The notes under the pieces were generated by a model, which was not told where the DNA came from, searched no databases, and was given only the letters and a program-made list of their open reading frames with translations. The position numbers were made by a program, and so were the translations under genes. Positions 1-43,336 of a stretch of DNA of 43,336 bases are shown piece after piece; positions within the stretch are counted from its first letter, which is position 1; each line of letters starts with the position of its first letter. This DNA is from a virus: positions 1 to 43,336 of IMG/VR virus record IMGVR_UViG_3300042402_007381; one strand, 5' to 3'.

Positions 1-263
1 CAAAGTCTCGAGCTTATATCGTTGCCGAACCACAGGCATTAAGACAATTAGCTCGTGCTGCTGAATCCGCAGCTCGCAGTGCAATCGGGATGGAAACAGT
101 GACATTTTACACCAGTGATGGTCATGAATACGAACTTTTTATTGCCTGTGATCTGTCTGAAGAAGAATGGCAGCAATTGCCAGTGCCTTCAGATCGACGA
201 TCCGATCCCAGTCAATTAAACATTGTAAAAATCTACGACGAATTAAAAAACTCAGTCAAATAA
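1..263 (+). CDS. Partial hypothetical protein, C-terminal 86 residues
   Basis: The reading frame is open from the window edge (frame starting at base 3) to a TAA at 261-263. It is the only clear + strand gene in the first 9 kb. The visible part has an Ala/Arg-rich helix (residues about 10-28), then a beta-rich stretch TFYTSDGHEYELFIACDLSE and an acidic end. I do not recognise the family. It ends directly in a strong hairpin terminator. Its 5' end lies outside the window, so length and start are unknown. Confidence 0.6.
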   Translation, partial: KSRAYIVAEPQALRQLARAAESAARSAIGMETVTFYTSDGHEYELFIACDLSEEEWQQLPVPSDRRSDPSQLNIVKIYDELKNSVK

Positions 264-288
264 AAAGGCACCCGAAGGTGCCTTTTGA
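263..288. terminator. Bidirectional rho-independent terminator
   Basis: Perfect 10-bp hairpin: AAAAGGCACC (263-272), CGAA tetraloop, GGTGCCTTTT (277-286). Runs of A on the left and T on the right make it work in both directions. It closes the + strand gene that ends at 263 and the long minus-strand transcript arriving from the right. Confidence 0.9.
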
Positions 289-631
289 CTATTGGGTTAC
301 AAGGTAGTCAACCCCGTGAAGTTCAAGCGGCTAGCTTGAGGTCTCCAATGAATGTATCATCATTTGCAGATACTTTTTTGCTTCTATTACGGCTTCGGCA
401 TTACCGTGTTGTCCAGTCATCTATTACACGCCAATCGATACTGTTGCGGGCCCATTAGGAAGTATACTGTCTTGGCTCCTGGTCTTACGACATATCAACA
501 CACAAGTTCTGCTCTCATCTGATGTTCGAGCTTCAGATATTATCACAGTACACTTTCTGGTGGACCCGGAGGAGTACTGCCCTCCTCGTCTTGCTCGTCT
601 TTCGACTTCCTTCACACAACAATATAATTAT
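289..631 (-). other. Late-transcribed stretch with only tiny reading frames
   Basis: This stretch lies between the terminator and a TATAAATA promoter on the minus strand (629-636), so it should be transcribed leftwards. It holds a 63-codon frame (615-424, GTG start, Arg/Ser-rich) that I cannot support as a protein, followed after tandem stops TAA-TAG by an in-frame 29-codon ORF listed separately. It may be a small RNA or a leader rather than coding DNA. No tRNA fold is visible. Confidence 0.35.
331..420 (-). CDS. Putative 29-residue small protein
   Basis: ATG at 420-418, TAG at 333-331. The predicted peptide has Asn-Ala-Glu-Ala-Val-Ile-Glu-Ala-Lys-Lys followed by a hydrophobic Met-Met-Ile, which would form an amphipathic helix. 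It is too short for ordinary gene calling. It lies between a late promoter and the shared terminator, and there is no strong ribosome-binding site in front. Function unknown; it may be chance. Confidence 0.3.
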   Translation of the reverse strand: MTGQHGNAEAVIEAKKYLQMMIHSLETSS

Positions 632-636
632 TTATA
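629..636 (-). promoter_or_regulatory. T4-type late promoter TATAAATA
   Basis: Exact TATAAATA on the minus strand. It overlaps the stop codon of the 59-residue ORF upstream and would drive the 289-631 stretch. Confidence 0.55.
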
Positions 637-811
637 ACTTTTTTTGAGTAATATAACAGGTTCCTACTAAAGTCTTGTTTTGTTGTTGCATACTAGACTT
701 CTTCTGCTGTAGACCTATTTCACATGCTGCACGGGATTCATAAGCTCCAAATGTGCCCGATTCACTCTGTGTGCCCAAAACACTAAACGAAAATACCCAA
801 ACCCAAGACAT
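632..811 (-). CDS. Small hypothetical protein, 59 residues
   Basis: ATG at 811-809 behind a good ribosome-binding site (CTGAGG, about 8 bases upstream) and a late promoter AATAAATA at 841-848; TAA at 634-632. The product begins with a hydrophobic aromatic run (MSWVWVFSFSVLG), followed by a polar body with two cysteines (ACEIG and GTCYI). The start could be a membrane segment or simply a buried beta strand. No family recognised. It fills an otherwise empty gap downstream of the sugar operon. Confidence 0.55.
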   Translation of the reverse strand: MSWVWVFSFSVLGTQSESGTFGAYESRAACEIGLQQKKSSMQQQNKTLVGTCYITQKKL

Positions 812-832
812 ATTATATACCTCAGGACTAAA

Positions 833-1651
833 TTATACATTATTTATTAATTGTGCTTCAGCTATTAATTCATCAATGCAATCTGAGACTGTATACCGAG
901 GTCGATAACCTAAAGAAAATAATTTGTCACAGAACATAATCATATCCTGCGTAGATCCGTTGGCACTTTTGATAATTTGACTTCGGGATCTTATCTTATT
1001 GTGAGCATACTGCAGCAAATCAATAAACTTCATGGAATTATTATTGCCGATATTGTAAATGCTGTTAATAGGTGCACAGTTTAAGACTAAATCTATAGCA
1101 TGTGCCACATCGTTGACATGTATATAATCCCGTAGAAATTCCCCAGATTTGTGCACTATGATATCTTGATTGTCAACTAACTGTCTTATCATATAAGTGA
1201 GAACATTTTTCCGCAGAGATACTGTTTGATCTCCTGAACCAATTACATTGGCTAATCTCAGTATACGCCAATGAATACCAAATTGATTACAGTATTCAAT
1301 CAAAAGTTGCTCGGCTGTTCTTTTTGTAATACTATAAAAACCTCGTGGTCGACAATCCGAATCTTCTTTGTATGGTAATTCGGCATCACCATAGACAAAC
1401 CAACTACTGACAAAATTAAAAACCACTGATCTTGTTCGACAATGTTCTAAAACTGAAATCAGTTTTGTCAAGTTTGTTTCGATGTCAATATAGGGATTAT
1501 CTAAAATATTATAGTTGTCTACAGTACTAATGGTATAGAGAATTTGCCCCTGTTGTATTTGTGGAACTGAATCGTTCCTGTCGTTGACTACACAAGGAAA
1601 CAATCTGTCATAATGATTGCCGACGAATCCTCGACCAAAAAGATTTACCAT
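833..1651 (-). CDS. NAD(P)-dependent sugar epimerase/reductase (extended SDR)
   Basis: The 272-residue product has the extended-SDR pattern: nucleotide-binding GRGFVG near the N-terminus (residues 6-11), an SSWFVYG strand with the catalytic Ser, YSITK (Tyr-x3-Lys) about residue 127, and the RDYIHVNDVA strand common to nucleotide-sugar epimerases. It is shorter than typical family members (about 310). It overlaps the dehydrase gene upstream by 7 bases and is translated with it. Next to an E1-type dehydrase it could be the C4-keto reductase or an epimerase of a dideoxysugar path, such as the paratose/abequose synthase step. That assignment is inference. Confidence 0.8.
   Translation of the reverse strand: MVNLFGRGFVGNHYDRLFPCVVNDRNDSVPQIQQGQILYTISTVDNYNILDNPYIDIETNLTKLISVLEHCRTRSVVFNFVSSWFVYGDAELPYKEDSDCRPRGFYSITKRTAEQLLIEYCNQFGIHWRILRLANVIGSGDQTVSLRKNVLTYMIRQLVDNQDIIVHKSGEFLRDYIHVNDVAHAIDLVLNCAPINSIYNIGNNNSMKFIDLLQYAHNKIRSRSQIIKSANGSTQDMIMFCDKLFSLGYRPRYTVSDCIDELIAEAQLINNV
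841..848 (-). promoter_or_regulatory. T4-type late promoter AATAAATA
   Basis: AATAAATA on the minus strand, embedded in the last codons of the SDR gene. It is followed 29 bases later by the ATG of the 59-residue ORF with its own CTGAGG site. Confidence 0.5.
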
Positions 1652-2919
1652 TTTTCTATTACGGTCTTGATGTAGTCTAGAACTTGAGGGGTATAGCCAG
1701 GATTACAACCCAAAAAGAACACAAGATCTAAAGTCTTGTTGGCCTGGGGATATTTTTTGTAGTCAGCTAGGTGTCGGTAAGCAGGGTGCAACAATATATT
1801 ACCACCGAAATAATTTCTAGTTTGAATATTATGTGATTCAAAATGATCTACCAGCATTTCTTTTTCATTTTGATCCCTACAGACAACCGGAACACCAAAC
1901 CAACTTGGATCTGCACCTTCCACTGTGGAGACTGGTGTTAATCCAATATGAGCAACTAACCACGATTCTATAAGATTTTTATGTTGCCTTCTTAGACGGC
2001 AAATGTCATCGACTTTCAGTAATTGTTCTAGACCAATGGCACCTTGTAGATCCAACGGCTTGAGATTGTAGCCCATATTACTATAAATGTATTTGTGGTC
2101 AATGATGCCATCATAGTTTTCCAACCAGTAACTGAATCTCTTACCACAGGTACCGCAGGCCAAGGTATTGTTTTGTCCAGTACAATAACAATCTCTACCC
2201 CACCAACTAAAGCTTCTAGCAAGATCTATGAGATGTGGATCGTTACTACAGACCATACCACCTTCCCCTGTACAGATGTGATGGGCTGGATAAAAACTAC
2301 AAGACCATGCTGTATAATACTCATTGACATATCGATCTTTGTATAGTGATCCTAGACTATCACAGTTGTCGCCGATCAGTACTAGTTTGTGTCGATCTGC
2401 AATTGAAACCAACTTGTCCATGTCTGGTGGATTACCTAACACAGGGCTAACAAATATAGCTCGTGTTTTTTTAGTAATTGCATTTTCTAACAGATCAATA
2501 TCAAAGTTCAATGTAGAAAATTCAATGTCAATAAATTTGGGTCGAAGTTGATTTTGAACAATAGGTGCAATTGTAGTAGGAAAGCCCACAGGGCTGACAA
2601 TAATTTCGTCTTGATCTTGCCAACGAAATCGTTTTTTTAGTGCTGCAATCATTACTAGGTTAGCACTGCTACCACTATTGACCATATGGCTTCGTGCTAC
2701 ATGGTATTTGTCTGCAAATTTTTGTTGAAACTCTTCGACTTTGTTTCCGCTAACTATCCAATCGCCTTCTAAGACCGACTGCAATATAGCAGTGATTTCT
2801 TTGTTATCCCAATAAGGTCCTGAATAAAGAACTTTGTCTCGACCAGGCTGAAAATTTCTGTAATCACTGATATATTTCGGATTAAACTTCTTAGCAAATT
2901 GTTCTAAACTGTCGTTCAT
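1645..2919 (-). CDS. rfbH: CDP-4-dehydro-6-deoxyglucose 3-dehydrase-like (E1/RfbH type)
   Basis: A 424-residue DegT/DnrJ/EryC1/StrS-fold protein. Ordinary members bind PLP with a Lys; here the site reads SFYPAHH (residues 208-214), with His in place of Lys, which is the mark of the E1 dehydrases (RfbH/DdhC/AscC) that remove the C3 hydroxyl for 3,6-dideoxyhexoses. C186, C244, C246 and C255 or C258 give a four-cysteine pattern with the 57-residue spacer expected for the E1 [2Fe-2S] cluster. The partner reductase E3 and the CDP-glucose enzymes are not in the window, so the host or the rest of the phage must supply them. Its start overlaps the stop of the upstream DUF4422 gene (TAATG). Confidence 0.85.
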   Translation of the reverse strand: MNDSLEQFAKKFNPKYISDYRNFQPGRDKVLYSGPYWDNKEITAILQSVLEGDWIVSGNKVEEFQQKFADKYHVARSHMVNSGSSANLVMIAALKKRFRWQDQDEIIVSPVGFPTTIAPIVQNQLRPKFIDIEFSTLNFDIDLLENAITKKTRAIFVSPVLGNPPDMDKLVSIADRHKLVLIGDNCDSLGSLYKDRYVNEYYTAWSCSFYPAHHICTGEGGMVCSNDPHLIDLARSFSWWGRDCYCTGQNNTLACGTCGKRFSYWLENYDGIIDHKYIYSNMGYNLKPLDLQGAIGLEQLLKVDDICRLRRQHKNLIESWLVAHIGLTPVSTVEGADPSWFGVPVVCRDQNEKEMLVDHFESHNIQTRNYFGGNILLHPAYRHLADYKKYPQANKTLDLVFFLGCNPGYTPQVLDYIKTVIEKW

Positions 2920-3635
2920 TACATTACTCTTACATCAATGGGTACAATATCTATGGGTCCTAGGAAATGTCGACTGTTATTAGCAATGATAGTCATTAAT
3001 CGCTCTGACAAAAAAGCAATTAGCCTTGAGCTTTTATAGCGACCGTGATCTATATAAGGTAATGCATATTTACTACCTTCGTAGATCTCAAATAACATTT
3101 CAAACATTAGAGCACACAATCTATCAAACAAAGACCTATCACAAAAGAACATGTTGCAGCCAAAGATATAATTGAGATTCTCCATGGATCTAACCTGTTG
3201 ATCAGTGATCTTAATTTTATTTTGTCGAGCCGCTTCATATAAAATCTGCAGCATAGTAGACCCATGGAAATAACTAAATTGATTTACTATATTCTCTTGT
3301 AGATCAATTTTATAGACATACAGGGTATTCTTTGTTAACTTGAGATCATTAACTGCTTGATCATTCCAAAATCTTCGATATTGATTAGTGCCCAAATATT
3401 CGTGATAAGTATTTTTCCAAACCCAATATAAACCAGTAAGATCCCCAAAATATCTATTTAGATCGCTGATATTTTCGCCACTGTCATCTAAGATACAATC
3501 TTGAAGTTGATAGAGTTTACGCTGTCTCGAATCCAGTGAAGCTGCATTGCAAATAATATCTCGCTGATTGAACTGTCGATGCCGAGCTGATCTGGCCGCA
3601 ATACAATTACAGTATAATTGAAGATCTTGAGTCAT
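2919..3635 (-). CDS. DUF4422 glycosyltransferase-like protein
   Basis: The 238-residue product shows the DUF4422 landmarks: a DLTGLYWVWKN block, a TNQYRRFW block and, near the C-terminus, a Tyr-rich stretch leading to FLSERL. DUF4422 proteins occur with capsule and LPS glycosyltransferases. It lies between the dehydrase and a DNA methyltransferase gene, overlapping the latter by 4 bases (ATGA). Most likely it transfers the unusual sugar to a surface or virion acceptor; the acceptor is unknown. Confidence 0.75.
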   Translation of the reverse strand: MTQDLQLYCNCIAARSARHRQFNQRDIICNAASLDSRQRKLYQLQDCILDDSGENISDLNRYFGDLTGLYWVWKNTYHEYLGTNQYRRFWNDQAVNDLKLTKNTLYVYKIDLQENIVNQFSYFHGSTMLQILYEAARQNKIKITDQQVRSMENLNYIFGCNMFFCDRSLFDRLCALMFEMLFEIYEGSKYALPYIDHGRYKSSRLIAFLSERLMTIIANNSRHFLGPIDIVPIDVRVM

Positions 3636-4873
3636 TGCTTTTCAAACAACCAAAGATCTTCGAAATTCCCACCTCGGGTTTTCTTGGCTTGTCTACTGCC
3701 GCCAATAGCACTCCATTGTACCTGATAGTGTTTATATCCGGAAAAGAAACGCTCGGCAACTTGTCGCATATCTTCGCTGATGTTTGTGACTTTCTTTTCT
3801 GCATTGCGATAGTTACTGATAACAAAACCAAATCTGGCACCGGGTCGCATAACAGCTCGACACAGTTCTACTGTCTTGGCCCAATAGCCTTCCAACCAAT
3901 CTTGATAGTTGGGAAAATTATCGATACTTTGATCTTCGCTATTGTAAATTTCTAAATCAAAGTAGGGTGGACTAAGAAGCACAGCATCAACTTGATTGCG
4001 ATATCTATCAATGAAATTATGTCTTTGATCAAGTTGTTCGCTAGGGCAAAGATAAAGATCCACTTCGCGCTCTGGTAAAACCAATAGGCTACGATGTTGA
4101 TAGTTTCTGTATGCAATATCGAGATTACGGCCATTCTCTACTACTGCCGGAATGACATCAGTTGCTACAAATCTAGTAAATTTGCTGCTATAGAAAGCCA
4201 GTTGATAGGCATTCCACCCCATGACCGGAGCAAAAAGTGTTTGCCCTGTGAAAAGATTGTCTAAGATACTTTTATATGTGGCAGGATTAAAAGTACTGGG
4301 TCTATTTGCACCCATCATAAATGCGCGCCAAAAGTCTCTGCTATCTCCGTTATAGCGACAGATCTGATCAAAGAATGCCGGACCGACCAAACTGTTTCTT
4401 AGACGGAATTGTTCCATCATGACCTTTAGCAGTCCAAAGACATATTCACTGTCTTGGCTGTACCATTTTTTTGTATTGAAATAATCAACAAAGTTTATGT
4501 TTTTACATAGTCTCCCATACTTGGCATTTGTGCGTCCAGAAAACACCCGACCATCAAAACAGTCTGCATGTGGGATATCAAAGTAAAAATCGATAGATTC
4601 TTTTAATGCTGCTTGACTGTCAAACCATACTGACAGATTTTCTTCTGCATCGGTGACTAAGATCTCATAGAGTTTTTGTTTGAATTCCATCAAACGATGT
4701 TGACGATTATCTTTTTTAGATACTCTAGCAATAAAACTGTCAAGATCTTGTCTGACAGCAAAGCTACCAGATGTATCCGAAATGTCGAGAACAGCAATCT
4801 GTTGACAGAATTGCTCAAAGGATGGCTTAGGCAAATTGAATAATTTTAAAAAGTCCTGACGAGAAAATACCAT
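3632..4873 (-). CDS. DNA methyltransferase (N4/N6 type)
   Basis: 413 residues. The catalytic amino-methyltransferase motif IV appears as LLSPPYFD (about residues 304-311), followed by a target-handling segment and a C-terminal VISNY strand typical of the beta fold. The SAM-binding motif I is diverged (FAPVMGWNAYQLAF about residue 218). The N-terminal 200 residues are alpha-helical and of unknown role, perhaps target recognition. It starts one base after the stop of the possible nuclease gene upstream, so the two are probably co-translated. It may protect phage DNA from restriction, or form a phage-borne modification pair. Confidence 0.7.
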   Translation of the reverse strand: MVFSRQDFLKLFNLPKPSFEQFCQQIAVLDISDTSGSFAVRQDLDSFIARVSKKDNRQHRLMEFKQKLYEILVTDAEENLSVWFDSQAALKESIDFYFDIPHADCFDGRVFSGRTNAKYGRLCKNINFVDYFNTKKWYSQDSEYVFGLLKVMMEQFRLRNSLVGPAFFDQICRYNGDSRDFWRAFMMGANRPSTFNPATYKSILDNLFTGQTLFAPVMGWNAYQLAFYSSKFTRFVATDVIPAVVENGRNLDIAYRNYQHRSLLVLPEREVDLYLCPSEQLDQRHNFIDRYRNQVDAVLLSPPYFDLEIYNSEDQSIDNFPNYQDWLEGYWAKTVELCRAVMRPGARFGFVISNYRNAEKKVTNISEDMRQVAERFFSGYKHYQVQWSAIGGSRQAKKTRGGNFEDLWLFEKQ

Positions 4874-4874
4874 A

Positions 4875-5426
4875 TTAGAGATGTATCACAGTGCAATGGT
4901 TAATAATTTCTATTTTAACAGGTCTAAGAGTTTTCAGCAATTTTTCTGGTACTACGATAGCGTCGTGGTTGGGTTTGCCTTTGGCTATCCATTTTTGTCG
5001 TTCTCGATCTAGACAATTTTTGACCACCGAGATCCCATTGGCAGTGCTGATGTCATAGATCCGCACGATAGCAAGATTATCTTTGCGCCTAACTGCAAAG
5101 ATATATCTAGAGGATTTATCAGTTTCCTGTGCATGAAATTGCCAGCCGCTATTACCTACTGTACCTTTCTGTGTCGGCATTTTAGTTGCACATTTGCGTT
5201 CAATCAGAACAGACCGGCTGCGGCCGTCTTCGCCATTTCTATGAAAATTAGGTTGGTAATCGGGATCATATTGACTGATGATTTCCCACATTGACAAACT
5301 GCTCAAAATGTCGTTACTGAGAATGTCTATTTTGTGTTTGTCGAATGCTGTTTTATGTTCTTGAAAAATACGATTCCTGTGATTGATAAGATCAAGGATA
5401 GAGTCTTTAGGCAAATAAATTGGCAT
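4875..5426 (-). CDS. Unknown protein, possible PD-(D/E)XK nuclease
   Basis: 183 residues, ribosome-binding site AGAGGG before the ATG. No family is recognised with certainty. The stretch EDGRSRSVLIERK (about residues 65-78) has an acidic residue, a hydrophobic strand and E-x-K, the spacing seen in PD-(D/E)XK nucleases; a Trp/Gln/His stretch and a further beta strand (YIFAVRR) follow. Placed directly before a DNA methyltransferase gene, it could be a restriction-type partner or a specificity factor. The motif is short, so this is tentative. Confidence 0.5.
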   Translation of the reverse strand: MPIYLPKDSILDLINHRNRIFQEHKTAFDKHKIDILSNDILSSLSMWEIISQYDPDYQPNFHRNGEDGRSRSVLIERKCATKMPTQKGTVGNSGWQFHAQETDKSSRYIFAVRRKDNLAIVRIYDISTANGISVVKNCLDRERQKWIAKGKPNHDAIVVPEKLLKTLRPVKIEIINHCTVIHL

Positions 5427-5430
5427 AGTT

Positions 5431-5907
5431 TCAGCCCTCTACTTGTGTTACTGAAACTTGACATCGAGCAAGGAATTCTAAACCATCTGTGTTGCGATAT
5501 TGATGTCTATAATAGACCTGTTGAATACCTGCCCCATAGATACTTTTGGAGCATTCCATACAGGGTGCATGGGTAATAAACATTGTTGCACCCAGCCCCG
5601 ATTCTGTTGTTCTTGCCAACTTATCTATGGCATTCCGTTCGGCATGCAAGACCTCGGGTTTGGTTTTCAATTCCTTAGTGAAGTTGTTATTGTCATAACG
5701 AGGATCTGTTTTTGCAACATCAACTACCTCTTCACAGGTATTATCCCAGCCTGCTGGCATACCGTTATAGCCAATGGAAATAATTCTATCATCTTTGACA
5801 ATAATCGCACCTACCTGTAATCGCATCGCTGAACTGAGCTGACTGAACCGTTCAGCCACATCCATGAAGGCCGTTATGAATTTTGGTTTCATGATTGTGG
5901 CCGCCAT
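5431..5907 (-). CDS. Deoxycytidylate (dCMP) deaminase
   Basis: 158 residues with both zinc-binding motifs of cytidine/deoxycytidylate deaminases: HAERNAIDK (His plus catalytic Glu, about residue 90) and PCMECSKSIYGAG (Cys-x2-Cys, about residue 114). A Zn-dependent deaminase of this type turns dCMP into dUMP for thymidylate synthesis; T4 encodes one as gene cd. An alternative ATG at 5892 (MKPKFITAF) would align better with many family N-termini. It overlaps the 60-residue gene upstream by 19 bases. Confidence 0.9.
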   Translation of the reverse strand: MAATIMKPKFITAFMDVAERFSQLSSAMRLQVGAIIVKDDRIISIGYNGMPAGWDNTCEEVVDVAKTDPRYDNNNFTKELKTKPEVLHAERNAIDKLARTTESGLGATMFITHAPCMECSKSIYGAGIQQVYYRHQYRNTDGLEFLARCQVSVTQVEG

Positions 5908-6071
5908 TCTACACGACCCAAGCGATCTACCTTGGCAACACTTTCTAGTCTTTGTATCTCAATGTATTCTTTTCTGTCAACCAAGACATGTCCGCCTCGA
6001 TCCAGTAAGAGTTGTACTGTGGATCTAGCAGATTCATTTAACGGTTCAAATTTTTTAAAAGTCTTTTTCAT
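5889..6071 (-). CDS. Small hypothetical protein, 60 residues
   Basis: A basic N-terminus, then an amphipathic helix (STVQLLLDRGGHVLVDRKEY) and a charged tail. It overlaps its neighbours on both sides, in keeping with a translated gene in a phage operon. Family not recognised. Confidence 0.5.
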   Translation of the reverse strand: MKKTFKKFEPLNESARSTVQLLLDRGGHVLVDRKEYIEIQRLESVAKVDRLGRVEWRPQS

Positions 6072-6396
6072 TATATGCCCACTTTAATTTAAACCACTCA
6101 ATTTGAGCAGTGGATCTTACTAATACGCGGAATTTTTCAGAAATAAAACACCAATCTTGGTTACGAAATTCATCAGATAAGTCTTCTCTGATTTTGTATT
6201 CCATGCTAGGTCCCCAAGTTTCCCATGCCCAATGTACTAGTCGAGTAAAATTAGTTGCTATTTCTTCTGTGGAAATAATTCTGTAAGTTTTAATTTGTCC
6301 GTGTGGTTTAGAAAGAAATCTATGCCGACAATCTAGACTATATTGAAACTCAGGAAACCCGGTATATCTTTGATCTAATTTTGTAACTTGGTACAT
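6055..6396 (-). CDS. Hypothetical protein, 113 residues
   Basis: Aromatic-rich (many Trp, Tyr, Phe), with no signal peptide or membrane segment. It is the first gene of the leftward operon that runs to about 830, just downstream of tRNA-Arg. A TAAATA element lies only two bases before the ATG. Family not recognised. Confidence 0.6.
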   Translation of the reverse strand: MYQVTKLDQRYTGFPEFQYSLDCRHRFLSKPHGQIKTYRIISTEEIATNFTRLVHWAWETWGPSMEYKIREDLSDEFRNQDWCFISEKFRVLVRSTAQIEWFKLKWAYNEKDF

Positions 6397-6398
6397 GA

Positions 6399-6406
6399 TA
6401 TTTACT
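6399..6406 (-). promoter_or_regulatory. Late-promoter-like AGTAAATA at the ATG
   Basis: AGTAAATA followed by TC and the ATG at 6396. The match to TATAAATA is weaker and the spacing shorter than at the other sites. Confidence 0.3.
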
Positions 6407-6413
6407 ATTTGTT

Positions 6414-6489
<76 letters not shown>

Positions 6490-6533
6490 AAACTCTATAA
6501 AATTTTATATTTTTATTAGATGTCTGTCAACAA

Positions 6534-6833
6534 TTATCTGCAGACTTGTCTATAATAGGCAATCCTACCCCAATGATCATAGTATGGAGTCTGATAGCAA
6601 GTGGGACGGTAATAGTAAACAGGAGGGGGAGGAGGAGGGGGTGCAGGATAAACATAGACCGGAGGTGGTGCATAATATTCGGGCTGCGGTTGATTGGCAG
6701 ATTCAATAACTCGACCAATTACCCATGCACCTACAAGACCCTGTAAGACGCCTTGTCCACGCTCACTGAGCGCATAAGCTGAGGTCATGGAACAACCTAA
6801 TATAATTGCAGCAATAGTTTTGGTCAGTTTCAT
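6534..6833 (-). CDS. Secreted Pro/Tyr-rich small protein, possible lipoprotein
   Basis: 99 residues: MKLTKTIAAIILGC is a typical signal peptide with a lipobox-like I-L-G-C, or signal peptidase I cleavage after AYA. A short GQGVLQGLVGAWVIGRVI segment follows, then a Pro/Tyr-rich tail with about seven consecutive prolines and two late cysteines. It is probably an envelope-attached protein made late in infection; a late-promoter motif ends five bases before the ATG and there is no Shine-Dalgarno. Role unknown. Confidence 0.65.
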   Translation of the reverse strand: MKLTKTIAAIILGCSMTSAYALSERGQGVLQGLVGAWVIGRVIESANQPQPEYYAPPPVYVYPAPPPPPPPVYYYRPTCYQTPYYDHWGRIAYYRQVCR

Positions 6834-6838
6834 ACAGT

Positions 6839-6846
6839 TATTTACC
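6839..6846 (-). promoter_or_regulatory. Late-promoter-like GGTAAATA, 5 bases before ATG
   Basis: GGTAAATA, then ACTGT, then the ATG at 6833. Expected transcription start coincides with the start codon. Confidence 0.5.
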
Positions 6847-6891
6847 AGTAGTGAAGTTAATCAGTATTTTAAACATCAATAACAAAGAAAA

Positions 6892-6967
6892 TGGAGTGAG
6901 CGATAGGATTCGAACCTACATAAAACAGATTTGCAATCTGCTCCCTGGCCATTCGGGTCACACTCAC
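6892..6967 (-). tRNA. tRNA-Cys(GCA)
   Basis: Acceptor GTGAGTG pairs with CGCTCAC, anticodon loop TTGCAAA (GCA), T-loop TTCGAAT, discriminator T, CCA encoded at 6894-6892. All stems form. Confidence 0.92.
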
Positions 6968-6973
6968 ATCGGG

Positions 6974-7044
6974 TAGGGGTACCAGGACTCGAACCTAGAC
7001 AAGCGGAATCAAAATCCGATGTGCTGCCATTACACCATACCCCA
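6974..7044 (-). tRNA. tRNA-Gln(TTG)
   Basis: Acceptor TGGGGTA with TACCCCT (first pair open, as the 1-72 pair is often weak in tRNA-Gln), anticodon loop TTTTGAT (TTG), T-loop TTCGAGT, discriminator A. CCA is not encoded: the next bases are CCC, so the host must add the end. It lies six bases upstream of tRNA-Cys. Confidence 0.92.
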
Positions 7045-7096
7045 ATAGAACTCGTTATTTTAAACAAATGGAATAAAAAATCCTGCCTTAAACCTG

Positions 7097-7504
7097 TTAG
7101 TATCGAGGAGGTCCTTTGCTGGCTAGGAAAGCACTATTTATATCCCACCATTCCCCATCGAAATATTCCACTTCAAGTAGATCAGCAGGTACCGTTCTAG
7201 GTACGACTATTTCTTCATTGTCACGCTGAATCCCACGGGGATTGTGTGGATAAAGTCCAAAGAGATCCACCAAATCTTTCCATCGAACTCTAAACAAAGT
7301 AGATTCTTCTTTGGTGACATGATAGTAACCACCTTCGGGGGTATAGGCAAAATATACTCCTGGTCCTGCGTACCCTGTAGAGCTAGGTCGAAGCCCCTTC
7401 TTTAAGATGCTTAAAAGCCCTTGCTCTAGATTCGGCAAATAAGAAGCATGGTACACATACTGACCTGGCTCTCTTGTTTCATTCAGGATTGCGGTTATTT
7501 TCAT
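7097..7504 (-). CDS. ADP-ribosyltransferase-like protein
   Basis: 135 residues. The pattern YVYHAS, then ILKKGLRPS and GPGVYFAYTP, followed by late acidic EEIVVP and LLEVEYFD strands, resembles the H-Y-E fold shared by ADP-ribosyltransferases and Tpt1/KptA-type RNA 2'-phosphotransferases. H19 would bind NAD+, Tyr of GVYF would stack, and a late Glu would be catalytic. It sits inside the tRNA cluster, so RNA as well as host protein is a possible target. Family membership is by eye only. A late promoter ends five bases before the ATG. Confidence 0.5.
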   Translation of the reverse strand: MKITAILNETREPGQYVYHASYLPNLEQGLLSILKKGLRPSSTGYAGPGVYFAYTPEGGYYHVTKEESTLFRVRWKDLVDLFGLYPHNPRGIQRDNEEIVVPRTVPADLLEVEYFDGEWWDINSAFLASKGPPRY

Positions 7505-7509
7505 AACTG

Positions 7510-7517
7510 TATTTATT
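7510..7517 (-). promoter_or_regulatory. T4-type late promoter AATAAATA, 5 bases before ATG
   Basis: AATAAATA, then CAGTT, then ATG at 7504; no Shine-Dalgarno between. Confidence 0.55.
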
Positions 7518-7858
7518 GTAAAAAAATCATAGCACAGGCACTTACGGTTTGCCGCTCACTCATTTCTTAGTTGTATTGTCTTGTTATGGGCAGCAATCAC
7601 CCTACTGCCGTTTGCTTTTAACCTAATAACTTATACGGACGATTTGCGGTCGCTACCCGATTTCGTTATTTCGAACTGTGTATCTGATGCTAGCTAGACA
7701 GAGCAGACATTGACAGTGCATTAGGCTGGTGAACACAGCCTTTTTCCAAAACAATACAACTAAGAAACCATATTGAAACACACTACCTGCTCTGCCGGCC
7801 GGTATCACTTACCGCGGAGTTGTGCGCCTTCCAGCTCCTTTCGTAATGCGTTTCAATA
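7518..7858 (-). ncRNA. Highly structured non-coding region, candidate phage RNA
   Basis: There is no convincing reading frame in this stretch of about 340 bases, but it has strong self-complementarity. A 17-base perfect inverted repeat (7563-7579 with 7751-7767) encloses 170 bases. A 12-base perfect inverted repeat (7768-7779 with 7850-7861) starts immediately beside it and runs into the CCA end of tRNA-Leu. Local hairpins include GGCAG/CTGCC (7590-7609), AGGCTG/CAGCCT (7723-7741) and CGGTA/TACCG (about 7799-7815). It is placed between tRNA genes, so it is probably co-transcribed with them on the minus strand. I cannot match it to a named RNA family; it is too short for GOLLD. Confidence 0.5.
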
Positions 7859-7944
7859 TGGTGCCGGTAACCAGATTCGAACTGGTACGCCTATCAAGCG
7901 GTGGATTTTAAATCCACTGGGTCTACCTATTCCCCCATACCGGC
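7859..7944 (-). tRNA. tRNA-Leu(TAA)
   Basis: Class II tRNA: acceptor GCCGGTA with TACCGGC, anticodon loop TTTAAAA (TAA), long variable arm (CGCTTGATAGGCG), T-loop TTCGAAT, discriminator A, CCA encoded. The CCA bases are also one strand of a 12-bp inverted repeat that continues into the downstream structured RNA. Confidence 0.93.
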
Positions 7945-7949
7945 ATTTT

Positions 7950-8037
7950 TGGTACTCCGAGTCGGATTCGAACCGACAGTGAACTTTCGTTGCCGGCTTA
8001 TGAGGCCGGTGCCTGCAACCTATACGGCGTTCGGAGT
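7950..8037 (-). tRNA. Class II tRNA with CAT anticodon (possible Ile2, lysidine type)
   Basis: All stems are perfect: acceptor ACTCCGA with TCGGAGT, D-stem GCC/GGC, anticodon stem CCGGC/GCCGG around CTCATAA, T-arm GTCGG-TTCGAAT-CCGAC, discriminator A, CCA encoded. The variable region is 15 bases long and folds as AAC-GAAA-GTT, so this is a class II tRNA. Class II shape belongs to Leu, Ser and Tyr, whereas CAT-anticodon tRNAs (Met and Ile2) are normally class I. A tilS-like gene lies 0.9 kb upstream, which favours lysidine modification of C34 and reading of AUA. Amino-acid identity is uncertain. Confidence 0.85.
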
Positions 8038-8053
8038 GTATTTTGTTTACTTT

Positions 8054-8839
8054 TTATTTCACAACAATTAAATTATATATGCCTTTTTTAATGTTGTCAA
8101 TATCTTTTTTATCAATTATCAATAATTTCTTGGGGAATTGTTTCCATTTTGCTTCATCTCTTTCAGTTTTGTATCCTTTAACTTCGACATAACTATCATA
8201 CTTTGGCAAATAGAAATCCGGGTAGTAAGTTCTTTCACCTTGCCAAACATATTTAAATCCTTCTGTATTTCGAAAACATTCAATAGAATTAGCTTCACAA
8301 TATTTGTAAAATTCTAACTCCCACGATCCCTGAAATTTTATTCCCTTATATTCTATTTGTTTGACTCTTCCACGATTAGAACTAGTATACGAGTCTGGGT
8401 TGTTATTGACAGCTCGACGCATAGCTTCGGCGTGTTTTTTTCTTATCGCCGGATCGGCCCATCTTGTTTCGTTTGCTTTTTTCGTTGCTTCACTAATTTT
8501 TAGTCGAGTTCTCTCACTTACTTCCGGTAGTGGTAGTCCCATCTTTTTTGCTTTAGCAAACTGATTGCTACCTTTCTTACCAAGCATACCAAAAGAAGAT
8601 TTTTTAACTTTTTTTTCAGGATTCGATTTACAATATAACTCGTGTTGAGTAATACTGTTCATTGAAGACCCGATTTTATCGCAAAATTTACATTTCAAAC
8701 TTCTTTCTTGTTTCTCTCTAGGTGAACTAAACAACTTACCAGTTCGACACTGTTTTGAATTATAGTGTATAGGTAAATTATTCGATGTCAAAACATTTTT
8801 ACAGATAGTACAAGAGCAAAGGCGTTTATTGGTTTTCAT
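8054..8839 (-). CDS. Free-standing homing endonuclease (PD-(D/E)XK type)
   Basis: About 261 residues. The N-terminus has two Cys/His zinc-finger-like motifs (CSCTIC...C and CKFCDK...H...C), a middle NUMOD3-like basic segment (SERTRLKISEATKKANETRW), and a C-terminal nuclease core YYPDFYLP...YVEVKGYK, with Asp and E-x-K as in phage homing enzymes of the F-CphI/PD-(D/E)XK kind. ATG at 8839 is preferred over the GTG at 8845 because a late promoter lies six bases before it. It lies between the class II tRNA and a truncated tRNA 5' half, suggesting that its insertion or spread disrupted that tRNA. Confidence 0.75.
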   Translation of the reverse strand: MKTNKRLCSCTICKNVLTSNNLPIHYNSKQCRTGKLFSSPREKQERSLKCKFCDKIGSSMNSITQHELYCKSNPEKKVKKSSFGMLGKKGSNQFAKAKKMGLPLPEVSERTRLKISEATKKANETRWADPAIRKKHAEAMRRAVNNNPDSYTSSNRGRVKQIEYKGIKFQGSWELEFYKYCEANSIECFRNTEGFKYVWQGERTYYPDFYLPKYDSYVEVKGYKTERDEAKWKQFPKKLLIIDKKDIDNIKKGIYNLIVVK

Positions 8840-8845
8840 AAACAC

Positions 8846-8853
8846 TATTTATC
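8846..8853 (-). promoter_or_regulatory. T4-type late promoter GATAAATA
   Basis: GATAAATA, then GTGTTT and the ATG at 8839. It begins right at the break point of the truncated tRNA. Confidence 0.5.
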
Positions 8854-8882
8854 TCTGCTCTAACCTATTGAGCTATAGAGGC
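8851..8882 (-). pseudogene. Truncated tRNA, 5' half only
   Basis: On the minus strand GCCTCTATAGCTCAATAGG continues with TTAGAGCAGAGA: a perfect acceptor 5' strand, D-stem GCTC/GAGC and D-loop with GG, ending where the anticodon stem should start. The matching 3' half (a TAGAGGC acceptor strand) is not found in the flanking DNA. The homing endonuclease gene starts right at the break. Confidence 0.7.
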
Positions 8883-8912
8883 GATTGCAACAACATCGCT
8901 ATTATATCTATT

Positions 8913-9578
8913 TTAAAAACTGCTGTCAACTAATTTATCTTCAAACCCCAAAGCCTGTTCTACCAATTGTCGTTCTACAACACGGCGTACTACACGATCA
9001 ATTCCAGGATTGACATGCCTTACATGTGGCATAAGCTGATGTCTAACATAATTGCGTTGATATCGTAAATCCTGATTGCTGAGATCTTCGGACCAGGGAA
9101 TACTGTGTCGCTGACACCATTGCTGTAGTTCTTGTTTTTTGGTCAATAAAAAAGGCCGCACTACATTGTTTCTACGCAATGGTACAGTTTTCGCAGTACC
9201 ATGCAACATACTCCAAACATAGGTTTCTACACAGTCATCTAAGTGATGTGCAGTAACTACAGGCATTTGAATTCCTTCTAAGAATTGGTAACGCTGAATT
9301 CGCCAATGTTCTTCTTGGCTTTGTCCCTGTGGTCTATCTTTACTATACCACCCTAAAATTAAAGGTAACTGTTTTGAATGACAGTATTTTGTTAGAAATT
9401 CACAGGCACGGTCACTGTTTTCTGTATTGTGATGGAAAAAAGCTACAGTAACATCATGGTTTCTATTGAGAAAATCCAGTGCTGCCATACTGTCTACTCC
9501 ACCACTGACAGCAATAGTTAGTTTCCTGGGCAATTTACAAGCTAATTTGATCATTTTTAGACAATTTGTGCAATGCAA
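8913..9578 (-). CDS. tilS: tRNA(Ile)-lysidine synthase, short phage form
   Basis: 221 residues. N-terminal PP-loop VSGGVDSM (residues 24-31), AHHLDDCVET (110-119), a MLHGT loop, then RPFLLTKKQELQQWC and PWSEDLSNQDLRYQRNYVRH, the diagnostic TilS block. The reaction ligates lysine to C34 of tRNA-Ile2(CAU), using ATP, so that it reads AUA. Bacterial TilS usually has extra C-terminal domains; this form stops after the catalytic core. It sits at the head of the tRNA cluster, close to the CAT-anticodon tRNA, its likely substrate. An alternative ATG lies at 9554. Confidence 0.88.
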   Translation of the reverse strand: MHCTNCLKMIKLACKLPRKLTIAVSGGVDSMAALDFLNRNHDVTVAFFHHNTENSDRACEFLTKYCHSKQLPLILGWYSKDRPQGQSQEEHWRIQRYQFLEGIQMPVVTAHHLDDCVETYVWSMLHGTAKTVPLRRNNVVRPFLLTKKQELQQWCQRHSIPWSEDLSNQDLRYQRNYVRHQLMPHVRHVNPGIDRVVRRVVERQLVEQALGFEDKLVDSSF

Positions 9579-9586
9579 TATAAATA
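9579..9586 (+). promoter_or_regulatory. T4-type late promoter TATAAATA
   Basis: Exact TATAAATA seven bases before the ATG at 9594; it starts directly at the tilS start, so the two genes are divergent. Confidence 0.6.
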
Positions 9587-9593
9587 AGTATGT

Positions 9594-9776
9594 ATGAAAT
9601 TTATAGATAAAATTTTCTACATTGTCGGCAAAATCTCAAGCAGAATACTAGGAAATGCCATTTCTGTCAATGAAATTGAAAGATATATCATAGGACACAA
9701 TCCTTTAACGCATAGTCAAGTCGACAGCTTAATCAAAAATTATGAAAGGAAAAATTCAGGATTATGGAAACTTTAA
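9594..9776 (+). CDS. Small hypothetical protein, 60 residues
   Basis: A short basic, partly hydrophobic N-terminal helix, then a helical segment SVNEIERYIIGHNP and THSQVDSLIKNYERK. It shares its last bases with the next mini-gene (overlap 9764-9776). It could be a small membrane-associated or DUF3563-like protein. Function unknown. Confidence 0.55.
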   Translation: MKFIDKIFYIVGKISSRILGNAISVNEIERYIIGHNPLTHSQVDSLIKNYERKNSGLWKL

Positions 9777-9868
9777 AAAGAATATTTAACACTATCAGTG
9801 GTTTTTTAACTGAAATTGCAGAACTTCGTGCCCGTCATTTACAAAATAACCACAAAAATTACTATTAA
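9764..9868 (+). CDS. Very small hypothetical protein, 34 residues
   Basis: ATG at 9764 inside the end of the previous gene, with AAGGA upstream; TAA at 9866. One amphipathic helix, then a basic tail ending in RARHLQNNHKNYY. It resembles the tiny helical proteins common in aquatic bacteria and phages. Translational coupling to the 60-residue ORF supports it. Confidence 0.5.
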   Translation: METLKRIFNTISGFLTEIAELRARHLQNNHKNYY

Positions 9869-9877
9869 ATCTCAGAC

Positions 9878-9908
9878 AATTGGGAGTATTTTATAAATAC
9901 TCCCAATT
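9878..9908. repeat. 13-bp perfect palindrome enclosing a late promoter
   Basis: AATTGGGAGTATT (9878-9890) and its exact inverse AATACTCCCAATT (9896-9908), separated by TTATA. The right arm and loop contain the TATAAATA motif. As RNA this would be a stable hairpin that could also end the upstream mini-gene transcript. Confidence 0.8.
9892..9899 (+). promoter_or_regulatory. T4-type late promoter TATAAATA in palindrome
   Basis: Exact TATAAATA, nine bases before the ATG of the first PP-loop ATPase gene at 9909. Confidence 0.6.
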
Positions 9909-10826
9909 ATGTCTCATTCTATATCATGGTCCGACGGGCTACTTGATTATAAACAGCACACTATAACTATAGCTGCTAATCTTATCGCTTATAATTGTCA
10001 TTTACAAGATAAAAGTTTATCACCAGACAATTTTGATGAGTCATTTCGACAAATTTTAGAAAAGTTTGTTTTTTCTAAAATAGAATTATTGTATAGTGGT
10101 GGGCTGGATAGCGAATTCGTATTGGTTAGTTTAAAAAATTTCGGTTATCCTGTTGTTGCTGTTACAATGAAACTTATGTGTAGAGGATATCCTATTAATA
10201 CACATGATTTGTATTACAGTGAAAAATTCTGTAGACAAAATAACATAGAGCAGAGATTTATAGAATTAGATATTGAAAAATTTTTTGAAAGTGGTCGTTA
10301 TCAAGATTATCTATTAGACTACTATATTCAGCAACCTCATGTGGCCACACATTTTTGGATGTTTGAGCAATGTGATAATTTTCCTATTTTGGCAGGCGAA
10401 TATAGTTGGCCCTGGGTCGATGAACCTATTTTAAGCCCACATAGATTAGAGTATAGCTGCTATGACAGATTTCTTGCTGATAATTCTATAAATGGTATCG
10501 GCAATCTTTTAAATTACAGTTACAACATAAACAGATCACTGATCAGTGCTCATATAGAATTATATAAACAAAATTTCATTTTAAACGACAGAACTTTGCC
10601 TATATTCAAAAAAAATCTCTATCAAAAACTCAGCAATTATACCTTTGAAGTCCGTATGCGAAATTCGGGCTGGGAAAATCTTCCTAAATCTGTTTTCAAC
10701 AAAAGTCAATATCGAGTTGAGTTAATTCGGCAACACAACAAAATCAGCAAAAGTGCTATATCATGGAATTTGGGTATAGCAAAACTATTAAATGGAAATA
10801 TCTACAGCAATGACCGATATAGTTAA
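9909..10826 (+). CDS. Asparagine-synthase-like PP-loop ATPase, copy A
   Basis: 305 residues. The PP-loop SGGLDS (residues 63-68) marks an N-type ATP pyrophosphatase fold as in the synthetase domain of asparagine synthase, but the N-terminal glutaminase domain is absent, so it would need another nitrogen donor or would simply adenylate its substrate. It is similar in length and layout to the protein at 11965-12882 (same 305 residues, same SGGxDSE followed by a Val-Thr strand and an acidic DIxxF block), so the two are paralogues. It is the first gene of a + strand operon with a methyltransferase and GNAT. Substrate unknown. Confidence 0.7.
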   Translation: MSHSISWSDGLLDYKQHTITIAANLIAYNCHLQDKSLSPDNFDESFRQILEKFVFSKIELLYSGGLDSEFVLVSLKNFGYPVVAVTMKLMCRGYPINTHDLYYSEKFCRQNNIEQRFIELDIEKFFESGRYQDYLLDYYIQQPHVATHFWMFEQCDNFPILAGEYSWPWVDEPILSPHRLEYSCYDRFLADNSINGIGNLLNYSYNINRSLISAHIELYKQNFILNDRTLPIFKKNLYQKLSNYTFEVRMRNSGWENLPKSVFNKSQYRVELIRQHNKISKSAISWNLGIAKLLNGNIYSNDRYS

Positions 10827-11367
10827 TTTCAATGCCGATAGTTTCAGCCATGGACAAATATTAAGTAAAATATGGTTATGCCAAACAATAGAACCTTATC
10901 TTCAAGATCGGCGTAGTCTCGCTATCTTAGGCTGTTGGTATAATGCTTTGGGATTTATTCTCAGAGCGCGTGGTAACATTCATAGAATAACAGGTTATGA
11001 CTTAGATGCCACTGCAATATCAACGGCTGATCGCATCTGTGACAGTTGGTGTTTGGACGGATCTATTAGTCATAATATAGCCGATGTTAATAAAGTCGAT
11101 CTCACCCCATTTGATGTAGTGATTAACACCAGTAGTGAACATATGAGCTCGGACTGGTTTGATTATGTCAAATCTGGAACATTAGTTTGTGTACAAAGCA
11201 GCGACATTGTTGATTCTGGGCCTCCTTGGCTGATCTCTAATCCTTCGCCCTCTTTTGAAGATTTTTTGGACAAATATCCTATGAGTTCCGAGTTGTTCAC
11301 CGGCCAAAAATTTTTTGATTATGTCACATTATCCTATAATAGATTTATGATATTAGGAATTAAGTAA
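10810..11367 (+). CDS. Class I SAM-dependent methyltransferase-like protein
   Basis: About 185 residues from the ATG at 10810 (an ATG at 10792 is possible; 10810 has GGAAAT upstream). AILGCWYNALGFIL is motif I, GYDLDATA is the ribose-binding acidic strand, and FDVVINTSSEHM is the motif IV region. It overlaps the PP-loop gene by 17 bases. A phage-type methyltransferase of unknown target; a place in the same modification route as its neighbours is inference. Confidence 0.65.
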   Translation: MTDIVNFNADSFSHGQILSKIWLCQTIEPYLQDRRSLAILGCWYNALGFILRARGNIHRITGYDLDATAISTADRICDSWCLDGSISHNIADVNKVDLTPFDVVINTSSEHMSSDWFDYVKSGTLVCVQSSDIVDSGPPWLISNPSPSFEDFLDKYPMSSELFTGQKFFDYVTLSYNRFMILGIK

Positions 11368-11376
11368 TTAAGTAAC

Positions 11377-11913
11377 ATGGTTTATGAAATTCATTCATCT
11401 GATGATTCACCTAGGGGAATCGAGCTGTTATATTCAGTGTTCTCTGCAATAGATCCCAACGAGCCATACTACAATAACTATTCACCGCAATGCCAAAATA
11501 TAATGGGCAATTTTTGGCAAATTCTCAATGCAGGTAGATATCTCAATGGATGCTACTATGTATTAGAGATTGACAACGAATATGTCTGTAGTGCCGGATG
11601 GAATGCCTATACTGAAGATACAGCAATTTTGTTAAGTAGAGCATTTGTTTTGCCAAAATATCGTGCAACATATCCATTGGCCAAACATATACTTCCTAGA
11701 ATTTTAGAAAATACTCAGAGATTTCCACATCAATGGATTTGCTGCAATGACTATAATCGAGCCATTTATGATTTCTTTGAGCGTGCATACAACAAGCGAA
11801 GCACCGCTCTTTACAGTAATTGGCCAAGTATCTATAAAAAATTTATACCAATCGGCCGCCGAAATATATACAATACTGAACAATTGGTAGCTGAGTATAA
11901 TGTTGACCACTGA
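11377..11913 (+). CDS. GNAT-family N-acyltransferase
   Basis: 178 residues. Beta strands YYVLEIDNEYVCSAGW and TAILLSRAFVLPKYR, then the helix with the CoA-contact region (RATYPLAKHILP), and a C-terminal ICCNDYNRAIYDFFERAY, the Asn/Tyr-containing end typical of GNAT. It lies between PP-loop copies A and B. It probably acylates an amine; the substrate is unknown. Confidence 0.65.
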   Translation: MVYEIHSSDDSPRGIELLYSVFSAIDPNEPYYNNYSPQCQNIMGNFWQILNAGRYLNGCYYVLEIDNEYVCSAGWNAYTEDTAILLSRAFVLPKYRATYPLAKHILPRILENTQRFPHQWICCNDYNRAIYDFFERAYNKRSTALYSNWPSIYKKFIPIGRRNIYNTEQLVAEYNVDH

Positions 11914-11964
11914 TTTCCTTAGAGATAGTCTCACTATCTATGCGTTATTCAACCAAAAATTTCT

Positions 11965-12882
11965 ATGAATTTCACAGACAAAAATCATCTATCATACAGT
12001 ATTGGAGATAGAAAGTACGGATTTAGGGAATCAGTTATTGATAAATTTACTGTCGAAGTAGGCAAAATAGATCCTCAACATTATGCTAAAACTAATTTTG
12101 AAACTGAATTACAGAGAACAGCTGATTTAGTTTATAGAGAGTTTGGCAATGATTTTATTTTATTACTAAGCGGCGGTACAGACAGTGAAATTGTAGCACA
12201 CAATTTCCTTAGTATCGGTATAAAGCCGTACTGTGTCACAGCAAGATTCGTAGGAGATTATAATCTCACCGATGTCGAAGAAGCTAAGAGAATAACCAAA
12301 GAGCTAGATCTCAAACACGATATAATTGATTTTGATATCCGTGAGTTTTATTATTCTGGTCAAGCCAGCGAGTTTGGCAGTGGAATTCAATGTACACAGA
12401 TTACTTACAATATGTGTTATTTTCTTTTGAATCGATTACAGAGCGCGGGTGTAATGGGCGGAGAAGCATTGCTGACCAGAAATGTCACAAAAAATGATAG
12501 CTATTGGTATTGGACATTTCGTGAAAACGAAGATGCTAGTGCTATGAGATTTGCAATTAAATACAATCTACCATTGGTCAATGAATGGTTTAGTTATACT
12601 CCTGAACTATTACTGTGTTATCTTGAAGATACAGAAATCGTCAAATTAGTCACTGAGAAATATAATTACAAACTGACCAGTGTCAGCAGTAAAAATCGAA
12701 TATTGAAAAGACTTTGTCCTTATGTAACTGAGAAACGCAAAACTCATGGTTTTGAAAATTTACTAGCATTTAATCATCAAAGCTATCGTGACACGGCCAG
12801 TCTGGTATTACCAAGACTTGAACCAAGTCTTGATGGTATTAAGTATGAAGAAGTGATTCAACAACTTAGAGGTATAGAATAA
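11965..12882 (+). CDS. Asparagine-synthase-like PP-loop ATPase, copy B
   Basis: 305 residues with SGGTDS at residues 69-74, followed by conserved strands (CVTARF) and IIDFDIREFYYSG. No glutaminase domain. It is a paralogue of copy A (9909). Its stop overlaps the ATG of the next GNAT gene (TAATG), so they are translationally coupled. Together with copy A and its GNAT this looks like a duplicated ATPase + GNAT module. Confidence 0.7.
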   Translation: MNFTDKNHLSYSIGDRKYGFRESVIDKFTVEVGKIDPQHYAKTNFETELQRTADLVYREFGNDFILLLSGGTDSEIVAHNFLSIGIKPYCVTARFVGDYNLTDVEEAKRITKELDLKHDIIDFDIREFYYSGQASEFGSGIQCTQITYNMCYFLLNRLQSAGVMGGEALLTRNVTKNDSYWYWTFRENEDASAMRFAIKYNLPLVNEWFSYTPELLLCYLEDTEIVKLVTEKYNYKLTSVSSKNRILKRLCPYVTEKRKTHGFENLLAFNHQSYRDTASLVLPRLEPSLDGIKYEEVIQQLRGIE

Positions 12883-13481
12883 TGCAGATTAGAAAACTTG
12901 ATTATCAGGATAGAAACATCTGTCAAGGTTTATTCATGAACCAAAAATACATGGGCGGACATGATATATCTGGATTTTATCGAAGTCCTACAGCAAATCA
13001 TGATCAAAATACTCAGTATTATCACAATTTCTGTAATGCTTATCTAGCAGATTTGAAGAACTATGTTGCATTTGGTGCATTCGAAAATAATGAAATCGTC
13101 GGCATAATTAGTGCTTACAAAAGCATTGATGAACCAAGTTGGTATGGCACTCAAATTCGCAGCAACGACGGTAGAACTGTGGTTCGGGCACTGCTGGATC
13201 AAATGATTGACCACATGGAATCTGAAGGTCGTTTGAAATTTTATACACTATGGAATGTGAAAAATTCACGACTTCTTCGCAGATTTGCTTTCAATAAGCG
13301 CACCAATGAACGTTATGATTATTTTGATGAATATCTTGTGCCAGAAAAACACAAGTGCTTGTACACTCAGCATTGGCATGTACTATTCAACCGTGTATTG
13401 TTACCAGTGGAAACTGTAGTTCGATGCACCTTTCTAAAACAAAAATATCGTGAACAGTTGCCGATTGGCGGAAATATCTAG
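12882..13481 (+). CDS. GNAT-like acyltransferase, coupled to PP-loop copy B
   Basis: 199 residues. The core YVAFGAFENNEIVGIISAYKS (about residues 61-80) and the later RTVVRALLDQMIDHME helix and FYTLWNVKNSRLLRRFAF end follow the GNAT order. It is less typical than the 11377 GNAT but of similar size. It ends two bases from the convergent SDR gene. Substrate unknown. Confidence 0.6.
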   Translation: MQIRKLDYQDRNICQGLFMNQKYMGGHDISGFYRSPTANHDQNTQYYHNFCNAYLADLKNYVAFGAFENNEIVGIISAYKSIDEPSWYGTQIRSNDGRTVVRALLDQMIDHMESEGRLKFYTLWNVKNSRLLRRFAFNKRTNERYDYFDEYLVPEKHKCLYTQHWHVLFNRVLLPVETVVRCTFLKQKYREQLPIGGNI

Positions 13482-13482
13482 A

Positions 13483-14136
13483 TTATTTAGAAAGAAAGTG
13501 ATTGTTCATAGTGATTCTAGATATGTTGATATATCTCGGTTGTGCTAGAATCCATTCAATGGTTTTAGCGATATCTATGGGTTTTATCGGCGTAAAATCA
13601 TTGAAGTTATAGTTAGTATATCTCGACTCACTTACCGGACGTTTCGTAAACTCATTGAAATCTGTCGGCATTACAATGTCTGGTTCTAGCGTTGTTACCC
13701 TGATATCTCTAGTTCTACTTCTACTGAGACAGATACAGAAATTACTGATTGCATTTTTACTGTTATTATAATTTATGCGGTCTTGAGTGATGTTTTTATG
13801 GCCGTTGGACATCAGGGCTGCAATCGAGGATATGTTGATTATAACGCTGCCGGCATCCAATGAATTATAGAATCTTGAAATCAAATCTGCAGCGGCAACA
13901 TAATTCAGTTCAAGTGTTTCAGTAACAGAGTTGGATATCTTTCCAGCGCAAATAACAACAATGTCGGGTTTATAATCTTTTATTAGTAAATCTCGAAAAT
14001 CAGACTTACAGATATCACCGAGAACATCTGCGTTGGTTCTTGCCAAGGTAGTCACAGAATATTTTTCTGAAAAATATTCTGCACATACTTTACCTATGCC
14101 TTTACTTGCCCCGACTATCAACATTTTTTTATTCAT
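13483..14136 (-). CDS. Short-chain dehydrogenase/reductase
   Basis: 217 residues of the classical SDR type: GASKGIG (residues 9-15) for cofactor, a CAG motif in place of NAG, ISSIA with the catalytic Ser, and YNNSK (Tyr-x3-Lys) after an insertion. An oxidoreductase for a hydroxyl/keto group; substrate unknown. It is transcribed against its neighbours from a late promoter that ends five bases before the ATG and touches, back to back, the promoter of the 14163 gene. Confidence 0.8.
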   Translation of the reverse strand: MNKKMLIVGASKGIGKVCAEYFSEKYSVTTLARTNADVLGDICKSDFRDLLIKDYKPDIVVICAGKISNSVTETLELNYVAAADLISRFYNSLDAGSVIINISSIAALMSNGHKNITQDRINYNNSKNAISNFCICLSRSRTRDIRVTTLEPDIVMPTDFNEFTKRPVSESRYTNYNFNDFTPIKPIDIAKTIEWILAQPRYINISRITMNNHFLSK

Positions 14137-14141
14137 GTTAG

Positions 14142-14149
14142 TATTTATA
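14142..14149 (-). promoter_or_regulatory. T4-type late promoter TATAAATA, 5 bases before ATG
   Basis: TATAAATA, then CTAAC and ATG at 14136. It shares base 14149 with the divergent + strand site. Confidence 0.6.
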
Positions 14150-14156
14150 ATAAATA
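14149..14156 (+). promoter_or_regulatory. T4-type late promoter AATAAATA
   Basis: AATAAATA, then TTCTTC and ATG at 14163 (six bases). It forms a near-palindromic divergent pair with the minus-strand site. Confidence 0.55.
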
Positions 14157-14162
14157 TTCTTC

Positions 14163-14699
14163 ATGAACATTTTGTTGGATAATATTAGATTTGAAAAATA
14201 CACTTGGCTGAGGATCCCAGACACAACAAATCGACTACTGTTTAGAAATTGCTTTCAACATCGTTTTTCTAAAATAGACAGTATTAGTGTTGTTCTTAGC
14301 AGCTTTGAACAACAAATAGAAGAAAACAATAAATATTTGTCCAATCAAGAGGAGTTTACATTTTTTTGTTATCTTCGTGGTTTAGTGACTGATGCAGAAT
14401 TATTGTTTGGCAAAGTTAGTCTTTGGCGCATTTCTGGGCATAGTCAAGTAAAATATCATAGAGATAACTATGCATATCATAGTTATATAGACAGATACGT
14501 CTATAATATAAACATGCTAAATTCACAGACTGATTTTCTCTCAGAAAAAAATAAGATTGAATCTGAACCAGGCTCTATAATAAAGTTCGATCATAAAAAG
14601 TTTCATTCTGTAAAAAATAATAGTGATGTTGATGTTTATTTTTTAACATTCGATTTAGTCAAACAAAACTTTATTTCATTATTATCGGAGCAATTATAA
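14163..14699 (+). CDS. Putative Fe(II)/2-oxoglutarate oxygenase (Asp/Asn hydroxylase-like) 1
   Basis: 178 residues. H99-R-D101 gives the facial-triad HxD, followed by a YNINML strand and a distal H148 in KKFHSVKNNSD. The SVKN beta-turn after the last His is typical of aspartyl/asparaginyl beta-hydroxylase-like proteins; a clear 2OG-binding Arg is not obvious. It lies directly before the desaturase gene, whose ATG follows its stop without a gap. Confidence 0.6.
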   Translation: MNILLDNIRFEKYTWLRIPDTTNRLLFRNCFQHRFSKIDSISVVLSSFEQQIEENNKYLSNQEEFTFFCYLRGLVTDAELLFGKVSLWRISGHSQVKYHRDNYAYHSYIDRYVYNINMLNSQTDFLSEKNKIESEPGSIIKFDHKKFHSVKNNSDVDVYFLTFDLVKQNFISLLSEQL

Positions 14700-15503
14700 A
14701 TGTTCACAAACATTTCTAAATACAGTTATTTCAGTTTTATACCTAGTATGTTGTTTGGCGCACTGACAATACTATTATTCATCAATGAAACTTTACCACT
14801 GTATTATCTACTTTTTACGTTGATTGGATGGATTATGATCAGTGGCATGGGGGTGGCAGTCGGATATCATCGAGTGTTTAGCCATAATACTCATACCAAT
14901 CTAAAATCCTGGCTAGAAAATATACTATTATTTTGTGGGGCACTCAGTGGGCAAGGTTCTAGCATCACTTGGACTGCAATACATCGTGGATATCATCATA
15001 GACACAGTGATACTAATCGTGATCTTCATAGTCCAATTCACGGTATCTATCATGCGTTCTTTGGTTGGACTACGAAAATTACTGAGAACAATCCTGGTAT
15101 TAGTCTTAGATATGCCGGTAATCTATTGAGAAAATCAAATCATCAGTGGTTCCATCGTAATCATTTGAAGATACAGTATTTGACACCGTTGATTATTGCT
15201 GTATTTGATTGGAAACTTGCACTAGCACTGATCTGTTTGCCGACTGCACTGAGTTTGATTCAGGATAATACAGTGAACATCGTCGGACACAGAAAGAGTT
15301 TGATTGGTTATCGTAATTTTGACACACGAGATAACTCACAAAATAATTGCATTCTGGGTTATCTTGCATGGGGTCAAGGTTGGCATAATAATCATCATCA
15401 CGACCCGGGTTCTTTTGATTTTGGCACTGATATCAGTAACAAATTCTGGGAGTACGATCCCTGCAGAATATTTCTTCCATTGTTAAATATAGGCAGTAAA
15501 TGA
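14700..15503 (+). CDS. Membrane fatty-acid desaturase (acyl-CoA/lipid delta-9 type) 1
   Basis: 267 residues with the three histidine boxes of di-iron desaturases: HRVFSH, HRGYHHRH and GWHNNHHHDP, and four hydrophobic segments. It inserts a double bond in acyl chains in the cytoplasmic membrane with O2 and an electron donor. The last box and the FDTRDNS stretch are shared with the second desaturase at 36806. Lipid desaturases are known from cyanophages; here the gene is in the oxygenase island and coupled (ATGA) to an unknown gene downstream. Confidence 0.85.
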   Translation: MFTNISKYSYFSFIPSMLFGALTILLFINETLPLYYLLFTLIGWIMISGMGVAVGYHRVFSHNTHTNLKSWLENILLFCGALSGQGSSITWTAIHRGYHHRHSDTNRDLHSPIHGIYHAFFGWTTKITENNPGISLRYAGNLLRKSNHQWFHRNHLKIQYLTPLIIAVFDWKLALALICLPTALSLIQDNTVNIVGHRKSLIGYRNFDTRDNSQNNCILGYLAWGQGWHNNHHHDPGSFDFGTDISNKFWEYDPCRIFLPLLNIGSK

Positions 15504-16078
15504 TGTTAGTATCTGCAATAAATTTTGTAACACAAGACCACCGGGATCTTGAAATCTTAATCGAGCCTGACGATATTGACCAATATGCTGTGAGATATCT
15601 ATGGATTCAGCATCGCACACATAACACAGAATTTGTTGAGAATTATTTCTCCGGAGGAAACAACCGCGGGCTTAATGTCAGAACACGCACACAACATCTT
15701 GGCGATACATGGCGTAATCATAATAAAGTATTTGATGAAAGTGCAGAAAACGGAAATTTAGTTTGGCGAGTCAAGGCCTACAATCGCCTAAGTCAAAGCA
15801 TTGATTACATTGAAATATGGCGTAGCAGAGAGATTTTATCAGACATTTTTGATCGTACCGCAACATTGTCGGACGGCAGCAAATGGACAGACAATGAAAA
15901 AACAGATCTTGGGCGTGGAATATATGACAGTGGCTTTGATGTAAGGCATATGCGGCCCTTCCGTGGTATATCTAAAAAACTTGCACTTGATTATTACTGG
16001 CATTTTGTTGAACGGCATAAAGCCAAAGATAATTGCATAATTAACACACGATATAATCCCGAATTAAACCCTGTATGA
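15500..16078 (+). CDS. Unknown protein, 192 residues
   Basis: It starts within the desaturase stop (ATGATG) and ends overlapping the next gene by 4 bases (ATGA), so it is clearly translated as part of the operon. No motif is recognised; it is rich in Arg, Asp and Asn, with no signal peptide or membrane helix. A segment with WRVKAYNRL and IEIWRSREIL may be a beta-rich core. It could be a partner of the desaturase or the oxygenase that follows. Confidence 0.55.
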   Translation: MMLVSAINFVTQDHRDLEILIEPDDIDQYAVRYLWIQHRTHNTEFVENYFSGGNNRGLNVRTRTQHLGDTWRNHNKVFDESAENGNLVWRVKAYNRLSQSIDYIEIWRSREILSDIFDRTATLSDGSKWTDNEKTDLGRGIYDSGFDVRHMRPFRGISKKLALDYYWHFVERHKAKDNCIINTRYNPELNPV

Positions 16079-16596
16079 ATCATAAATTTCACTGTAAGCG
16101 TATAGGAAATTTACATCCCGACACTTTGTTCAAACTTTCCCACAATATTGTAAATTTAAATTATGAAGTCTGTAGAGATTTTCCTGCTAGTATTATTCAA
16201 GTCAGTGACAAATTAGACAGTGAGTTATTAGATCTTGTTAAAATGGATTTATCATCACTGATAAAAATAAAATACGATGCGGTTACAAATATTGCTCGAA
16301 TGAGTCCAAAGAGTTACTTGGCCGAGCACAATGATCTATCGACATATTCCAGTAATGCCAATCGTCTCAGAGAAATTATTAAATTGCAAATTCCTATTAT
16401 AACAAATGATAAGGTTTTTATGATGTGGAAATATTCACAATCACAAACACAAGTTGAGCATTTAGAAGTCGGTGGAGTTTATGTAATCAATAATCTTATC
16501 AGACATTCAGTCGTAAATGGCGGCACAGAATATCGATACAATCTCACTGTGAGATATGCCATTGATGCCATAGTTGATCAATCTATTATAGACTGA
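16075..16596 (+). CDS. Putative aspartyl/asparaginyl beta-hydroxylase-like protein 2
   Basis: 173 residues. H85-N-D87 (AEHNDLS), LQIPIITND, then VEHLEVGGVYVINN, H144 (RHSVVNGG) and R154: the order and spacing of the Asp/Asn hydroxylase cupin core. These enzymes hydroxylate Asp or Asn side chains with Fe(II) and 2-oxoglutarate. Its 3' end overlaps the convergent radical SAM gene by 11 bases. Confidence 0.7.
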   Translation: MNHKFHCKRIGNLHPDTLFKLSHNIVNLNYEVCRDFPASIIQVSDKLDSELLDLVKMDLSSLIKIKYDAVTNIARMSPKSYLAEHNDLSTYSSNANRLREIIKLQIPIITNDKVFMMWKYSQSQTQVEHLEVGGVYVINNLIRHSVVNGGTEYRYNLTVRYAIDAIVDQSIID

Positions 16597-18046
16597 TAAG
16601 TTTTTGTTTATAACTGTCTATAAATTTTTGTTGATCGGCGGTTATTTTAGACCAATCAAGGGTTGAGGCCAAAGTATTATTAAGCTCATATTTTGTCAAT
16701 CCGGTATTCATTAGACTAAGAGCTTTCCATGAAGTAACTTTCATTTTGTTGCGACCATGTCTATTTAAACTCTTAGACAGCAAGTCGGCAACTTGACGCG
16801 ACATAATTTTTGTGCGCCATTCTCGTGTTGTTTCGTCATAGGTAAAACCGTATTTCTCGGGATTTCGGTCAAGGTCACTATTCATTAAACGGAACCCCGG
16901 GGTAATCAACAATGATTTGAATACCCACGAATGAAAATTATTTTCCATAAGGAAGTCCAATGTTGAGTAATAATCCTGTATTTTTTCTGGCGGTAAACCC
17001 ACAATGAAACTGGTATGAAAAGTCACATCATTTTTCCAAAGATCCAATAGCTCTAATAAAAATTCTCGACCTTGTTTTCCGCTCCAGCCTTTGCCCATTA
17101 ATCTACTGGCCTCTGGATGAAAACTTTCAATACCAAAAAAACCACTCATCAGACCTGAGTCACGAAGTAATTCTGCATGTCCTAGATTTCTATGCAGCAG
17201 ATCTGCTCTCAGGTATGCAGTAAAATTAAGTTTAAAGTTTAATTTTTGTGTAATATCATACCAACCCTTGACTTTATAATCACTGTCATTGAATGTGTCA
17301 TCTAGTATATAATAGTTTGTTGTGTTAAATGTCTGATAGTTGTATTCTAATTCTTCCTGGATATATTCAAACTGTCTAAGATAATCAAATTTAGTTTTAC
17401 CTATATGCGGATATTGACAAAAAGCACATTTAAAAATACACCCACGACTGATTTCAATGGGTAGTGTTTCTCCAGGAATAATGCAGTCTTGTTCTAAAAA
17501 TTTATGTCGTAGATGTTCAATTTTAAAATTCAAGTTCTGTGCAGCATTAACAAAAGGTCTATTACCTCTATATACTGAATGGAAAATGCTGCGCGACTTT
17601 TTCCATGACTGCAGAATTTCTAAAAACGAATCTTCTGCATCACCGGTCAGACTCATATCAAATAGTTGATAATCTTCTGTTTCAATAAAATCTGCTGAAT
17701 GACCACCTAATACTATTTTTAGTTTGGGATATTGATCTCTAATTTCTTTAATTGCCTGTCTAATGTTGTCGGGTACAGTGATAGCTTTGTACCTTGACAT
17801 GGGAGTCAAAGTATTTTTTGGATTTAATTCACTCCAGAAAGTAGAACTAACACCTATACATAAGGTGTCTGATGTCACAAACTTTTTAGTAATCTTGACA
17901 AGATCTTCTGCGGTCATATGATGTACAAAATCAATTACTTGACAACTAAAATCATTTTGCCGTAGCCACCATGCCAGTTGATACGGCCCGATTGCTCGAT
18001 AATTAATTTTTAAATCAAACACTCCAGTCCAAAATATCACATTCAT
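16586..18046 (-). CDS. B12-binding-type radical SAM enzyme 1
   Basis: 486 residues. An N-terminal Rossmann-like domain (residues 1-150, IVLGGHSADF and the TGDAEDSF turn as in cobalamin radical SAM proteins; the DxHxxG cobalamin motif is not evident), then RGCIFKCAFC with C203, C207, C210 for the [4Fe-4S]-SAM cluster, and a SPASM-less C-terminus. Members do methyl transfers or rearrangements. It overlaps by 4 bases the oxygenase-like gene 18043-18783 upstream, so the two are co-translated. Confidence 0.8.
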   Translation of the reverse strand: MNVIFWTGVFDLKINYRAIGPYQLAWWLRQNDFSCQVIDFVHHMTAEDLVKITKKFVTSDTLCIGVSSTFWSELNPKNTLTPMSRYKAITVPDNIRQAIKEIRDQYPKLKIVLGGHSADFIETEDYQLFDMSLTGDAEDSFLEILQSWKKSRSIFHSVYRGNRPFVNAAQNLNFKIEHLRHKFLEQDCIIPGETLPIEISRGCIFKCAFCQYPHIGKTKFDYLRQFEYIQEELEYNYQTFNTTNYYILDDTFNDSDYKVKGWYDITQKLNFKLNFTAYLRADLLHRNLGHAELLRDSGLMSGFFGIESFHPEASRLMGKGWSGKQGREFLLELLDLWKNDVTFHTSFIVGLPPEKIQDYYSTLDFLMENNFHSWVFKSLLITPGFRLMNSDLDRNPEKYGFTYDETTREWRTKIMSRQVADLLSKSLNRHGRNKMKVTSWKALSLMNTGLTKYELNNTLASTLDWSKITADQQKFIDSYKQKLISL

Positions 18047-18783
18047 ATTAATTGCCGCCGAATTTCTGGTAAAAACTTGCCATCGATTCTGACACTGAAA
18101 CTGAAATGATCTACCGATTCTGTGCCGTGATAATCCATTTCATTAAACCAAACGAATTTTCTGTCTTGATCTGCATAGTGACGAATACCTGTATCTTCAT
18201 CAAGTACAAACATCTTTTTAGTGTTGGGTTTAGTTGTAAACCAAACGAAGTCGTCGTGTGGTCTTTCATTTCTCACTGCAGCATCAAAATGCGGAAGAGT
18301 AGGATTTCGTGCCTCGGTCATAAACAGCACTACTCTGCCAATTTCTGAGAACGGCAGAGATTTTATAAATTCTACTAATGTTGTAAAATGTCTACTGTTA
18401 TCAGTCCATTCGCAATCAGCACTTACACTTTTGTTGAATATACCAGTTCGTTCACGACGAATGTTATTTCTCAGATACACTAACCAAAAGGGATGTGGGA
18501 CTGGTCCCCAGGCTGTGAGAAACTTGATTTTTTCGTCAGTGGTTTGTAGATTGACAAACTTTTCTCGACTATATGAGTCAAGATTATCCGCAATATTTCT
18601 CATGTATGGAGTTATTTCACGGTCAGCGTAGTCCGGGTGAATGCCGCTGCTGACAAATCTTTTATTCCATTGACTCTGAGAAATTCCCAAACAAACATCA
18701 GTATGAAGTTGCTGCCAATTTGGTTCAGTTATAAACTCATCTAAATACTTGAATGGTGTGCGAGTATTATCTAGTCCTTGCAT
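18043..18783 (-). CDS. Putative Fe(II)/2OG oxygenase 3
   Basis: 246 residues, the longest of the group. H165-F-D167 (LPHFDAA), a Lys-rich loop, then DEDTGIRHYAD, H219 (MDYHGTES) and R232 (FSVRIDGKF). The order HxD...H...R matches a cupin-type dioxygenase. The N-terminal 140 residues are specific to this gene. A late promoter ends five bases before its ATG. Confidence 0.65.
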   Translation of the reverse strand: MQGLDNTRTPFKYLDEFITEPNWQQLHTDVCLGISQSQWNKRFVSSGIHPDYADREITPYMRNIADNLDSYSREKFVNLQTTDEKIKFLTAWGPVPHPFWLVYLRNNIRRERTGIFNKSVSADCEWTDNSRHFTTLVEFIKSLPFSEIGRVVLFMTEARNPTLPHFDAAVRNERPHDDFVWFTTKPNTKKMFVLDEDTGIRHYADQDRKFVWFNEMDYHGTESVDHFSFSVRIDGKFLPEIRRQLI

Positions 18784-18788
18784 AATAT

Positions 18789-18796
18789 TATTTATT
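18789..18796 (-). promoter_or_regulatory. T4-type late promoter AATAAATA, 5 bases before ATG
   Basis: AATAAATA, then ATATT and ATG at 18783. No Shine-Dalgarno. Confidence 0.55.
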
Positions 18797-18810
18797 TGAG
18801 CGAATCGACA

Positions 18811-18818
18811 AATAAATA
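18811..18818 (+). promoter_or_regulatory. T4-type late promoter AATAAATA, 5 bases before ATG
   Basis: AATAAATA, then TATAA and ATG at 18824. Divergent from the 18783 promoter, 14 bases apart. Confidence 0.55.
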
Positions 18819-18823
18819 TATAA

Positions 18824-19438
18824 ATGAAGATTATTCTAGACCGTTCTCCGTACTATTGTTTAATCGAAGATAAAAACACAGAGCAGATTATACAGATAGC
18901 TCAAGAAATTCTTGCCGAGCAACGATTCGAATTTATTCGTGGCACGGAGGACTTTCAACATTCTAGATTATTGCACCATGACTGTCAAAAATTGATAAGT
19001 CTAAGCAATTTGAGATTTTTATCAGACAAGTGTTCGCGACCGTATGCCAGTATATTCTCTACTAAAGCCGGATATTACTATCGCGCACACAAAGATGGCC
19101 AAACCATTAGATATGCAATGAATTACATTATAGATGCCGGAGATGGTGTTTGCGAAACTCATTGGTATTCAGATGAAGTTGCTACGCATTATGAAATAAA
19201 TTCGCTTGGTGGTACTAGTAGAGAATTAGAACAGTTTGATTCGCATAATCATACTGCAGTTGAATCAGCAGTGTTTCAAAATAATTCTGTGATGTTGATC
19301 AATACCGACATTTACCATGATTTTGATAATCGTAATAATACCCAAGCTCGACATGTCCTTACTTTGAGATACGGTTTACCTAGTGATTTTTATTTTGAAC
19401 ATGCTTTATTGAAACTGAAAAAACATGCCTGTTTATGA
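18824..19438 (+). CDS. Putative Fe(II)/2OG oxygenase 4
   Basis: 204 residues. H89-K-D91 (RAHKDGQ), a YAMNYIID strand, INTDIYH with H165 and RHVLTLRY with R176/R182. First gene of the + strand operon with a second oxygenase, a PP-loop ATPase and a TctC protein. It overlaps the next gene by 14 bases. Confidence 0.65.
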   Translation: MKIILDRSPYYCLIEDKNTEQIIQIAQEILAEQRFEFIRGTEDFQHSRLLHHDCQKLISLSNLRFLSDKCSRPYASIFSTKAGYYYRAHKDGQTIRYAMNYIIDAGDGVCETHWYSDEVATHYEINSLGGTSRELEQFDSHNHTAVESAVFQNNSVMLINTDIYHDFDNRNNTQARHVLTLRYGLPSDFYFEHALLKLKKHACL

Positions 19439-19970
19439 AACCAACATTGTTAGATCGTTGACTGAACCAGAAATTCAAATACTGTCTGATGAAATATCGA
19501 ATTTACCCATGAAGTTTTGGGTCAAGCATTATCCAATACCCAATTTGTTGTTAAGGTTACGAGACGGCGAGAGTGTCCACCTCAATTGGCCGTCGGAAAA
19601 AACAAATGTGCTTATTACAGAAAGACGAAACGAATTACCCAATGTTTGGAATTTTATACTTGAGTGTTTGGGCGATGATGCAGTTGGCAGGGCATACATT
19701 CATCGACTCAAACCCAATGACTCAATCAATAAGCATCATGATGACATTCATGTGAAATCCATGAATATTTTAAATCGGTATCACATTTATCTTGATATTC
19801 CGGACAATGTTGAGTTGTTTTTTGATGATGAAAATGTTGAAAATCCTTTGCAATTTAAAAATACACTAGTAGACTTTGCGCTATCACGATTGCACTATTA
19901 TAAGAATTGGAGTAACCAAAACTGGTATTTCATTGTGTTTGACAAAATTGAGAAGAATCATAATGAGTAA
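19425..19970 (+). CDS. Putative Asp/Asn hydroxylase-like protein 5
   Basis: 181 residues. KHHDDIH gives the HxD site (H104/D106 or H105/D107); a YHIYLDIP strand, a DDEN-rich turn, H157 and a final NWYFIVFD strand follow. The order is as in the other small oxygenases, but the Arg for 2OG is not clear, so it may be a divergent or inactive member. It overlaps the PP-loop gene by 8 bases. Confidence 0.55.
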   Translation: MPVYETNIVRSLTEPEIQILSDEISNLPMKFWVKHYPIPNLLLRLRDGESVHLNWPSEKTNVLITERRNELPNVWNFILECLGDDAVGRAYIHRLKPNDSINKHHDDIHVKSMNILNRYHIYLDIPDNVELFFDDENVENPLQFKNTLVDFALSRLHYYKNWSNQNWYFIVFDKIEKNHNE

Positions 19971-21192
19971 TCTTGGACATTACATAGTAAATAACAAGAT
20001 ATATCTAAACAAACTAGAAGCAATACTTGCTGCAAATTCAAGTAGATCAGAAATAAAATGGCATTATCATGATGATTTACTTGATCGAGTAAAATGGCAA
20101 GTAGAGCCAGACATTGGGTTGTCAAGACTCTATGAACTCAGAGCCAAACAAATCAGAGACAAGCATGACTATGTGGTACTCATGCTCAGTGGCGGTGCTG
20201 ACAGCACAAACATGCTGAGAAGTTTCACAGATAATAATATCAAAATTGATGAAGTTGTTGCAAGTGCACCACTTAGTGGCATAAAAAATCTAAAAATAAA
20301 CACAGAGGATAGAAGTCCCGAGAATACAGTTCTTGAAACTCTATTAGCGCAGATGCCATTGGTTAGAAAACTAAGTCGGACCAATCCAGAGATAAAAATT
20401 TCAATCAATGACTATTTCAACGATATTCTCAGACTAAAAAGTGACAGTTGGATATATGAAAGCAGTAGTCATTGGATACATTTCAGCGGTACAACCAGAC
20501 ATAGTCTAGATAATCTTAGACATCTCAGAAATCTTGCCGAACAAGGTAAAAAATTGGCAATTGTTTATGGTATAGACAAACCTGTTGTATGCCGTGCCAA
20601 AGACGGTAATTTGTATAATGTGATTGCAGATTCTGTTGTCAACATTGTCACTAGTCATTTTACTGACATCATGTCTAATGTAGAAAGTGTGTTGTTTTAC
20701 TATACACCGGACCTGCCGGAACTCATGGTAAAACAATGTCATGAGGTCTGTAGATGGATTTATAAACCGGAAAATAAACCACTGAAAGAAACATTGTTAT
20801 GGGATAGGGCCAAGTCCGAAGACTTCAATAAATCTGGACTGCGAGCCAGTAGATGGCAACGTGCGATAATACCCTGCATATACCCAACTCTGGAAAAGTT
20901 TCTGACAATTAGCTGGCAAGCAGAAAAACATGATCCTGGTTTTCGCGGCGGTCGTCAAATTGATGCGTGGATGTATAAATTGCATGGCAATAGTCGAGTA
21001 GTAGAAATGGTCGAAAGTGACCTTGGTCTATTATCTAATAGCATTGATCGTAGGTACTTTATGAATCAAAATCCATCAGATGGATTTATGAGATTTTCAA
21101 AATTTTGGAAAATCGGACATGAGCTAGATTTTTTGCCGAATAACTTGCTTTCAATAAATAACTCACAATATTCAACGGAGCACATATTGTGA
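19963..21192 (+). CDS. Asparagine-synthase-like PP-loop ATPase, copy C
   Basis: 409 residues from the ATG at 19963 (the frame is open further upstream, but that part lies inside the previous gene). SGGADS at residues 76-81; KHDYVVLMLSGG before it and GIDKP further on are shared with copy D (23969-25162). No glutaminase domain. It overlaps the TctC gene by 4 bases (GTGA). Copies C and D both sit next to a TctC gene and an oxygenase gene, so they are one conserved module. Substrate unknown. Confidence 0.75.
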   Translation: MSNLGHYIVNNKIYLNKLEAILAANSSRSEIKWHYHDDLLDRVKWQVEPDIGLSRLYELRAKQIRDKHDYVVLMLSGGADSTNMLRSFTDNNIKIDEVVASAPLSGIKNLKINTEDRSPENTVLETLLAQMPLVRKLSRTNPEIKISINDYFNDILRLKSDSWIYESSSHWIHFSGTTRHSLDNLRHLRNLAEQGKKLAIVYGIDKPVVCRAKDGNLYNVIADSVVNIVTSHFTDIMSNVESVLFYYTPDLPELMVKQCHEVCRWIYKPENKPLKETLLWDRAKSEDFNKSGLRASRWQRAIIPCIYPTLEKFLTISWQAEKHDPGFRGGRQIDAWMYKLHGNSRVVEMVESDLGLLSNSIDRRYFMNQNPSDGFMRFSKFWKIGHELDFLPNNLLSINNSQYSTEHIL

Positions 21193-22073
21193 AACTTTTT
21201 TCTTTAATTTTTTTGCTAGTCTTTTCAAAAAGTATTTTTGCTGCTCAGACCATACAAGTTCACTGGCCATTTTCTGTTGCAAGCACCCAGGCCAATATGA
21301 TCAGAGCTTTGCTTTCTGAGGCAAATGCTCAACAAACTGATTACAAATTTGTGTTTGCACACAAACCCGGTGCCGGTGGTTCCATTGCAGCAAACAGTTC
21401 TTTGTCTGGTGGCTCGAGTATTTTGATCAGTACTAGCAGTTTTTATATTCGGCCATTGCTGTATTCAGACAGTCATGATGTCAATAAATTCAATCTTGTT
21501 GAAGTAGTTTGTAACGATCAGCCATTGGCTGTGTTTAGTACAAAGTATTCTACAATTGATGAACTACGGTCAAGATCAGTCACCGTGGGTGTTATCCCGG
21601 GATCTATTACTAATCTAGTAACACGAAGATTTGTGTTGAATAATCTTCAGATATCTGAGGTATTCTATAAAGGAACCCCAGAAGCTACCGCCGATGTTCT
21701 TGGTGCACACATAGATCTTAGTATTGACTTCCTTGGTGAGAGAAGAATTACAGAAAATTCTCGCATTAAGATCATTGGTATTACTGGCAGTAAATCATTT
21801 GGGAATTATCGAACTTTGGCCTCGCAGAATATCACTGGTACTGAGTCAATAACCAATAGTTATTTCATTTTTCTAGACAAGAATGCCGACTCGGCGCTTT
21901 TACAAAAACTTCGTGAAATATTTTCAAGATCTAAAACTACTACAAAAGTTCAAGAATTTTGTCAAAAAGATTATGGCAGTCAGAAAAGTTATTCAGATTC
22001 GGAACTAACGATCTTAAATGAAACTAATAAGACATTTTGGAAAATTGCAACAAGCGGTGTGATAGTAAAATAA
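21189..22073 (+). CDS. TctC/Bug-family periplasmic binding protein 1
   Basis: 294 residues, GTG start inside the stop of copy C. Signal peptide MKLFSLIFLLVFSKSIFA, then the family's KPGAGGSIAAN motif, and strands and helices of the two-lobed Bug fold. Such proteins bind small carboxylates or related compounds in the periplasm for TctAB transporters. There is no TctA or TctB gene in the window, so the protein may use a host transporter or act as a scavenger or sensor. Confidence 0.8.
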   Translation: MKLFSLIFLLVFSKSIFAAQTIQVHWPFSVASTQANMIRALLSEANAQQTDYKFVFAHKPGAGGSIAANSSLSGGSSILISTSSFYIRPLLYSDSHDVNKFNLVEVVCNDQPLAVFSTKYSTIDELRSRSVTVGVIPGSITNLVTRRFVLNNLQISEVFYKGTPEATADVLGAHIDLSIDFLGERRITENSRIKIIGITGSKSFGNYRTLASQNITGTESITNSYFIFLDKNADSALLQKLREIFSRSKTTTKVQEFCQKDYGSQKSYSDSELTILNETNKTFWKIATSGVIVK

Positions 22074-22082
22074 AACAAAAAA

Positions 22083-22090
22083 GATAAATA
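22083..22090 (+). promoter_or_regulatory. T4-type late promoter GATAAATA
   Basis: GATAAATA 17 bases before the ATG at 22108, with AGGAGA at 22097-22102 as Shine-Dalgarno. It is the clearest case of a conventional leader. Confidence 0.55.
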
Positions 22091-22107
22091 CGTCATAGGA
22101 GACAAAT

Positions 22108-23067
22108 ATGAAAAAGATATCAATCACTTGGGTTATCGCACACGAGCCGGCATATCTATTTTATAGAGTAGCAGAAGACTTCAAAAATATCGTGAATGAC
22201 TACTGCAAAGATTATGAAATCGTCGCGAATATCTACACTGATCTAGAGTATAACTCAAAATTTAATCCCGATACTAAAGTAGATCGACACAATCTAAGTG
22301 ATTTTTTAAAGAGCAATGAAATTCAAATTGCTCAAATGCAGACTTCAAGTCTGGCCAGAAAATCAAATCCCGAAATGAATATACTTGATCTTCCGTATTT
22401 GTTTACTGATCATAAACATGCTGAACGAGTGTTAGATGGGGAAGTGGGCGACAAATTACTCAATTCTTTTACAGACCATAGCAGTCTGCGTGGATTAGCA
22501 TTTACATATAGTGGTGGATTTAGACTTATGCCGTTTGCTTTAGATATTACTGAACTAAGTCAAGCACATGGTTCGAATATCAGAAGTGGAAGAAGTCCTA
22601 TTGCTCAGACAAACATTTCTGCCTTGGGGTTTACTCCGATACCCACAGAAATTGATGAAGTCACTGATGCCGTAGTGAAACAACATGTCATTGGAGCTGA
22701 GCATGTTGCTCAAAGATTGTTTCCAGACAATTGCGAATCTTGGATCAAAACAATCATTGATACAGAACACAGCTTATTTTTAACAAGCATCGTGGTGAAT
22801 AAGCAATGGTTTTCTATTTTACCGCAGGAAGTTCAGACTGCATTTTTACAAGCTGCCAAAAAAGCAGCAGCAAATGAAAGAAAACTTAGCATCAAAGACG
22901 GTCTGGAAAGTCTAGAAAAAATGAAATCTGCTGGAGTAAAGATTATTAGATTGACCAGTGAGGAGAAACAAAAGCTAAAATCAAAGACTCAAAAAGTCTA
23001 TGTTCAGTACGATTCAATTATAGATAAAGATCTATTACAGAAAATCAGTTCGGAGGCATCGAAATGA
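22108..23067 (+). CDS. TRAP DctP-type substrate-binding protein, no signal peptide
   Basis: 319 residues. LDLPYLFTDHKHAERVLDGE is the family's central block, and the C-terminal helices (LPQEVQTAFLQAAKKAA) also fit DctP. DctP proteins are periplasmic receptors for carboxylates, but here the sequence starts at once with the first strand (MKKISITWVIAHEPAYLFYR) and no signal peptide is visible, so it should stay in the cytoplasm. That suggests a binding or enzymatic role in the pathway of the island. Coupled (ATGA) to the 103-residue gene. Confidence 0.7.
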   Translation: MKKISITWVIAHEPAYLFYRVAEDFKNIVNDYCKDYEIVANIYTDLEYNSKFNPDTKVDRHNLSDFLKSNEIQIAQMQTSSLARKSNPEMNILDLPYLFTDHKHAERVLDGEVGDKLLNSFTDHSSLRGLAFTYSGGFRLMPFALDITELSQAHGSNIRSGRSPIAQTNISALGFTPIPTEIDEVTDAVVKQHVIGAEHVAQRLFPDNCESWIKTIIDTEHSLFLTSIVVNKQWFSILPQEVQTAFLQAAKKAAANERKLSIKDGLESLEKMKSAGVKIIRLTSEEKQKLKSKTQKVYVQYDSIIDKDLLQKISSEASK

Positions 23068-23375
23068 ACACTATAACTATAACTTCTGTTTCTGTCAGAC
23101 CTAGTACCGACGTTGTGTGGTTTTTTGAGCATGAAATTTCCGCAGGAAACTCTTTTTATCAAAACTACATTAAAGAAACATTGATTGATGCTAATCTTCT
23201 AAAGCAATCTAGAAGTTATAGTGATAATGGTCTTGTAATGACCACTGTGAATGAACTAACAGATGAAGGATTTAACATTTGGTTTAATGATCCGGTTATT
23301 ATTACTGCACGAGATGAAATGCTAGTTTATAATACACAAAATAATATTATATTGAATTCAATAGAAATAACTTAA
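23064..23375 (+). CDS. Small hypothetical protein, 103 residues
   Basis: Coupled to the DctP gene (overlap of 4 bases) and ending three bases from a convergent oxygenase gene. A beta strand, TDVVWFFEHE, helices and more strands: the length and pattern would suit a dimeric alpha/beta (ABM-like) domain. No catalytic motif seen. Confidence 0.5.
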   Translation: MNTITITSVSVRPSTDVVWFFEHEISAGNSFYQNYIKETLIDANLLKQSRSYSDNGLVMTTVNELTDEGFNIWFNDPVIITARDEMLVYNTQNNIILNSIEIT

Positions 23376-23378
23376 TGA

Positions 23379-23972
23379 CTACTGAAATAAGTGATTGTAT
23401 TTGCCCTGAAACTCATGATATGTTATATCATGAAAGCTAAGAGTAAAAATCAACCTCATGTTTTCAATGTTCTCGATACTATGAGCTTGTCTTACGCTAA
23501 GTGCATACCAAGAATTCATTTTTAGATGATAAATTTTATCGATAGATAAATCTTCGTATTTGTATATTTTACCAGTACCTTCTCCGGCGATGTTATGATC
23601 AAGAGTGTTGTAAGTGACAGTTGTTACATACTCTCCTCCTTCTCTAAGGTAATAATTCAAAGCAAAAATTCTGACTCGATCTGTGTGTGGTGGCCAGCAC
23701 GCAAATTTTTCAAATCCTATGTTTCTTATGATACCCAAAGATGCTTGGAATTTTTCATTAAAAAAAAATTTATACTCGTTTTGGGCTAACTGATTTAGCT
23801 CCTCATCATCCTCTATAAATTTTCTGCTCACAGAATTCCTCTGAAAATTTTGTATGTAATCGTGTTTTCTTTTCAGTGCAAGTTCTAGATCTATGTCTGG
23901 CACACTTAGCATTCTTTCGATTTTTTCAAGTATTTTCTGACTTGGCGACGGAAGATATATTTCTCTGATCAT
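23379..23972 (-). CDS. Putative Fe(II)/2OG oxygenase 6
   Basis: 197 residues. H96-T-D98 (PPHTDRVR), NYYLREGGEYVTT strands, H164 (RQAHSIEN) and R173. N-terminal 90 residues are helical. Overlaps the PP-loop copy D gene by 4 bases and completes the operon TctC, PP-loop, oxygenase. Confidence 0.65.
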   Translation of the reverse strand: MIREIYLPSPSQKILEKIERMLSVPDIDLELALKRKHDYIQNFQRNSVSRKFIEDDEELNQLAQNEYKFFFNEKFQASLGIIRNIGFEKFACWPPHTDRVRIFALNYYLREGGEYVTTVTYNTLDHNIAGEGTGKIYKYEDLSIDKIYHLKMNSWYALSVRQAHSIENIENMRLIFTLSFHDITYHEFQGKYNHLFQ

Positions 23973-25162
23973 AGTGTTATTATCCTGGTCATCATCTCGT
24001 GAAATTTCAATGGTTTGCCAGTTGAATCTCTCTTGATATATTTGTTAGATATTCCGTGAATCATTTCGATTACTTGTCCATAATGATAATCTTTGGTCCG
24101 TTGATCAGTTAAATTTGTCTTAAAAAACCAATCACTGTGTTCTTGAAAGAAATACCCTGTAGGTTTTCCCGCCTGAAAAATTTTTGTATCCCAGTTTTTA
24201 TAAAGAATTTTCTTGAAAAAATTAGAATGCATATAATAAACATGATTTCCTCTTTTTGTTATATAATGCAATCTTGTGGCCGGTTTTTCGACATCGTTGT
24301 TTTCTATACCATGCAATATTCTTCGAAGAATAAAAATCTGTTTCATCCATAATTCAGGACAATCAATCGAATAGTAAAAGTGTTCGGTTTGTGGTATAAA
24401 TCCTTGAAAGCTATCCAGAGTGTGATTACCCCATACTCCGCTGACATCATCGAACCATACTCCGAATTTTTTAGATTTGGGGTTATAGCCAATTCTGGGT
24501 TTATCCACACCAGTTATCAGAACTGCGTTATGTTTTTCGCATAGTTCACGCATTCGTTTGGCAATCATGTGATGCCCGGCTAGGCTAGGACTGGCACCAA
24601 GGCCCCCGACTGGCAGTTTGTGCAGACTGTTGCTCATAATAAGATCAATGCTGGCATTGCTATGATCTAGTACTGTTATCTTTGTGCTGGGACTTTTTAT
24701 TTTTACTTCATCTAATTTAGGAATAGCAGCCTCAGAATATTCAAAAATCAAATTACAAGCACGACGATCATTTTTATCAAAAGTTGATTTAAGTTTTTCG
24801 ATGACCTGAGTCGGATAGGATGTAATGATTTCATCCAAATGAATTCTATTATCTAGAAACACATCGATAATGTTTGAGCTATCTGCACCGCCGCTAAAAG
24901 CAATAACTAAATAATCGTATTTTTCTCTTAGTTGCAATGCACGTTTTTTATAGAGTTCTTCAAGTCCCTGAATCGGCTCATGCCATGATAAACTATTGTA
25001 AAAATCATCAAAAAAATGATAGCGCACTTCACTATTGTCATTCAGACTGGCAAATCGTAGACACTCTGCTTTGTTAAAAAAAAGATACTGGTCATCAACT
25101 GACCAGTATCCACTGTTTGTAATTTTTGCAAAATCTAAAGCAATTTTATGATCAGTTATCAT
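23969..25162 (-). CDS. Asparagine-synthase-like PP-loop ATPase, copy D
   Basis: 397 residues, SGGADS at residues 90-95. Before it LYKKRALQLREKYDYLVIAF matches copy C's LYELRAKQIRDKHDYVVLML; GVDKP and FYYSIDCPELWMKQ match GIDKP and YYTPDLPELMVKQ. So it is a clear paralogue of copy C. No glutaminase domain. Overlaps its TctC neighbour by 4 bases and the oxygenase by 4 bases. Confidence 0.75.
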   Translation of the reverse strand: MITDHKIALDFAKITNSGYWSVDDQYLFFNKAECLRFASLNDNSEVRYHFFDDFYNSLSWHEPIQGLEELYKKRALQLREKYDYLVIAFSGGADSSNIIDVFLDNRIHLDEIITSYPTQVIEKLKSTFDKNDRRACNLIFEYSEAAIPKLDEVKIKSPSTKITVLDHSNASIDLIMSNSLHKLPVGGLGASPSLAGHHMIAKRMRELCEKHNAVLITGVDKPRIGYNPKSKKFGVWFDDVSGVWGNHTLDSFQGFIPQTEHFYYSIDCPELWMKQIFILRRILHGIENNDVEKPATRLHYITKRGNHVYYMHSNFFKKILYKNWDTKIFQAGKPTGYFFQEHSDWFFKTNLTDQRTKDYHYGQVIEMIHGISNKYIKRDSTGKPLKFHEMMTRIITL

Positions 25163-25989
25163 CTACGATATCTGGTACTCATCTCAATATATTTCTGAAG
25201 TTCTTTATCTTTAGCTTCGCCGGCAATCTGAACGGGACCTGCGCCCATCTGTTCGAGATCACGAGTCCACCCGACATTCGAAATGGCTTTATCCAAGCAT
25301 CGCCGGGCGATTTCTTTTTGTTCTGCCGATGCGGTTTTTAGTATAAAGGCCCCGTTAAATCCTACACTAGTCAAGGTAATTCCATTTGATTGATAAGGCT
25401 TATCCATACGAACTTCAAAAGTTTTATTGACAGACTGAAACTGTTTCAACCAATTCAAACCACTTGTGGCACTGATCAAGTATAAGTCAATGTCCTTATT
25501 CATTATCAGCGGCAAAGCCTTAGCATCTCCACCAGTAGATATAACTTCTACTTTGGGATTTACAGATTTGAGTTGCTCACCAATGAAGTGATGGGCAGTG
25601 CCAAAGCCGGGAACACCAATGTTTATCTTATTATTCAGAATATCTCGAAAGTTCAAATCTGTGCGGGTGGTGACCGCTAGTATCGGCGCAGCAATCAAGA
25701 TTTTATAAAGTTCAATCGGGGGATCTTTCATTGGGCTAGATGGTCCGAATAAAACCGGACTACCCATGTAAATATATGTAGGATTTTCAGATAGAAAATT
25801 CATTGCCGGCACACTTTGTCCACCAACTTTATATTCAATCTTAAAATCTGGATTGTATTTTTGTAATAGTCTTGCATATCTATCACTGGTACCACCCGGG
25901 GGGTAATCGACGATCACCCCGCATTTTTCGCCGGCTTGAGCAGATAAAATCGTCAATGCTGTTAAAGCTGTTAAAAGAGTTTTTTTCAT
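25159..25989 (-). CDS. TctC/Bug-family periplasmic binding protein 2
   Basis: 276 residues. Signal peptide MKKTLLTALTALTILSAQA, then VDYPPGGTSD, the typical Bug N-terminal motif, and a GVPGFGTAHHF loop. It is the head of the operon with PP-loop copy D and oxygenase 6. As with the copy at 21189, no TctA/TctB is present. It is only distantly similar to copy 1, so the two may recognise different ligands. Confidence 0.8.
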   Translation of the reverse strand: MKKTLLTALTALTILSAQAGEKCGVIVDYPPGGTSDRYARLLQKYNPDFKIEYKVGGQSVPAMNFLSENPTYIYMGSPVLFGPSSPMKDPPIELYKILIAAPILAVTTRTDLNFRDILNNKINIGVPGFGTAHHFIGEQLKSVNPKVEVISTGGDAKALPLIMNKDIDLYLISATSGLNWLKQFQSVNKTFEVRMDKPYQSNGITLTSVGFNGAFILKTASAEQKEIARRCLDKAISNVGWTRDLEQMGAGPVQIAGEAKDKELQKYIEMSTRYRR

Positions 25990-26017
25990 GACATGTTTTC
26001 CAGGTTTGTAAATCTAT

Positions 26018-27676
26018 TTAACCACATTCATCGTTCAGATAATAAAAAGATCTAAGATCGTCGATATTATTTTCTACATATTGATAAATGCTTTTTTCAG
26101 TTCCTGAAATCTCAATTGCTATCCGTCGCGTCGTTAAAAAATATTGAAAACTTTTGTCAATTGTAGACTGTATACGATGGCGATTATCGATTATTCGAGT
26201 TTCTCTACCATGTAAATTTAATTTAGATGACAATGCAACATAGACATAAAATAAAAATATTCCAGTGAACCATTCTTTTTCCGAAAGACTCGAATTTGAT
26301 ATAACAGCTCGATCTATGGTCCAATTTCTAGATAATGATTCATTTTTGAAAACATCACTATGTCCAACAACTGTGACTCTATCTATTTTGATTTTGAACT
26401 TTTCAATATATGCAGGTTTAGCCGCTGGACTCATGGGAATTAGTTCAAACGGCAAATGATGGCCATAGAGTTTTAACTTACCTGATTCTTCAAGATTAGT
26501 GCGTAAATTATCAAGAGTTTGCCCTGGTAATCCCCAAATAAAATTTAGTCTATGCTGCCAGTTAGCGTTACTAGTAATATTATGTTTTGTTAGTAATTTC
26601 TTTATGTACTCTCTGTGAATTTCCCATGGCACCTCAGGTCTATCTATTTTTTCTAGAACATCTGTGTCTAGATCTTGAAGATCAGCCTTGAAAAACTCTG
26701 TCACTCCGGATGACAACATAAGATCAAGCAACTCAAATACCACATCTTTCTTGAGCTTGCTCCATTGAGGTGCATAGATTTTCGGACCGGTGCGCTTATT
26801 ATTCAAACGCTTTTCACACCAATATTTTACAATATGACGATCTTGCGGAGTCAATCCAACATTTGGATTAGTCCAGTAAATATAATAGATATTCCAACTA
26901 AAAAATAAATCAATTTCTTGCTGCCAATACGGTATTTCTTGGGACTTGTCTCCCCAAACTCTTACTTTATTGTGTAATCCACTGCTCCAATCACAAAAAC
27001 TACATGAATAAGGGCAGCCCTTGGTAGTTTCCCAAACCAAAACAATTTTTTTCCATGCTTGATCACCGGATAATTCTAAGTCATTTATTTTATAAACTTT
27101 TATTAGATCTGCATGTATTGTGTTGAGATGTTCTTTTATTTCTGAACTATAGGTGATAAAAGGACTCAAGTCTAAAACTTTTCTATCGTTGAACACTGTA
27201 TGCGAATAAATTTTGTTTCTAAATACTAGATTTACAAGTTCAACGTTGTGCCCGGCAATATAATCAAGTAACAACGAAAATGATTCTTCTCCGTCCCCAT
27301 AGATACAATAATCTATATATGGATGATGTCTATAAAACATGGGATTTATATGTGCATCTACTTCTGGACCACCGAGCACAATTGTCAAACTAGGAAATTT
27401 TTCTTTTATTCTTGCGGCAAGAGTCAAGATCGTTTCTCTAGACCATATATACATACTAAAACCCAATACATTGACTTTATCTCGTTCTACCTCATTTGCA
27501 AGCATTTCAAAATTATCGGGATTATCACGAAATAAAAATGTCGGATTACTCCAGACATAATCATTTTTGGAGTGGGATTGATTTTGATGAAATATTTTTA
27601 GCAGCCAGTTGACAGGATCTACATATACCAAATTTATATGTGGTCCACTGACACTTACGATTTTAATTGTTTTCAT
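26018..27676 (-). CDS. B12-binding-type radical SAM enzyme 2
   Basis: About 552 residues from ATG 27676 (an ATG at 27736 would overlap the upstream gene by 50 bases). N-terminal B12-domain-like half with LGGPEV and GDGEESF, then GCPYSCSFCDW with C221, C225 and C228 for the [4Fe-4S] cluster. The C-terminal half is longer than in the first radical SAM enzyme. It follows two oxygenase genes on the same strand and lies 28 bases before TctC 2. Confidence 0.8.
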   Translation of the reverse strand: MKTIKIVSVSGPHINLVYVDPVNWLLKIFHQNQSHSKNDYVWSNPTFLFRDNPDNFEMLANEVERDKVNVLGFSMYIWSRETILTLAARIKEKFPSLTIVLGGPEVDAHINPMFYRHHPYIDYCIYGDGEESFSLLLDYIAGHNVELVNLVFRNKIYSHTVFNDRKVLDLSPFITYSSEIKEHLNTIHADLIKVYKINDLELSGDQAWKKIVLVWETTKGCPYSCSFCDWSSGLHNKVRVWGDKSQEIPYWQQEIDLFFSWNIYYIYWTNPNVGLTPQDRHIVKYWCEKRLNNKRTGPKIYAPQWSKLKKDVVFELLDLMLSSGVTEFFKADLQDLDTDVLEKIDRPEVPWEIHREYIKKLLTKHNITSNANWQHRLNFIWGLPGQTLDNLRTNLEESGKLKLYGHHLPFELIPMSPAAKPAYIEKFKIKIDRVTVVGHSDVFKNESLSRNWTIDRAVISNSSLSEKEWFTGIFLFYVYVALSSKLNLHGRETRIIDNRHRIQSTIDKSFQYFLTTRRIAIEISGTEKSIYQYVENNIDDLRSFYYLNDECG

Positions 27677-27686
27677 TTTGATGCAA

Positions 27687-28301
27687 TTACGAGGACAATT
27701 TAGAACAAGAAGTTTCAATATCAATATTTGTTTCAAATCGTAAAGTGCAGACTAATCTATATTTAGAACCACAATAAGCACTATGAGGTATGTCAGTTCG
27801 AATAATCATTGGTGAATCGAAAATTTCAACTTGATCTAGTAGATCAAGATTCCCCCCAATGACTTTGTAATAAGCAGTGATACTATTAGTACCGATTACT
27901 TCTTTATGTAGTCTGTAATCTCCGTTATACCAAAATTGTGCTGTGCCCTGACAATTTTCAACTGGGAAAACAATACTGACATGATTGATTTCGTCATCTC
28001 CAAACCAATCAACATGAAGATGTTGTGGAGAGGGTTTAAATTTTGGCCATGCTCGTTTAAATGCAAGCAAAGACTTACATTTAGGTAATCCGATTTTTGT
28101 TAATTCGTTATCGATAAAAATTTTATCACTGGCGGATAACTTTATACGTTGAATGTGAGATAATTTTGGCGAAAGATTATTGGTTTGTTCAATGGTAAGA
28201 CGACGGATTAGATCCCAACATTTCAAATCAATAGGATAGTAAAGTTGCATCTTATATTTATTTTTACCGAAGAGATGTTTGAATAAATAGGCATCAATCA
28301 T
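27687..28301 (-). CDS. Putative Fe(II)/2OG oxygenase 7
   Basis: 204 residues. H96-V-D98 (LHVDWFGDD), ENCQGTAQFW strand, IIRTDIPHS with H173, and R182. The start at 28301 has AAGG upstream. An internal ATG at 28250 lies four bases behind an AATAAATA element, and it could be the true late start. Confidence 0.65.
   Translation of the reverse strand: MIDAYLFKHLFGKNKYKMQLYYPIDLKCWDLIRRLTIEQTNNLSPKLSHIQRIKLSASDKIFIDNELTKIGLPKCKSLLAFKRAWPKFKPSPQHLHVDWFGDDEINHVSIVFPVENCQGTAQFWYNGDYRLHKEVIGTNSITAYYKVIGGNLDLLDQVEIFDSPMIIRTDIPHSAYCGSKYRLVCTLRFETNIDIETSCSKLSS
28255..28262 (-). promoter_or_regulatory. Internal AATAAATA before ATG 28250
   Basis: AATAAATA, TAAG, ATG. Inside the coding frame of oxygenase 7; it could give a shorter late product. 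Confidence 0.3.
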
Positions 28302-28319
28302 GTCCGACCTTAGTCTAGA

Positions 28320-28874
28320 TTATTTCCAGTATGGTCCCCACGCCCATGTTACCAATGACCACCTTACTCCATCAGAGACCGGGCAAACTCTATGCGAGAA
28401 AAAAGCAGGAAAAACCACTATAGTGCCCTGACTGTTGGGCTGCCTAATATTAAGTATCTCTAGGTTGCCTCCTGTGTAGTCCTGGGGAGATGACAACTGT
28501 ATACTCATTGTTAATTTTCTATCAAGATTACACTGTAAGCTGGCATAATTGTCTATGTGTTTGCCAAAAAAATTAGAATTTTGATATCTTTTTAATTCGT
28601 ATGCCTCTACAAAATCTATATCAAACTGATAGTAGTCAATTATTTCTTGCCATAATGGCTGCAGAGTTTCGTGTATCCAATGGCCGTGTCCTAATAGACA
28701 TGAAGAAAAATCAGTTTGGAAAACAGTTTGATATTTATTAATATTTTTCTTAACTGTTTGACCATCTTGTGTGATTATGTTCTGACAGACTTCAACAGGT
28801 AAAAAATTCTCTTTGAGGAAAATTTTACTGGCAACATTCCATTCAACTGGAGGTTTATCCTGTATTGGTATCAT
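28320..28874 (-). CDS. Prolyl-4-hydroxylase-like 2OG-Fe(II) oxygenase 8
   Basis: 184 residues, the most typical oxygenase here. H106-I-D108 (KHIDNY), TGGNLEI strand, VFPAFFSHRV with H161, and R171 in GVRWSLVTW: the PKHD/prolyl-hydroxylase double-stranded beta-helix. It is first in the operon to radical SAM 2, directly after tRNA-Pro (minus strand). Confidence 0.85.
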   Translation of the reverse strand: MIPIQDKPPVEWNVASKIFLKENFLPVEVCQNIITQDGQTVKKNINKYQTVFQTDFSSCLLGHGHWIHETLQPLWQEIIDYYQFDIDFVEAYELKRYQNSNFFGKHIDNYASLQCNLDRKLTMSIQLSSPQDYTGGNLEILNIRQPNSQGTIVVFPAFFSHRVCPVSDGVRWSLVTWAWGPYWK

Positions 28875-28881
28875 CTAATTT

Positions 28882-28958
28882 TGGTCTCCGAGGACGGATT
28901 CGAACCGCCGTCACATGGTCCCAAACCACGGATAATGACCTGGCTATACGACTCGGAG
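28882..28958 (-). tRNA. tRNA-Pro(TGG)
   Basis: Acceptor CTCCGAG with CTCGGAG (C1-G72, typical of tRNA-Pro), anticodon loop TTTGGGA (TGG), T-arm GGCGG-TTCGAAT-CCGTC, discriminator A, CCA encoded at 28884-28882. Confidence 0.93.
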
Positions 28959-28997
28959 AATGTGTTATTTATTTCAGTATTATTGCTAAGTATAAAA

Positions 28998-29471
28998 ATG
29001 AATGATTACTTAGTTTATTTAGATTTACCGTCAATACCACAAGAACTACTAGAACCATTGAACGAGATTGTTAACAAACCTCCTAAACCAAACAGTTTGA
29101 TATCTACACAATACAAAAGCTTTCAAACTAGATTAGTCAATGATAATCTGTCTGACTGGACAAAAAACCTCTTTGACACAAACAGTTTTGTGCAATATCA
29201 AATTATAACTCAGGGTTTAGACATACACAAAGATCAGGGAAGAACTGTGGCATTTAATTATATACTTTGCGACGGTGGACCTATGGCCAGGACCTGTTTT
29301 TTTGATAATAATAAAACTTTAGTTTACCGAGAAAAAATTCAACTGCAGAAATGGCACAGAATTAAAACAGATGTTTTTCATACTGTAACTGGATTGCAAA
29401 GTTACAGAATAGCAGTCAGTGTTGATATCAAAGACTATACATGGGGATCTAATCTTCCATCCAATGCCTGA
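28998..29471 (+). CDS. Putative 2OG oxygenase 9
   Basis: 157 residues. H77-K-D79 (DIHKDQG), FNYILCDGG strand, H128 (DVFHTVTG) and R137. The frame is open further upstream only because it runs through tRNA-Pro. It ends within the convergent glycosyltransferase gene (23-base overlap). Confidence 0.6.
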   Translation: MNDYLVYLDLPSIPQELLEPLNEIVNKPPKPNSLISTQYKSFQTRLVNDNLSDWTKNLFDTNSFVQYQIITQGLDIHKDQGRTVAFNYILCDGGPMARTCFFDNNKTLVYREKIQLQKWHRIKTDVFHTVTGLQSYRIAVSVDIKDYTWGSNLPSNA

Positions 29472-30165
29472 CGGCAAAATCTCTATAAAGTTCAACTTTG
29501 CCCTGCCCATTGCCTGACAGGTAAGTTTCTTCATTGTGTCTGTATACTAGCGTATCGTTGGGTAAAATTTCAGTATAAATTTTTACAAATGGTATATTGC
29601 TGAGATGTTTCTTAATATCAGCGAATACTTTTTGGCCAGGATCTGTATCTATTATTTGTCCAAACAAGGTCTGTGTAATGGCATGCATATAAGTCTGTGC
29701 ACCTAAATAATAAGTGTTCTTTGAACCTGCCCTTCTTCTTGCTGTATTGAGATCAATGGCAGCACGGAGGAAAGGATTACCGGGTGCACTACAGATCAAG
29801 TCTTGGCTGAAATCATAATCACCATTGATAGGCAAAAGTAGCTGAATAAGGTCGTTGTCAATGACAGAATGCATTGGTATATTATAGTATCTGTCAATAT
29901 CAATGTATAAACCTCCTTCGTTATAGACCTTTATCAAACGCCAAAGGTCGCAGAGTTCTACAAATGGTCTATCTACTAACAAAGCATAATCGCTAAGAGA
30001 AAGATTTTCTCTCAGGTATTTTCTAACATCACTGTCAATGTTTATTTTCACTGTCCAGTCGGGATTCATGTCAATGACATTTCTAAGACCATTTAAGACG
30101 ATGGGATTTTTACTGTCGACTATGTCTTCGCTGACCCAGCTGATATGAACTATTTTGGGAATCAT
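29449..30165 (-). CDS. Glycosyltransferase with DXD motif (Gly_transf_sug type)
   Basis: 238 residues. It begins IPKIVHISWV, and GGLYIDIDRYY (about residue 85) is the DXD metal/nucleotide-sugar site of OCH1-like transferases; the GAQTYMHA stretch follows. It would add a hexose to a surface glycan. It lies two bases downstream of the FkbM gene, so the two may serve the same acceptor. Confidence 0.8.
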   Translation of the reverse strand: MIPKIVHISWVSEDIVDSKNPIVLNGLRNVIDMNPDWTVKINIDSDVRKYLRENLSLSDYALLVDRPFVELCDLWRLIKVYNEGGLYIDIDRYYNIPMHSVIDNDLIQLLLPINGDYDFSQDLICSAPGNPFLRAAIDLNTARRRAGSKNTYYLGAQTYMHAITQTLFGQIIDTDPGQKVFADIKKHLSNIPFVKIYTEILPNDTLVYRHNEETYLSGNGQGKVELYRDFAVRHWMED

Positions 30166-30167
30166 CT

Positions 30168-30857
30168 TTAAAAGGTTATCGAAAAATCCCTGTAGTGGGG
30201 ATTGTTTTCTTGATCTAGCTTGTGTGGCAAAGAAAGACTGGTATCATAGACAAAGTTATCGCTGCTGGTAAAGGTCAATTCTAGTATGTCAGGTACGGCT
30301 GTATTGTTAGTTTTGTAATAGAAATAATTGTTGACATGTAAATGTATTAAAGGCATACCGATTTTAGCAATGAAATTTATCATTTTATTGTAGTTTTTAT
30401 TGTCATTGACCATGTGAAATTCTATTATCATACCCGAGAAATTCTGTCTTAGACCAATCAAGGAATCCAAAATATCATACTCGTTACCTTCAATGTCGCA
30501 TTTTAAAAATGTCAGTGGCTCAGTAATTATGTTTTGTACAGCAATAGAATTGTTGCCAGGTCCTACATTTTTTCTTAGATGTTGTTTGTTGTCAGTGAAA
30601 AAATTCTGATAAGCTCGAAAATTTCTAAATTTTTCTGGGTCAACACTGCCATCATAGACAGACAGATTACAGTTTTGTCTGACACAGAAGTCTTCTTCAA
30701 AACTCCAATCTTCGCCCATACCGAAACTGATTAAATGTTGTGTTTTTTCAATGTCACAGGAATTTACCAAATACCCGCCGTCGTGATCCTTACCTAATCT
30801 CACAAGATCTTTGCAGTGAAAAGGTTGAAGTATCAATGGTAAAACTATTTGGTACAT
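30168..30857 (-). CDS. FkbM-family methyltransferase
   Basis: 229 residues. KDHDGGYLV at the start, ISFGMGEDWSFE as SAM-binding motif and TFLKCDIEGNEYDIL, the FkbM signature with IEGxE. Transfers a methyl group, often to a sugar. It is sandwiched between a glycosyltransferase and DUF458, ten bases from the latter. Confidence 0.8.
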   Translation of the reverse strand: MYQIVLPLILQPFHCKDLVRLGKDHDGGYLVNSCDIEKTQHLISFGMGEDWSFEEDFCVRQNCNLSVYDGSVDPEKFRNFRAYQNFFTDNKQHLRKNVGPGNNSIAVQNIITEPLTFLKCDIEGNEYDILDSLIGLRQNFSGMIIEFHMVNDNKNYNKMINFIAKIGMPLIHLHVNNYFYYKTNNTAVPDILELTFTSSDNFVYDTSLSLPHKLDQENNPHYRDFSITF

Positions 30858-30867
30858 GACTGCCTGG

Positions 30868-31344
30868 TTAACAATTTAACAATTTTCTTTTAAATTTATC
30901 TGCTGCACCAGTGGCTGCTATGGCGTCGGGTTTGACTATAGGTATCACATTGCAAAGTCCTTTAATGTAACCAATGGCCTCATTTAAAACTATATTGCTG
31001 TTATGTAGACCGTCGGGGTTTATATCTAGATGCACTTCTATTTCTACATCTACCATTTCTGCTAACTTCAAGTACATGTCGGCTGCACGATAAACTTCGT
31101 TCATTAATCGTAATCTAGGTCGATTTTTGTTTTTTTCAAAATTTGTCTGTCGTTCGAGTTGACCGAATACACGGCACCCATATCTGCCTCCGATATGTAC
31201 TACTATAGTGGTAGTATACTCTACATATTCTACCCTGTCTCGGTATATCACAGCCGAATCGCAGCCAATATAAATTTTAGTGTTAGGGCCAGCATTTTCA
31301 ACAAATTCTCTGACCTCATTGAGATCTATTTCTTGATTATACAC
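30868..31344 (-). CDS. RNase H-like protein of the DUF458 (YkuK) family
   Basis: 158 residues. YIGCDSAV near residue 25, RLMNEVYRAA, VEIEVHLDINPDG and SNIVLNEAIGYIKGLC, PDAIAATGAADK: the DUF458 signature with its conserved acids in an RNase H-like fold. It occurs in many bacteria and phages; its natural nucleic-acid target is not known. Confidence 0.75.
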   Translation of the reverse strand: MYNQEIDLNEVREFVENAGPNTKIYIGCDSAVIYRDRVEYVEYTTTIVVHIGGRYGCRVFGQLERQTNFEKNKNRPRLRLMNEVYRAADMYLKLAEMVDVEIEVHLDINPDGLHNSNIVLNEAIGYIKGLCNVIPIVKPDAIAATGAADKFKRKLLNC

Positions 31345-31421
31345 TTGATTATCCGTGTTCAGTTACTGAAAAATTATTTAAATAAGTTTTTATCTTGCCA
31401 AGATTTCGGATTGTAACTCAA

Positions 31422-31458
31422 TGTCGGAAGTACAGGGATTCGAACCCTGAACCCGGAT
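31422..31458 (-). pseudogene. Truncated tRNA, 3' half only
   Basis: On the minus strand CAGGG-TTCGAAT-CCCTG is a perfect T-arm, followed by TACTTCC, G and ACA. The 5' half is missing: the bases before it are the end of tRNA-Ser. It does not pair with the 5' half near 8.9 kb (acceptor GCCTCTA). Confidence 0.6.
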
Positions 31459-31464
31459 TATTAT

Positions 31465-31556
31465 TGGCAGTGATGGTGGGATTCGAACCCACGGTCCGTA
31501 TTACTACAGACAACACCTTAGCAGGGTGCCGATTTAAGCCACTCATCCACATCACT
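31465..31556 (-). tRNA. tRNA-Ser(GCT)
   Basis: Class II tRNA: acceptor AGTGATG with CATCACT, anticodon loop CTGCTAA (GCT), long variable arm, T-loop TTCGAAT, Ser-type discriminator G and CCA encoded. Confidence 0.93.
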
Positions 31557-31635
31557 AAATTATCTTTATTTCCGTTTGCAACCCTTACTCTAATAATACT
31601 TTACTTATAACTTAGAGATTTGTTGGTATTTAAAG

Positions 31636-32244
31636 TTATTTTTTGTAAAAAAACACAGACTTATCAGTTTCCAAATATCGAACTTCGTTAGTCAGGTTAA
31701 ACAGACTATCTGCATGACCTTTGATATCAAATCCATCATCATGCCAGATAACATATCTATCACTGTCAACCCCTACAGGTATGAACCTTTTGTTTTCATT
31801 AACTAAAATAAAATCACCGTTGGGTTTAAGCACTTTATATATTCGATCTAGTTCTTTTTTAGGATCTTCTGTATGCTGTAAAACTAAGATACTTAACGCC
31901 ACATCTATGCTATTTTCTCTGTTGTAGTGTTTAACAGCATGAAATTTTTTGACATTTACTGTGCTGGTGTAAATCAATGCAAACTGTAACATTGTATCGC
32001 TGATATCTTGACCGTAGACTTCGCAGTCAAATTTTCTAATTAGTTCTTTTGATATTCGGCCCATACCGCAACCAAAATCTAAGACTAGACTGTTAGAATC
32101 AATTTTGATATGTTGTTCAATGAGACTAATTAAAAAATCGGTTTCTTGTTGAAATTTTTCTTTATTGTTATCATTGCCTGTCAGAACAACATGTTTGGCT
32201 TGTTCTAGATATTCAACATCAAAGGCTTTTTTATAGTAAGGCAT
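31636..32244 (-). CDS. Class I SAM-dependent methyltransferase
   Basis: 202 residues. VLDFGCGMGRIS (motif I), VYGQDISD (motif II), and a ILVLQHTEDPKKELDRIYKVLKPNGDFI block for the post-motif region. The target is unknown. It starts near the degenerate tRNA-Thr, which lies upstream on the same strand. Confidence 0.8.
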   Translation of the reverse strand: MPYYKKAFDVEYLEQAKHVVLTGNDNNKEKFQQETDFLISLIEQHIKIDSNSLVLDFGCGMGRISKELIRKFDCEVYGQDISDTMLQFALIYTSTVNVKKFHAVKHYNRENSIDVALSILVLQHTEDPKKELDRIYKVLKPNGDFILVNENKRFIPVGVDSDRYVIWHDDGFDIKGHADSLFNLTNEVRYLETDKSVFFYKK

Positions 32245-32275
32245 TTATACATTCGACTTTAAAACCAGCAAAAAT

Positions 32276-32349
32276 TGGTGCCCCTTGAAGGTAACGCTCC
32301 TCCGATTGATGCTTACAAGGCAACTGTTATACTTTTTAACTAAAGGGGC
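32276..32349 (-). tRNA. Degenerate tRNA-Thr(TGT)
   Basis: Perfect acceptor GCCCCTT with AAGGGGC, D-stem GTTA/TAAC, anticodon stem with loop CTTGTAA (TGT), T-stem GGAGG/CCTTC, discriminator A and encoded CCA. But the D-loop is AAAAGTA (no GG) and the T-loop is AGCGTTA (no TTC), so the usual D-T loop contacts cannot form; one anticodon-stem pair is T-T. It would be missed or scored low by tRNA finders. It may be a functional minimal tRNA or a decayed one. Confidence 0.7.
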
Positions 32350-32429
32350 TAAATCTTATACTATGCGACTACAGCATTGATTTCATAGTAAAGTGATAAT
32401 TGTTTAGATGCATGGTGTATTTATTTTTA

Positions 32430-32437
32430 TATAAATA
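32430..32437 (+). promoter_or_regulatory. T4-type late promoter TATAAATA, 5 bases before ATG
   Basis: Exact TATAAATA, then TGGGC and the ATG at 32443; an earlier ATG at 32437 overlaps the motif itself. Confidence 0.6.
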
Positions 32438-32442
32438 TGGGC

Positions 32443-32715
32443 ATGAAAAAACAAAGAATTCCCACACACATAAGGCGTCAAGTCATCGAGCGTGATGGTC
32501 TTTTTTGTGTATATTGCGATGATGATTTGACTGATCAAGAGGTTCATTTAGATCATATCGTTCCGGAAAGCCAAGGAGGTGCTACCACTTATGACAATCT
32601 GCAAGTAACATGTCGACGCTGCAACACTGCCAAAGGCATTTTAACTGAAGAAGAATTTGTCAGTAAACTAAGAAAACGGGCACAAAATATACTTTGGAGA
32701 CTAGGTTCGGGTTAA
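32443..32715 (+). CDS. HNH endonuclease
   Basis: About 90 residues. CVYCDDDL, then HLDHIVPESQGG (HNH core with the catalytic His), NLQVTCRRCN (zinc Cys pair), AKGILTEEEF: a compact HNH nuclease. It may be a homing-type enzyme or a packaging-associated nuclease. Start at 32443 chosen because the promoter motif leaves no room for the ATG at 32437. Confidence 0.8.
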   Translation: MKKQRIPTHIRRQVIERDGLFCVYCDDDLTDQEVHLDHIVPESQGGATTYDNLQVTCRRCNTAKGILTEEEFVSKLRKRAQNILWRLGSG

Positions 32716-32725
32716 TTGAAAAAAA

Positions 32726-32733
32726 TATAAATA
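32726..32733 (+). promoter_or_regulatory. T4-type late promoter TATAAATA
   Basis: Exact TATAAATA, eight bases before the ATG at 32742. Confidence 0.6.
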
Positions 32734-32741
32734 CATTTAAT

Positions 32742-34019
32742 ATGAACTTAAAAGATTTATTCGAGCAACCAGTAAGACCAGGGCCTAGACCGCCTGGCAC
32801 AGGGTCGGGATCCAGAGTGGGACAAAGTCAGCCTGCCATACCAAGAACCGGAACTTCGGGTTCGGCAGCTTCTCAAAGAACACCGGGACAATCAATGTCT
32901 GCACCTGGCGCTACAATTACCAGACCCGGTATCACTGATTTACTTCCTTCGGGTCCTATTAGGGATATACTACAAGGAAGAACGACACCCAGCATTTTAC
33001 CAAGATTAGATCCTAGACAAAATGAACCTGTATCTAGTACTACCTTTCAACCAAGAAATGTCACAGTTGACCGTCCTGCTTTCCCACAAGGTAGACGAGA
33101 ACCCAGCGATTCCACTGTGGGCGGATCTAGTATAATTGTGCCTAGTTCTACAGGAGGCGGACCTAGAGATGCCGCTACACAAGCTAGACAACAAGCAAAT
33201 CGCGACCCCAGTCAAGCGCCTAGTGAAGTCCCCACTGCACTGAGACCAACACCGAGAGGACCCGATCGTTTACCAGAACCACCCAGTTATGCGACATCCA
33301 ATTATCCACCTCAACCCACTGCACTGAGACCAACACCGAGAGGACCCGATCGTTTACCAGAACCACCCAGTTATGCGACATCCAATTATCCACCTCAACC
33401 CACTGCACTGAGACCAACACCGAGAGGACCCGATCGCCCAATGGATGCAAGACAAAGCGAACCTGCACCCCCGCCGATTAGACCCAGAGATGTTGATGTA
33501 ACTCCAGCAAGACAACGCGACTTGCCTAGAGGGAGTCTTGACTATAGGGAACCTGCCTCTAATAGAGTGATTACACCGACTGCTCGGGGAGGACCCTCGG
33601 CAAGCAATAGGGCAGAACGCCCGGTTCCTGGACAAGCAGAACCTGCTCAACCGCCTGGTGCAGGACGAACGTTAGCTGCACCTCCGGTGCCTACGCTGTC
33701 CAAGCCCGAACCCAAGCCCGAACCCAAGCCCGAACCCAAGCCCGAACCCAAGCCCGAACCCAAGCCCGAACCCAAGCCCGAACCCAAGCCCGAACCCAAG
33801 CCCGAACCCAAGCCCGAACCAAACGTTAATACACAGATTCCTTCGGGTGGTGGTCTTGGGGCTGATGTAAGATTAAGGGCTATGCAATACTTGGCCGGAT
33901 TACAGCCAGATGCTAGTGGGCGAGCAAATCCTAACCCGCCTGGGATCAATCCAGAAGCCTGGGGCGCCGGAGATCTTCGTAGATTTCAAGATATTCTGGA
34001 TAAAATTACATCCAATTAA
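32742..34019 (+). CDS. Proline-rich low-complexity protein with tandem repeats
   Basis: 425 residues from the ATG at 32742. A short N-terminal NLKDLFEQP head, a long Pro/Arg/Gly/Ser-rich linker, a 28-residue repeat (about 2.5 copies) and then ten KPEP units, and a folded C-terminal domain (DVRLRAMQYLAGL...WGAGDLRRFQDIL). The late promoter and the extended, charged linkers would suit a structural or cell-surface linker protein. Function unknown. Confidence 0.65.
   Translation: MNLKDLFEQPVRPGPRPPGTGSGSRVGQSQPAIPRTGTSGSAASQRTPGQSMSAPGATITRPGITDLLPSGPIRDILQGRTTPSILPRLDPRQNEPVSSTTFQPRNVTVDRPAFPQGRREPSDSTVGGSSIIVPSSTGGGPRDAATQARQQANRDPSQAPSEVPTALRPTPRGPDRLPEPPSYATSNYPPQPTALRPTPRGPDRLPEPPSYATSNYPPQPTALRPTPRGPDRPMDARQSEPAPPPIRPRDVDVTPARQRDLPRGSLDYREPASNRVITPTARGGPSASNRAERPVPGQAEPAQPPGAGRTLAAPPVPTLSKPEPKPEPKPEPKPEPKPEPKPEPKPEPKPEPKPEPKPEPNVNTQIPSGGGLGADVRLRAMQYLAGLQPDASGRANPNPPGINPEAWGAGDLRRFQDILDKITSN
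33231..33436. repeat. 84-bp tandem repeat inside the Pro-rich gene
   Basis: Two full units (33231-33314, 33315-33398) and a third partial unit to about 33436; the units are identical at DNA level over the stretch read. They encode the 28-residue repeat. DNA identity points to recent expansion. Confidence 0.9.
33702..33821. repeat. 12-bp tandem repeat, ten units, KPEP
   Basis: AAGCCCGAACCC repeated ten times (last codon CCA). Encodes ten Lys-Pro-Glu-Pro, a stiff extended linker as in TonB-like and surface proteins. High DNA identity allows slippage changes in copy number. Confidence 0.9.
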
Positions 34020-34074
34020 AATCATATTGTAAATTTTTTTAGTGAATACCGCTACATTACAGTAAAGCAAGTTT

Positions 34075-34605
34075 ATGTATATAAGTCAGAGTTATCAAAA
34101 TTTACTAGTCGAATCTCATAATAACAAATTTTTCTCAGGCGGTAGTCAAAAATTCAATTTTATTGCCAATTATATTACAGCTGATATTTCTACTATATTA
34201 GATTTTGGATGTTGTTGGGGCGAGTTAGTAGATAAAATCAGTACTGAATATCCAAATATAAATTGTCAAGGATATGATCCAGGGGTCTCAAGATTTATGT
34301 CATTGCCAAATAAGCCCAGTGATATGTTAATATGTCTTGATGTCTTAGAGCACATCGAATTGGAATTTTTAGACAGTAATTTACAGCTGATTGACACTTT
34401 GTTTACTAAAAAGGCAGTACTGTTAGTAGCCTGTTATCCCGCAGGAAAGTATCTACCCAATGGAAAAAATGCACACCTTATTATTGAGAATGACCAATGG
34501 TGGGAAGATAAATTTTCACAGTCAATCAATGGGCATATCACAAACAAAATTTCACATGATGTTGGCAAGGGGTTTGAACACATATATCTAATAGAAAAAT
34601 CCTGA
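34075..34605 (+). CDS. Class I SAM-dependent methyltransferase, small
   Basis: 176 residues. ILDFGCCWGELVD (motif I), GYDPGVSRF, and MLICLDVLEHIE (motif IV-like region). Separate from its neighbours and followed by an inverted repeat. Target unknown. Confidence 0.75.
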   Translation: MYISQSYQNLLVESHNNKFFSGGSQKFNFIANYITADISTILDFGCCWGELVDKISTEYPNINCQGYDPGVSRFMSLPNKPSDMLICLDVLEHIELEFLDSNLQLIDTLFTKKAVLLVACYPAGKYLPNGKNAHLIIENDQWWEDKFSQSINGHITNKISHDVGKGFEHIYLIEKS

Positions 34606-34645
34606 TATACGCCACAGACTATTCCAAAATAATCGTCGATTAGGA

Positions 34646-34681
34646 ATCCAACCTTACCTTAATTCAAAAGCAAGGTTGGAT
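34646..34681. terminator. Inverted repeat between convergent genes
   Basis: ATCCAACCTT (34646-34655) and AAGGTTGGAT (34672-34681), a perfect 10-bp stem with a 16-base loop, lies between convergent genes ending at 34605 and 34717. No T-run, so it is only a probable terminator. Confidence 0.4.
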
Positions 34682-34716
34682 ATCACTGTTAAATATTATC
34701 GAAAAGTTTTGAACTT

Positions 34717-35325
34717 TTAAAATTTGCTAGCCAGAACAATTTGACAGATATGCTCAAGTCGTTCCATGTGCTCAAATGCTCGCCAAGGGCTGGTATCCAC
34801 AGCAATGACCCCATGTCGATCCATGCCAATTATGTTGTACTTTAGACTACCATCAGCCTGTACCCCAATATTTTCAATACAGGCATCCGCCAACTCTTGT
34901 GTAATGGGAGGGATCATGGGCACTGTGGGTCCCACACTGGTATATCTACTGAGTTCAGGAAATTCATCCACCAGTTTTTGTAGATCAATGCCCCGATACA
35001 TAGCAGCATTGATATAGGTGGGGTGCATATGCAGGACAACTCTTACTTCAGTGTTAATTTGTCTCTGCAGTCCCCAATGCATAGGAAGTTCACCGCTGGG
35101 CTCTAGTTCGCTACTGATTGCAGTATATGGCATTTCATACCAAGTATCTTTGCTAATGCCGATTTTCTTAAACATGTCGGGTTGTAGAGTCTGTTTTCTA
35201 ATACCTTTGGGAGTTATATGAAAATGATCTACTGTATTATACCGCAAACTGGCATTACCATCACGAGTGGTTACCCACCCTCGACGATATCCTTCGCGAA
35301 AAATTTCACCTATGGTTTCTAGCAT
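34717..35325 (-). CDS. Class II aldolase/adducin-family protein
   Basis: 202 residues. GNASLRY, PSGELPMHWGL, HMHPTYINA (metal-binding HxH) and DRHGVIAVD with a late His/Glu-rich helix (AFEHMERLEHIC). The family covers fuculose/rhamnulose phosphate aldolases and some decarboxylases. It is the last gene of the AhpC/AhpD operon, three bases after AhpD. Its substrate may be a sugar phosphate; role in the peroxide operon unclear. Confidence 0.8.
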   Translation of the reverse strand: MLETIGEIFREGYRRGWVTTRDGNASLRYNTVDHFHITPKGIRKQTLQPDMFKKIGISKDTWYEMPYTAISSELEPSGELPMHWGLQRQINTEVRVVLHMHPTYINAAMYRGIDLQKLVDEFPELSRYTSVGPTVPMIPPITQELADACIENIGVQADGSLKYNIIGMDRHGVIAVDTSPWRAFEHMERLEHICQIVLASKF

Positions 35326-35328
35326 TGT

Positions 35329-35841
35329 TTATCCTACCATAACACGACTTACAGCAGTCATAACAGCAGCTATACGACCGATGTCACGAAGCTGTTCTAT
35401 ACTATACCCTTCTTTCTTTAATGTATCATAATGAGCACGAACACAGAAATGACACCGGCCCACAATGCTGGCTGCAAGACTATAGGCCTCAAAGCGAGCC
35501 CGAGTGGTACCACCGTGTGAGGCAATGGCATTCATTCTTAGTTGAGCAGGTAGCCCTTTCAATTGATCATCTGCTGCCATTTCCACATATGGGTACCAGA
35601 CATTGGTCATGGCCATGAGTGATGCGGCTGTTATGGCAGCATTGGTTTCAGTGGGATTATTAATCTGACCAGAGATCCATGTCCATAGTCGACTGTTTCC
35701 AGTAGCAATTACAGCAGCCAATGCCACACACTCGGCTTCGAGTGGGTCCAGTGTGCTGCGTTTTAATACAGCATCGAGATTGAGCCGTGTGTCTTTGGCG
35801 TAGTCTGGTAGACCTTCTTTGATATTATCGACCCAGTTCAT
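35329..35841 (-). CDS. ahpD: AhpD-type alkyl hydroperoxidase/CMD-family protein
   Basis: 170 residues. GRCHFCVRAHYDT gives C130-x2-C133 and H137, with E118 before it: the catalytic Glu, two Cys and His in the order and spacing of AhpD. Such proteins act as thiol reductants for AhpC. It is in one operon with an AhpC of the Mycobacterium type. Ten bases separate it from the Cys-rich gene upstream. Confidence 0.85.
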   Translation of the reverse strand: MNWVDNIKEGLPDYAKDTRLNLDAVLKRSTLDPLEAECVALAAVIATGNSRLWTWISGQINNPTETNAAITAASLMAMTNVWYPYVEMAADDQLKGLPAQLRMNAIASHGGTTRARFEAYSLAASIVGRCHFCVRAHYDTLKKEGYSIEQLRDIGRIAAVMTAVSRVMVG

Positions 35842-35851
35842 ATGTTTTTTC

Positions 35852-36121
35852 CTATTTACAGTATAAATCTTTACAAGAGTTACAACTTATGTCTAATAAT
35901 CTAGCAACTTCCCAAATTGGAGTATTGTCAGAAATTGCCAAATGATTGCAACACTTATCCTTGCAATTGAAACAATCTAAATTACCTTGATCATCGTAAA
36001 CACATCTAGTAGTTTCTGCACAGAACATGCCTTCTGTTCTATTAGGAAAATTTCTACAACAACTAAATCGTTGAGGGTAGATACTACATAGTTCTTGATC
36101 ATCAAGGTAAGGGCAACGCAT
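35852..36121 (-). CDS. Cys-rich YkgJ-like cluster protein
   Basis: 89 residues with about 15 cysteines. CPYLDDQELCSIYPQRF followed by CCRNFP resembles the YkgJ (UPF0153) pattern of metal-cluster proteins; further CxxC-type groups follow. It starts one base into the AhpC stop (TAATG) and lies before AhpD. It may hold Zn or Fe-S and sense or buffer metal or oxidant; no function established. Confidence 0.6.
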   Translation of the reverse strand: MRCPYLDDQELCSIYPQRFSCCRNFPNRTEGMFCAETTRCVYDDQGNLDCFNCKDKCCNHLAISDNTPIWEVARLLDISCNSCKDLYCK

Positions 36122-36684
36122 TATACTTTAAGAGTTTCGCCGCCTACAGCACGGTTACAGGCACAGAGTTCTCCGGTCTGAAGACTATCTAGAACCCGTA
36201 GTGTTTCTTCGGGGCTACGACCAACGTTGAGATTGTTGACTGTGACATGTTGAATAACATTGTCGGGATCAACAATGAATGTAGCTCTTAGGGCTGCACC
36301 AGCTGGTTCGTAGAACACACCCAGTTGCTCAATTAGACCTCTTGATTTGCCTTCATTCCAATTCCACCGTTGTGTATCAGCGAATTGAATGTGACGAATC
36401 TTTTGTAGATCAGGATGTGATTTTTGCCAGGCTACCTTGCAAAATTCATTGTCTGTACTACCAGTCAATAAAACAGCATCACGGTCTTCGAAGTCCTGGA
36501 AAAGTCGATCATAGGCCACAATTTCAGTGGGGCAAACAAAGGTAAAATCTTTTGGGTAATAGACGATTACTTTCCATTTGCCCTTAAAACTTTCTTCTGT
36601 AATATCAAAAAATGCATCAGCAGGTTGTCCGGGTTTGACTCCGGTCATAACAAAGGCGTCGAGACGATCACCAACGGTTTTCAT
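36121..36684 (-). CDS. ahpC: Peroxiredoxin, AhpC type
   Basis: 187 residues from ATG 36684 behind AAGGAG (an open frame upstream to 36858 has no start signal). FTFVCPTE holds the peroxidatic C51; the C-terminal ELCACNRAVG (C174, C176) is the resolving Cys pair of the AhpD-linked Mycobacterium-type AhpC rather than the AhpF-linked kind. It reduces H2O2 and organic peroxides. Together with AhpD it forms a full reductase module. Confidence 0.9.
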   Translation of the reverse strand: MKTVGDRLDAFVMTGVKPGQPADAFFDITEESFKGKWKVIVYYPKDFTFVCPTEIVAYDRLFQDFEDRDAVLLTGSTDNEFCKVAWQKSHPDLQKIRHIQFADTQRWNWNEGKSRGLIEQLGVFYEPAGAALRATFIVDPDNVIQHVTVNNLNVGRSPEETLRVLDSLQTGELCACNRAVGGETLKV

Positions 36685-36805
36685 ATTTTTCTCCTTAAAT
36701 TTATGAAGAACTGATTGTACAGTATTTGTCCTAGACAAACAAGTATTCTGGCCTGATAAAGGTAAAATTATGTGTTTAAGATAATCTTTCTTGGCTAAAT
36801 ATTTG

Positions 36806-37510
36806 ATGGCTATAGTATATACCTTAATAACAATACATCTAACAATAATTTCAGTCACACTGTATTTGCATAGACATCAAGCACACAGAGCAGTAGATTT
36901 TCATCCTGCTATATCACATTTTATGAGATTTTGGTTATGGTTGACAACTGGCATGATTACCCAACAGTGGGTGGCCATACATAGAAAACATCATAGGTTT
37001 ACAGACCAACAAGGTGATCCACACAGTCCTATGGTATATGGTCTAAAAGAGATTTTATTCAAGGGTTTTATTTACTATCATCGTGCTGCCAAAAATGTCG
37101 ACACAATGGAAGCCTATGGTCGCGGCACTCCTGATGACTGGATCGAACAAAAACTCTATACTCCATATCACTGGTTGGGTGTGGTGTTACTATTGGTAGT
37201 GGATTGCATTTTATTTTCATATTGGGGAATGCTTATTTGGATTTTACAGATGATTTGTATACCAGTCTTAGCTGCCAATGTCATTAATGGTCTAGGACAT
37301 GCCATTGGTTATAGAGGCTTTGACACGCGAGACAACAGCCGTAATATCATACCAATAGGGATTATAATTTGTGGTGAAGAATTACACAATGCACACCATA
37401 ATAATCCACACGGTGCTAAATTTAGTTCACAGTGGTATGAATTTGATCTAGGATACTTTTACCTACGCATTTTGAGCGTGCTAGGTCTATGCAGCATTCA
37501 CAAATTGTAA
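36806..37510 (+). CDS. Membrane fatty-acid desaturase 2
   Basis: About 234 residues from ATG 36806. Histidine boxes HRHQAH, HRKHHRF and HNAHHNN with hydrophobic segments, and the same FDTRDNS block as desaturase 1, but the inserted central loop differs, so it is a distant paralogue. Divergent from ahpC and ending next to a convergent small gene. It may change membrane lipids during infection. Confidence 0.85.
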   Translation: MAIVYTLITIHLTIISVTLYLHRHQAHRAVDFHPAISHFMRFWLWLTTGMITQQWVAIHRKHHRFTDQQGDPHSPMVYGLKEILFKGFIYYHRAAKNVDTMEAYGRGTPDDWIEQKLYTPYHWLGVVLLLVVDCILFSYWGMLIWILQMICIPVLAANVINGLGHAIGYRGFDTRDNSRNIIPIGIIICGEELHNAHHNNPHGAKFSSQWYEFDLGYFYLRILSVLGLCSIHKL

Positions 37511-37660
37511 TTACTTCTTTACTGCATCAGCATCTAGAAATTCTTTAATAAATTTCAGTACCCGTCGATAACTGTCAAAGACAAATTCCTTACTGGAGTC
37601 TTCATCGTTGACGACGACAATAAAACCGTTAGTGGCTTTGCGAATTTCAATTGATTCCAT
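37511..37660 (-). CDS. Small hypothetical protein, 49 residues
   Basis: ATG 37660, TAA 37513. ESIEIRKATNGFIVVVNDED, then a EFVFDSYRRVLKFIKEFL helix: a compact beta-beta-alpha pattern seen in small conserved T4-type phage proteins. It is abutted by the desaturase stop. Not found by ordinary length cutoffs. Confidence 0.65.
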   Translation of the reverse strand: MESIEIRKATNGFIVVVNDEDSSKEFVFDSYRRVLKFIKEFLDADAVKK

Positions 37661-37672
37661 TTTTTTTCTCTG

Positions 37673-37900
37673 TTAAGAATATTTAATTTTCAGTAAGATT
37701 GCGTGATTGCTGTCGTCAACAAAGACCTGAAGTTTTTTGCCCAAACCAGTCATTGCCCACTGTTTGCCACCATAACAGGAACTTAGATAAAATGTTCGTT
37801 TCCCAATTACATCCTGGCAATATTGTTCTATTTCTTGTCTATATTGATCGTTAAGATCTAGACAAAAATTAAAATTGCGATCGCGTAATAACCTACTCAT
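37673..37900 (-). CDS. Hypothetical protein, 75 residues
   Basis: Basic N-terminus, then a Cys/Trp-containing middle (YLSSCYGGKQWAMTGLGKK) and a beta strand end. It lies twelve bases upstream of the 49-residue gene on the same strand. Family unknown. Confidence 0.5.
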   Translation of the reverse strand: MSRLLRDRNFNFCLDLNDQYRQEIEQYCQDVIGKRTFYLSSCYGGKQWAMTGLGKKLQVFVDDSNHAILLKIKYS

Positions 37901-37962
37901 TCTATATTATAACAAATTCTTATAGTGCTGTCGACTAGACTTTCTAGAAAAATTAGCCAAAA

Positions 37963-37987
37963 AAATAGGCCCGTAACGGGCCTATTT
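37963..37987 (-). terminator. Rho-independent terminator
   Basis: AAATAGGCCCG (37963-37973), TAA, CGGGCCTATTT (37977-37987): perfect 11-bp stem, with a run of seven A on its left, i.e. a T-run on the minus strand. It ends the outer-membrane protein transcript that stops at 38003. Confidence 0.88.
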
Positions 37988-38002
37988 GGTTTAGTAAGTC
38001 AA

Positions 38003-38449
38003 TTAGAATGAATAACGAATACCCAAACCAAGACCTGTGCCGTTATGAACTTTCATGTCATCGAAACCAATGGTGCGTCGTGCATCTGCAACCAATGCGA
38101 GACTTTTGGTCAATGGCATACTAGCACCAACACCGACCACAGAAGTTAGTCCATCTTTGGCTGTGTCGGACTGAATATAGGTAGCCCCGACTTGCCCTTC
38201 GATAGCAATACCCCATACTTTAGCCACTGTATAACCTGCAACAACGGTAACATGATCGCTGACTTTGTTGCCAACTTCAAAACGATCAACAGCGGCAGTC
38301 AAACTAACATTACCCCAGGATTGACTGGCACTGAGTCCATAACCATCAACATCATTTGTGATGTTGCGATTATAACCAACACCAAAATCCAAGGCTGAAG
38401 CAGTAGTAACAGACGCTAATAAAGCTAGGCCGATTAGAGATTTTTTCAT
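38003..38449 (-). CDS. Outer-membrane beta-barrel protein (OmpA/Ail-like)
   Basis: 148 residues: MKKSLIGLALLASVTTASA signal peptide, then alternating hydrophobic strands (GVGYNR, GYGLSASQSW, VSLTAAVDRF, VTVVAGYTV and so on) and a C-terminal Phe (IRYSF), the assembly signal of outer-membrane barrels. Eight strands fit the length. A phage-made barrel could alter the host surface, for example against superinfection. A late promoter lies 30 bases upstream of the ATG, and a Shine-Dalgarno (AAGGAAC) lies between. Confidence 0.75.
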   Translation of the reverse strand: MKKSLIGLALLASVTTASALDFGVGYNRNITNDVDGYGLSASQSWGNVSLTAAVDRFEVGNKVSDHVTVVAGYTVAKVWGIAIEGQVGATYIQSDTAKDGLTSVVGVGASMPLTKSLALVADARRTIGFDDMKVHNGTGLGLGIRYSF

Positions 38450-38479
38450 ATTTGTTCCTTTTTTAGTAGTGCAAAAATA

Positions 38480-38487
38480 TATTTATC
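38480..38487 (-). promoter_or_regulatory. T4-type late promoter GATAAATA
   Basis: GATAAATA 30 bases before the barrel-protein ATG at 38449, with a normal leader and Shine-Dalgarno. Confidence 0.55.
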
Positions 38488-38512
38488 TTTGATTTAAGAA
38501 ACACTAGGAAAT

Positions 38513-38851
38513 TCAAGCAGCGACTCTACAATCAGTATTTAGACTGGGTTGATATTCGCGAATAAGCGAACGCTCAACTTCGTGGGCTTGTTTTTTTCCG
38601 CGAATGACAGACACAATACTGACTGTAAAAGCTTCCTCGCCGAATTTTCTAATAGCTTCGTAGAGCTTCCACGATTTGTCTTCGCTACGGCTACGGTAAA
38701 TGTGTTTATTCCACCTTACCATAAGACTCTTGTTAATGGTACTTTGAGTCTTGGCCGTAACCCCGATGTAATACTCATCATTACATTCTAACATGTAAAT
38801 GATGTGATTTCTATCAGTTCGTTTCTTTCTCATAATGCTATTGTAGTACAT
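38513..38851 (-). CDS. GIY-YIG nuclease
   Basis: 112 residues. [15 protein letters not shown] (the GIY and YIG strands), VRWNKHIYR (Arg and His), and a helix with RKFGEEAFT, then [13 protein letters not shown] with the catalytic Glu and Asn. A minimal GIY-YIG domain, possibly a homing or seg-like enzyme. Confidence 0.8.
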
Positions 38852-38871
38852 AGCACCTTTATTGTCAAGTC

Positions 38872-38897
38872 TTTTTGTGGCAAAAATCCCACAAAAA
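38872..38897 (-). terminator. Possible terminator hairpin
   Basis: TTTTTGTGG (38872-38880) and CCACAAAAA (38889-38897) form a 9-bp stem just downstream of the gene ending at 38906. No clear T-run on the minus strand. Confidence 0.4.
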
Positions 38898-38905
38898 TTT
38901 CACCT

Positions 38906-39256
38906 TTATAACCTATAATTTTGCAAAAATTTAGCAAGATCGCCATACAAAACTATCATCATAGCTTGATCCGATTGTCCAAAAATTTCCAGATGTATTG
39001 ATAGATCTACGCTGTGTCTTTTTTTGATTGTATACCAAAATGGACTTGTCATTACCTTGTCTAGTTTTAACATCCACCATGTCTGTATTTTCTCAATTGG
39101 TAACTTAATTACAGTTGAATCCAAGCCGCTGTAATGTTGAAATACATGTCTACCAATATCAGTTAATTTAAAACTTCGTGGATTGGGGTTGGCCCAAATT
39201 TCTCCAAAATCTCTACAGTTTTTTTGCAATAATTCCAAGTAGTCATTTTTGGTCAT
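38906..39256 (-). CDS. Hypothetical protein, 116 residues
   Basis: A LTDIGRHVFQHY segment and a C-terminal QAMMIVLYGDLAKFL helix. Its start overlaps the upstream gene by 14 bases. Family unknown; it is the kind of small gene frequent in T4-type phages. Confidence 0.55.
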   Translation of the reverse strand: MTKNDYLELLQKNCRDFGEIWANPNPRSFKLTDIGRHVFQHYSGLDSTVIKLPIEKIQTWWMLKLDKVMTSPFWYTIKKRHSVDLSIHLEIFGQSDQAMMIVLYGDLAKFLQNYRL

Positions 39257-39542
39257 CGGGGTAGATCTTTTGCCCAGACTTTAACAATACTACACAGAAT
39301 TTGTCAGTTCTAAATTGTGTATTGAGTTTCCTTGCTAGATTGATAGCATGACCTTTGTTACTGAAACTGACTTTACGGTATTTTGGACCCGGAATGCTGG
39401 TTAAGAGATTACAGGTCTTTAAGTTTATAGGCTGTTCATTGTAGAACACTGCCCAAATACCTTCACTGGCCAAGACTTGGTCACTGCGATATGTGCTGCG
39501 ATTTGTAATCTCAGCTATGATTTTGGGTTTTGGCCTACTCAC
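39243..39542 (-). CDS. Hypothetical protein, 99 residues
   Basis: Behind a late promoter and GAGGAG. Basic, with AVFYNEQPINLKTCN and KVSFSNKGHAINLARKLNTQF, a pattern also seen in several small DNA- or RNA-binding phage proteins; no family assigned. Confidence 0.55.
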   Translation of the reverse strand: MSRPKPKIIAEITNRSTYRSDQVLASEGIWAVFYNEQPINLKTCNLLTSIPGPKYRKVSFSNKGHAINLARKLNTQFRTDKFCVVLLKSGQKIYPDDQK

Positions 39543-39566
39543 TGTGTTCTCCTCATTATCTACTAA

Positions 39567-39574
39567 TATTTATC
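39567..39574 (-). promoter_or_regulatory. T4-type late promoter GATAAATA
   Basis: GATAAATA 24 bases before ATG 39542, with the Shine-Dalgarno GAGGAG between. Confidence 0.5.
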
Positions 39575-39773
39575 AAAAATTTCCGCCGGTAATTTCTACT
39601 GTCTGTGTAGTCGAAGATGTGTTGTTTGTGTTCGTGTTCTGTAGCTGATTAAGGAGTTTAGTAATATCGGCCATGAGATCACGGGCATCGCGGATTGGCA
39701 TAATGATTTCCTTTCTTCCCCGAGCATCGTGAGATCTAACTAAATCCACAAACCTATCAATATGCAAGCTCAT
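39573..39773 (-). CDS. Hypothetical protein, 66 residues
   Basis: From the ATG at 39773, which overlaps the MazG stop (ATGA). SLHIDRFVDLVRSHDARGRK, then MPIRDARDLMADITKLLNQLQ: two helices with an Asn/Thr tail. The upstream in-frame ATG at 39809 would overlap MazG more. Coupled to MazG; role unknown. Confidence 0.55.
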   Translation of the reverse strand: MSLHIDRFVDLVRSHDARGRKEIIMPIRDARDLMADITKLLNQLQNTNTNNTSSTTQTVEITGGNF

Positions 39774-40138
39774 GATTGAATAAATTTTTCCAATGCCGGT
39801 GGTTGCCAACCCAGGGGTTTTAGAACCTTGCCATCTTCTCGTTTGCGTACCTTGCCTGTTTCTCGATCAATTTTGGCAAAGTTTGTACGCATAACTTCTT
39901 TCCATGCAGCTTCGCCGTCGGCTCCCATACTATGAATGGCACCGATTGTGACAACCAAAATGTCAATCAAGGCATCTAGTTGTTCGATTCTATCATTGGT
40001 ATCAACTGCGGTTTGTAATTCATCTGCTTCTTCTTTTATCAATTTAAGATAGAGATCGAATTGATCTTGATTATTATGATCTACAGTTTGATCGCAGGCT
40101 CGCATAAATTTGGCCTGATCTCGAAATACATTAGGCAT
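39770..40138 (-). CDS. mazG: MazG-type nucleotide pyrophosphohydrolase
   Basis: 122 residues. KLIKEEADELQTAV and QLDALIDILVVT supply the ExxE...ExxD metal-binding helices of all-alpha NTP pyrophosphohydrolases, and the RKREDGKVLKPLGWQPP end is characteristic of phage members. It hydrolyses (d)NTPs; proposed to lower (p)ppGpp or noncanonical nucleotides in infected cells. Confidence 0.85.
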   Translation of the reverse strand: MPNVFRDQAKFMRACDQTVDHNNQDQFDLYLKLIKEEADELQTAVDTNDRIEQLDALIDILVVTIGAIHSMGADGEAAWKEVMRTNFAKIDRETGKVRKREDGKVLKPLGWQPPALEKFIQS

Positions 40139-40598
40139 TTTGTTCCTTGTTGACAGTTAATAATTTTTCTTCCACTGTGGTTCGATCATGATAGGGCCCA
40201 CAGTACTGATATCGTTTTACGGCAATGAGTTTGGGATTCTGTATGATTTGCCATTGATCCTTTTGTTTAATTGCATACCATCCTGCAGCAAACCAACAGC
40301 GACTTTTCTTTCTTTTTGTAAATAAAGGAATTTTTTTCTTGACATCCCACATGGGATTAAAAGCATGACAGCCAGTGGGATATCCATAGACTTGTGTAGT
40401 CGATGGTGATTTTTTAATGGCAATTTTTTCGAAAACTATGTCATTTTTACGCAATGACTGTATATTCTTAGCATGAAATTTTCTATTCCCGATGGTAATA
40501 GTAACCATATTGTTTCGAGATTCTATATTGCCAATTTTTTCTTGATCTTTTTGCAAGATCCAAAATTCATTCTTTAGTACCGGTTTAGCTATTATCAT
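40131..40598 (-). CDS. Conserved-looking phage hypothetical protein, 155 residues
   Basis: Beta-rich N-terminal half, then YPTGCHAFNPMWDVKKKIPLF and SRCWFAAGWYAIKQ, a Trp/Cys-rich block that looks like a phage-specific domain. Its start lies inside the exonuclease gene end (overlap 14 bases) and it overlaps MazG by 8. Function unknown. Confidence 0.6.
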   Translation of the reverse strand: MIIAKPVLKNEFWILQKDQEKIGNIESRNNMVTITIGNRKFHAKNIQSLRKNDIVFEKIAIKKSPSTTQVYGYPTGCHAFNPMWDVKKKIPLFTKRKKSRCWFAAGWYAIKQKDQWQIIQNPKLIAVKRYQYCGPYHDRTTVEEKLLTVNKEQNA

Positions 40599-41592
40599 AT
40601 AAATGACCTTGATATTTTTGATTCAGCCATGTGCTGTATTGTTCTGCAGTTTCGCTGAGTTTAATTAACTCATATCGTCCGCAAAAACGCATAAATTTTA
40701 AACCCACTTGACCAATATCGCTAGTGCGTATTTGTTCTTTGATTGCAGAATCAACTTGTTCTTTGACTGTGTCGGGCTGCTGTGTGAGATCAATCAATGT
40801 TCTATTGCGTTGATAATCATCTAATACTCTATGTTCAGAGCCATTGTGATCGATCCACCTTTGCAACATGAGATTATTCCACGCGAATCCCTTTTGATGC
40901 CGATCGTTAAAAGCTTCTAATAGACCAATTTTATTTTTACTGCTTTTAAGCCTGACATTTGGGAAAGCAGAGAAGATATTGTCTGTGGGATCGCCACGCA
41001 TACATTTCTCAAACAATAACCATTCAGGGTCAGGCGTTTGTTTAGCAGTTTTGGTTTTACGGTCTTGACAGGGACGACCTCGGCTGTCAAAGATACCATT
41101 TACAGTCAACAATTCATCTGTGATCCCATTGTATTGCTGCACCTGTTCGGACAGCAGTTGTACAAAGTCTGTGTCACTGCTGATAATGATATGTTCATCC
41201 TTAGGATGTAATGCAATAAATCTAGCAATAATATCGTCCGCTTCGGCATTGGCATGACGAATAACTGAGCAGTTGGTCTGTGTTTTAAGATACTCAACAA
41301 AGTGATCGTAGGTTTCCCAGAACAGTCGGTCTTCTTGTTGTTGACTAGGACTAAGTTGTGCTCGGGCTACTGCACGATTTTTTTTGTAAGGTTCATAGAT
41401 ATCCTTACGCCAACTGCGACCTTCTAAAGCAAATATGACATGATCAGCTTGGAATTTACGGAATACTTTGTTAATTGAACTCAATGTGACATGCAAAGCA
41501 TAACCAACTTTTTCCTGTTCGTCTGTGGCACGAAAGGCAGTATGTCTAGCACGGAAAAAAGTATTAGCAGTATCAATCAAAAGATATTTCAT
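40585..41592 (-). CDS. rnh: T4 RNase H-like 5'-3' exonuclease (FEN family)
   Basis: 335 residues. MKYLLIDTANTFFRA carries the first metal-binding Asp; EADDIIARFI and IIISSDTDFVQL hold the further conserved acidic residues of the FEN/5'-3' exonuclease active site; MRGDPTDNI begins the helix-hairpin-helix part. T4 RNase H removes RNA primers at the lagging strand. The length and order fit the T4 rnh product. Confidence 0.85.
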   Translation of the reverse strand: MKYLLIDTANTFFRARHTAFRATDEQEKVGYALHVTLSSINKVFRKFQADHVIFALEGRSWRKDIYEPYKKNRAVARAQLSPSQQQEDRLFWETYDHFVEYLKTQTNCSVIRHANAEADDIIARFIALHPKDEHIIISSDTDFVQLLSEQVQQYNGITDELLTVNGIFDSRGRPCQDRKTKTAKQTPDPEWLLFEKCMRGDPTDNIFSAFPNVRLKSSKNKIGLLEAFNDRHQKGFAWNNLMLQRWIDHNGSEHRVLDDYQRNRTLIDLTQQPDTVKEQVDSAIKEQIRTSDIGQVGLKFMRFCGRYELIKLSETAEQYSTWLNQKYQGHLYDNS

Positions 41593-41644
41593 AATAGAAA
41601 TTCGTGGTGGTGATTGCTAATTATAGTATCTAACAGAAATTTTG

Positions 41645-41830
41645 TCAAATTTTACTGAATCCTCTCAGTAATAGCCAAACTATCAGTTTACTATTCACAG
41701 TATAAACTGAAATTTGTTTATAGTTTCCTACAAAGTTCCAATCGGTTCCTGGTGGTCCCCATTGTTGTCTTAATTGCCTGAGTTGGTCGGTTATATGATT
41801 TGAATTTCCAGTAATTGAGAAGGCTTGCAT
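41645..41830 (-). CDS. Small hypothetical protein, 61 residues
   Basis: ATG at 41830 overlaps the stop of the upstream gene (TGATG). A HITDQLRQLRQQWGPP helix followed by a short beta region and a hydrophobic end. Family unknown. Confidence 0.5.
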   Translation of the reverse strand: MQAFSITGNSNHITDQLRQLRQQWGPPGTDWNFVGNYKQISVYTVNSKLIVWLLLRGFSKI

Positions 41831-42186
41831 CAACTGATTTCCGATCTACCATTACCCAAATCTCTTACTTTGGTATAGGTATTAACTATGGCTTGTTCTT
41901 GTTCATAGGTTTCCATTACCACATGTCTACAGATATTTTGAAACCAACGATCGACAATATCAGCATCGCTGTCATCCTTTTTCAATTGATATCCTGCTCT
42001 GATCAAATCAGCTATGAATTTATCATTCCAATCTAGTTCAAAACTACCTTGATGTAAATTATTAGGGTCTAGTTCAAAACTTACTATTTTAATGTAGGGT
42101 TGCCCTTGTTCGGTAGCTAAGTCTTTGGCAGACTTGGTTGGAGATTGTGTTTGTTTAGCAGTGACTTTTTTAAACCAATTTAACAT
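41830..42186 (-). CDS. Conserved-looking phage hypothetical protein, 118 residues
   Basis: From ATG 42186, which directly follows the stop of the gene upstream. MLNWFKK N-terminus, then IKIVSFELDPNNLHQGSFELDWN and DIVDRWFQNICRHVVME. It looks like an intact small phage gene. The longer frame start at 42216 would overlap the upstream gene. Confidence 0.55.
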   Translation of the reverse strand: MLNWFKKVTAKQTQSPTKSAKDLATEQGQPYIKIVSFELDPNNLHQGSFELDWNDKFIADLIRAGYQLKKDDSDADIVDRWFQNICRHVVMETYEQEQAIVNTYTKVRDLGNGRSEIS

Positions 42187-42187
42187 G

Positions 42188-42370
42188 TTACCAACTTTCA
42201 ATATCTGTGATATCAATTTTAATTTTTGATCTAGTTTCGAATTCAGCAGTTACTACAGATCCAATTCCATTGGAATTATCAAATGTTAAATCTACATAAT
42301 CAGGATTATGATTTTCAAAAATTTCTAGTAATTTTTTAAATTCATTCCGGGTCATTCGAAAAGATTTCAT
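42188..42370 (-). CDS. Small hypothetical protein, 60 residues
   Basis: ATG 42370 lies in the queE stop (TAATG). Acidic: MKSFRMTRNEFKKLLEIFEN helix, then beta strands. Function unknown. Confidence 0.5.
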   Translation of the reverse strand: MKSFRMTRNEFKKLLEIFENHNPDYVDLTFDNSNGIGSVVTAEFETRSKIKIDITDIESW

Positions 42371-43185
42371 TATGTGCCCCATTGATTCTTGAAAAGCGGC
42401 ACTTGAAGTCGATCACTGTATCTATAGCCTAGCTTCATGGCCACTTCTGCTACCTGTCGATTATGTGCGTGGTAGACACTGTCTACACCGCCCACAGGCA
42501 TAAGATAAATTGGTCCAGTAAATCCCTCATCTCGATATTGATGAACCGTGTGTTCAATTTCATCAATGTCATTCATGCCAGTGACCACAAACTTCAAGTA
42601 GGTATAGCCCACACTCTCATAGTCAGAAACAATTTGGGGTTTGATAGCATCTTCAAATCGTTCACCACTGACGCTGAGTTTAGGAGATACCGAGAAAGTA
42701 ATTTCTCTGGGTTTAGTATAATACCAACGCAGCCACTCGTTGAGTGATTCTTTGAACTCCGAAGTCAACGGTTGTGTACCATTGGTTTCAAAAGTGATCT
42801 CAGTAAGTCCACGCATAAGGCCGTGATTGAGTAATTCTGGATAGCTACGCTGCCAACCCAGTAATGGTTCACCGCCGGTGATTACTAAGTGTTCGTCTTG
42901 CCATTCTTTGTGTGGAAGGAGATCAACAATATTTTGAGCTAGGCCATCAATCTCAACCAGTGGACTCAAATGTTTGAATTCTGGATAGACCGCAGCATAA
43001 CTATCGCATCCTGTTTCGACTAATGGTAAACTTTTGTAATTTTGATACCTATTAATATTATCAATAATAGAGACTACTTCAGGATTATGTGTTTCTTGAT
43101 CTGGGATGGAGTTTTTGTCTCTGCCAAAGCCTCGACAACGAAAATTACAACCAAAAGTTCTTAGAAAGACACTGGGCACTCCCAT
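42370..43185 (-). CDS. queE: QueE-like 7-carboxy-7-deazaguanine synthase, phage type
   Basis: 271 residues as an open frame. VPSVFLRTFGCNFRCRGFG is the start of the radical SAM core; ITGGEPLLGWQ, FETNGTQ and KFVVTG match QueE order. Two points are odd: the third Cys of CxxxCxxC is missing at the usual place (Phe20), with C60 in GCDSY as a possible replacement, and the 5' part of the gene (43250-43186) is in another frame across 11 T. The reaction makes 7-carboxy-7-deazaguanine from a pterin, an intermediate to 7-deazaguanine bases used by some phages to protect DNA. Confidence 0.85.
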   Translation of the reverse strand: MGVPSVFLRTFGCNFRCRGFGRDKNSIPDQETHNPEVVSIIDNINRYQNYKSLPLVETGCDSYAAVYPEFKHLSPLVEIDGLAQNIVDLLPHKEWQDEHLVITGGEPLLGWQRSYPELLNHGLMRGLTEITFETNGTQPLTSEFKESLNEWLRWYYTKPREITFSVSPKLSVSGERFEDAIKPQIVSDYESVGYTYLKFVVTGMNDIDEIEHTVHQYRDEGFTGPIYLMPVGGVDSVYHAHNRQVAEVAMKLGYRYSDRLQVPLFKNQWGT

Positions 43186-43250
43186 ATATCGGCCTTCGCC
43201 CTGGATTGAAAAAAAAAAAGTTCGGAGACTTTGATCTTCGATTTGTTCAT
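43186..43250 (-). other. Out-of-frame N-terminal part of queE with T11 tract
   Basis: The minus-strand frame from ATG 43250 (AAGGAA upstream) reads MNKSKIKVSELFF, the usual start of QueE, up to a run of 11 T at 43219-43209. Beyond it the other frame reads SIQGEGRYMGVPS, the expected continuation. Joining needs one more base in the run (12 T) or two fewer (9 T): frameshift, sequencing error or slippage. Confidence 0.75.
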
Positions 43251-43281
43251 TTTTAATTTTCCTTATTAAAACGATAGTGGC

Positions 43282-43336
43282 CTAATTTATAAGACCTAAT
43301 GCTTTTTCAAATTTTTCTTTGTCAATTATTTCATAT
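43282..43336 (-). CDS. Partial gene at window edge, C-terminal 17 residues
   Basis: Minus-strand frame reads YEIIDKEKFEKALGLIN then TAG (43284-43282), entering from the right window edge. It lies 31 bases upstream of the queE start, so it is likely in the same operon. Too short to identify. Confidence 0.5.
   Translation of the reverse strand, partial: YEIIDKEKFEKALGLIN

Follow-up and report, generated by a model that had tools for sequence, protein, structure and literature searches.

The stretch of viral DNA analysed here (the window) is a 43,336-base IMG/VR virus record carrying eight tRNA genes and a permuted tmRNA gene (positions 323-621, minus strand, 89 bits). One run of genes on the minus strand comprises, in order, tilS, an endonuclease gene, a tRNA gene with a CAU anticodon, tRNA-Leu(UAA) and tRNAs for Gln, Cys and Arg. 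The tRNA-Leu(UAA) gene (7859-7944) adjoins an inverted repeat (ACCATATTGAAAC ... GTTTCAATATGGT, 7766-7862) that surrounds a GC-rich stretch. Elsewhere in the window, tRNA-Thr(UGU) (32276-32349, minus strand) is detected by Rfam and missed by ARAGORN. The block at 9909-25989 encodes, as judged by eye only, several PP-loop proteins with an SGGxDS motif, radical-SAM-like and periplasmic-binding-like proteins, and short proteins resembling iron/2-oxoglutarate oxygenases; it reads like a small biosynthetic cluster. A search for relatives of the large protein encoded at 16586-18046 found none.

A CAU tRNA with a long variable arm

The CAU tRNA lies at 7950-8037 on the minus strand and is 88 nt long with its encoded CCA. 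ARAGORN calls a tRNA(CAT) over the whole interval, and Rfam model RF00005 matches 7953-8037 with 46.2 bits (cut-off 29, E 7e-7). All four stems are fully paired: acceptor (ACTCCGA/TCGGAGT, 7/7), D (GCC/GGC, 3/3), anticodon (CCGGC/GCCGG, 5/5, with loop CTCATAA) and T (GTCGG/CCGAC, 5/5, with loop TTCGAAT). The discriminator is A73. The anticodon occupies 8000-8002, placing C34, the expected lysidine site, at 8002. The variable region, CAACGAAAGTTCACT (7978-7992), is 15 nt long and contains a 3-bp hairpin, AAC-GAAA-GTT (7982-7991). The original prediction of a class II CAU tRNA with a complete cloverleaf, CCA and this arm is thus borne out by ARAGORN and Rfam, and by the covariation described below.

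A further feature, absent from the original prediction, is found in the core. The U8-A14 contact is near-universal in tRNAs; here it is reversed, with A8 at 8030 and U14 at 8024. The minimum-energy fold is the cloverleaf with a few extra D-loop pairs (-32 kcal/mol, z -2.9).

Tertiary and acceptor positions used below are A15-U48, U3-A70, C4-G69 and C5-G68, all present in the window copy.

The neighboring TilS and endonuclease

The tilS gene (8913-9578, minus strand) encodes a 221-residue tRNA(Ile)-lysidine synthetase comprising the N-terminal catalytic domain only (PF01171; TIGR02432, E 2.7e-36, 125 bits against a curated cut-off of 93.6). The motifs SGGVDS, HHLDD and RNxxR are present, and are conserved in 16 phage proteins. 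An AlphaFold model (pLDDT 88) displays the TilS catalytic fold, with Aquifex TilS (PDB entry 2e21, E 1.9e-14) as its best match, and aligns with that enzyme to about residue 229 of 317. The C-terminal domain or domains of type I and II enzymes, which in the longer type I TilS read the acceptor stem, are lacking. This short form is usual among the phage relatives, nearly all of those measured being 196-221 residues long. It is shared with the TilS of MIJ3/PA5oct, an early report of a phage TilS (PMC6892783); the PA5oct protein has 203 residues and is about 39% identical, and, unlike in the window, no CAU tRNA was found within 6 kb of its gene.

A single gene separates tilS from the CAU tRNA downstream of it on the same strand. 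It encodes a free-standing, probably homing, endonuclease of 263 residues (8054-8845, minus strand; PHROG 15137 endonuclease, E 2e-23), for which no Pfam match was found.

A lineage of long-armed tRNAs

A D-arm pattern in which the anticodon was not specified was searched against viral contigs and the window. It returned 23 distinct intact tRNAs, every one of them class II with a CAU anticodon. Either a misaligned anticodon loop or class I homologues would have counted against the original prediction; the CAU register is constant and the loop identical in every intact relative, and all 23 share the class II shape.

A model alignment was then assembled from 23 distinct viral and bacterial sequences selected as class II CAU tRNAs with A8/U14, and 99.5% of its pairing cells are paired. 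Among the 23 distinct relatives, each of the three variable-arm pairs varies in both partners and remains paired, so the long arm is real. A8/U14, one of the features used for selection, is found in 23/23 members; C5-G68 is kept in 20/23 and C4-G69 in 17/23. The 15-48 pair also covaries (A-U in 14 sequences, G-C in 9). Variants with A15 break the extended D stem of the energy fold, which is therefore disfavored, and a tertiary 15-48 pair is the better reading. The window tRNA is a member of a widespread lineage, and not an oddity of a single phage.

Several viral members have features of their own. In one (L191:850-1180), positions 37 and 38 are separated by a group I intron, whose RF00028 match (44 bits) does not reach the gathering score of that family. 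In two prophage-type records (L163 and L203) the tRNA is close to one end of the stretch. In L228, taken from a 337-kb record, the class II tRNA is accompanied, as in the window, by a permuted tmRNA.

Other long-armed tRNAs were met in the course of the searches. Many further viral class II CAU tRNAs (e.g., L087, L107, L122, L134 and L184) are initiator-like, with a 1-72 mismatch and a GGG or similar anticodon stem; an initiator tRNA of class II shape would be unusual in its own right. A sister phage of the window (L190:4172-4254) has a class II tRNA-Thr(UGU) with a 12-nt paired variable arm, unlike the class I tRNA-Thr(UGU) of the window itself. The uncultured huge phage LR745206.1 (L567:290-555) encodes three tRNA-Lys (UUU, UUU and CUU), all long-armed and 84-87 nt in length. 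In Caulobacter phage CcrColossus (L038:2980-3066, L038:1659-1745), the annotated 87-nt tRNA-Met is a class II CAU tRNA bearing U73, and the gene annotated as tRNA-Cys has a long arm too; CcrPW (L039) has the same pair.

Pairing of tilS with tRNA genes in related phages

Related TilS proteins are encoded at 24 viral loci. Since intron-split tRNA genes are missed by ARAGORN and by the tRNA family model, a dedicated script was used to find them. A CAU tRNA directly follows tilS at three of the 24 loci (L009, L029 and L031), in each case a class I tRNA-Ile2 with C4-G69 and C5-G68; the genes of L009 and L029 are split, that of L031 is not. The nearest relative of the window is L009: its TilS is 65-68% identical, its tRNA set overlaps that of the window, and the two share the same tRNA-Pro(UGG) sequence. 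Its tRNA-Ile2, interrupted in the anticodon loop by a group I intron (RF00028, 54 bits), begins about 135 nt after tilS and lies just before tRNA-Leu(UAA). The slot between tilS and tRNA-Leu(UAA) thus holds a class I tRNA-Ile2 in the sister phage and the class II tRNA in the window.

No tRNA was found at most of the other TilS loci among the 24, and phage TilS may therefore also serve without a phage tRNA. Conversely, tilS was not found in 19 other viral contigs bearing this tRNA lineage (many of them fragments), nor in the lineage-bearing contig L037. An obligatory association of class II CAU tRNA with TilS was rejected, TilS being absent from five class II CAU contigs and these 19 further lineage contigs. 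The lineage tRNA and phage TilS are not obligate partners.

Bacterial chromosomes and plasmids

Scanning 84,980 bacterial and archaeal species genomes with a sequence pattern yielded 116 stretches. Intact class II tRNAs are present in 114 of these, as 34 distinct sequences; the other two are a tRNA with an unrelated 5' acceptor strand and a chance match. Among the 80 stretches listed with their source, all belong to Paraburkholderia, Burkholderia, Cupriavidus, Ralstonia, Trinickia or an unnamed Burkholderiaceae. The tRNA is encoded in the chromosomes of Paraburkholderia, Ralstonia, Cupriavidus and Trinickia. Plasmids carry it as well; nearly all of these are from Cupriavidus, and most are predicted to be conjugative. 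A covariance model detects the lineage in 46 of 249 Burkholderiaceae genomes, almost always once per genome and with scores of 103-110 bits, and in 1 of 150 genomes sampled across the order. The pattern GAGCN{5,8}YTCATA proved too loose to be of use.

One Ralstonia genome (G014) yielded 46 tRNA genes, of which all except three long ones were read. Those with a CAU anticodon comprise two initiators, an elongator Met and the class II tRNA; no other Ile2 candidate and no UAU tRNA was found among the genes read. A pattern for class I tRNA-Ile2 that also catches intron-split genes was run over twelve genomes. Class I tRNA-Ile2 is absent from eight of the nine class II genomes checked, the exception being Cupriavidus necator SHC 2-3, which has both forms. 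Of three relatives without the class II tRNA, two carry class I tRNA-Ile2 and the third has one that differs in sequence. The difference in class I presence (1/9 against 3/3) gives a one-sided Fisher value of 0.018, for genomes not drawn at random. The class II tRNA is the only AUA-reading tRNA found in the Ralstonia genome and in seven more bacterial genomes, and full-length TilS (474-521 residues) is present in all four class II genomes tested.

Bacteria need a tRNA that reads AUA, a rare codon for isoleucine. As class I tRNA-Ile2 is absent, the class II tRNA is by exclusion the tRNA-Ile2 of these genomes. From sequence comparison, the long-armed tRNA appears to have replaced the ordinary tRNA-Ile2 in the chromosomes of many Burkholderiaceae.

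Identity of the window tRNA

The window gene is very probably a phage-borne, AUA-reading tRNA-Ile2 of the long-armed Burkholderiaceae lineage, modified with lysidine and charged with isoleucine. The class II shape would be explained by its descent, the tRNA belonging to an Ile2 lineage, found in Burkholderiaceae and in their plasmids and phages, in which the long arm and the A8/U14 core were acquired. Support comes from the neighboring tilS, the synteny with class I tRNA-Ile2, heavy AUA use by the phage, and the near mutual exclusion with class I tRNA-Ile2 in Burkholderiaceae genomes. Features of a lysidine-type tRNA-Ile2 are also present in the molecule itself, namely CAU in a CTCATAA loop with A37 and A38, and the acceptor pairs C4-G69 and C5-G68, which are the dominant determinants for E. 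coli TilS (PMC12514573). The customary class I variable loop of 4-5 nt, which is not known to be required in tRNA-Ile2, is replaced by the 15-nt paired arm. The minor IleRS determinants U12-A23 and C29-G41 are both missing from the window tRNA.

Compared with bacterial class I tRNA-Ile2(CAU), such as that of E. coli, the window tRNA has in common the CTCATAA loop, A73, the two acceptor pairs, the association with TilS and AUA as the codon served, and differs by its class II arm, a 3-bp D stem with a 12-nt loop, and A8/U14. With the class II tRNAs for Leu, Ser and Tyr it shares a long paired variable arm and the 3-bp D stem; it differs from them by its CAU anticodon, U14 and an Ile2-type acceptor stem, and by taking the place of tRNA-Ile2 in genomes.

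The foremost alternative is an elongator tRNA-Met in which C34 stays unmodified and MetRS recognizes the CAU anticodon, its dominant determinant. ARAGORN labels the gene tRNA-Met and A73 would fit, but a tilS gene lies nearby, and the elongator Met of the bacterial family has G4 and A5 in its acceptor stem in place of the C4 and C5 of the window tRNA. Host genomes bearing the class II tRNA, moreover, already have a separate elongator Met (GGCGAATTAGCTCAG...), tRNA-Ile2 being the one that is missing. C4-G69 and C5-G68 are lacking in both the elongator Met and the initiator of this family. We consider a methionine identity improbable. An initiator tRNA-fMet was rejected as well, since the window tRNA has A1-U72 and an anticodon stem of CCGGC/GCCGG where tRNA-fMet has no Watson-Crick 1-72 pair and a GGG/CCC stem.

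The original prediction had left two identities side by side: a lysidine-type tRNA-Ile, which would be a new architecture for reading AUA, and a recoding tRNA charged by LeuRS or TyrRS. The first is supported and the second is not. If LeuRS (or SerRS or TyrRS) recognized the tRNA by its long arm, so that Leu (or Ser or Tyr) entered proteins at AUG or AUA, the arm would be accounted for, and A73 and the A15-U48 of the window copy are compatible with LeuRS (for A15-U48, PMC9976931). Against this, position 14 is U in 23/23 members of the alignment selected for A8/U14, nine of which have G15-C48 in place of A15-U48, and there is no G73 for SerRS. A14 is a LeuRS determinant. Identity as tRNA-Leu, with a U8-A14 core and a Leu anticodon, is contradicted by the same A8/U14 and by CAU. 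In chromosomes, the tRNA also stands in for tRNA-Ile2, and mischarging there would change the residue at every AUA; recoding is accordingly very unlikely. Equally remote is a leftover or integration site, carried because phages recombine at tRNA genes and not as an active tRNA: the end-proximal copies in the prophage-type records, placed as an attachment site would be, and the group I intron of the L191 copy are in its favor, but the window copy sits complete with CCA inside a phage tRNA cluster, and the stems are kept by covariation across the lineage.

A proposed phage-borne route to AUA decoding

The data establish the gene, the class II shape and lineage of its product, the replacement of class I tRNA-Ile2 by this lineage in genomes, and the pairing of tilS with tRNA-Ile2 in related phages; we infer lysidine formation, charging with isoleucine, the action of phage TilS on this tRNA, and the host. 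The tRNA would be transcribed with a CAU anticodon; C34 would be converted to lysidine by the short phage TilS, perhaps together with the host enzyme; IleRS would charge the lysidine-bearing tRNA with isoleucine, and AUA would be read. The phage would carry tRNA and modifying enzyme as a cassette, as it uses AUA often and its probable host type rarely. AUA makes up 282 of 12,009 codons in the phage (23.5 per 1000), against 0.6 per 1000 in B. cenocepacia (PMC12514573). The AUA load of the phage is thus about 40 times that of B. cenocepacia, and the phage would gain from bringing both components. B. cenocepacia TilS is also slow (0.004, against 5.0 for E. coli, per uM per min) and prefers G3-C70 (PMC12514573). 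With U3-A70 in its place, the window tRNA might be served poorly by a host enzyme of this type.

The B. cenocepacia tRNA-Ile2 (PMC12514573) shares G3-C70, C4-G69, C5-G68 and G51-C63 with the Burkholderiaceae class II consensus, and differs from the window tRNA at 3-70. It is read here as class I, its 11-nt D loop fitting the class I Cupriavidus form (L383). The B. cenocepacia tRNA-Ile2 'A79G' (PMC10128029) was considered as a published class II case and set aside, the 79-nt class I Cupriavidus gene with its 11-nt D loop being the better fit.

A broader proposal is tentative and on the whole doubtful. It holds that, in one branch of Burkholderiaceae, the essential tRNA-Ile2 gave way to a class II tRNA whose 8-14 contact is reversed and which plasmids and phages probably helped to spread. 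It adds that the phage TilS, with only the catalytic domain, relies on features of the tRNA body, in the D loop, the long arm or the core, and not on the acceptor stem, to separate this tRNA from tRNA-Met.

Implications

Class II tRNAs are those for Ser, Leu and Tyr, and also Sec (review of non-canonical tRNAs, PMC7609411). No class II tRNA-Ile was found in the open-access literature searched, and prior notice elsewhere is possible. For tRNA-Ile2 of Burkholderia and Acidovorax, the tRNAscan-SE 2.0 paper mentions group I introns, and it notes that Met and Ile2 labels are sometimes swapped; no long arm is described in these passages (PMC8450103).

An isoleucine tRNA of class II shape, chromosomal in well-known genera, would, if true, mean that the amino acid of a tRNA is not fixed by its class, and that a conserved tRNA can have a reversed U8-A14 contact in its core. 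A class II tRNA-Ile2 would explain the long genes called as 'tRNA-Met' in Burkholderiaceae and in the plasmids and phages of these bacteria, and would provide a natural substrate for studying how TilS, IleRS and MetRS sort tRNAs that share the CAU anticodon.

Follow-up and report, generated by a model that had tools for sequence, protein, structure and literature searches.

What an uncultured T4-like phage does with a natural-product-like set of enzymes is the question raised by a block of about 20 genes at positions 9909 to 29471 of the window, which is the whole stretch of 43,336 nucleotides that was analyzed. The block (Table 1) contains four stand-alone PP-loop ATPases, nine 2OG-oxygenase-like proteins, two B12-type radical SAM enzymes, two GNATs, an SDR, a methyltransferase, a desaturase, and three solute-binding proteins. 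Genes of the QueE and TilS-like types are also found inside the window. An earlier note on this DNA had described the block as an unusual biosynthetic island. This description is partly borne out by conserved linkage and by the further tailoring enzymes of relatives, in which Rieske, TauD, ATP-grasp, P450, cupin, NMO, ACP, and sulfotransferase-like genes are added, with a Trp halogenase, TctB, and TctA in a single phage. Because these accessory genes are very different from phage to phage, the islands do not encode a single fixed pathway.

TABLE 1 Features of the island and its flanks (positions in the window)
Feature	Position	Strand	Remarks
Flank: sugar epimerase-like, aminotransferase-like, DUF4422 genes	833..3635	-	Possible surface-sugar genes
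PPS, short stand-alone PP-loop ATPase	9909..10826	+	Motif SGGLDSE
MT14, SAM methyltransferase-like	10792..11367	+	Recurrent neighbor; weak Pfam match
GN7, GNAT-like acyltransferase	11377..11913	+	In relatives, often immediately upstream of PPS
PPS, core short PP-loop ATPase of module A	11965..12882	+	SGGTDSE, C-terminal KxxGFE
GN8, GNAT-like acyltransferase	12882..13481	+	Immediately downstream of PPS
Short-chain dehydrogenase	13483..14136	-	Pfam adh_short 8e-10
2OG oxygenase-like	14163..14699	+	PF05118 just below cutoff
DES, membrane desaturase	14700..15503	+	Pfam 3.7e-13; three His boxes
F54, unknown family	15500..16078	+	Recurs beside desaturase
2OG oxygenase-like	16075..16596	+	PF05118 above cutoff
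B12-type radical SAM	16586..18046	-	NCBIfam PhpK 2.7e-23, lipid rSAM_ladder_B12 6e-19, both far below cutoff
F20, new oxygenase-like family	18043..18783	-	Invariant HxD/H/R
2OG oxygenase-like	18824..19438	+	
2OG oxygenase-like	19425..19970	+	PF05118 above cutoff
PPL, long PP-loop ATPase of module B	19963..21192	+	AF2 pLDDT 92
TctC/Bug solute-binding protein	21189..22073	+	Signal peptide; below Pfam cutoff
DctP-family (TRAP) binding protein	22108..23067	+	Pfam PF03480 1.6e-41; no signal peptide
SM, small ABM-like (ferredoxin-like) protein	23064..23375	+	AF2 pLDDT 95.7
2OG oxygenase-like	23379..23972	-	Tied to next two genes in L081 and L318
PPL, long PP-loop ATPase, second copy	23969..25162	-	
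TctC/Bug-like binding protein	25159..25989	-	Signal peptide; family link only, no Pfam match
B12 radical SAM	26018..27676	-	B12-binding above Pfam cutoff; NCBIfam KedN5 2e-31, below cutoff
2OG oxygenase-like	27687..28301	-	
2OG-Fe(II) oxygenase (2OG-FeII_Oxy_3)	28320..28874	-	Pfam 5e-15
2OG oxygenase-like	28998..29471	+	Start of ORF 28881-29471 moved to ~28998 because first codons are antisense to tRNA-Pro
Flank: Gly_transf_sug glycosyltransferase, FkbM methyltransferase	29449..30857	-	

The enzyme set is found with the same gene order in more than 100 other uncultured phages, and in many phages this order is held at 25 to 60% protein identity. The synteny that had been suggested for related contigs is therefore present, and the genes are not scattered singly, which had been named as the outcome that would speak against an island. 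Two modules are conserved among 249 non-redundant IMG/VR loci. In module A, a short PP-loop between two GNATs is followed by a desaturase (GN7-PPS-GN8-DES), often with a methyltransferase and an oxygenase ahead of the module, and module B is a long PP-loop, an exported TctC/Bug protein, and DctP. We compared the observed adjacencies with those in 300 within-locus shuffles. PPS>GN8 was observed 50 times versus a shuffled mean of 3.4 (maximum of 11 in the 300), GN8>DES 43 times versus 5.2, PPL>TctC 48 times versus 9.5, and TctC>DctP 33 times versus 6.3, while the linkage of MT14 with GT32, a possible glycosyltransferase, was observed 14 times versus 2.0. In reverse searches with TctC, DctP, and the desaturase, scored for a PP-loop within 5 to 6 kb of each match, PP-loop neighbors were found for 63/80, 66/80, and 48/79 matches, respectively, compared with 3/80 for an unselected and unrelated control gene from this phage lineage. 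This corresponds to odds ratios of ~40 to 120, and the fractions are upper estimates since the queries were taken from PP-containing loci. Based on the shuffles and the unselected control, we reject chance co-occurrence and conclude that the island genes are no random assortment and that their linkage is far above chance.

All four PP-loop proteins had been read as stand-alone Asn-synthase-like enzymes, and all four have SGGxDS, which is near-invariant in the alignments. The PPS family retains SGGxDSE and the C-terminal KxxGFE, and the family of the PPS at 9909 is present in 69 of 110 non-redundant loci. The top PDB match of the model of the PPL at 19963 is carbapenam synthetase, which is Asn-synthetase-like, and AsnB and LarE were also matched. 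The Foldseek matches to CarA (E values of 5.5e-4 and 8.6e-4, the only two below 0.001) are weak, with a TM score of ~0.3. Neither PPL nor PPS reached a curated cutoff in Pfam, including Asn_synthase, or in NCBIfam, and the curated family search gave only subthreshold matches to QueC, MnmA, and GMPS. Neither family was found by tblastn of 50,697 phage records; in the searches run, the set as a whole had no cultured-phage match. As for ordinary T4 functions, neither PHROGs nor the phage tblastn search assigned the PP-loops, SM, the GNATs, or TctC to an informative family. Our scan of bacterial genomes for PPL, which used a narrower alignment, the wider one being too diverse, found four loci only. 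One lies in a Methylococcaceae bin, on a 3-kb contig that looks phage-like. In three Bacteriovoracaceae MAGs, PPL is chromosomal and near GT32, and in two of these it is also near SDRe and aminotransferase-like genes.

The desaturase had been recognized correctly. An operon DES-ACP-GN8 is found in several phages, and desaturases are also seen alone or arrayed without PP-loops. GN7 and GN8 of the window have no match to the PF13444 N-acyltransferase family in Pfam, and matches of the GNAT profiles to the PDB were weak or none. The nine proteins listed by the earlier note as HxD...H...R oxygenases are all oxygenase-like, with Pfam backing for four (14163, 16075, 19425, and 28320), and most of the other families match one another by HMM. 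F20 keeps its H/D/H/R residues in relatives down to 18% identity, and its matches to the PDB were weak or none. The bare motif is present in 9 of the 27 proteins in this size range, two of these 9 not being oxygenases, and we rejected it as evidence by itself because of this weak specificity. Both proteins described as B12-type radical SAM enzymes have CxxxCxxC, but a B12 domain above the Pfam cutoff is found only in that at 26018, and NCBIfam B12 models match both below cutoff. The closest families of both are natural-product or lipid methyltransferases, far below curated cutoffs. No curated RiPP radical SAM family was reached, every NCBIfam match being below cutoff. Among the clustered ORFs of 70 aa or more, no recurrent short precursor peptide was seen. 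SM (~100 aa), the only recurrent small protein noticed, was dropped as a RiPP precursor because it is predicted to have an ABM-like fold. The RiPP reading is thus unsupported, and the interpretation first given to the block is partly supported.

Three solute-binding proteins were indeed found, with the correction that DctP lacks a signal peptide. A signal-like hydrophobic N terminus was present in 0 of 84 distinct full-length phage DctP copies, so the phage version of this periplasmic receptor seems to work in the cytosol. Nearly all copies of the TctC family have a predicted export signal. The DctP profile matches the solved TRAP receptor 4p47 at 5e-43 over most of the protein, and the TctC profile matches the solved Bug-type TTT receptor 7ndr at 6e-24. 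The G-x-K-x-R arginine region of DctP is retained in 10 of 12 aligned copies, as read by eye, and in some phages DctP is two ORFs, split at about mid-length. DctM permease was found in 0 of 15 contigs (several of which are fragments), and TctA was found in 1 of 15, adjoined by TctB.

Based on the gene families, their conserved linkage and order, the retained core motifs, and the absence of the DctP signal peptide, we tentatively favor a modular T4-like phage biosynthetic island with a core that transfers acyl groups and probably forms amides from carboxylic acids. Together with the methyltransferase and the 2OG oxygenases, module A would N-acylate an acceptor that bears an amine, some of the acyl chains being desaturated and ACP-linked. 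The Asn-synthetase-like PP-loop enzyme would adenylate a carboxylate and convert it to an amide. The radical SAM, SDR, and oxygenases, a set that differs by phage, would tailor the product, presumably a small acyl-amide that the phage makes or modifies to its benefit while it infects. In module B, the second PP-loop enzyme would work with exported TctC, which probably catches a carboxylate in the periplasm and perhaps supplies a host permease, and with the cytosolic DctP relative, which probably carries or buffers acid of this type. It is possible, though we hold this with considerable doubt, that many uncultured phages of the T4-like and jumbo types make diversified acyl-amides during infection by means of such phage-specific modular systems, which would combine two families of PP-loop ligases with a cytosolic carrier derived from a TRAP receptor.

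The main rival explanation is envelope modification, which we consider unlikely but deserving of serious weight. The enzymes would hydroxylate, desaturate, acylate, amidate, or glycosylate host lipid A, aminolipid, or O-antigen, leaving rival phages unable to adsorb (serotype conversion). PF05118 includes lipid A and aminolipid hydroxylases, and one of the radical SAM enzymes matches a lipid B12-radical SAM family below cutoff. The island is flanked by surface-sugar and glycosyltransferase genes that may be related to it, and GT32, through its linkage to MT14 and its position near chromosomal PPL in Bacteriovoracaceae, points in the same direction. However, GT32 matches nothing in Pfam and nothing convincing in the PDB, and many loci lack glycosyltransferases near PPL-TctC-DctP. 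Pelagimyophage hypervariable islands have been read as envelope remodeling (PMC7029224). The envelope reading would leave unexplained the pairs of binding protein and PP-loop, the cytosolic DctP, and the P450, Rieske, halogenase, and ATP-grasp genes seen here.

A hotspot of unrelated single-gene cargo, in which a hypervariable site gathers metabolic genes that have no joint function, is rather improbable and already disfavored. It fits the large mosaic variation among loci, the desaturases without PP-loops, and the contigs of the nearest lineage (L399 and L400), which have only a desaturase at that site, but not the specific ordered adjacencies that survive deep divergence or the co-occurrence odds ratios. 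Nutrient capture, in which the binding proteins boost uptake of organic acids that the enzymes merely channel into metabolism, is quite improbable. TctC is exported, one phage has TctB and TctA, and cyanophage PstS, for phosphate, is a phage precedent (PMC3037559), but the phage DctP has neither export signal nor DctM, and none of the PP-loop, radical SAM, P450, or halogenase genes is catabolic. It is very unlikely that the enzymes serve to hydroxylate, methylate, and amidate nucleic acid or a protein of the virion or host. In favor of this are Asp/Asn beta-hydroxylase-like and radical SAM families, which can target proteins, PP-loops, which often target tRNA or deazapurines, and the QueE and TilS-like genes of the window. 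Against it, we saw neither a conserved substrate peptide nor a structural gene traveling with the modules, and the desaturase, ACP, and binding proteins would have no role.

If the biosynthetic reading is true, lytic phages carry and reshuffle natural-product-like pathways of their own, beyond copied host metabolic genes. These would be a source of new enzymes and molecules and would raise the question of which small molecule the infected cell needs or excretes. The cytosolic relative of a TRAP receptor beside a PP-loop ATPase is seemingly a transport receptor turned into an intracellular part, one that would have gone unnoticed in cultured phages, given that tblastn of the phage records found neither PP-loop family.

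Variable islands like this one are found in T4-like cyanophages and pelagimyophages, in which 2OG oxygenases, ACP, TauD, Trp halogenase, PstS, and desaturase are known singly (PMC3037559, PMC7029224). In contrast, neither there nor elsewhere did our literature searches find a description of the conserved PP-loop/GNAT/desaturase or PP-loop/TctC/DctP modules. An apparent literature match for tctC is a primer sequence. The phage DctP copies share a strong PF03480 profile match and the arginine region with TRAP receptors but have no signal peptide or DctM and are sometimes split. Phage TctC has the signal peptide and Bug-type profile of TTT receptors, but it lies beside a PP-loop ATPase, and permease genes are usually missing. 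Bacterial aminolipid and N-acyl amino acid pathways (OlsB, OlsE, and GNAT synthases; PMC11631085) have in common with the phage loci a GNAT acyltransferase, ACP, a desaturase-like di-iron enzyme, hydroxylases, and a methyltransferase. They differ in that the phage GNATs are not PF13444, an OlsA-type gene was not recognized among the annotated families, and the phage PP-loop and binding proteins have no counterpart. With the Asn-synthetase/carbapenam-synthetase class, the phage PP-loops share the motif, the ATP-pyrophosphatase core, and a C-terminal extension, and the best fold matches of the PPL model, weak as they are, include 1q15/1q19 and 1ct9. Unlike that class, they have no N-terminal glutaminase domain and no curated sequence match, and they are paired with binding proteins and GNATs.

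Genes neighboring the PP-loop ATPases of this island are linked to them in many other phages. Neither the short stand-alone PP-loop family (PPS) nor the long one (PPL) has a tblastn match among 50,697 phage records. A single IMG/VR profile search detected 75 loci with the short form, and a search with the long form yielded 339 stretches, which were narrowed to the best 78 loci. In a clustering of 110 non-redundant loci plus the window, the desaturase is present in 55 loci, the solute-binding proteins TctC and DctP in 54 and 32, two GNAT families in 30 and 27, and the B12 radical SAM in 23. Because these loci had been picked by their PP-loops, reverse searches were run with island neighbors as queries. 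A PP-loop gene lies at most 5 to 6 kb away in 66/80 DctP, 63/80 TctC, and 48/79 desaturase loci (35/45, 43/52, and 39/64 with redundancy removed); these fractions are upper estimates, since the queries derive from PP-containing loci. The contrast with 80 island-unselected loci fetched with the window's RNase H gene, 3 of which have a PP-loop gene, is large (Fisher p ≤ 5.5e-16).

Synteny among related phage contigs, which the earlier note had proposed as a check, is conserved as two recurrent ordered modules. When gene order was shuffled within each of 249 non-redundant loci, no shuffle came near the adjacencies seen in the real loci. Oxygenase and TauD genes often lie downstream of module A, and module B stands alone in some phages (L115, L133, L151).

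Modules of the island and their positions in the window
Feature	Position	Gene order across phages, or orientation
Module A	11377-16596	(GT32, possible glycosyltransferase)-MT14 (methyltransferase-like)-2OG oxygenase-GN7 (GNAT)-PPS-GN8 (GNAT)-desaturase
Module B	19963-23067	PPL-TctC-DctP
Second PPL-TctC pair	23969-25989	convergent

The contigs compared are mostly fragments; the T4 capsid gene gp23 was found in 9/15 checked, and the other 6 may be fragments or divergent. The closest relatives of the window are L004 and L081/L318. Genes shared with L004 often have 72 to 92% identity outside the island and mostly 39 to 63% within it, so island genes seem more diverged than much of the neighboring genome. 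L081/L318 retain the block PPL-TctC-SM (a small protein), oxygenase-PPL-TctC, B12 radical SAM, at 45 to 58% identity for most genes. L399 and L400, whose RNase H is the nearest (95% and 81% identity), have only a lone desaturase near the island site. Phage contigs L282, L311, and L295 carry 4 to 7 tandem desaturase genes with no PP-loop genes nearby. The 524,565-bp contig IMGVR_UViG_3300027749_002876 (L395-L398) has two island regions with the same flanking genes in opposite orientation and could be chimeric, joining two related phages.

The enzyme inventory first read at 9909-29471 was borne out by ORFs, Pfam, NCBIfam, and motif checks. Both B12-type radical SAMs are present, but only one passes the Pfam B12-domain cut-off; likewise, all three solute-binding proteins are present, but the DctP-like one at 22108 lacks a signal peptide. 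The first part of the ORF at 28881 is antisense tRNA-Pro, and its true start is near 28998. The window, a complete IMG/VR record of 43,336 bp, is itself a phage fragment; the island in it is flanked by genes of phage type (dCMP deaminase, T4-type exonuclease/RNase H, QueE, head protein) and by surface-sugar-like genes. A TilS-like PP-loop protein, seemingly shorter than usual, lies just outside the island (8913-9578). Farther along, a local peak in G+C (0.46) contains a proline-rich repetitive ORF (32694-34019) with a KPEP repeat and a TALRPTPRGPDRLPEPPSYATSNYPPQP unit that recurs, and 38003-38449 encodes a small, signal-peptide-bearing protein that resembles an outer-membrane barrel.

Fold and family matches of PPL, PPS, and the GNATs fall below curated thresholds; the best PDB match of PPL (AlphaFold pLDDT 92) is carbapenam synthetase, followed by LarE and AsnB, all weak. 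PPS retains SGGxDSE and a near-invariant C-terminal K-x-x-G-F/W-E, which we take, as a lead only, to be reminiscent of the asparagine-synthase C terminus. A chromosomal long PP-loop protein occurs in three Bacteriovoracaceae MAGs (L156:9977-11056, L157:5106-6179, L158:6928-8004), with GT32 nearby in 3/3 and aminotransferase-like and SDRe genes in 2/3. The desaturase has 3/3 His boxes, and the oxygenase-like family F20 (18043) keeps HxD, H, and R invariant in relatives as low as 18% identity. SM (23064; pLDDT 95.7) has a predicted ABM-type ferredoxin-like fold (best E 2.8e-3). Related islands add, above Pfam cut-off, a Rieske oxygenase, TauD, GARS-like ATP-grasp, cytochrome P450, cupin, nitronate monooxygenase, amidohydrolase, and acyl carrier protein (ACP), and, below cut-off, a sulfotransferase-like family. 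In several phages the ACP gene lies within a desaturase-ACP-GNAT operon, which suggests that GN8 uses ACP-bound acyl groups.

DctP strongly matches TRAP receptors, and all 84 distinct full-length copies have W[VLI][VIL]AH near an N terminus without a signal peptide. TctC has a strongly hydrophobic, signal-like N terminus in 141/153 copies. The signal-peptide calls, for DctP as well as TctC, come from a simple hydropathy rule rather than a trained predictor. In several phages DctP is split into two adjacent ORFs of ~156 to 162 amino acids each (L130:11315-12270, L131:12206-13161, L148:10525-11476). DctM is absent from 15/15 contigs examined and TctA from 14/15; in the exception (L394:7100-11063, IMGVR_UViG_3300025785_001096), TctB and TctA lie a short way downstream of a full-length tryptophan halogenase.

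Carboxylates are adenylated by Asn-synthetase-like PP-loop enzymes and are also the typical ligands of TctC and DctP receptors. GNATs would acylate amines, the desaturase and ACP would handle acyl chains, and oxygenases, radical SAMs, and methyltransferases would decorate the product. The common theme of the parts is carboxylates and acyl groups, and we therefore tentatively favor, inferring both its chemistry and its purpose, a modular acyl-amide pathway; the gene families, their linkage, and their predicted localization are what the analysis itself shows. Envelope remodelling, the main rival, appears less likely; GT32 linkage and the sugar-type genes near chromosomal PPL in Bacteriovoracaceae MAGs speak for it.

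We found no description of modules A and B in open-licence literature, which is weak evidence of absence because only open-licence papers were covered. Single genes for 2OG oxygenases, ACP and ACP synthetase, TauD, Asn beta-hydroxylases, tryptophan halogenase, and PstS occur in cyanophages (PMC3037559), and pelagimyophage islands have been interpreted as surface-modifying (PMC7029224).
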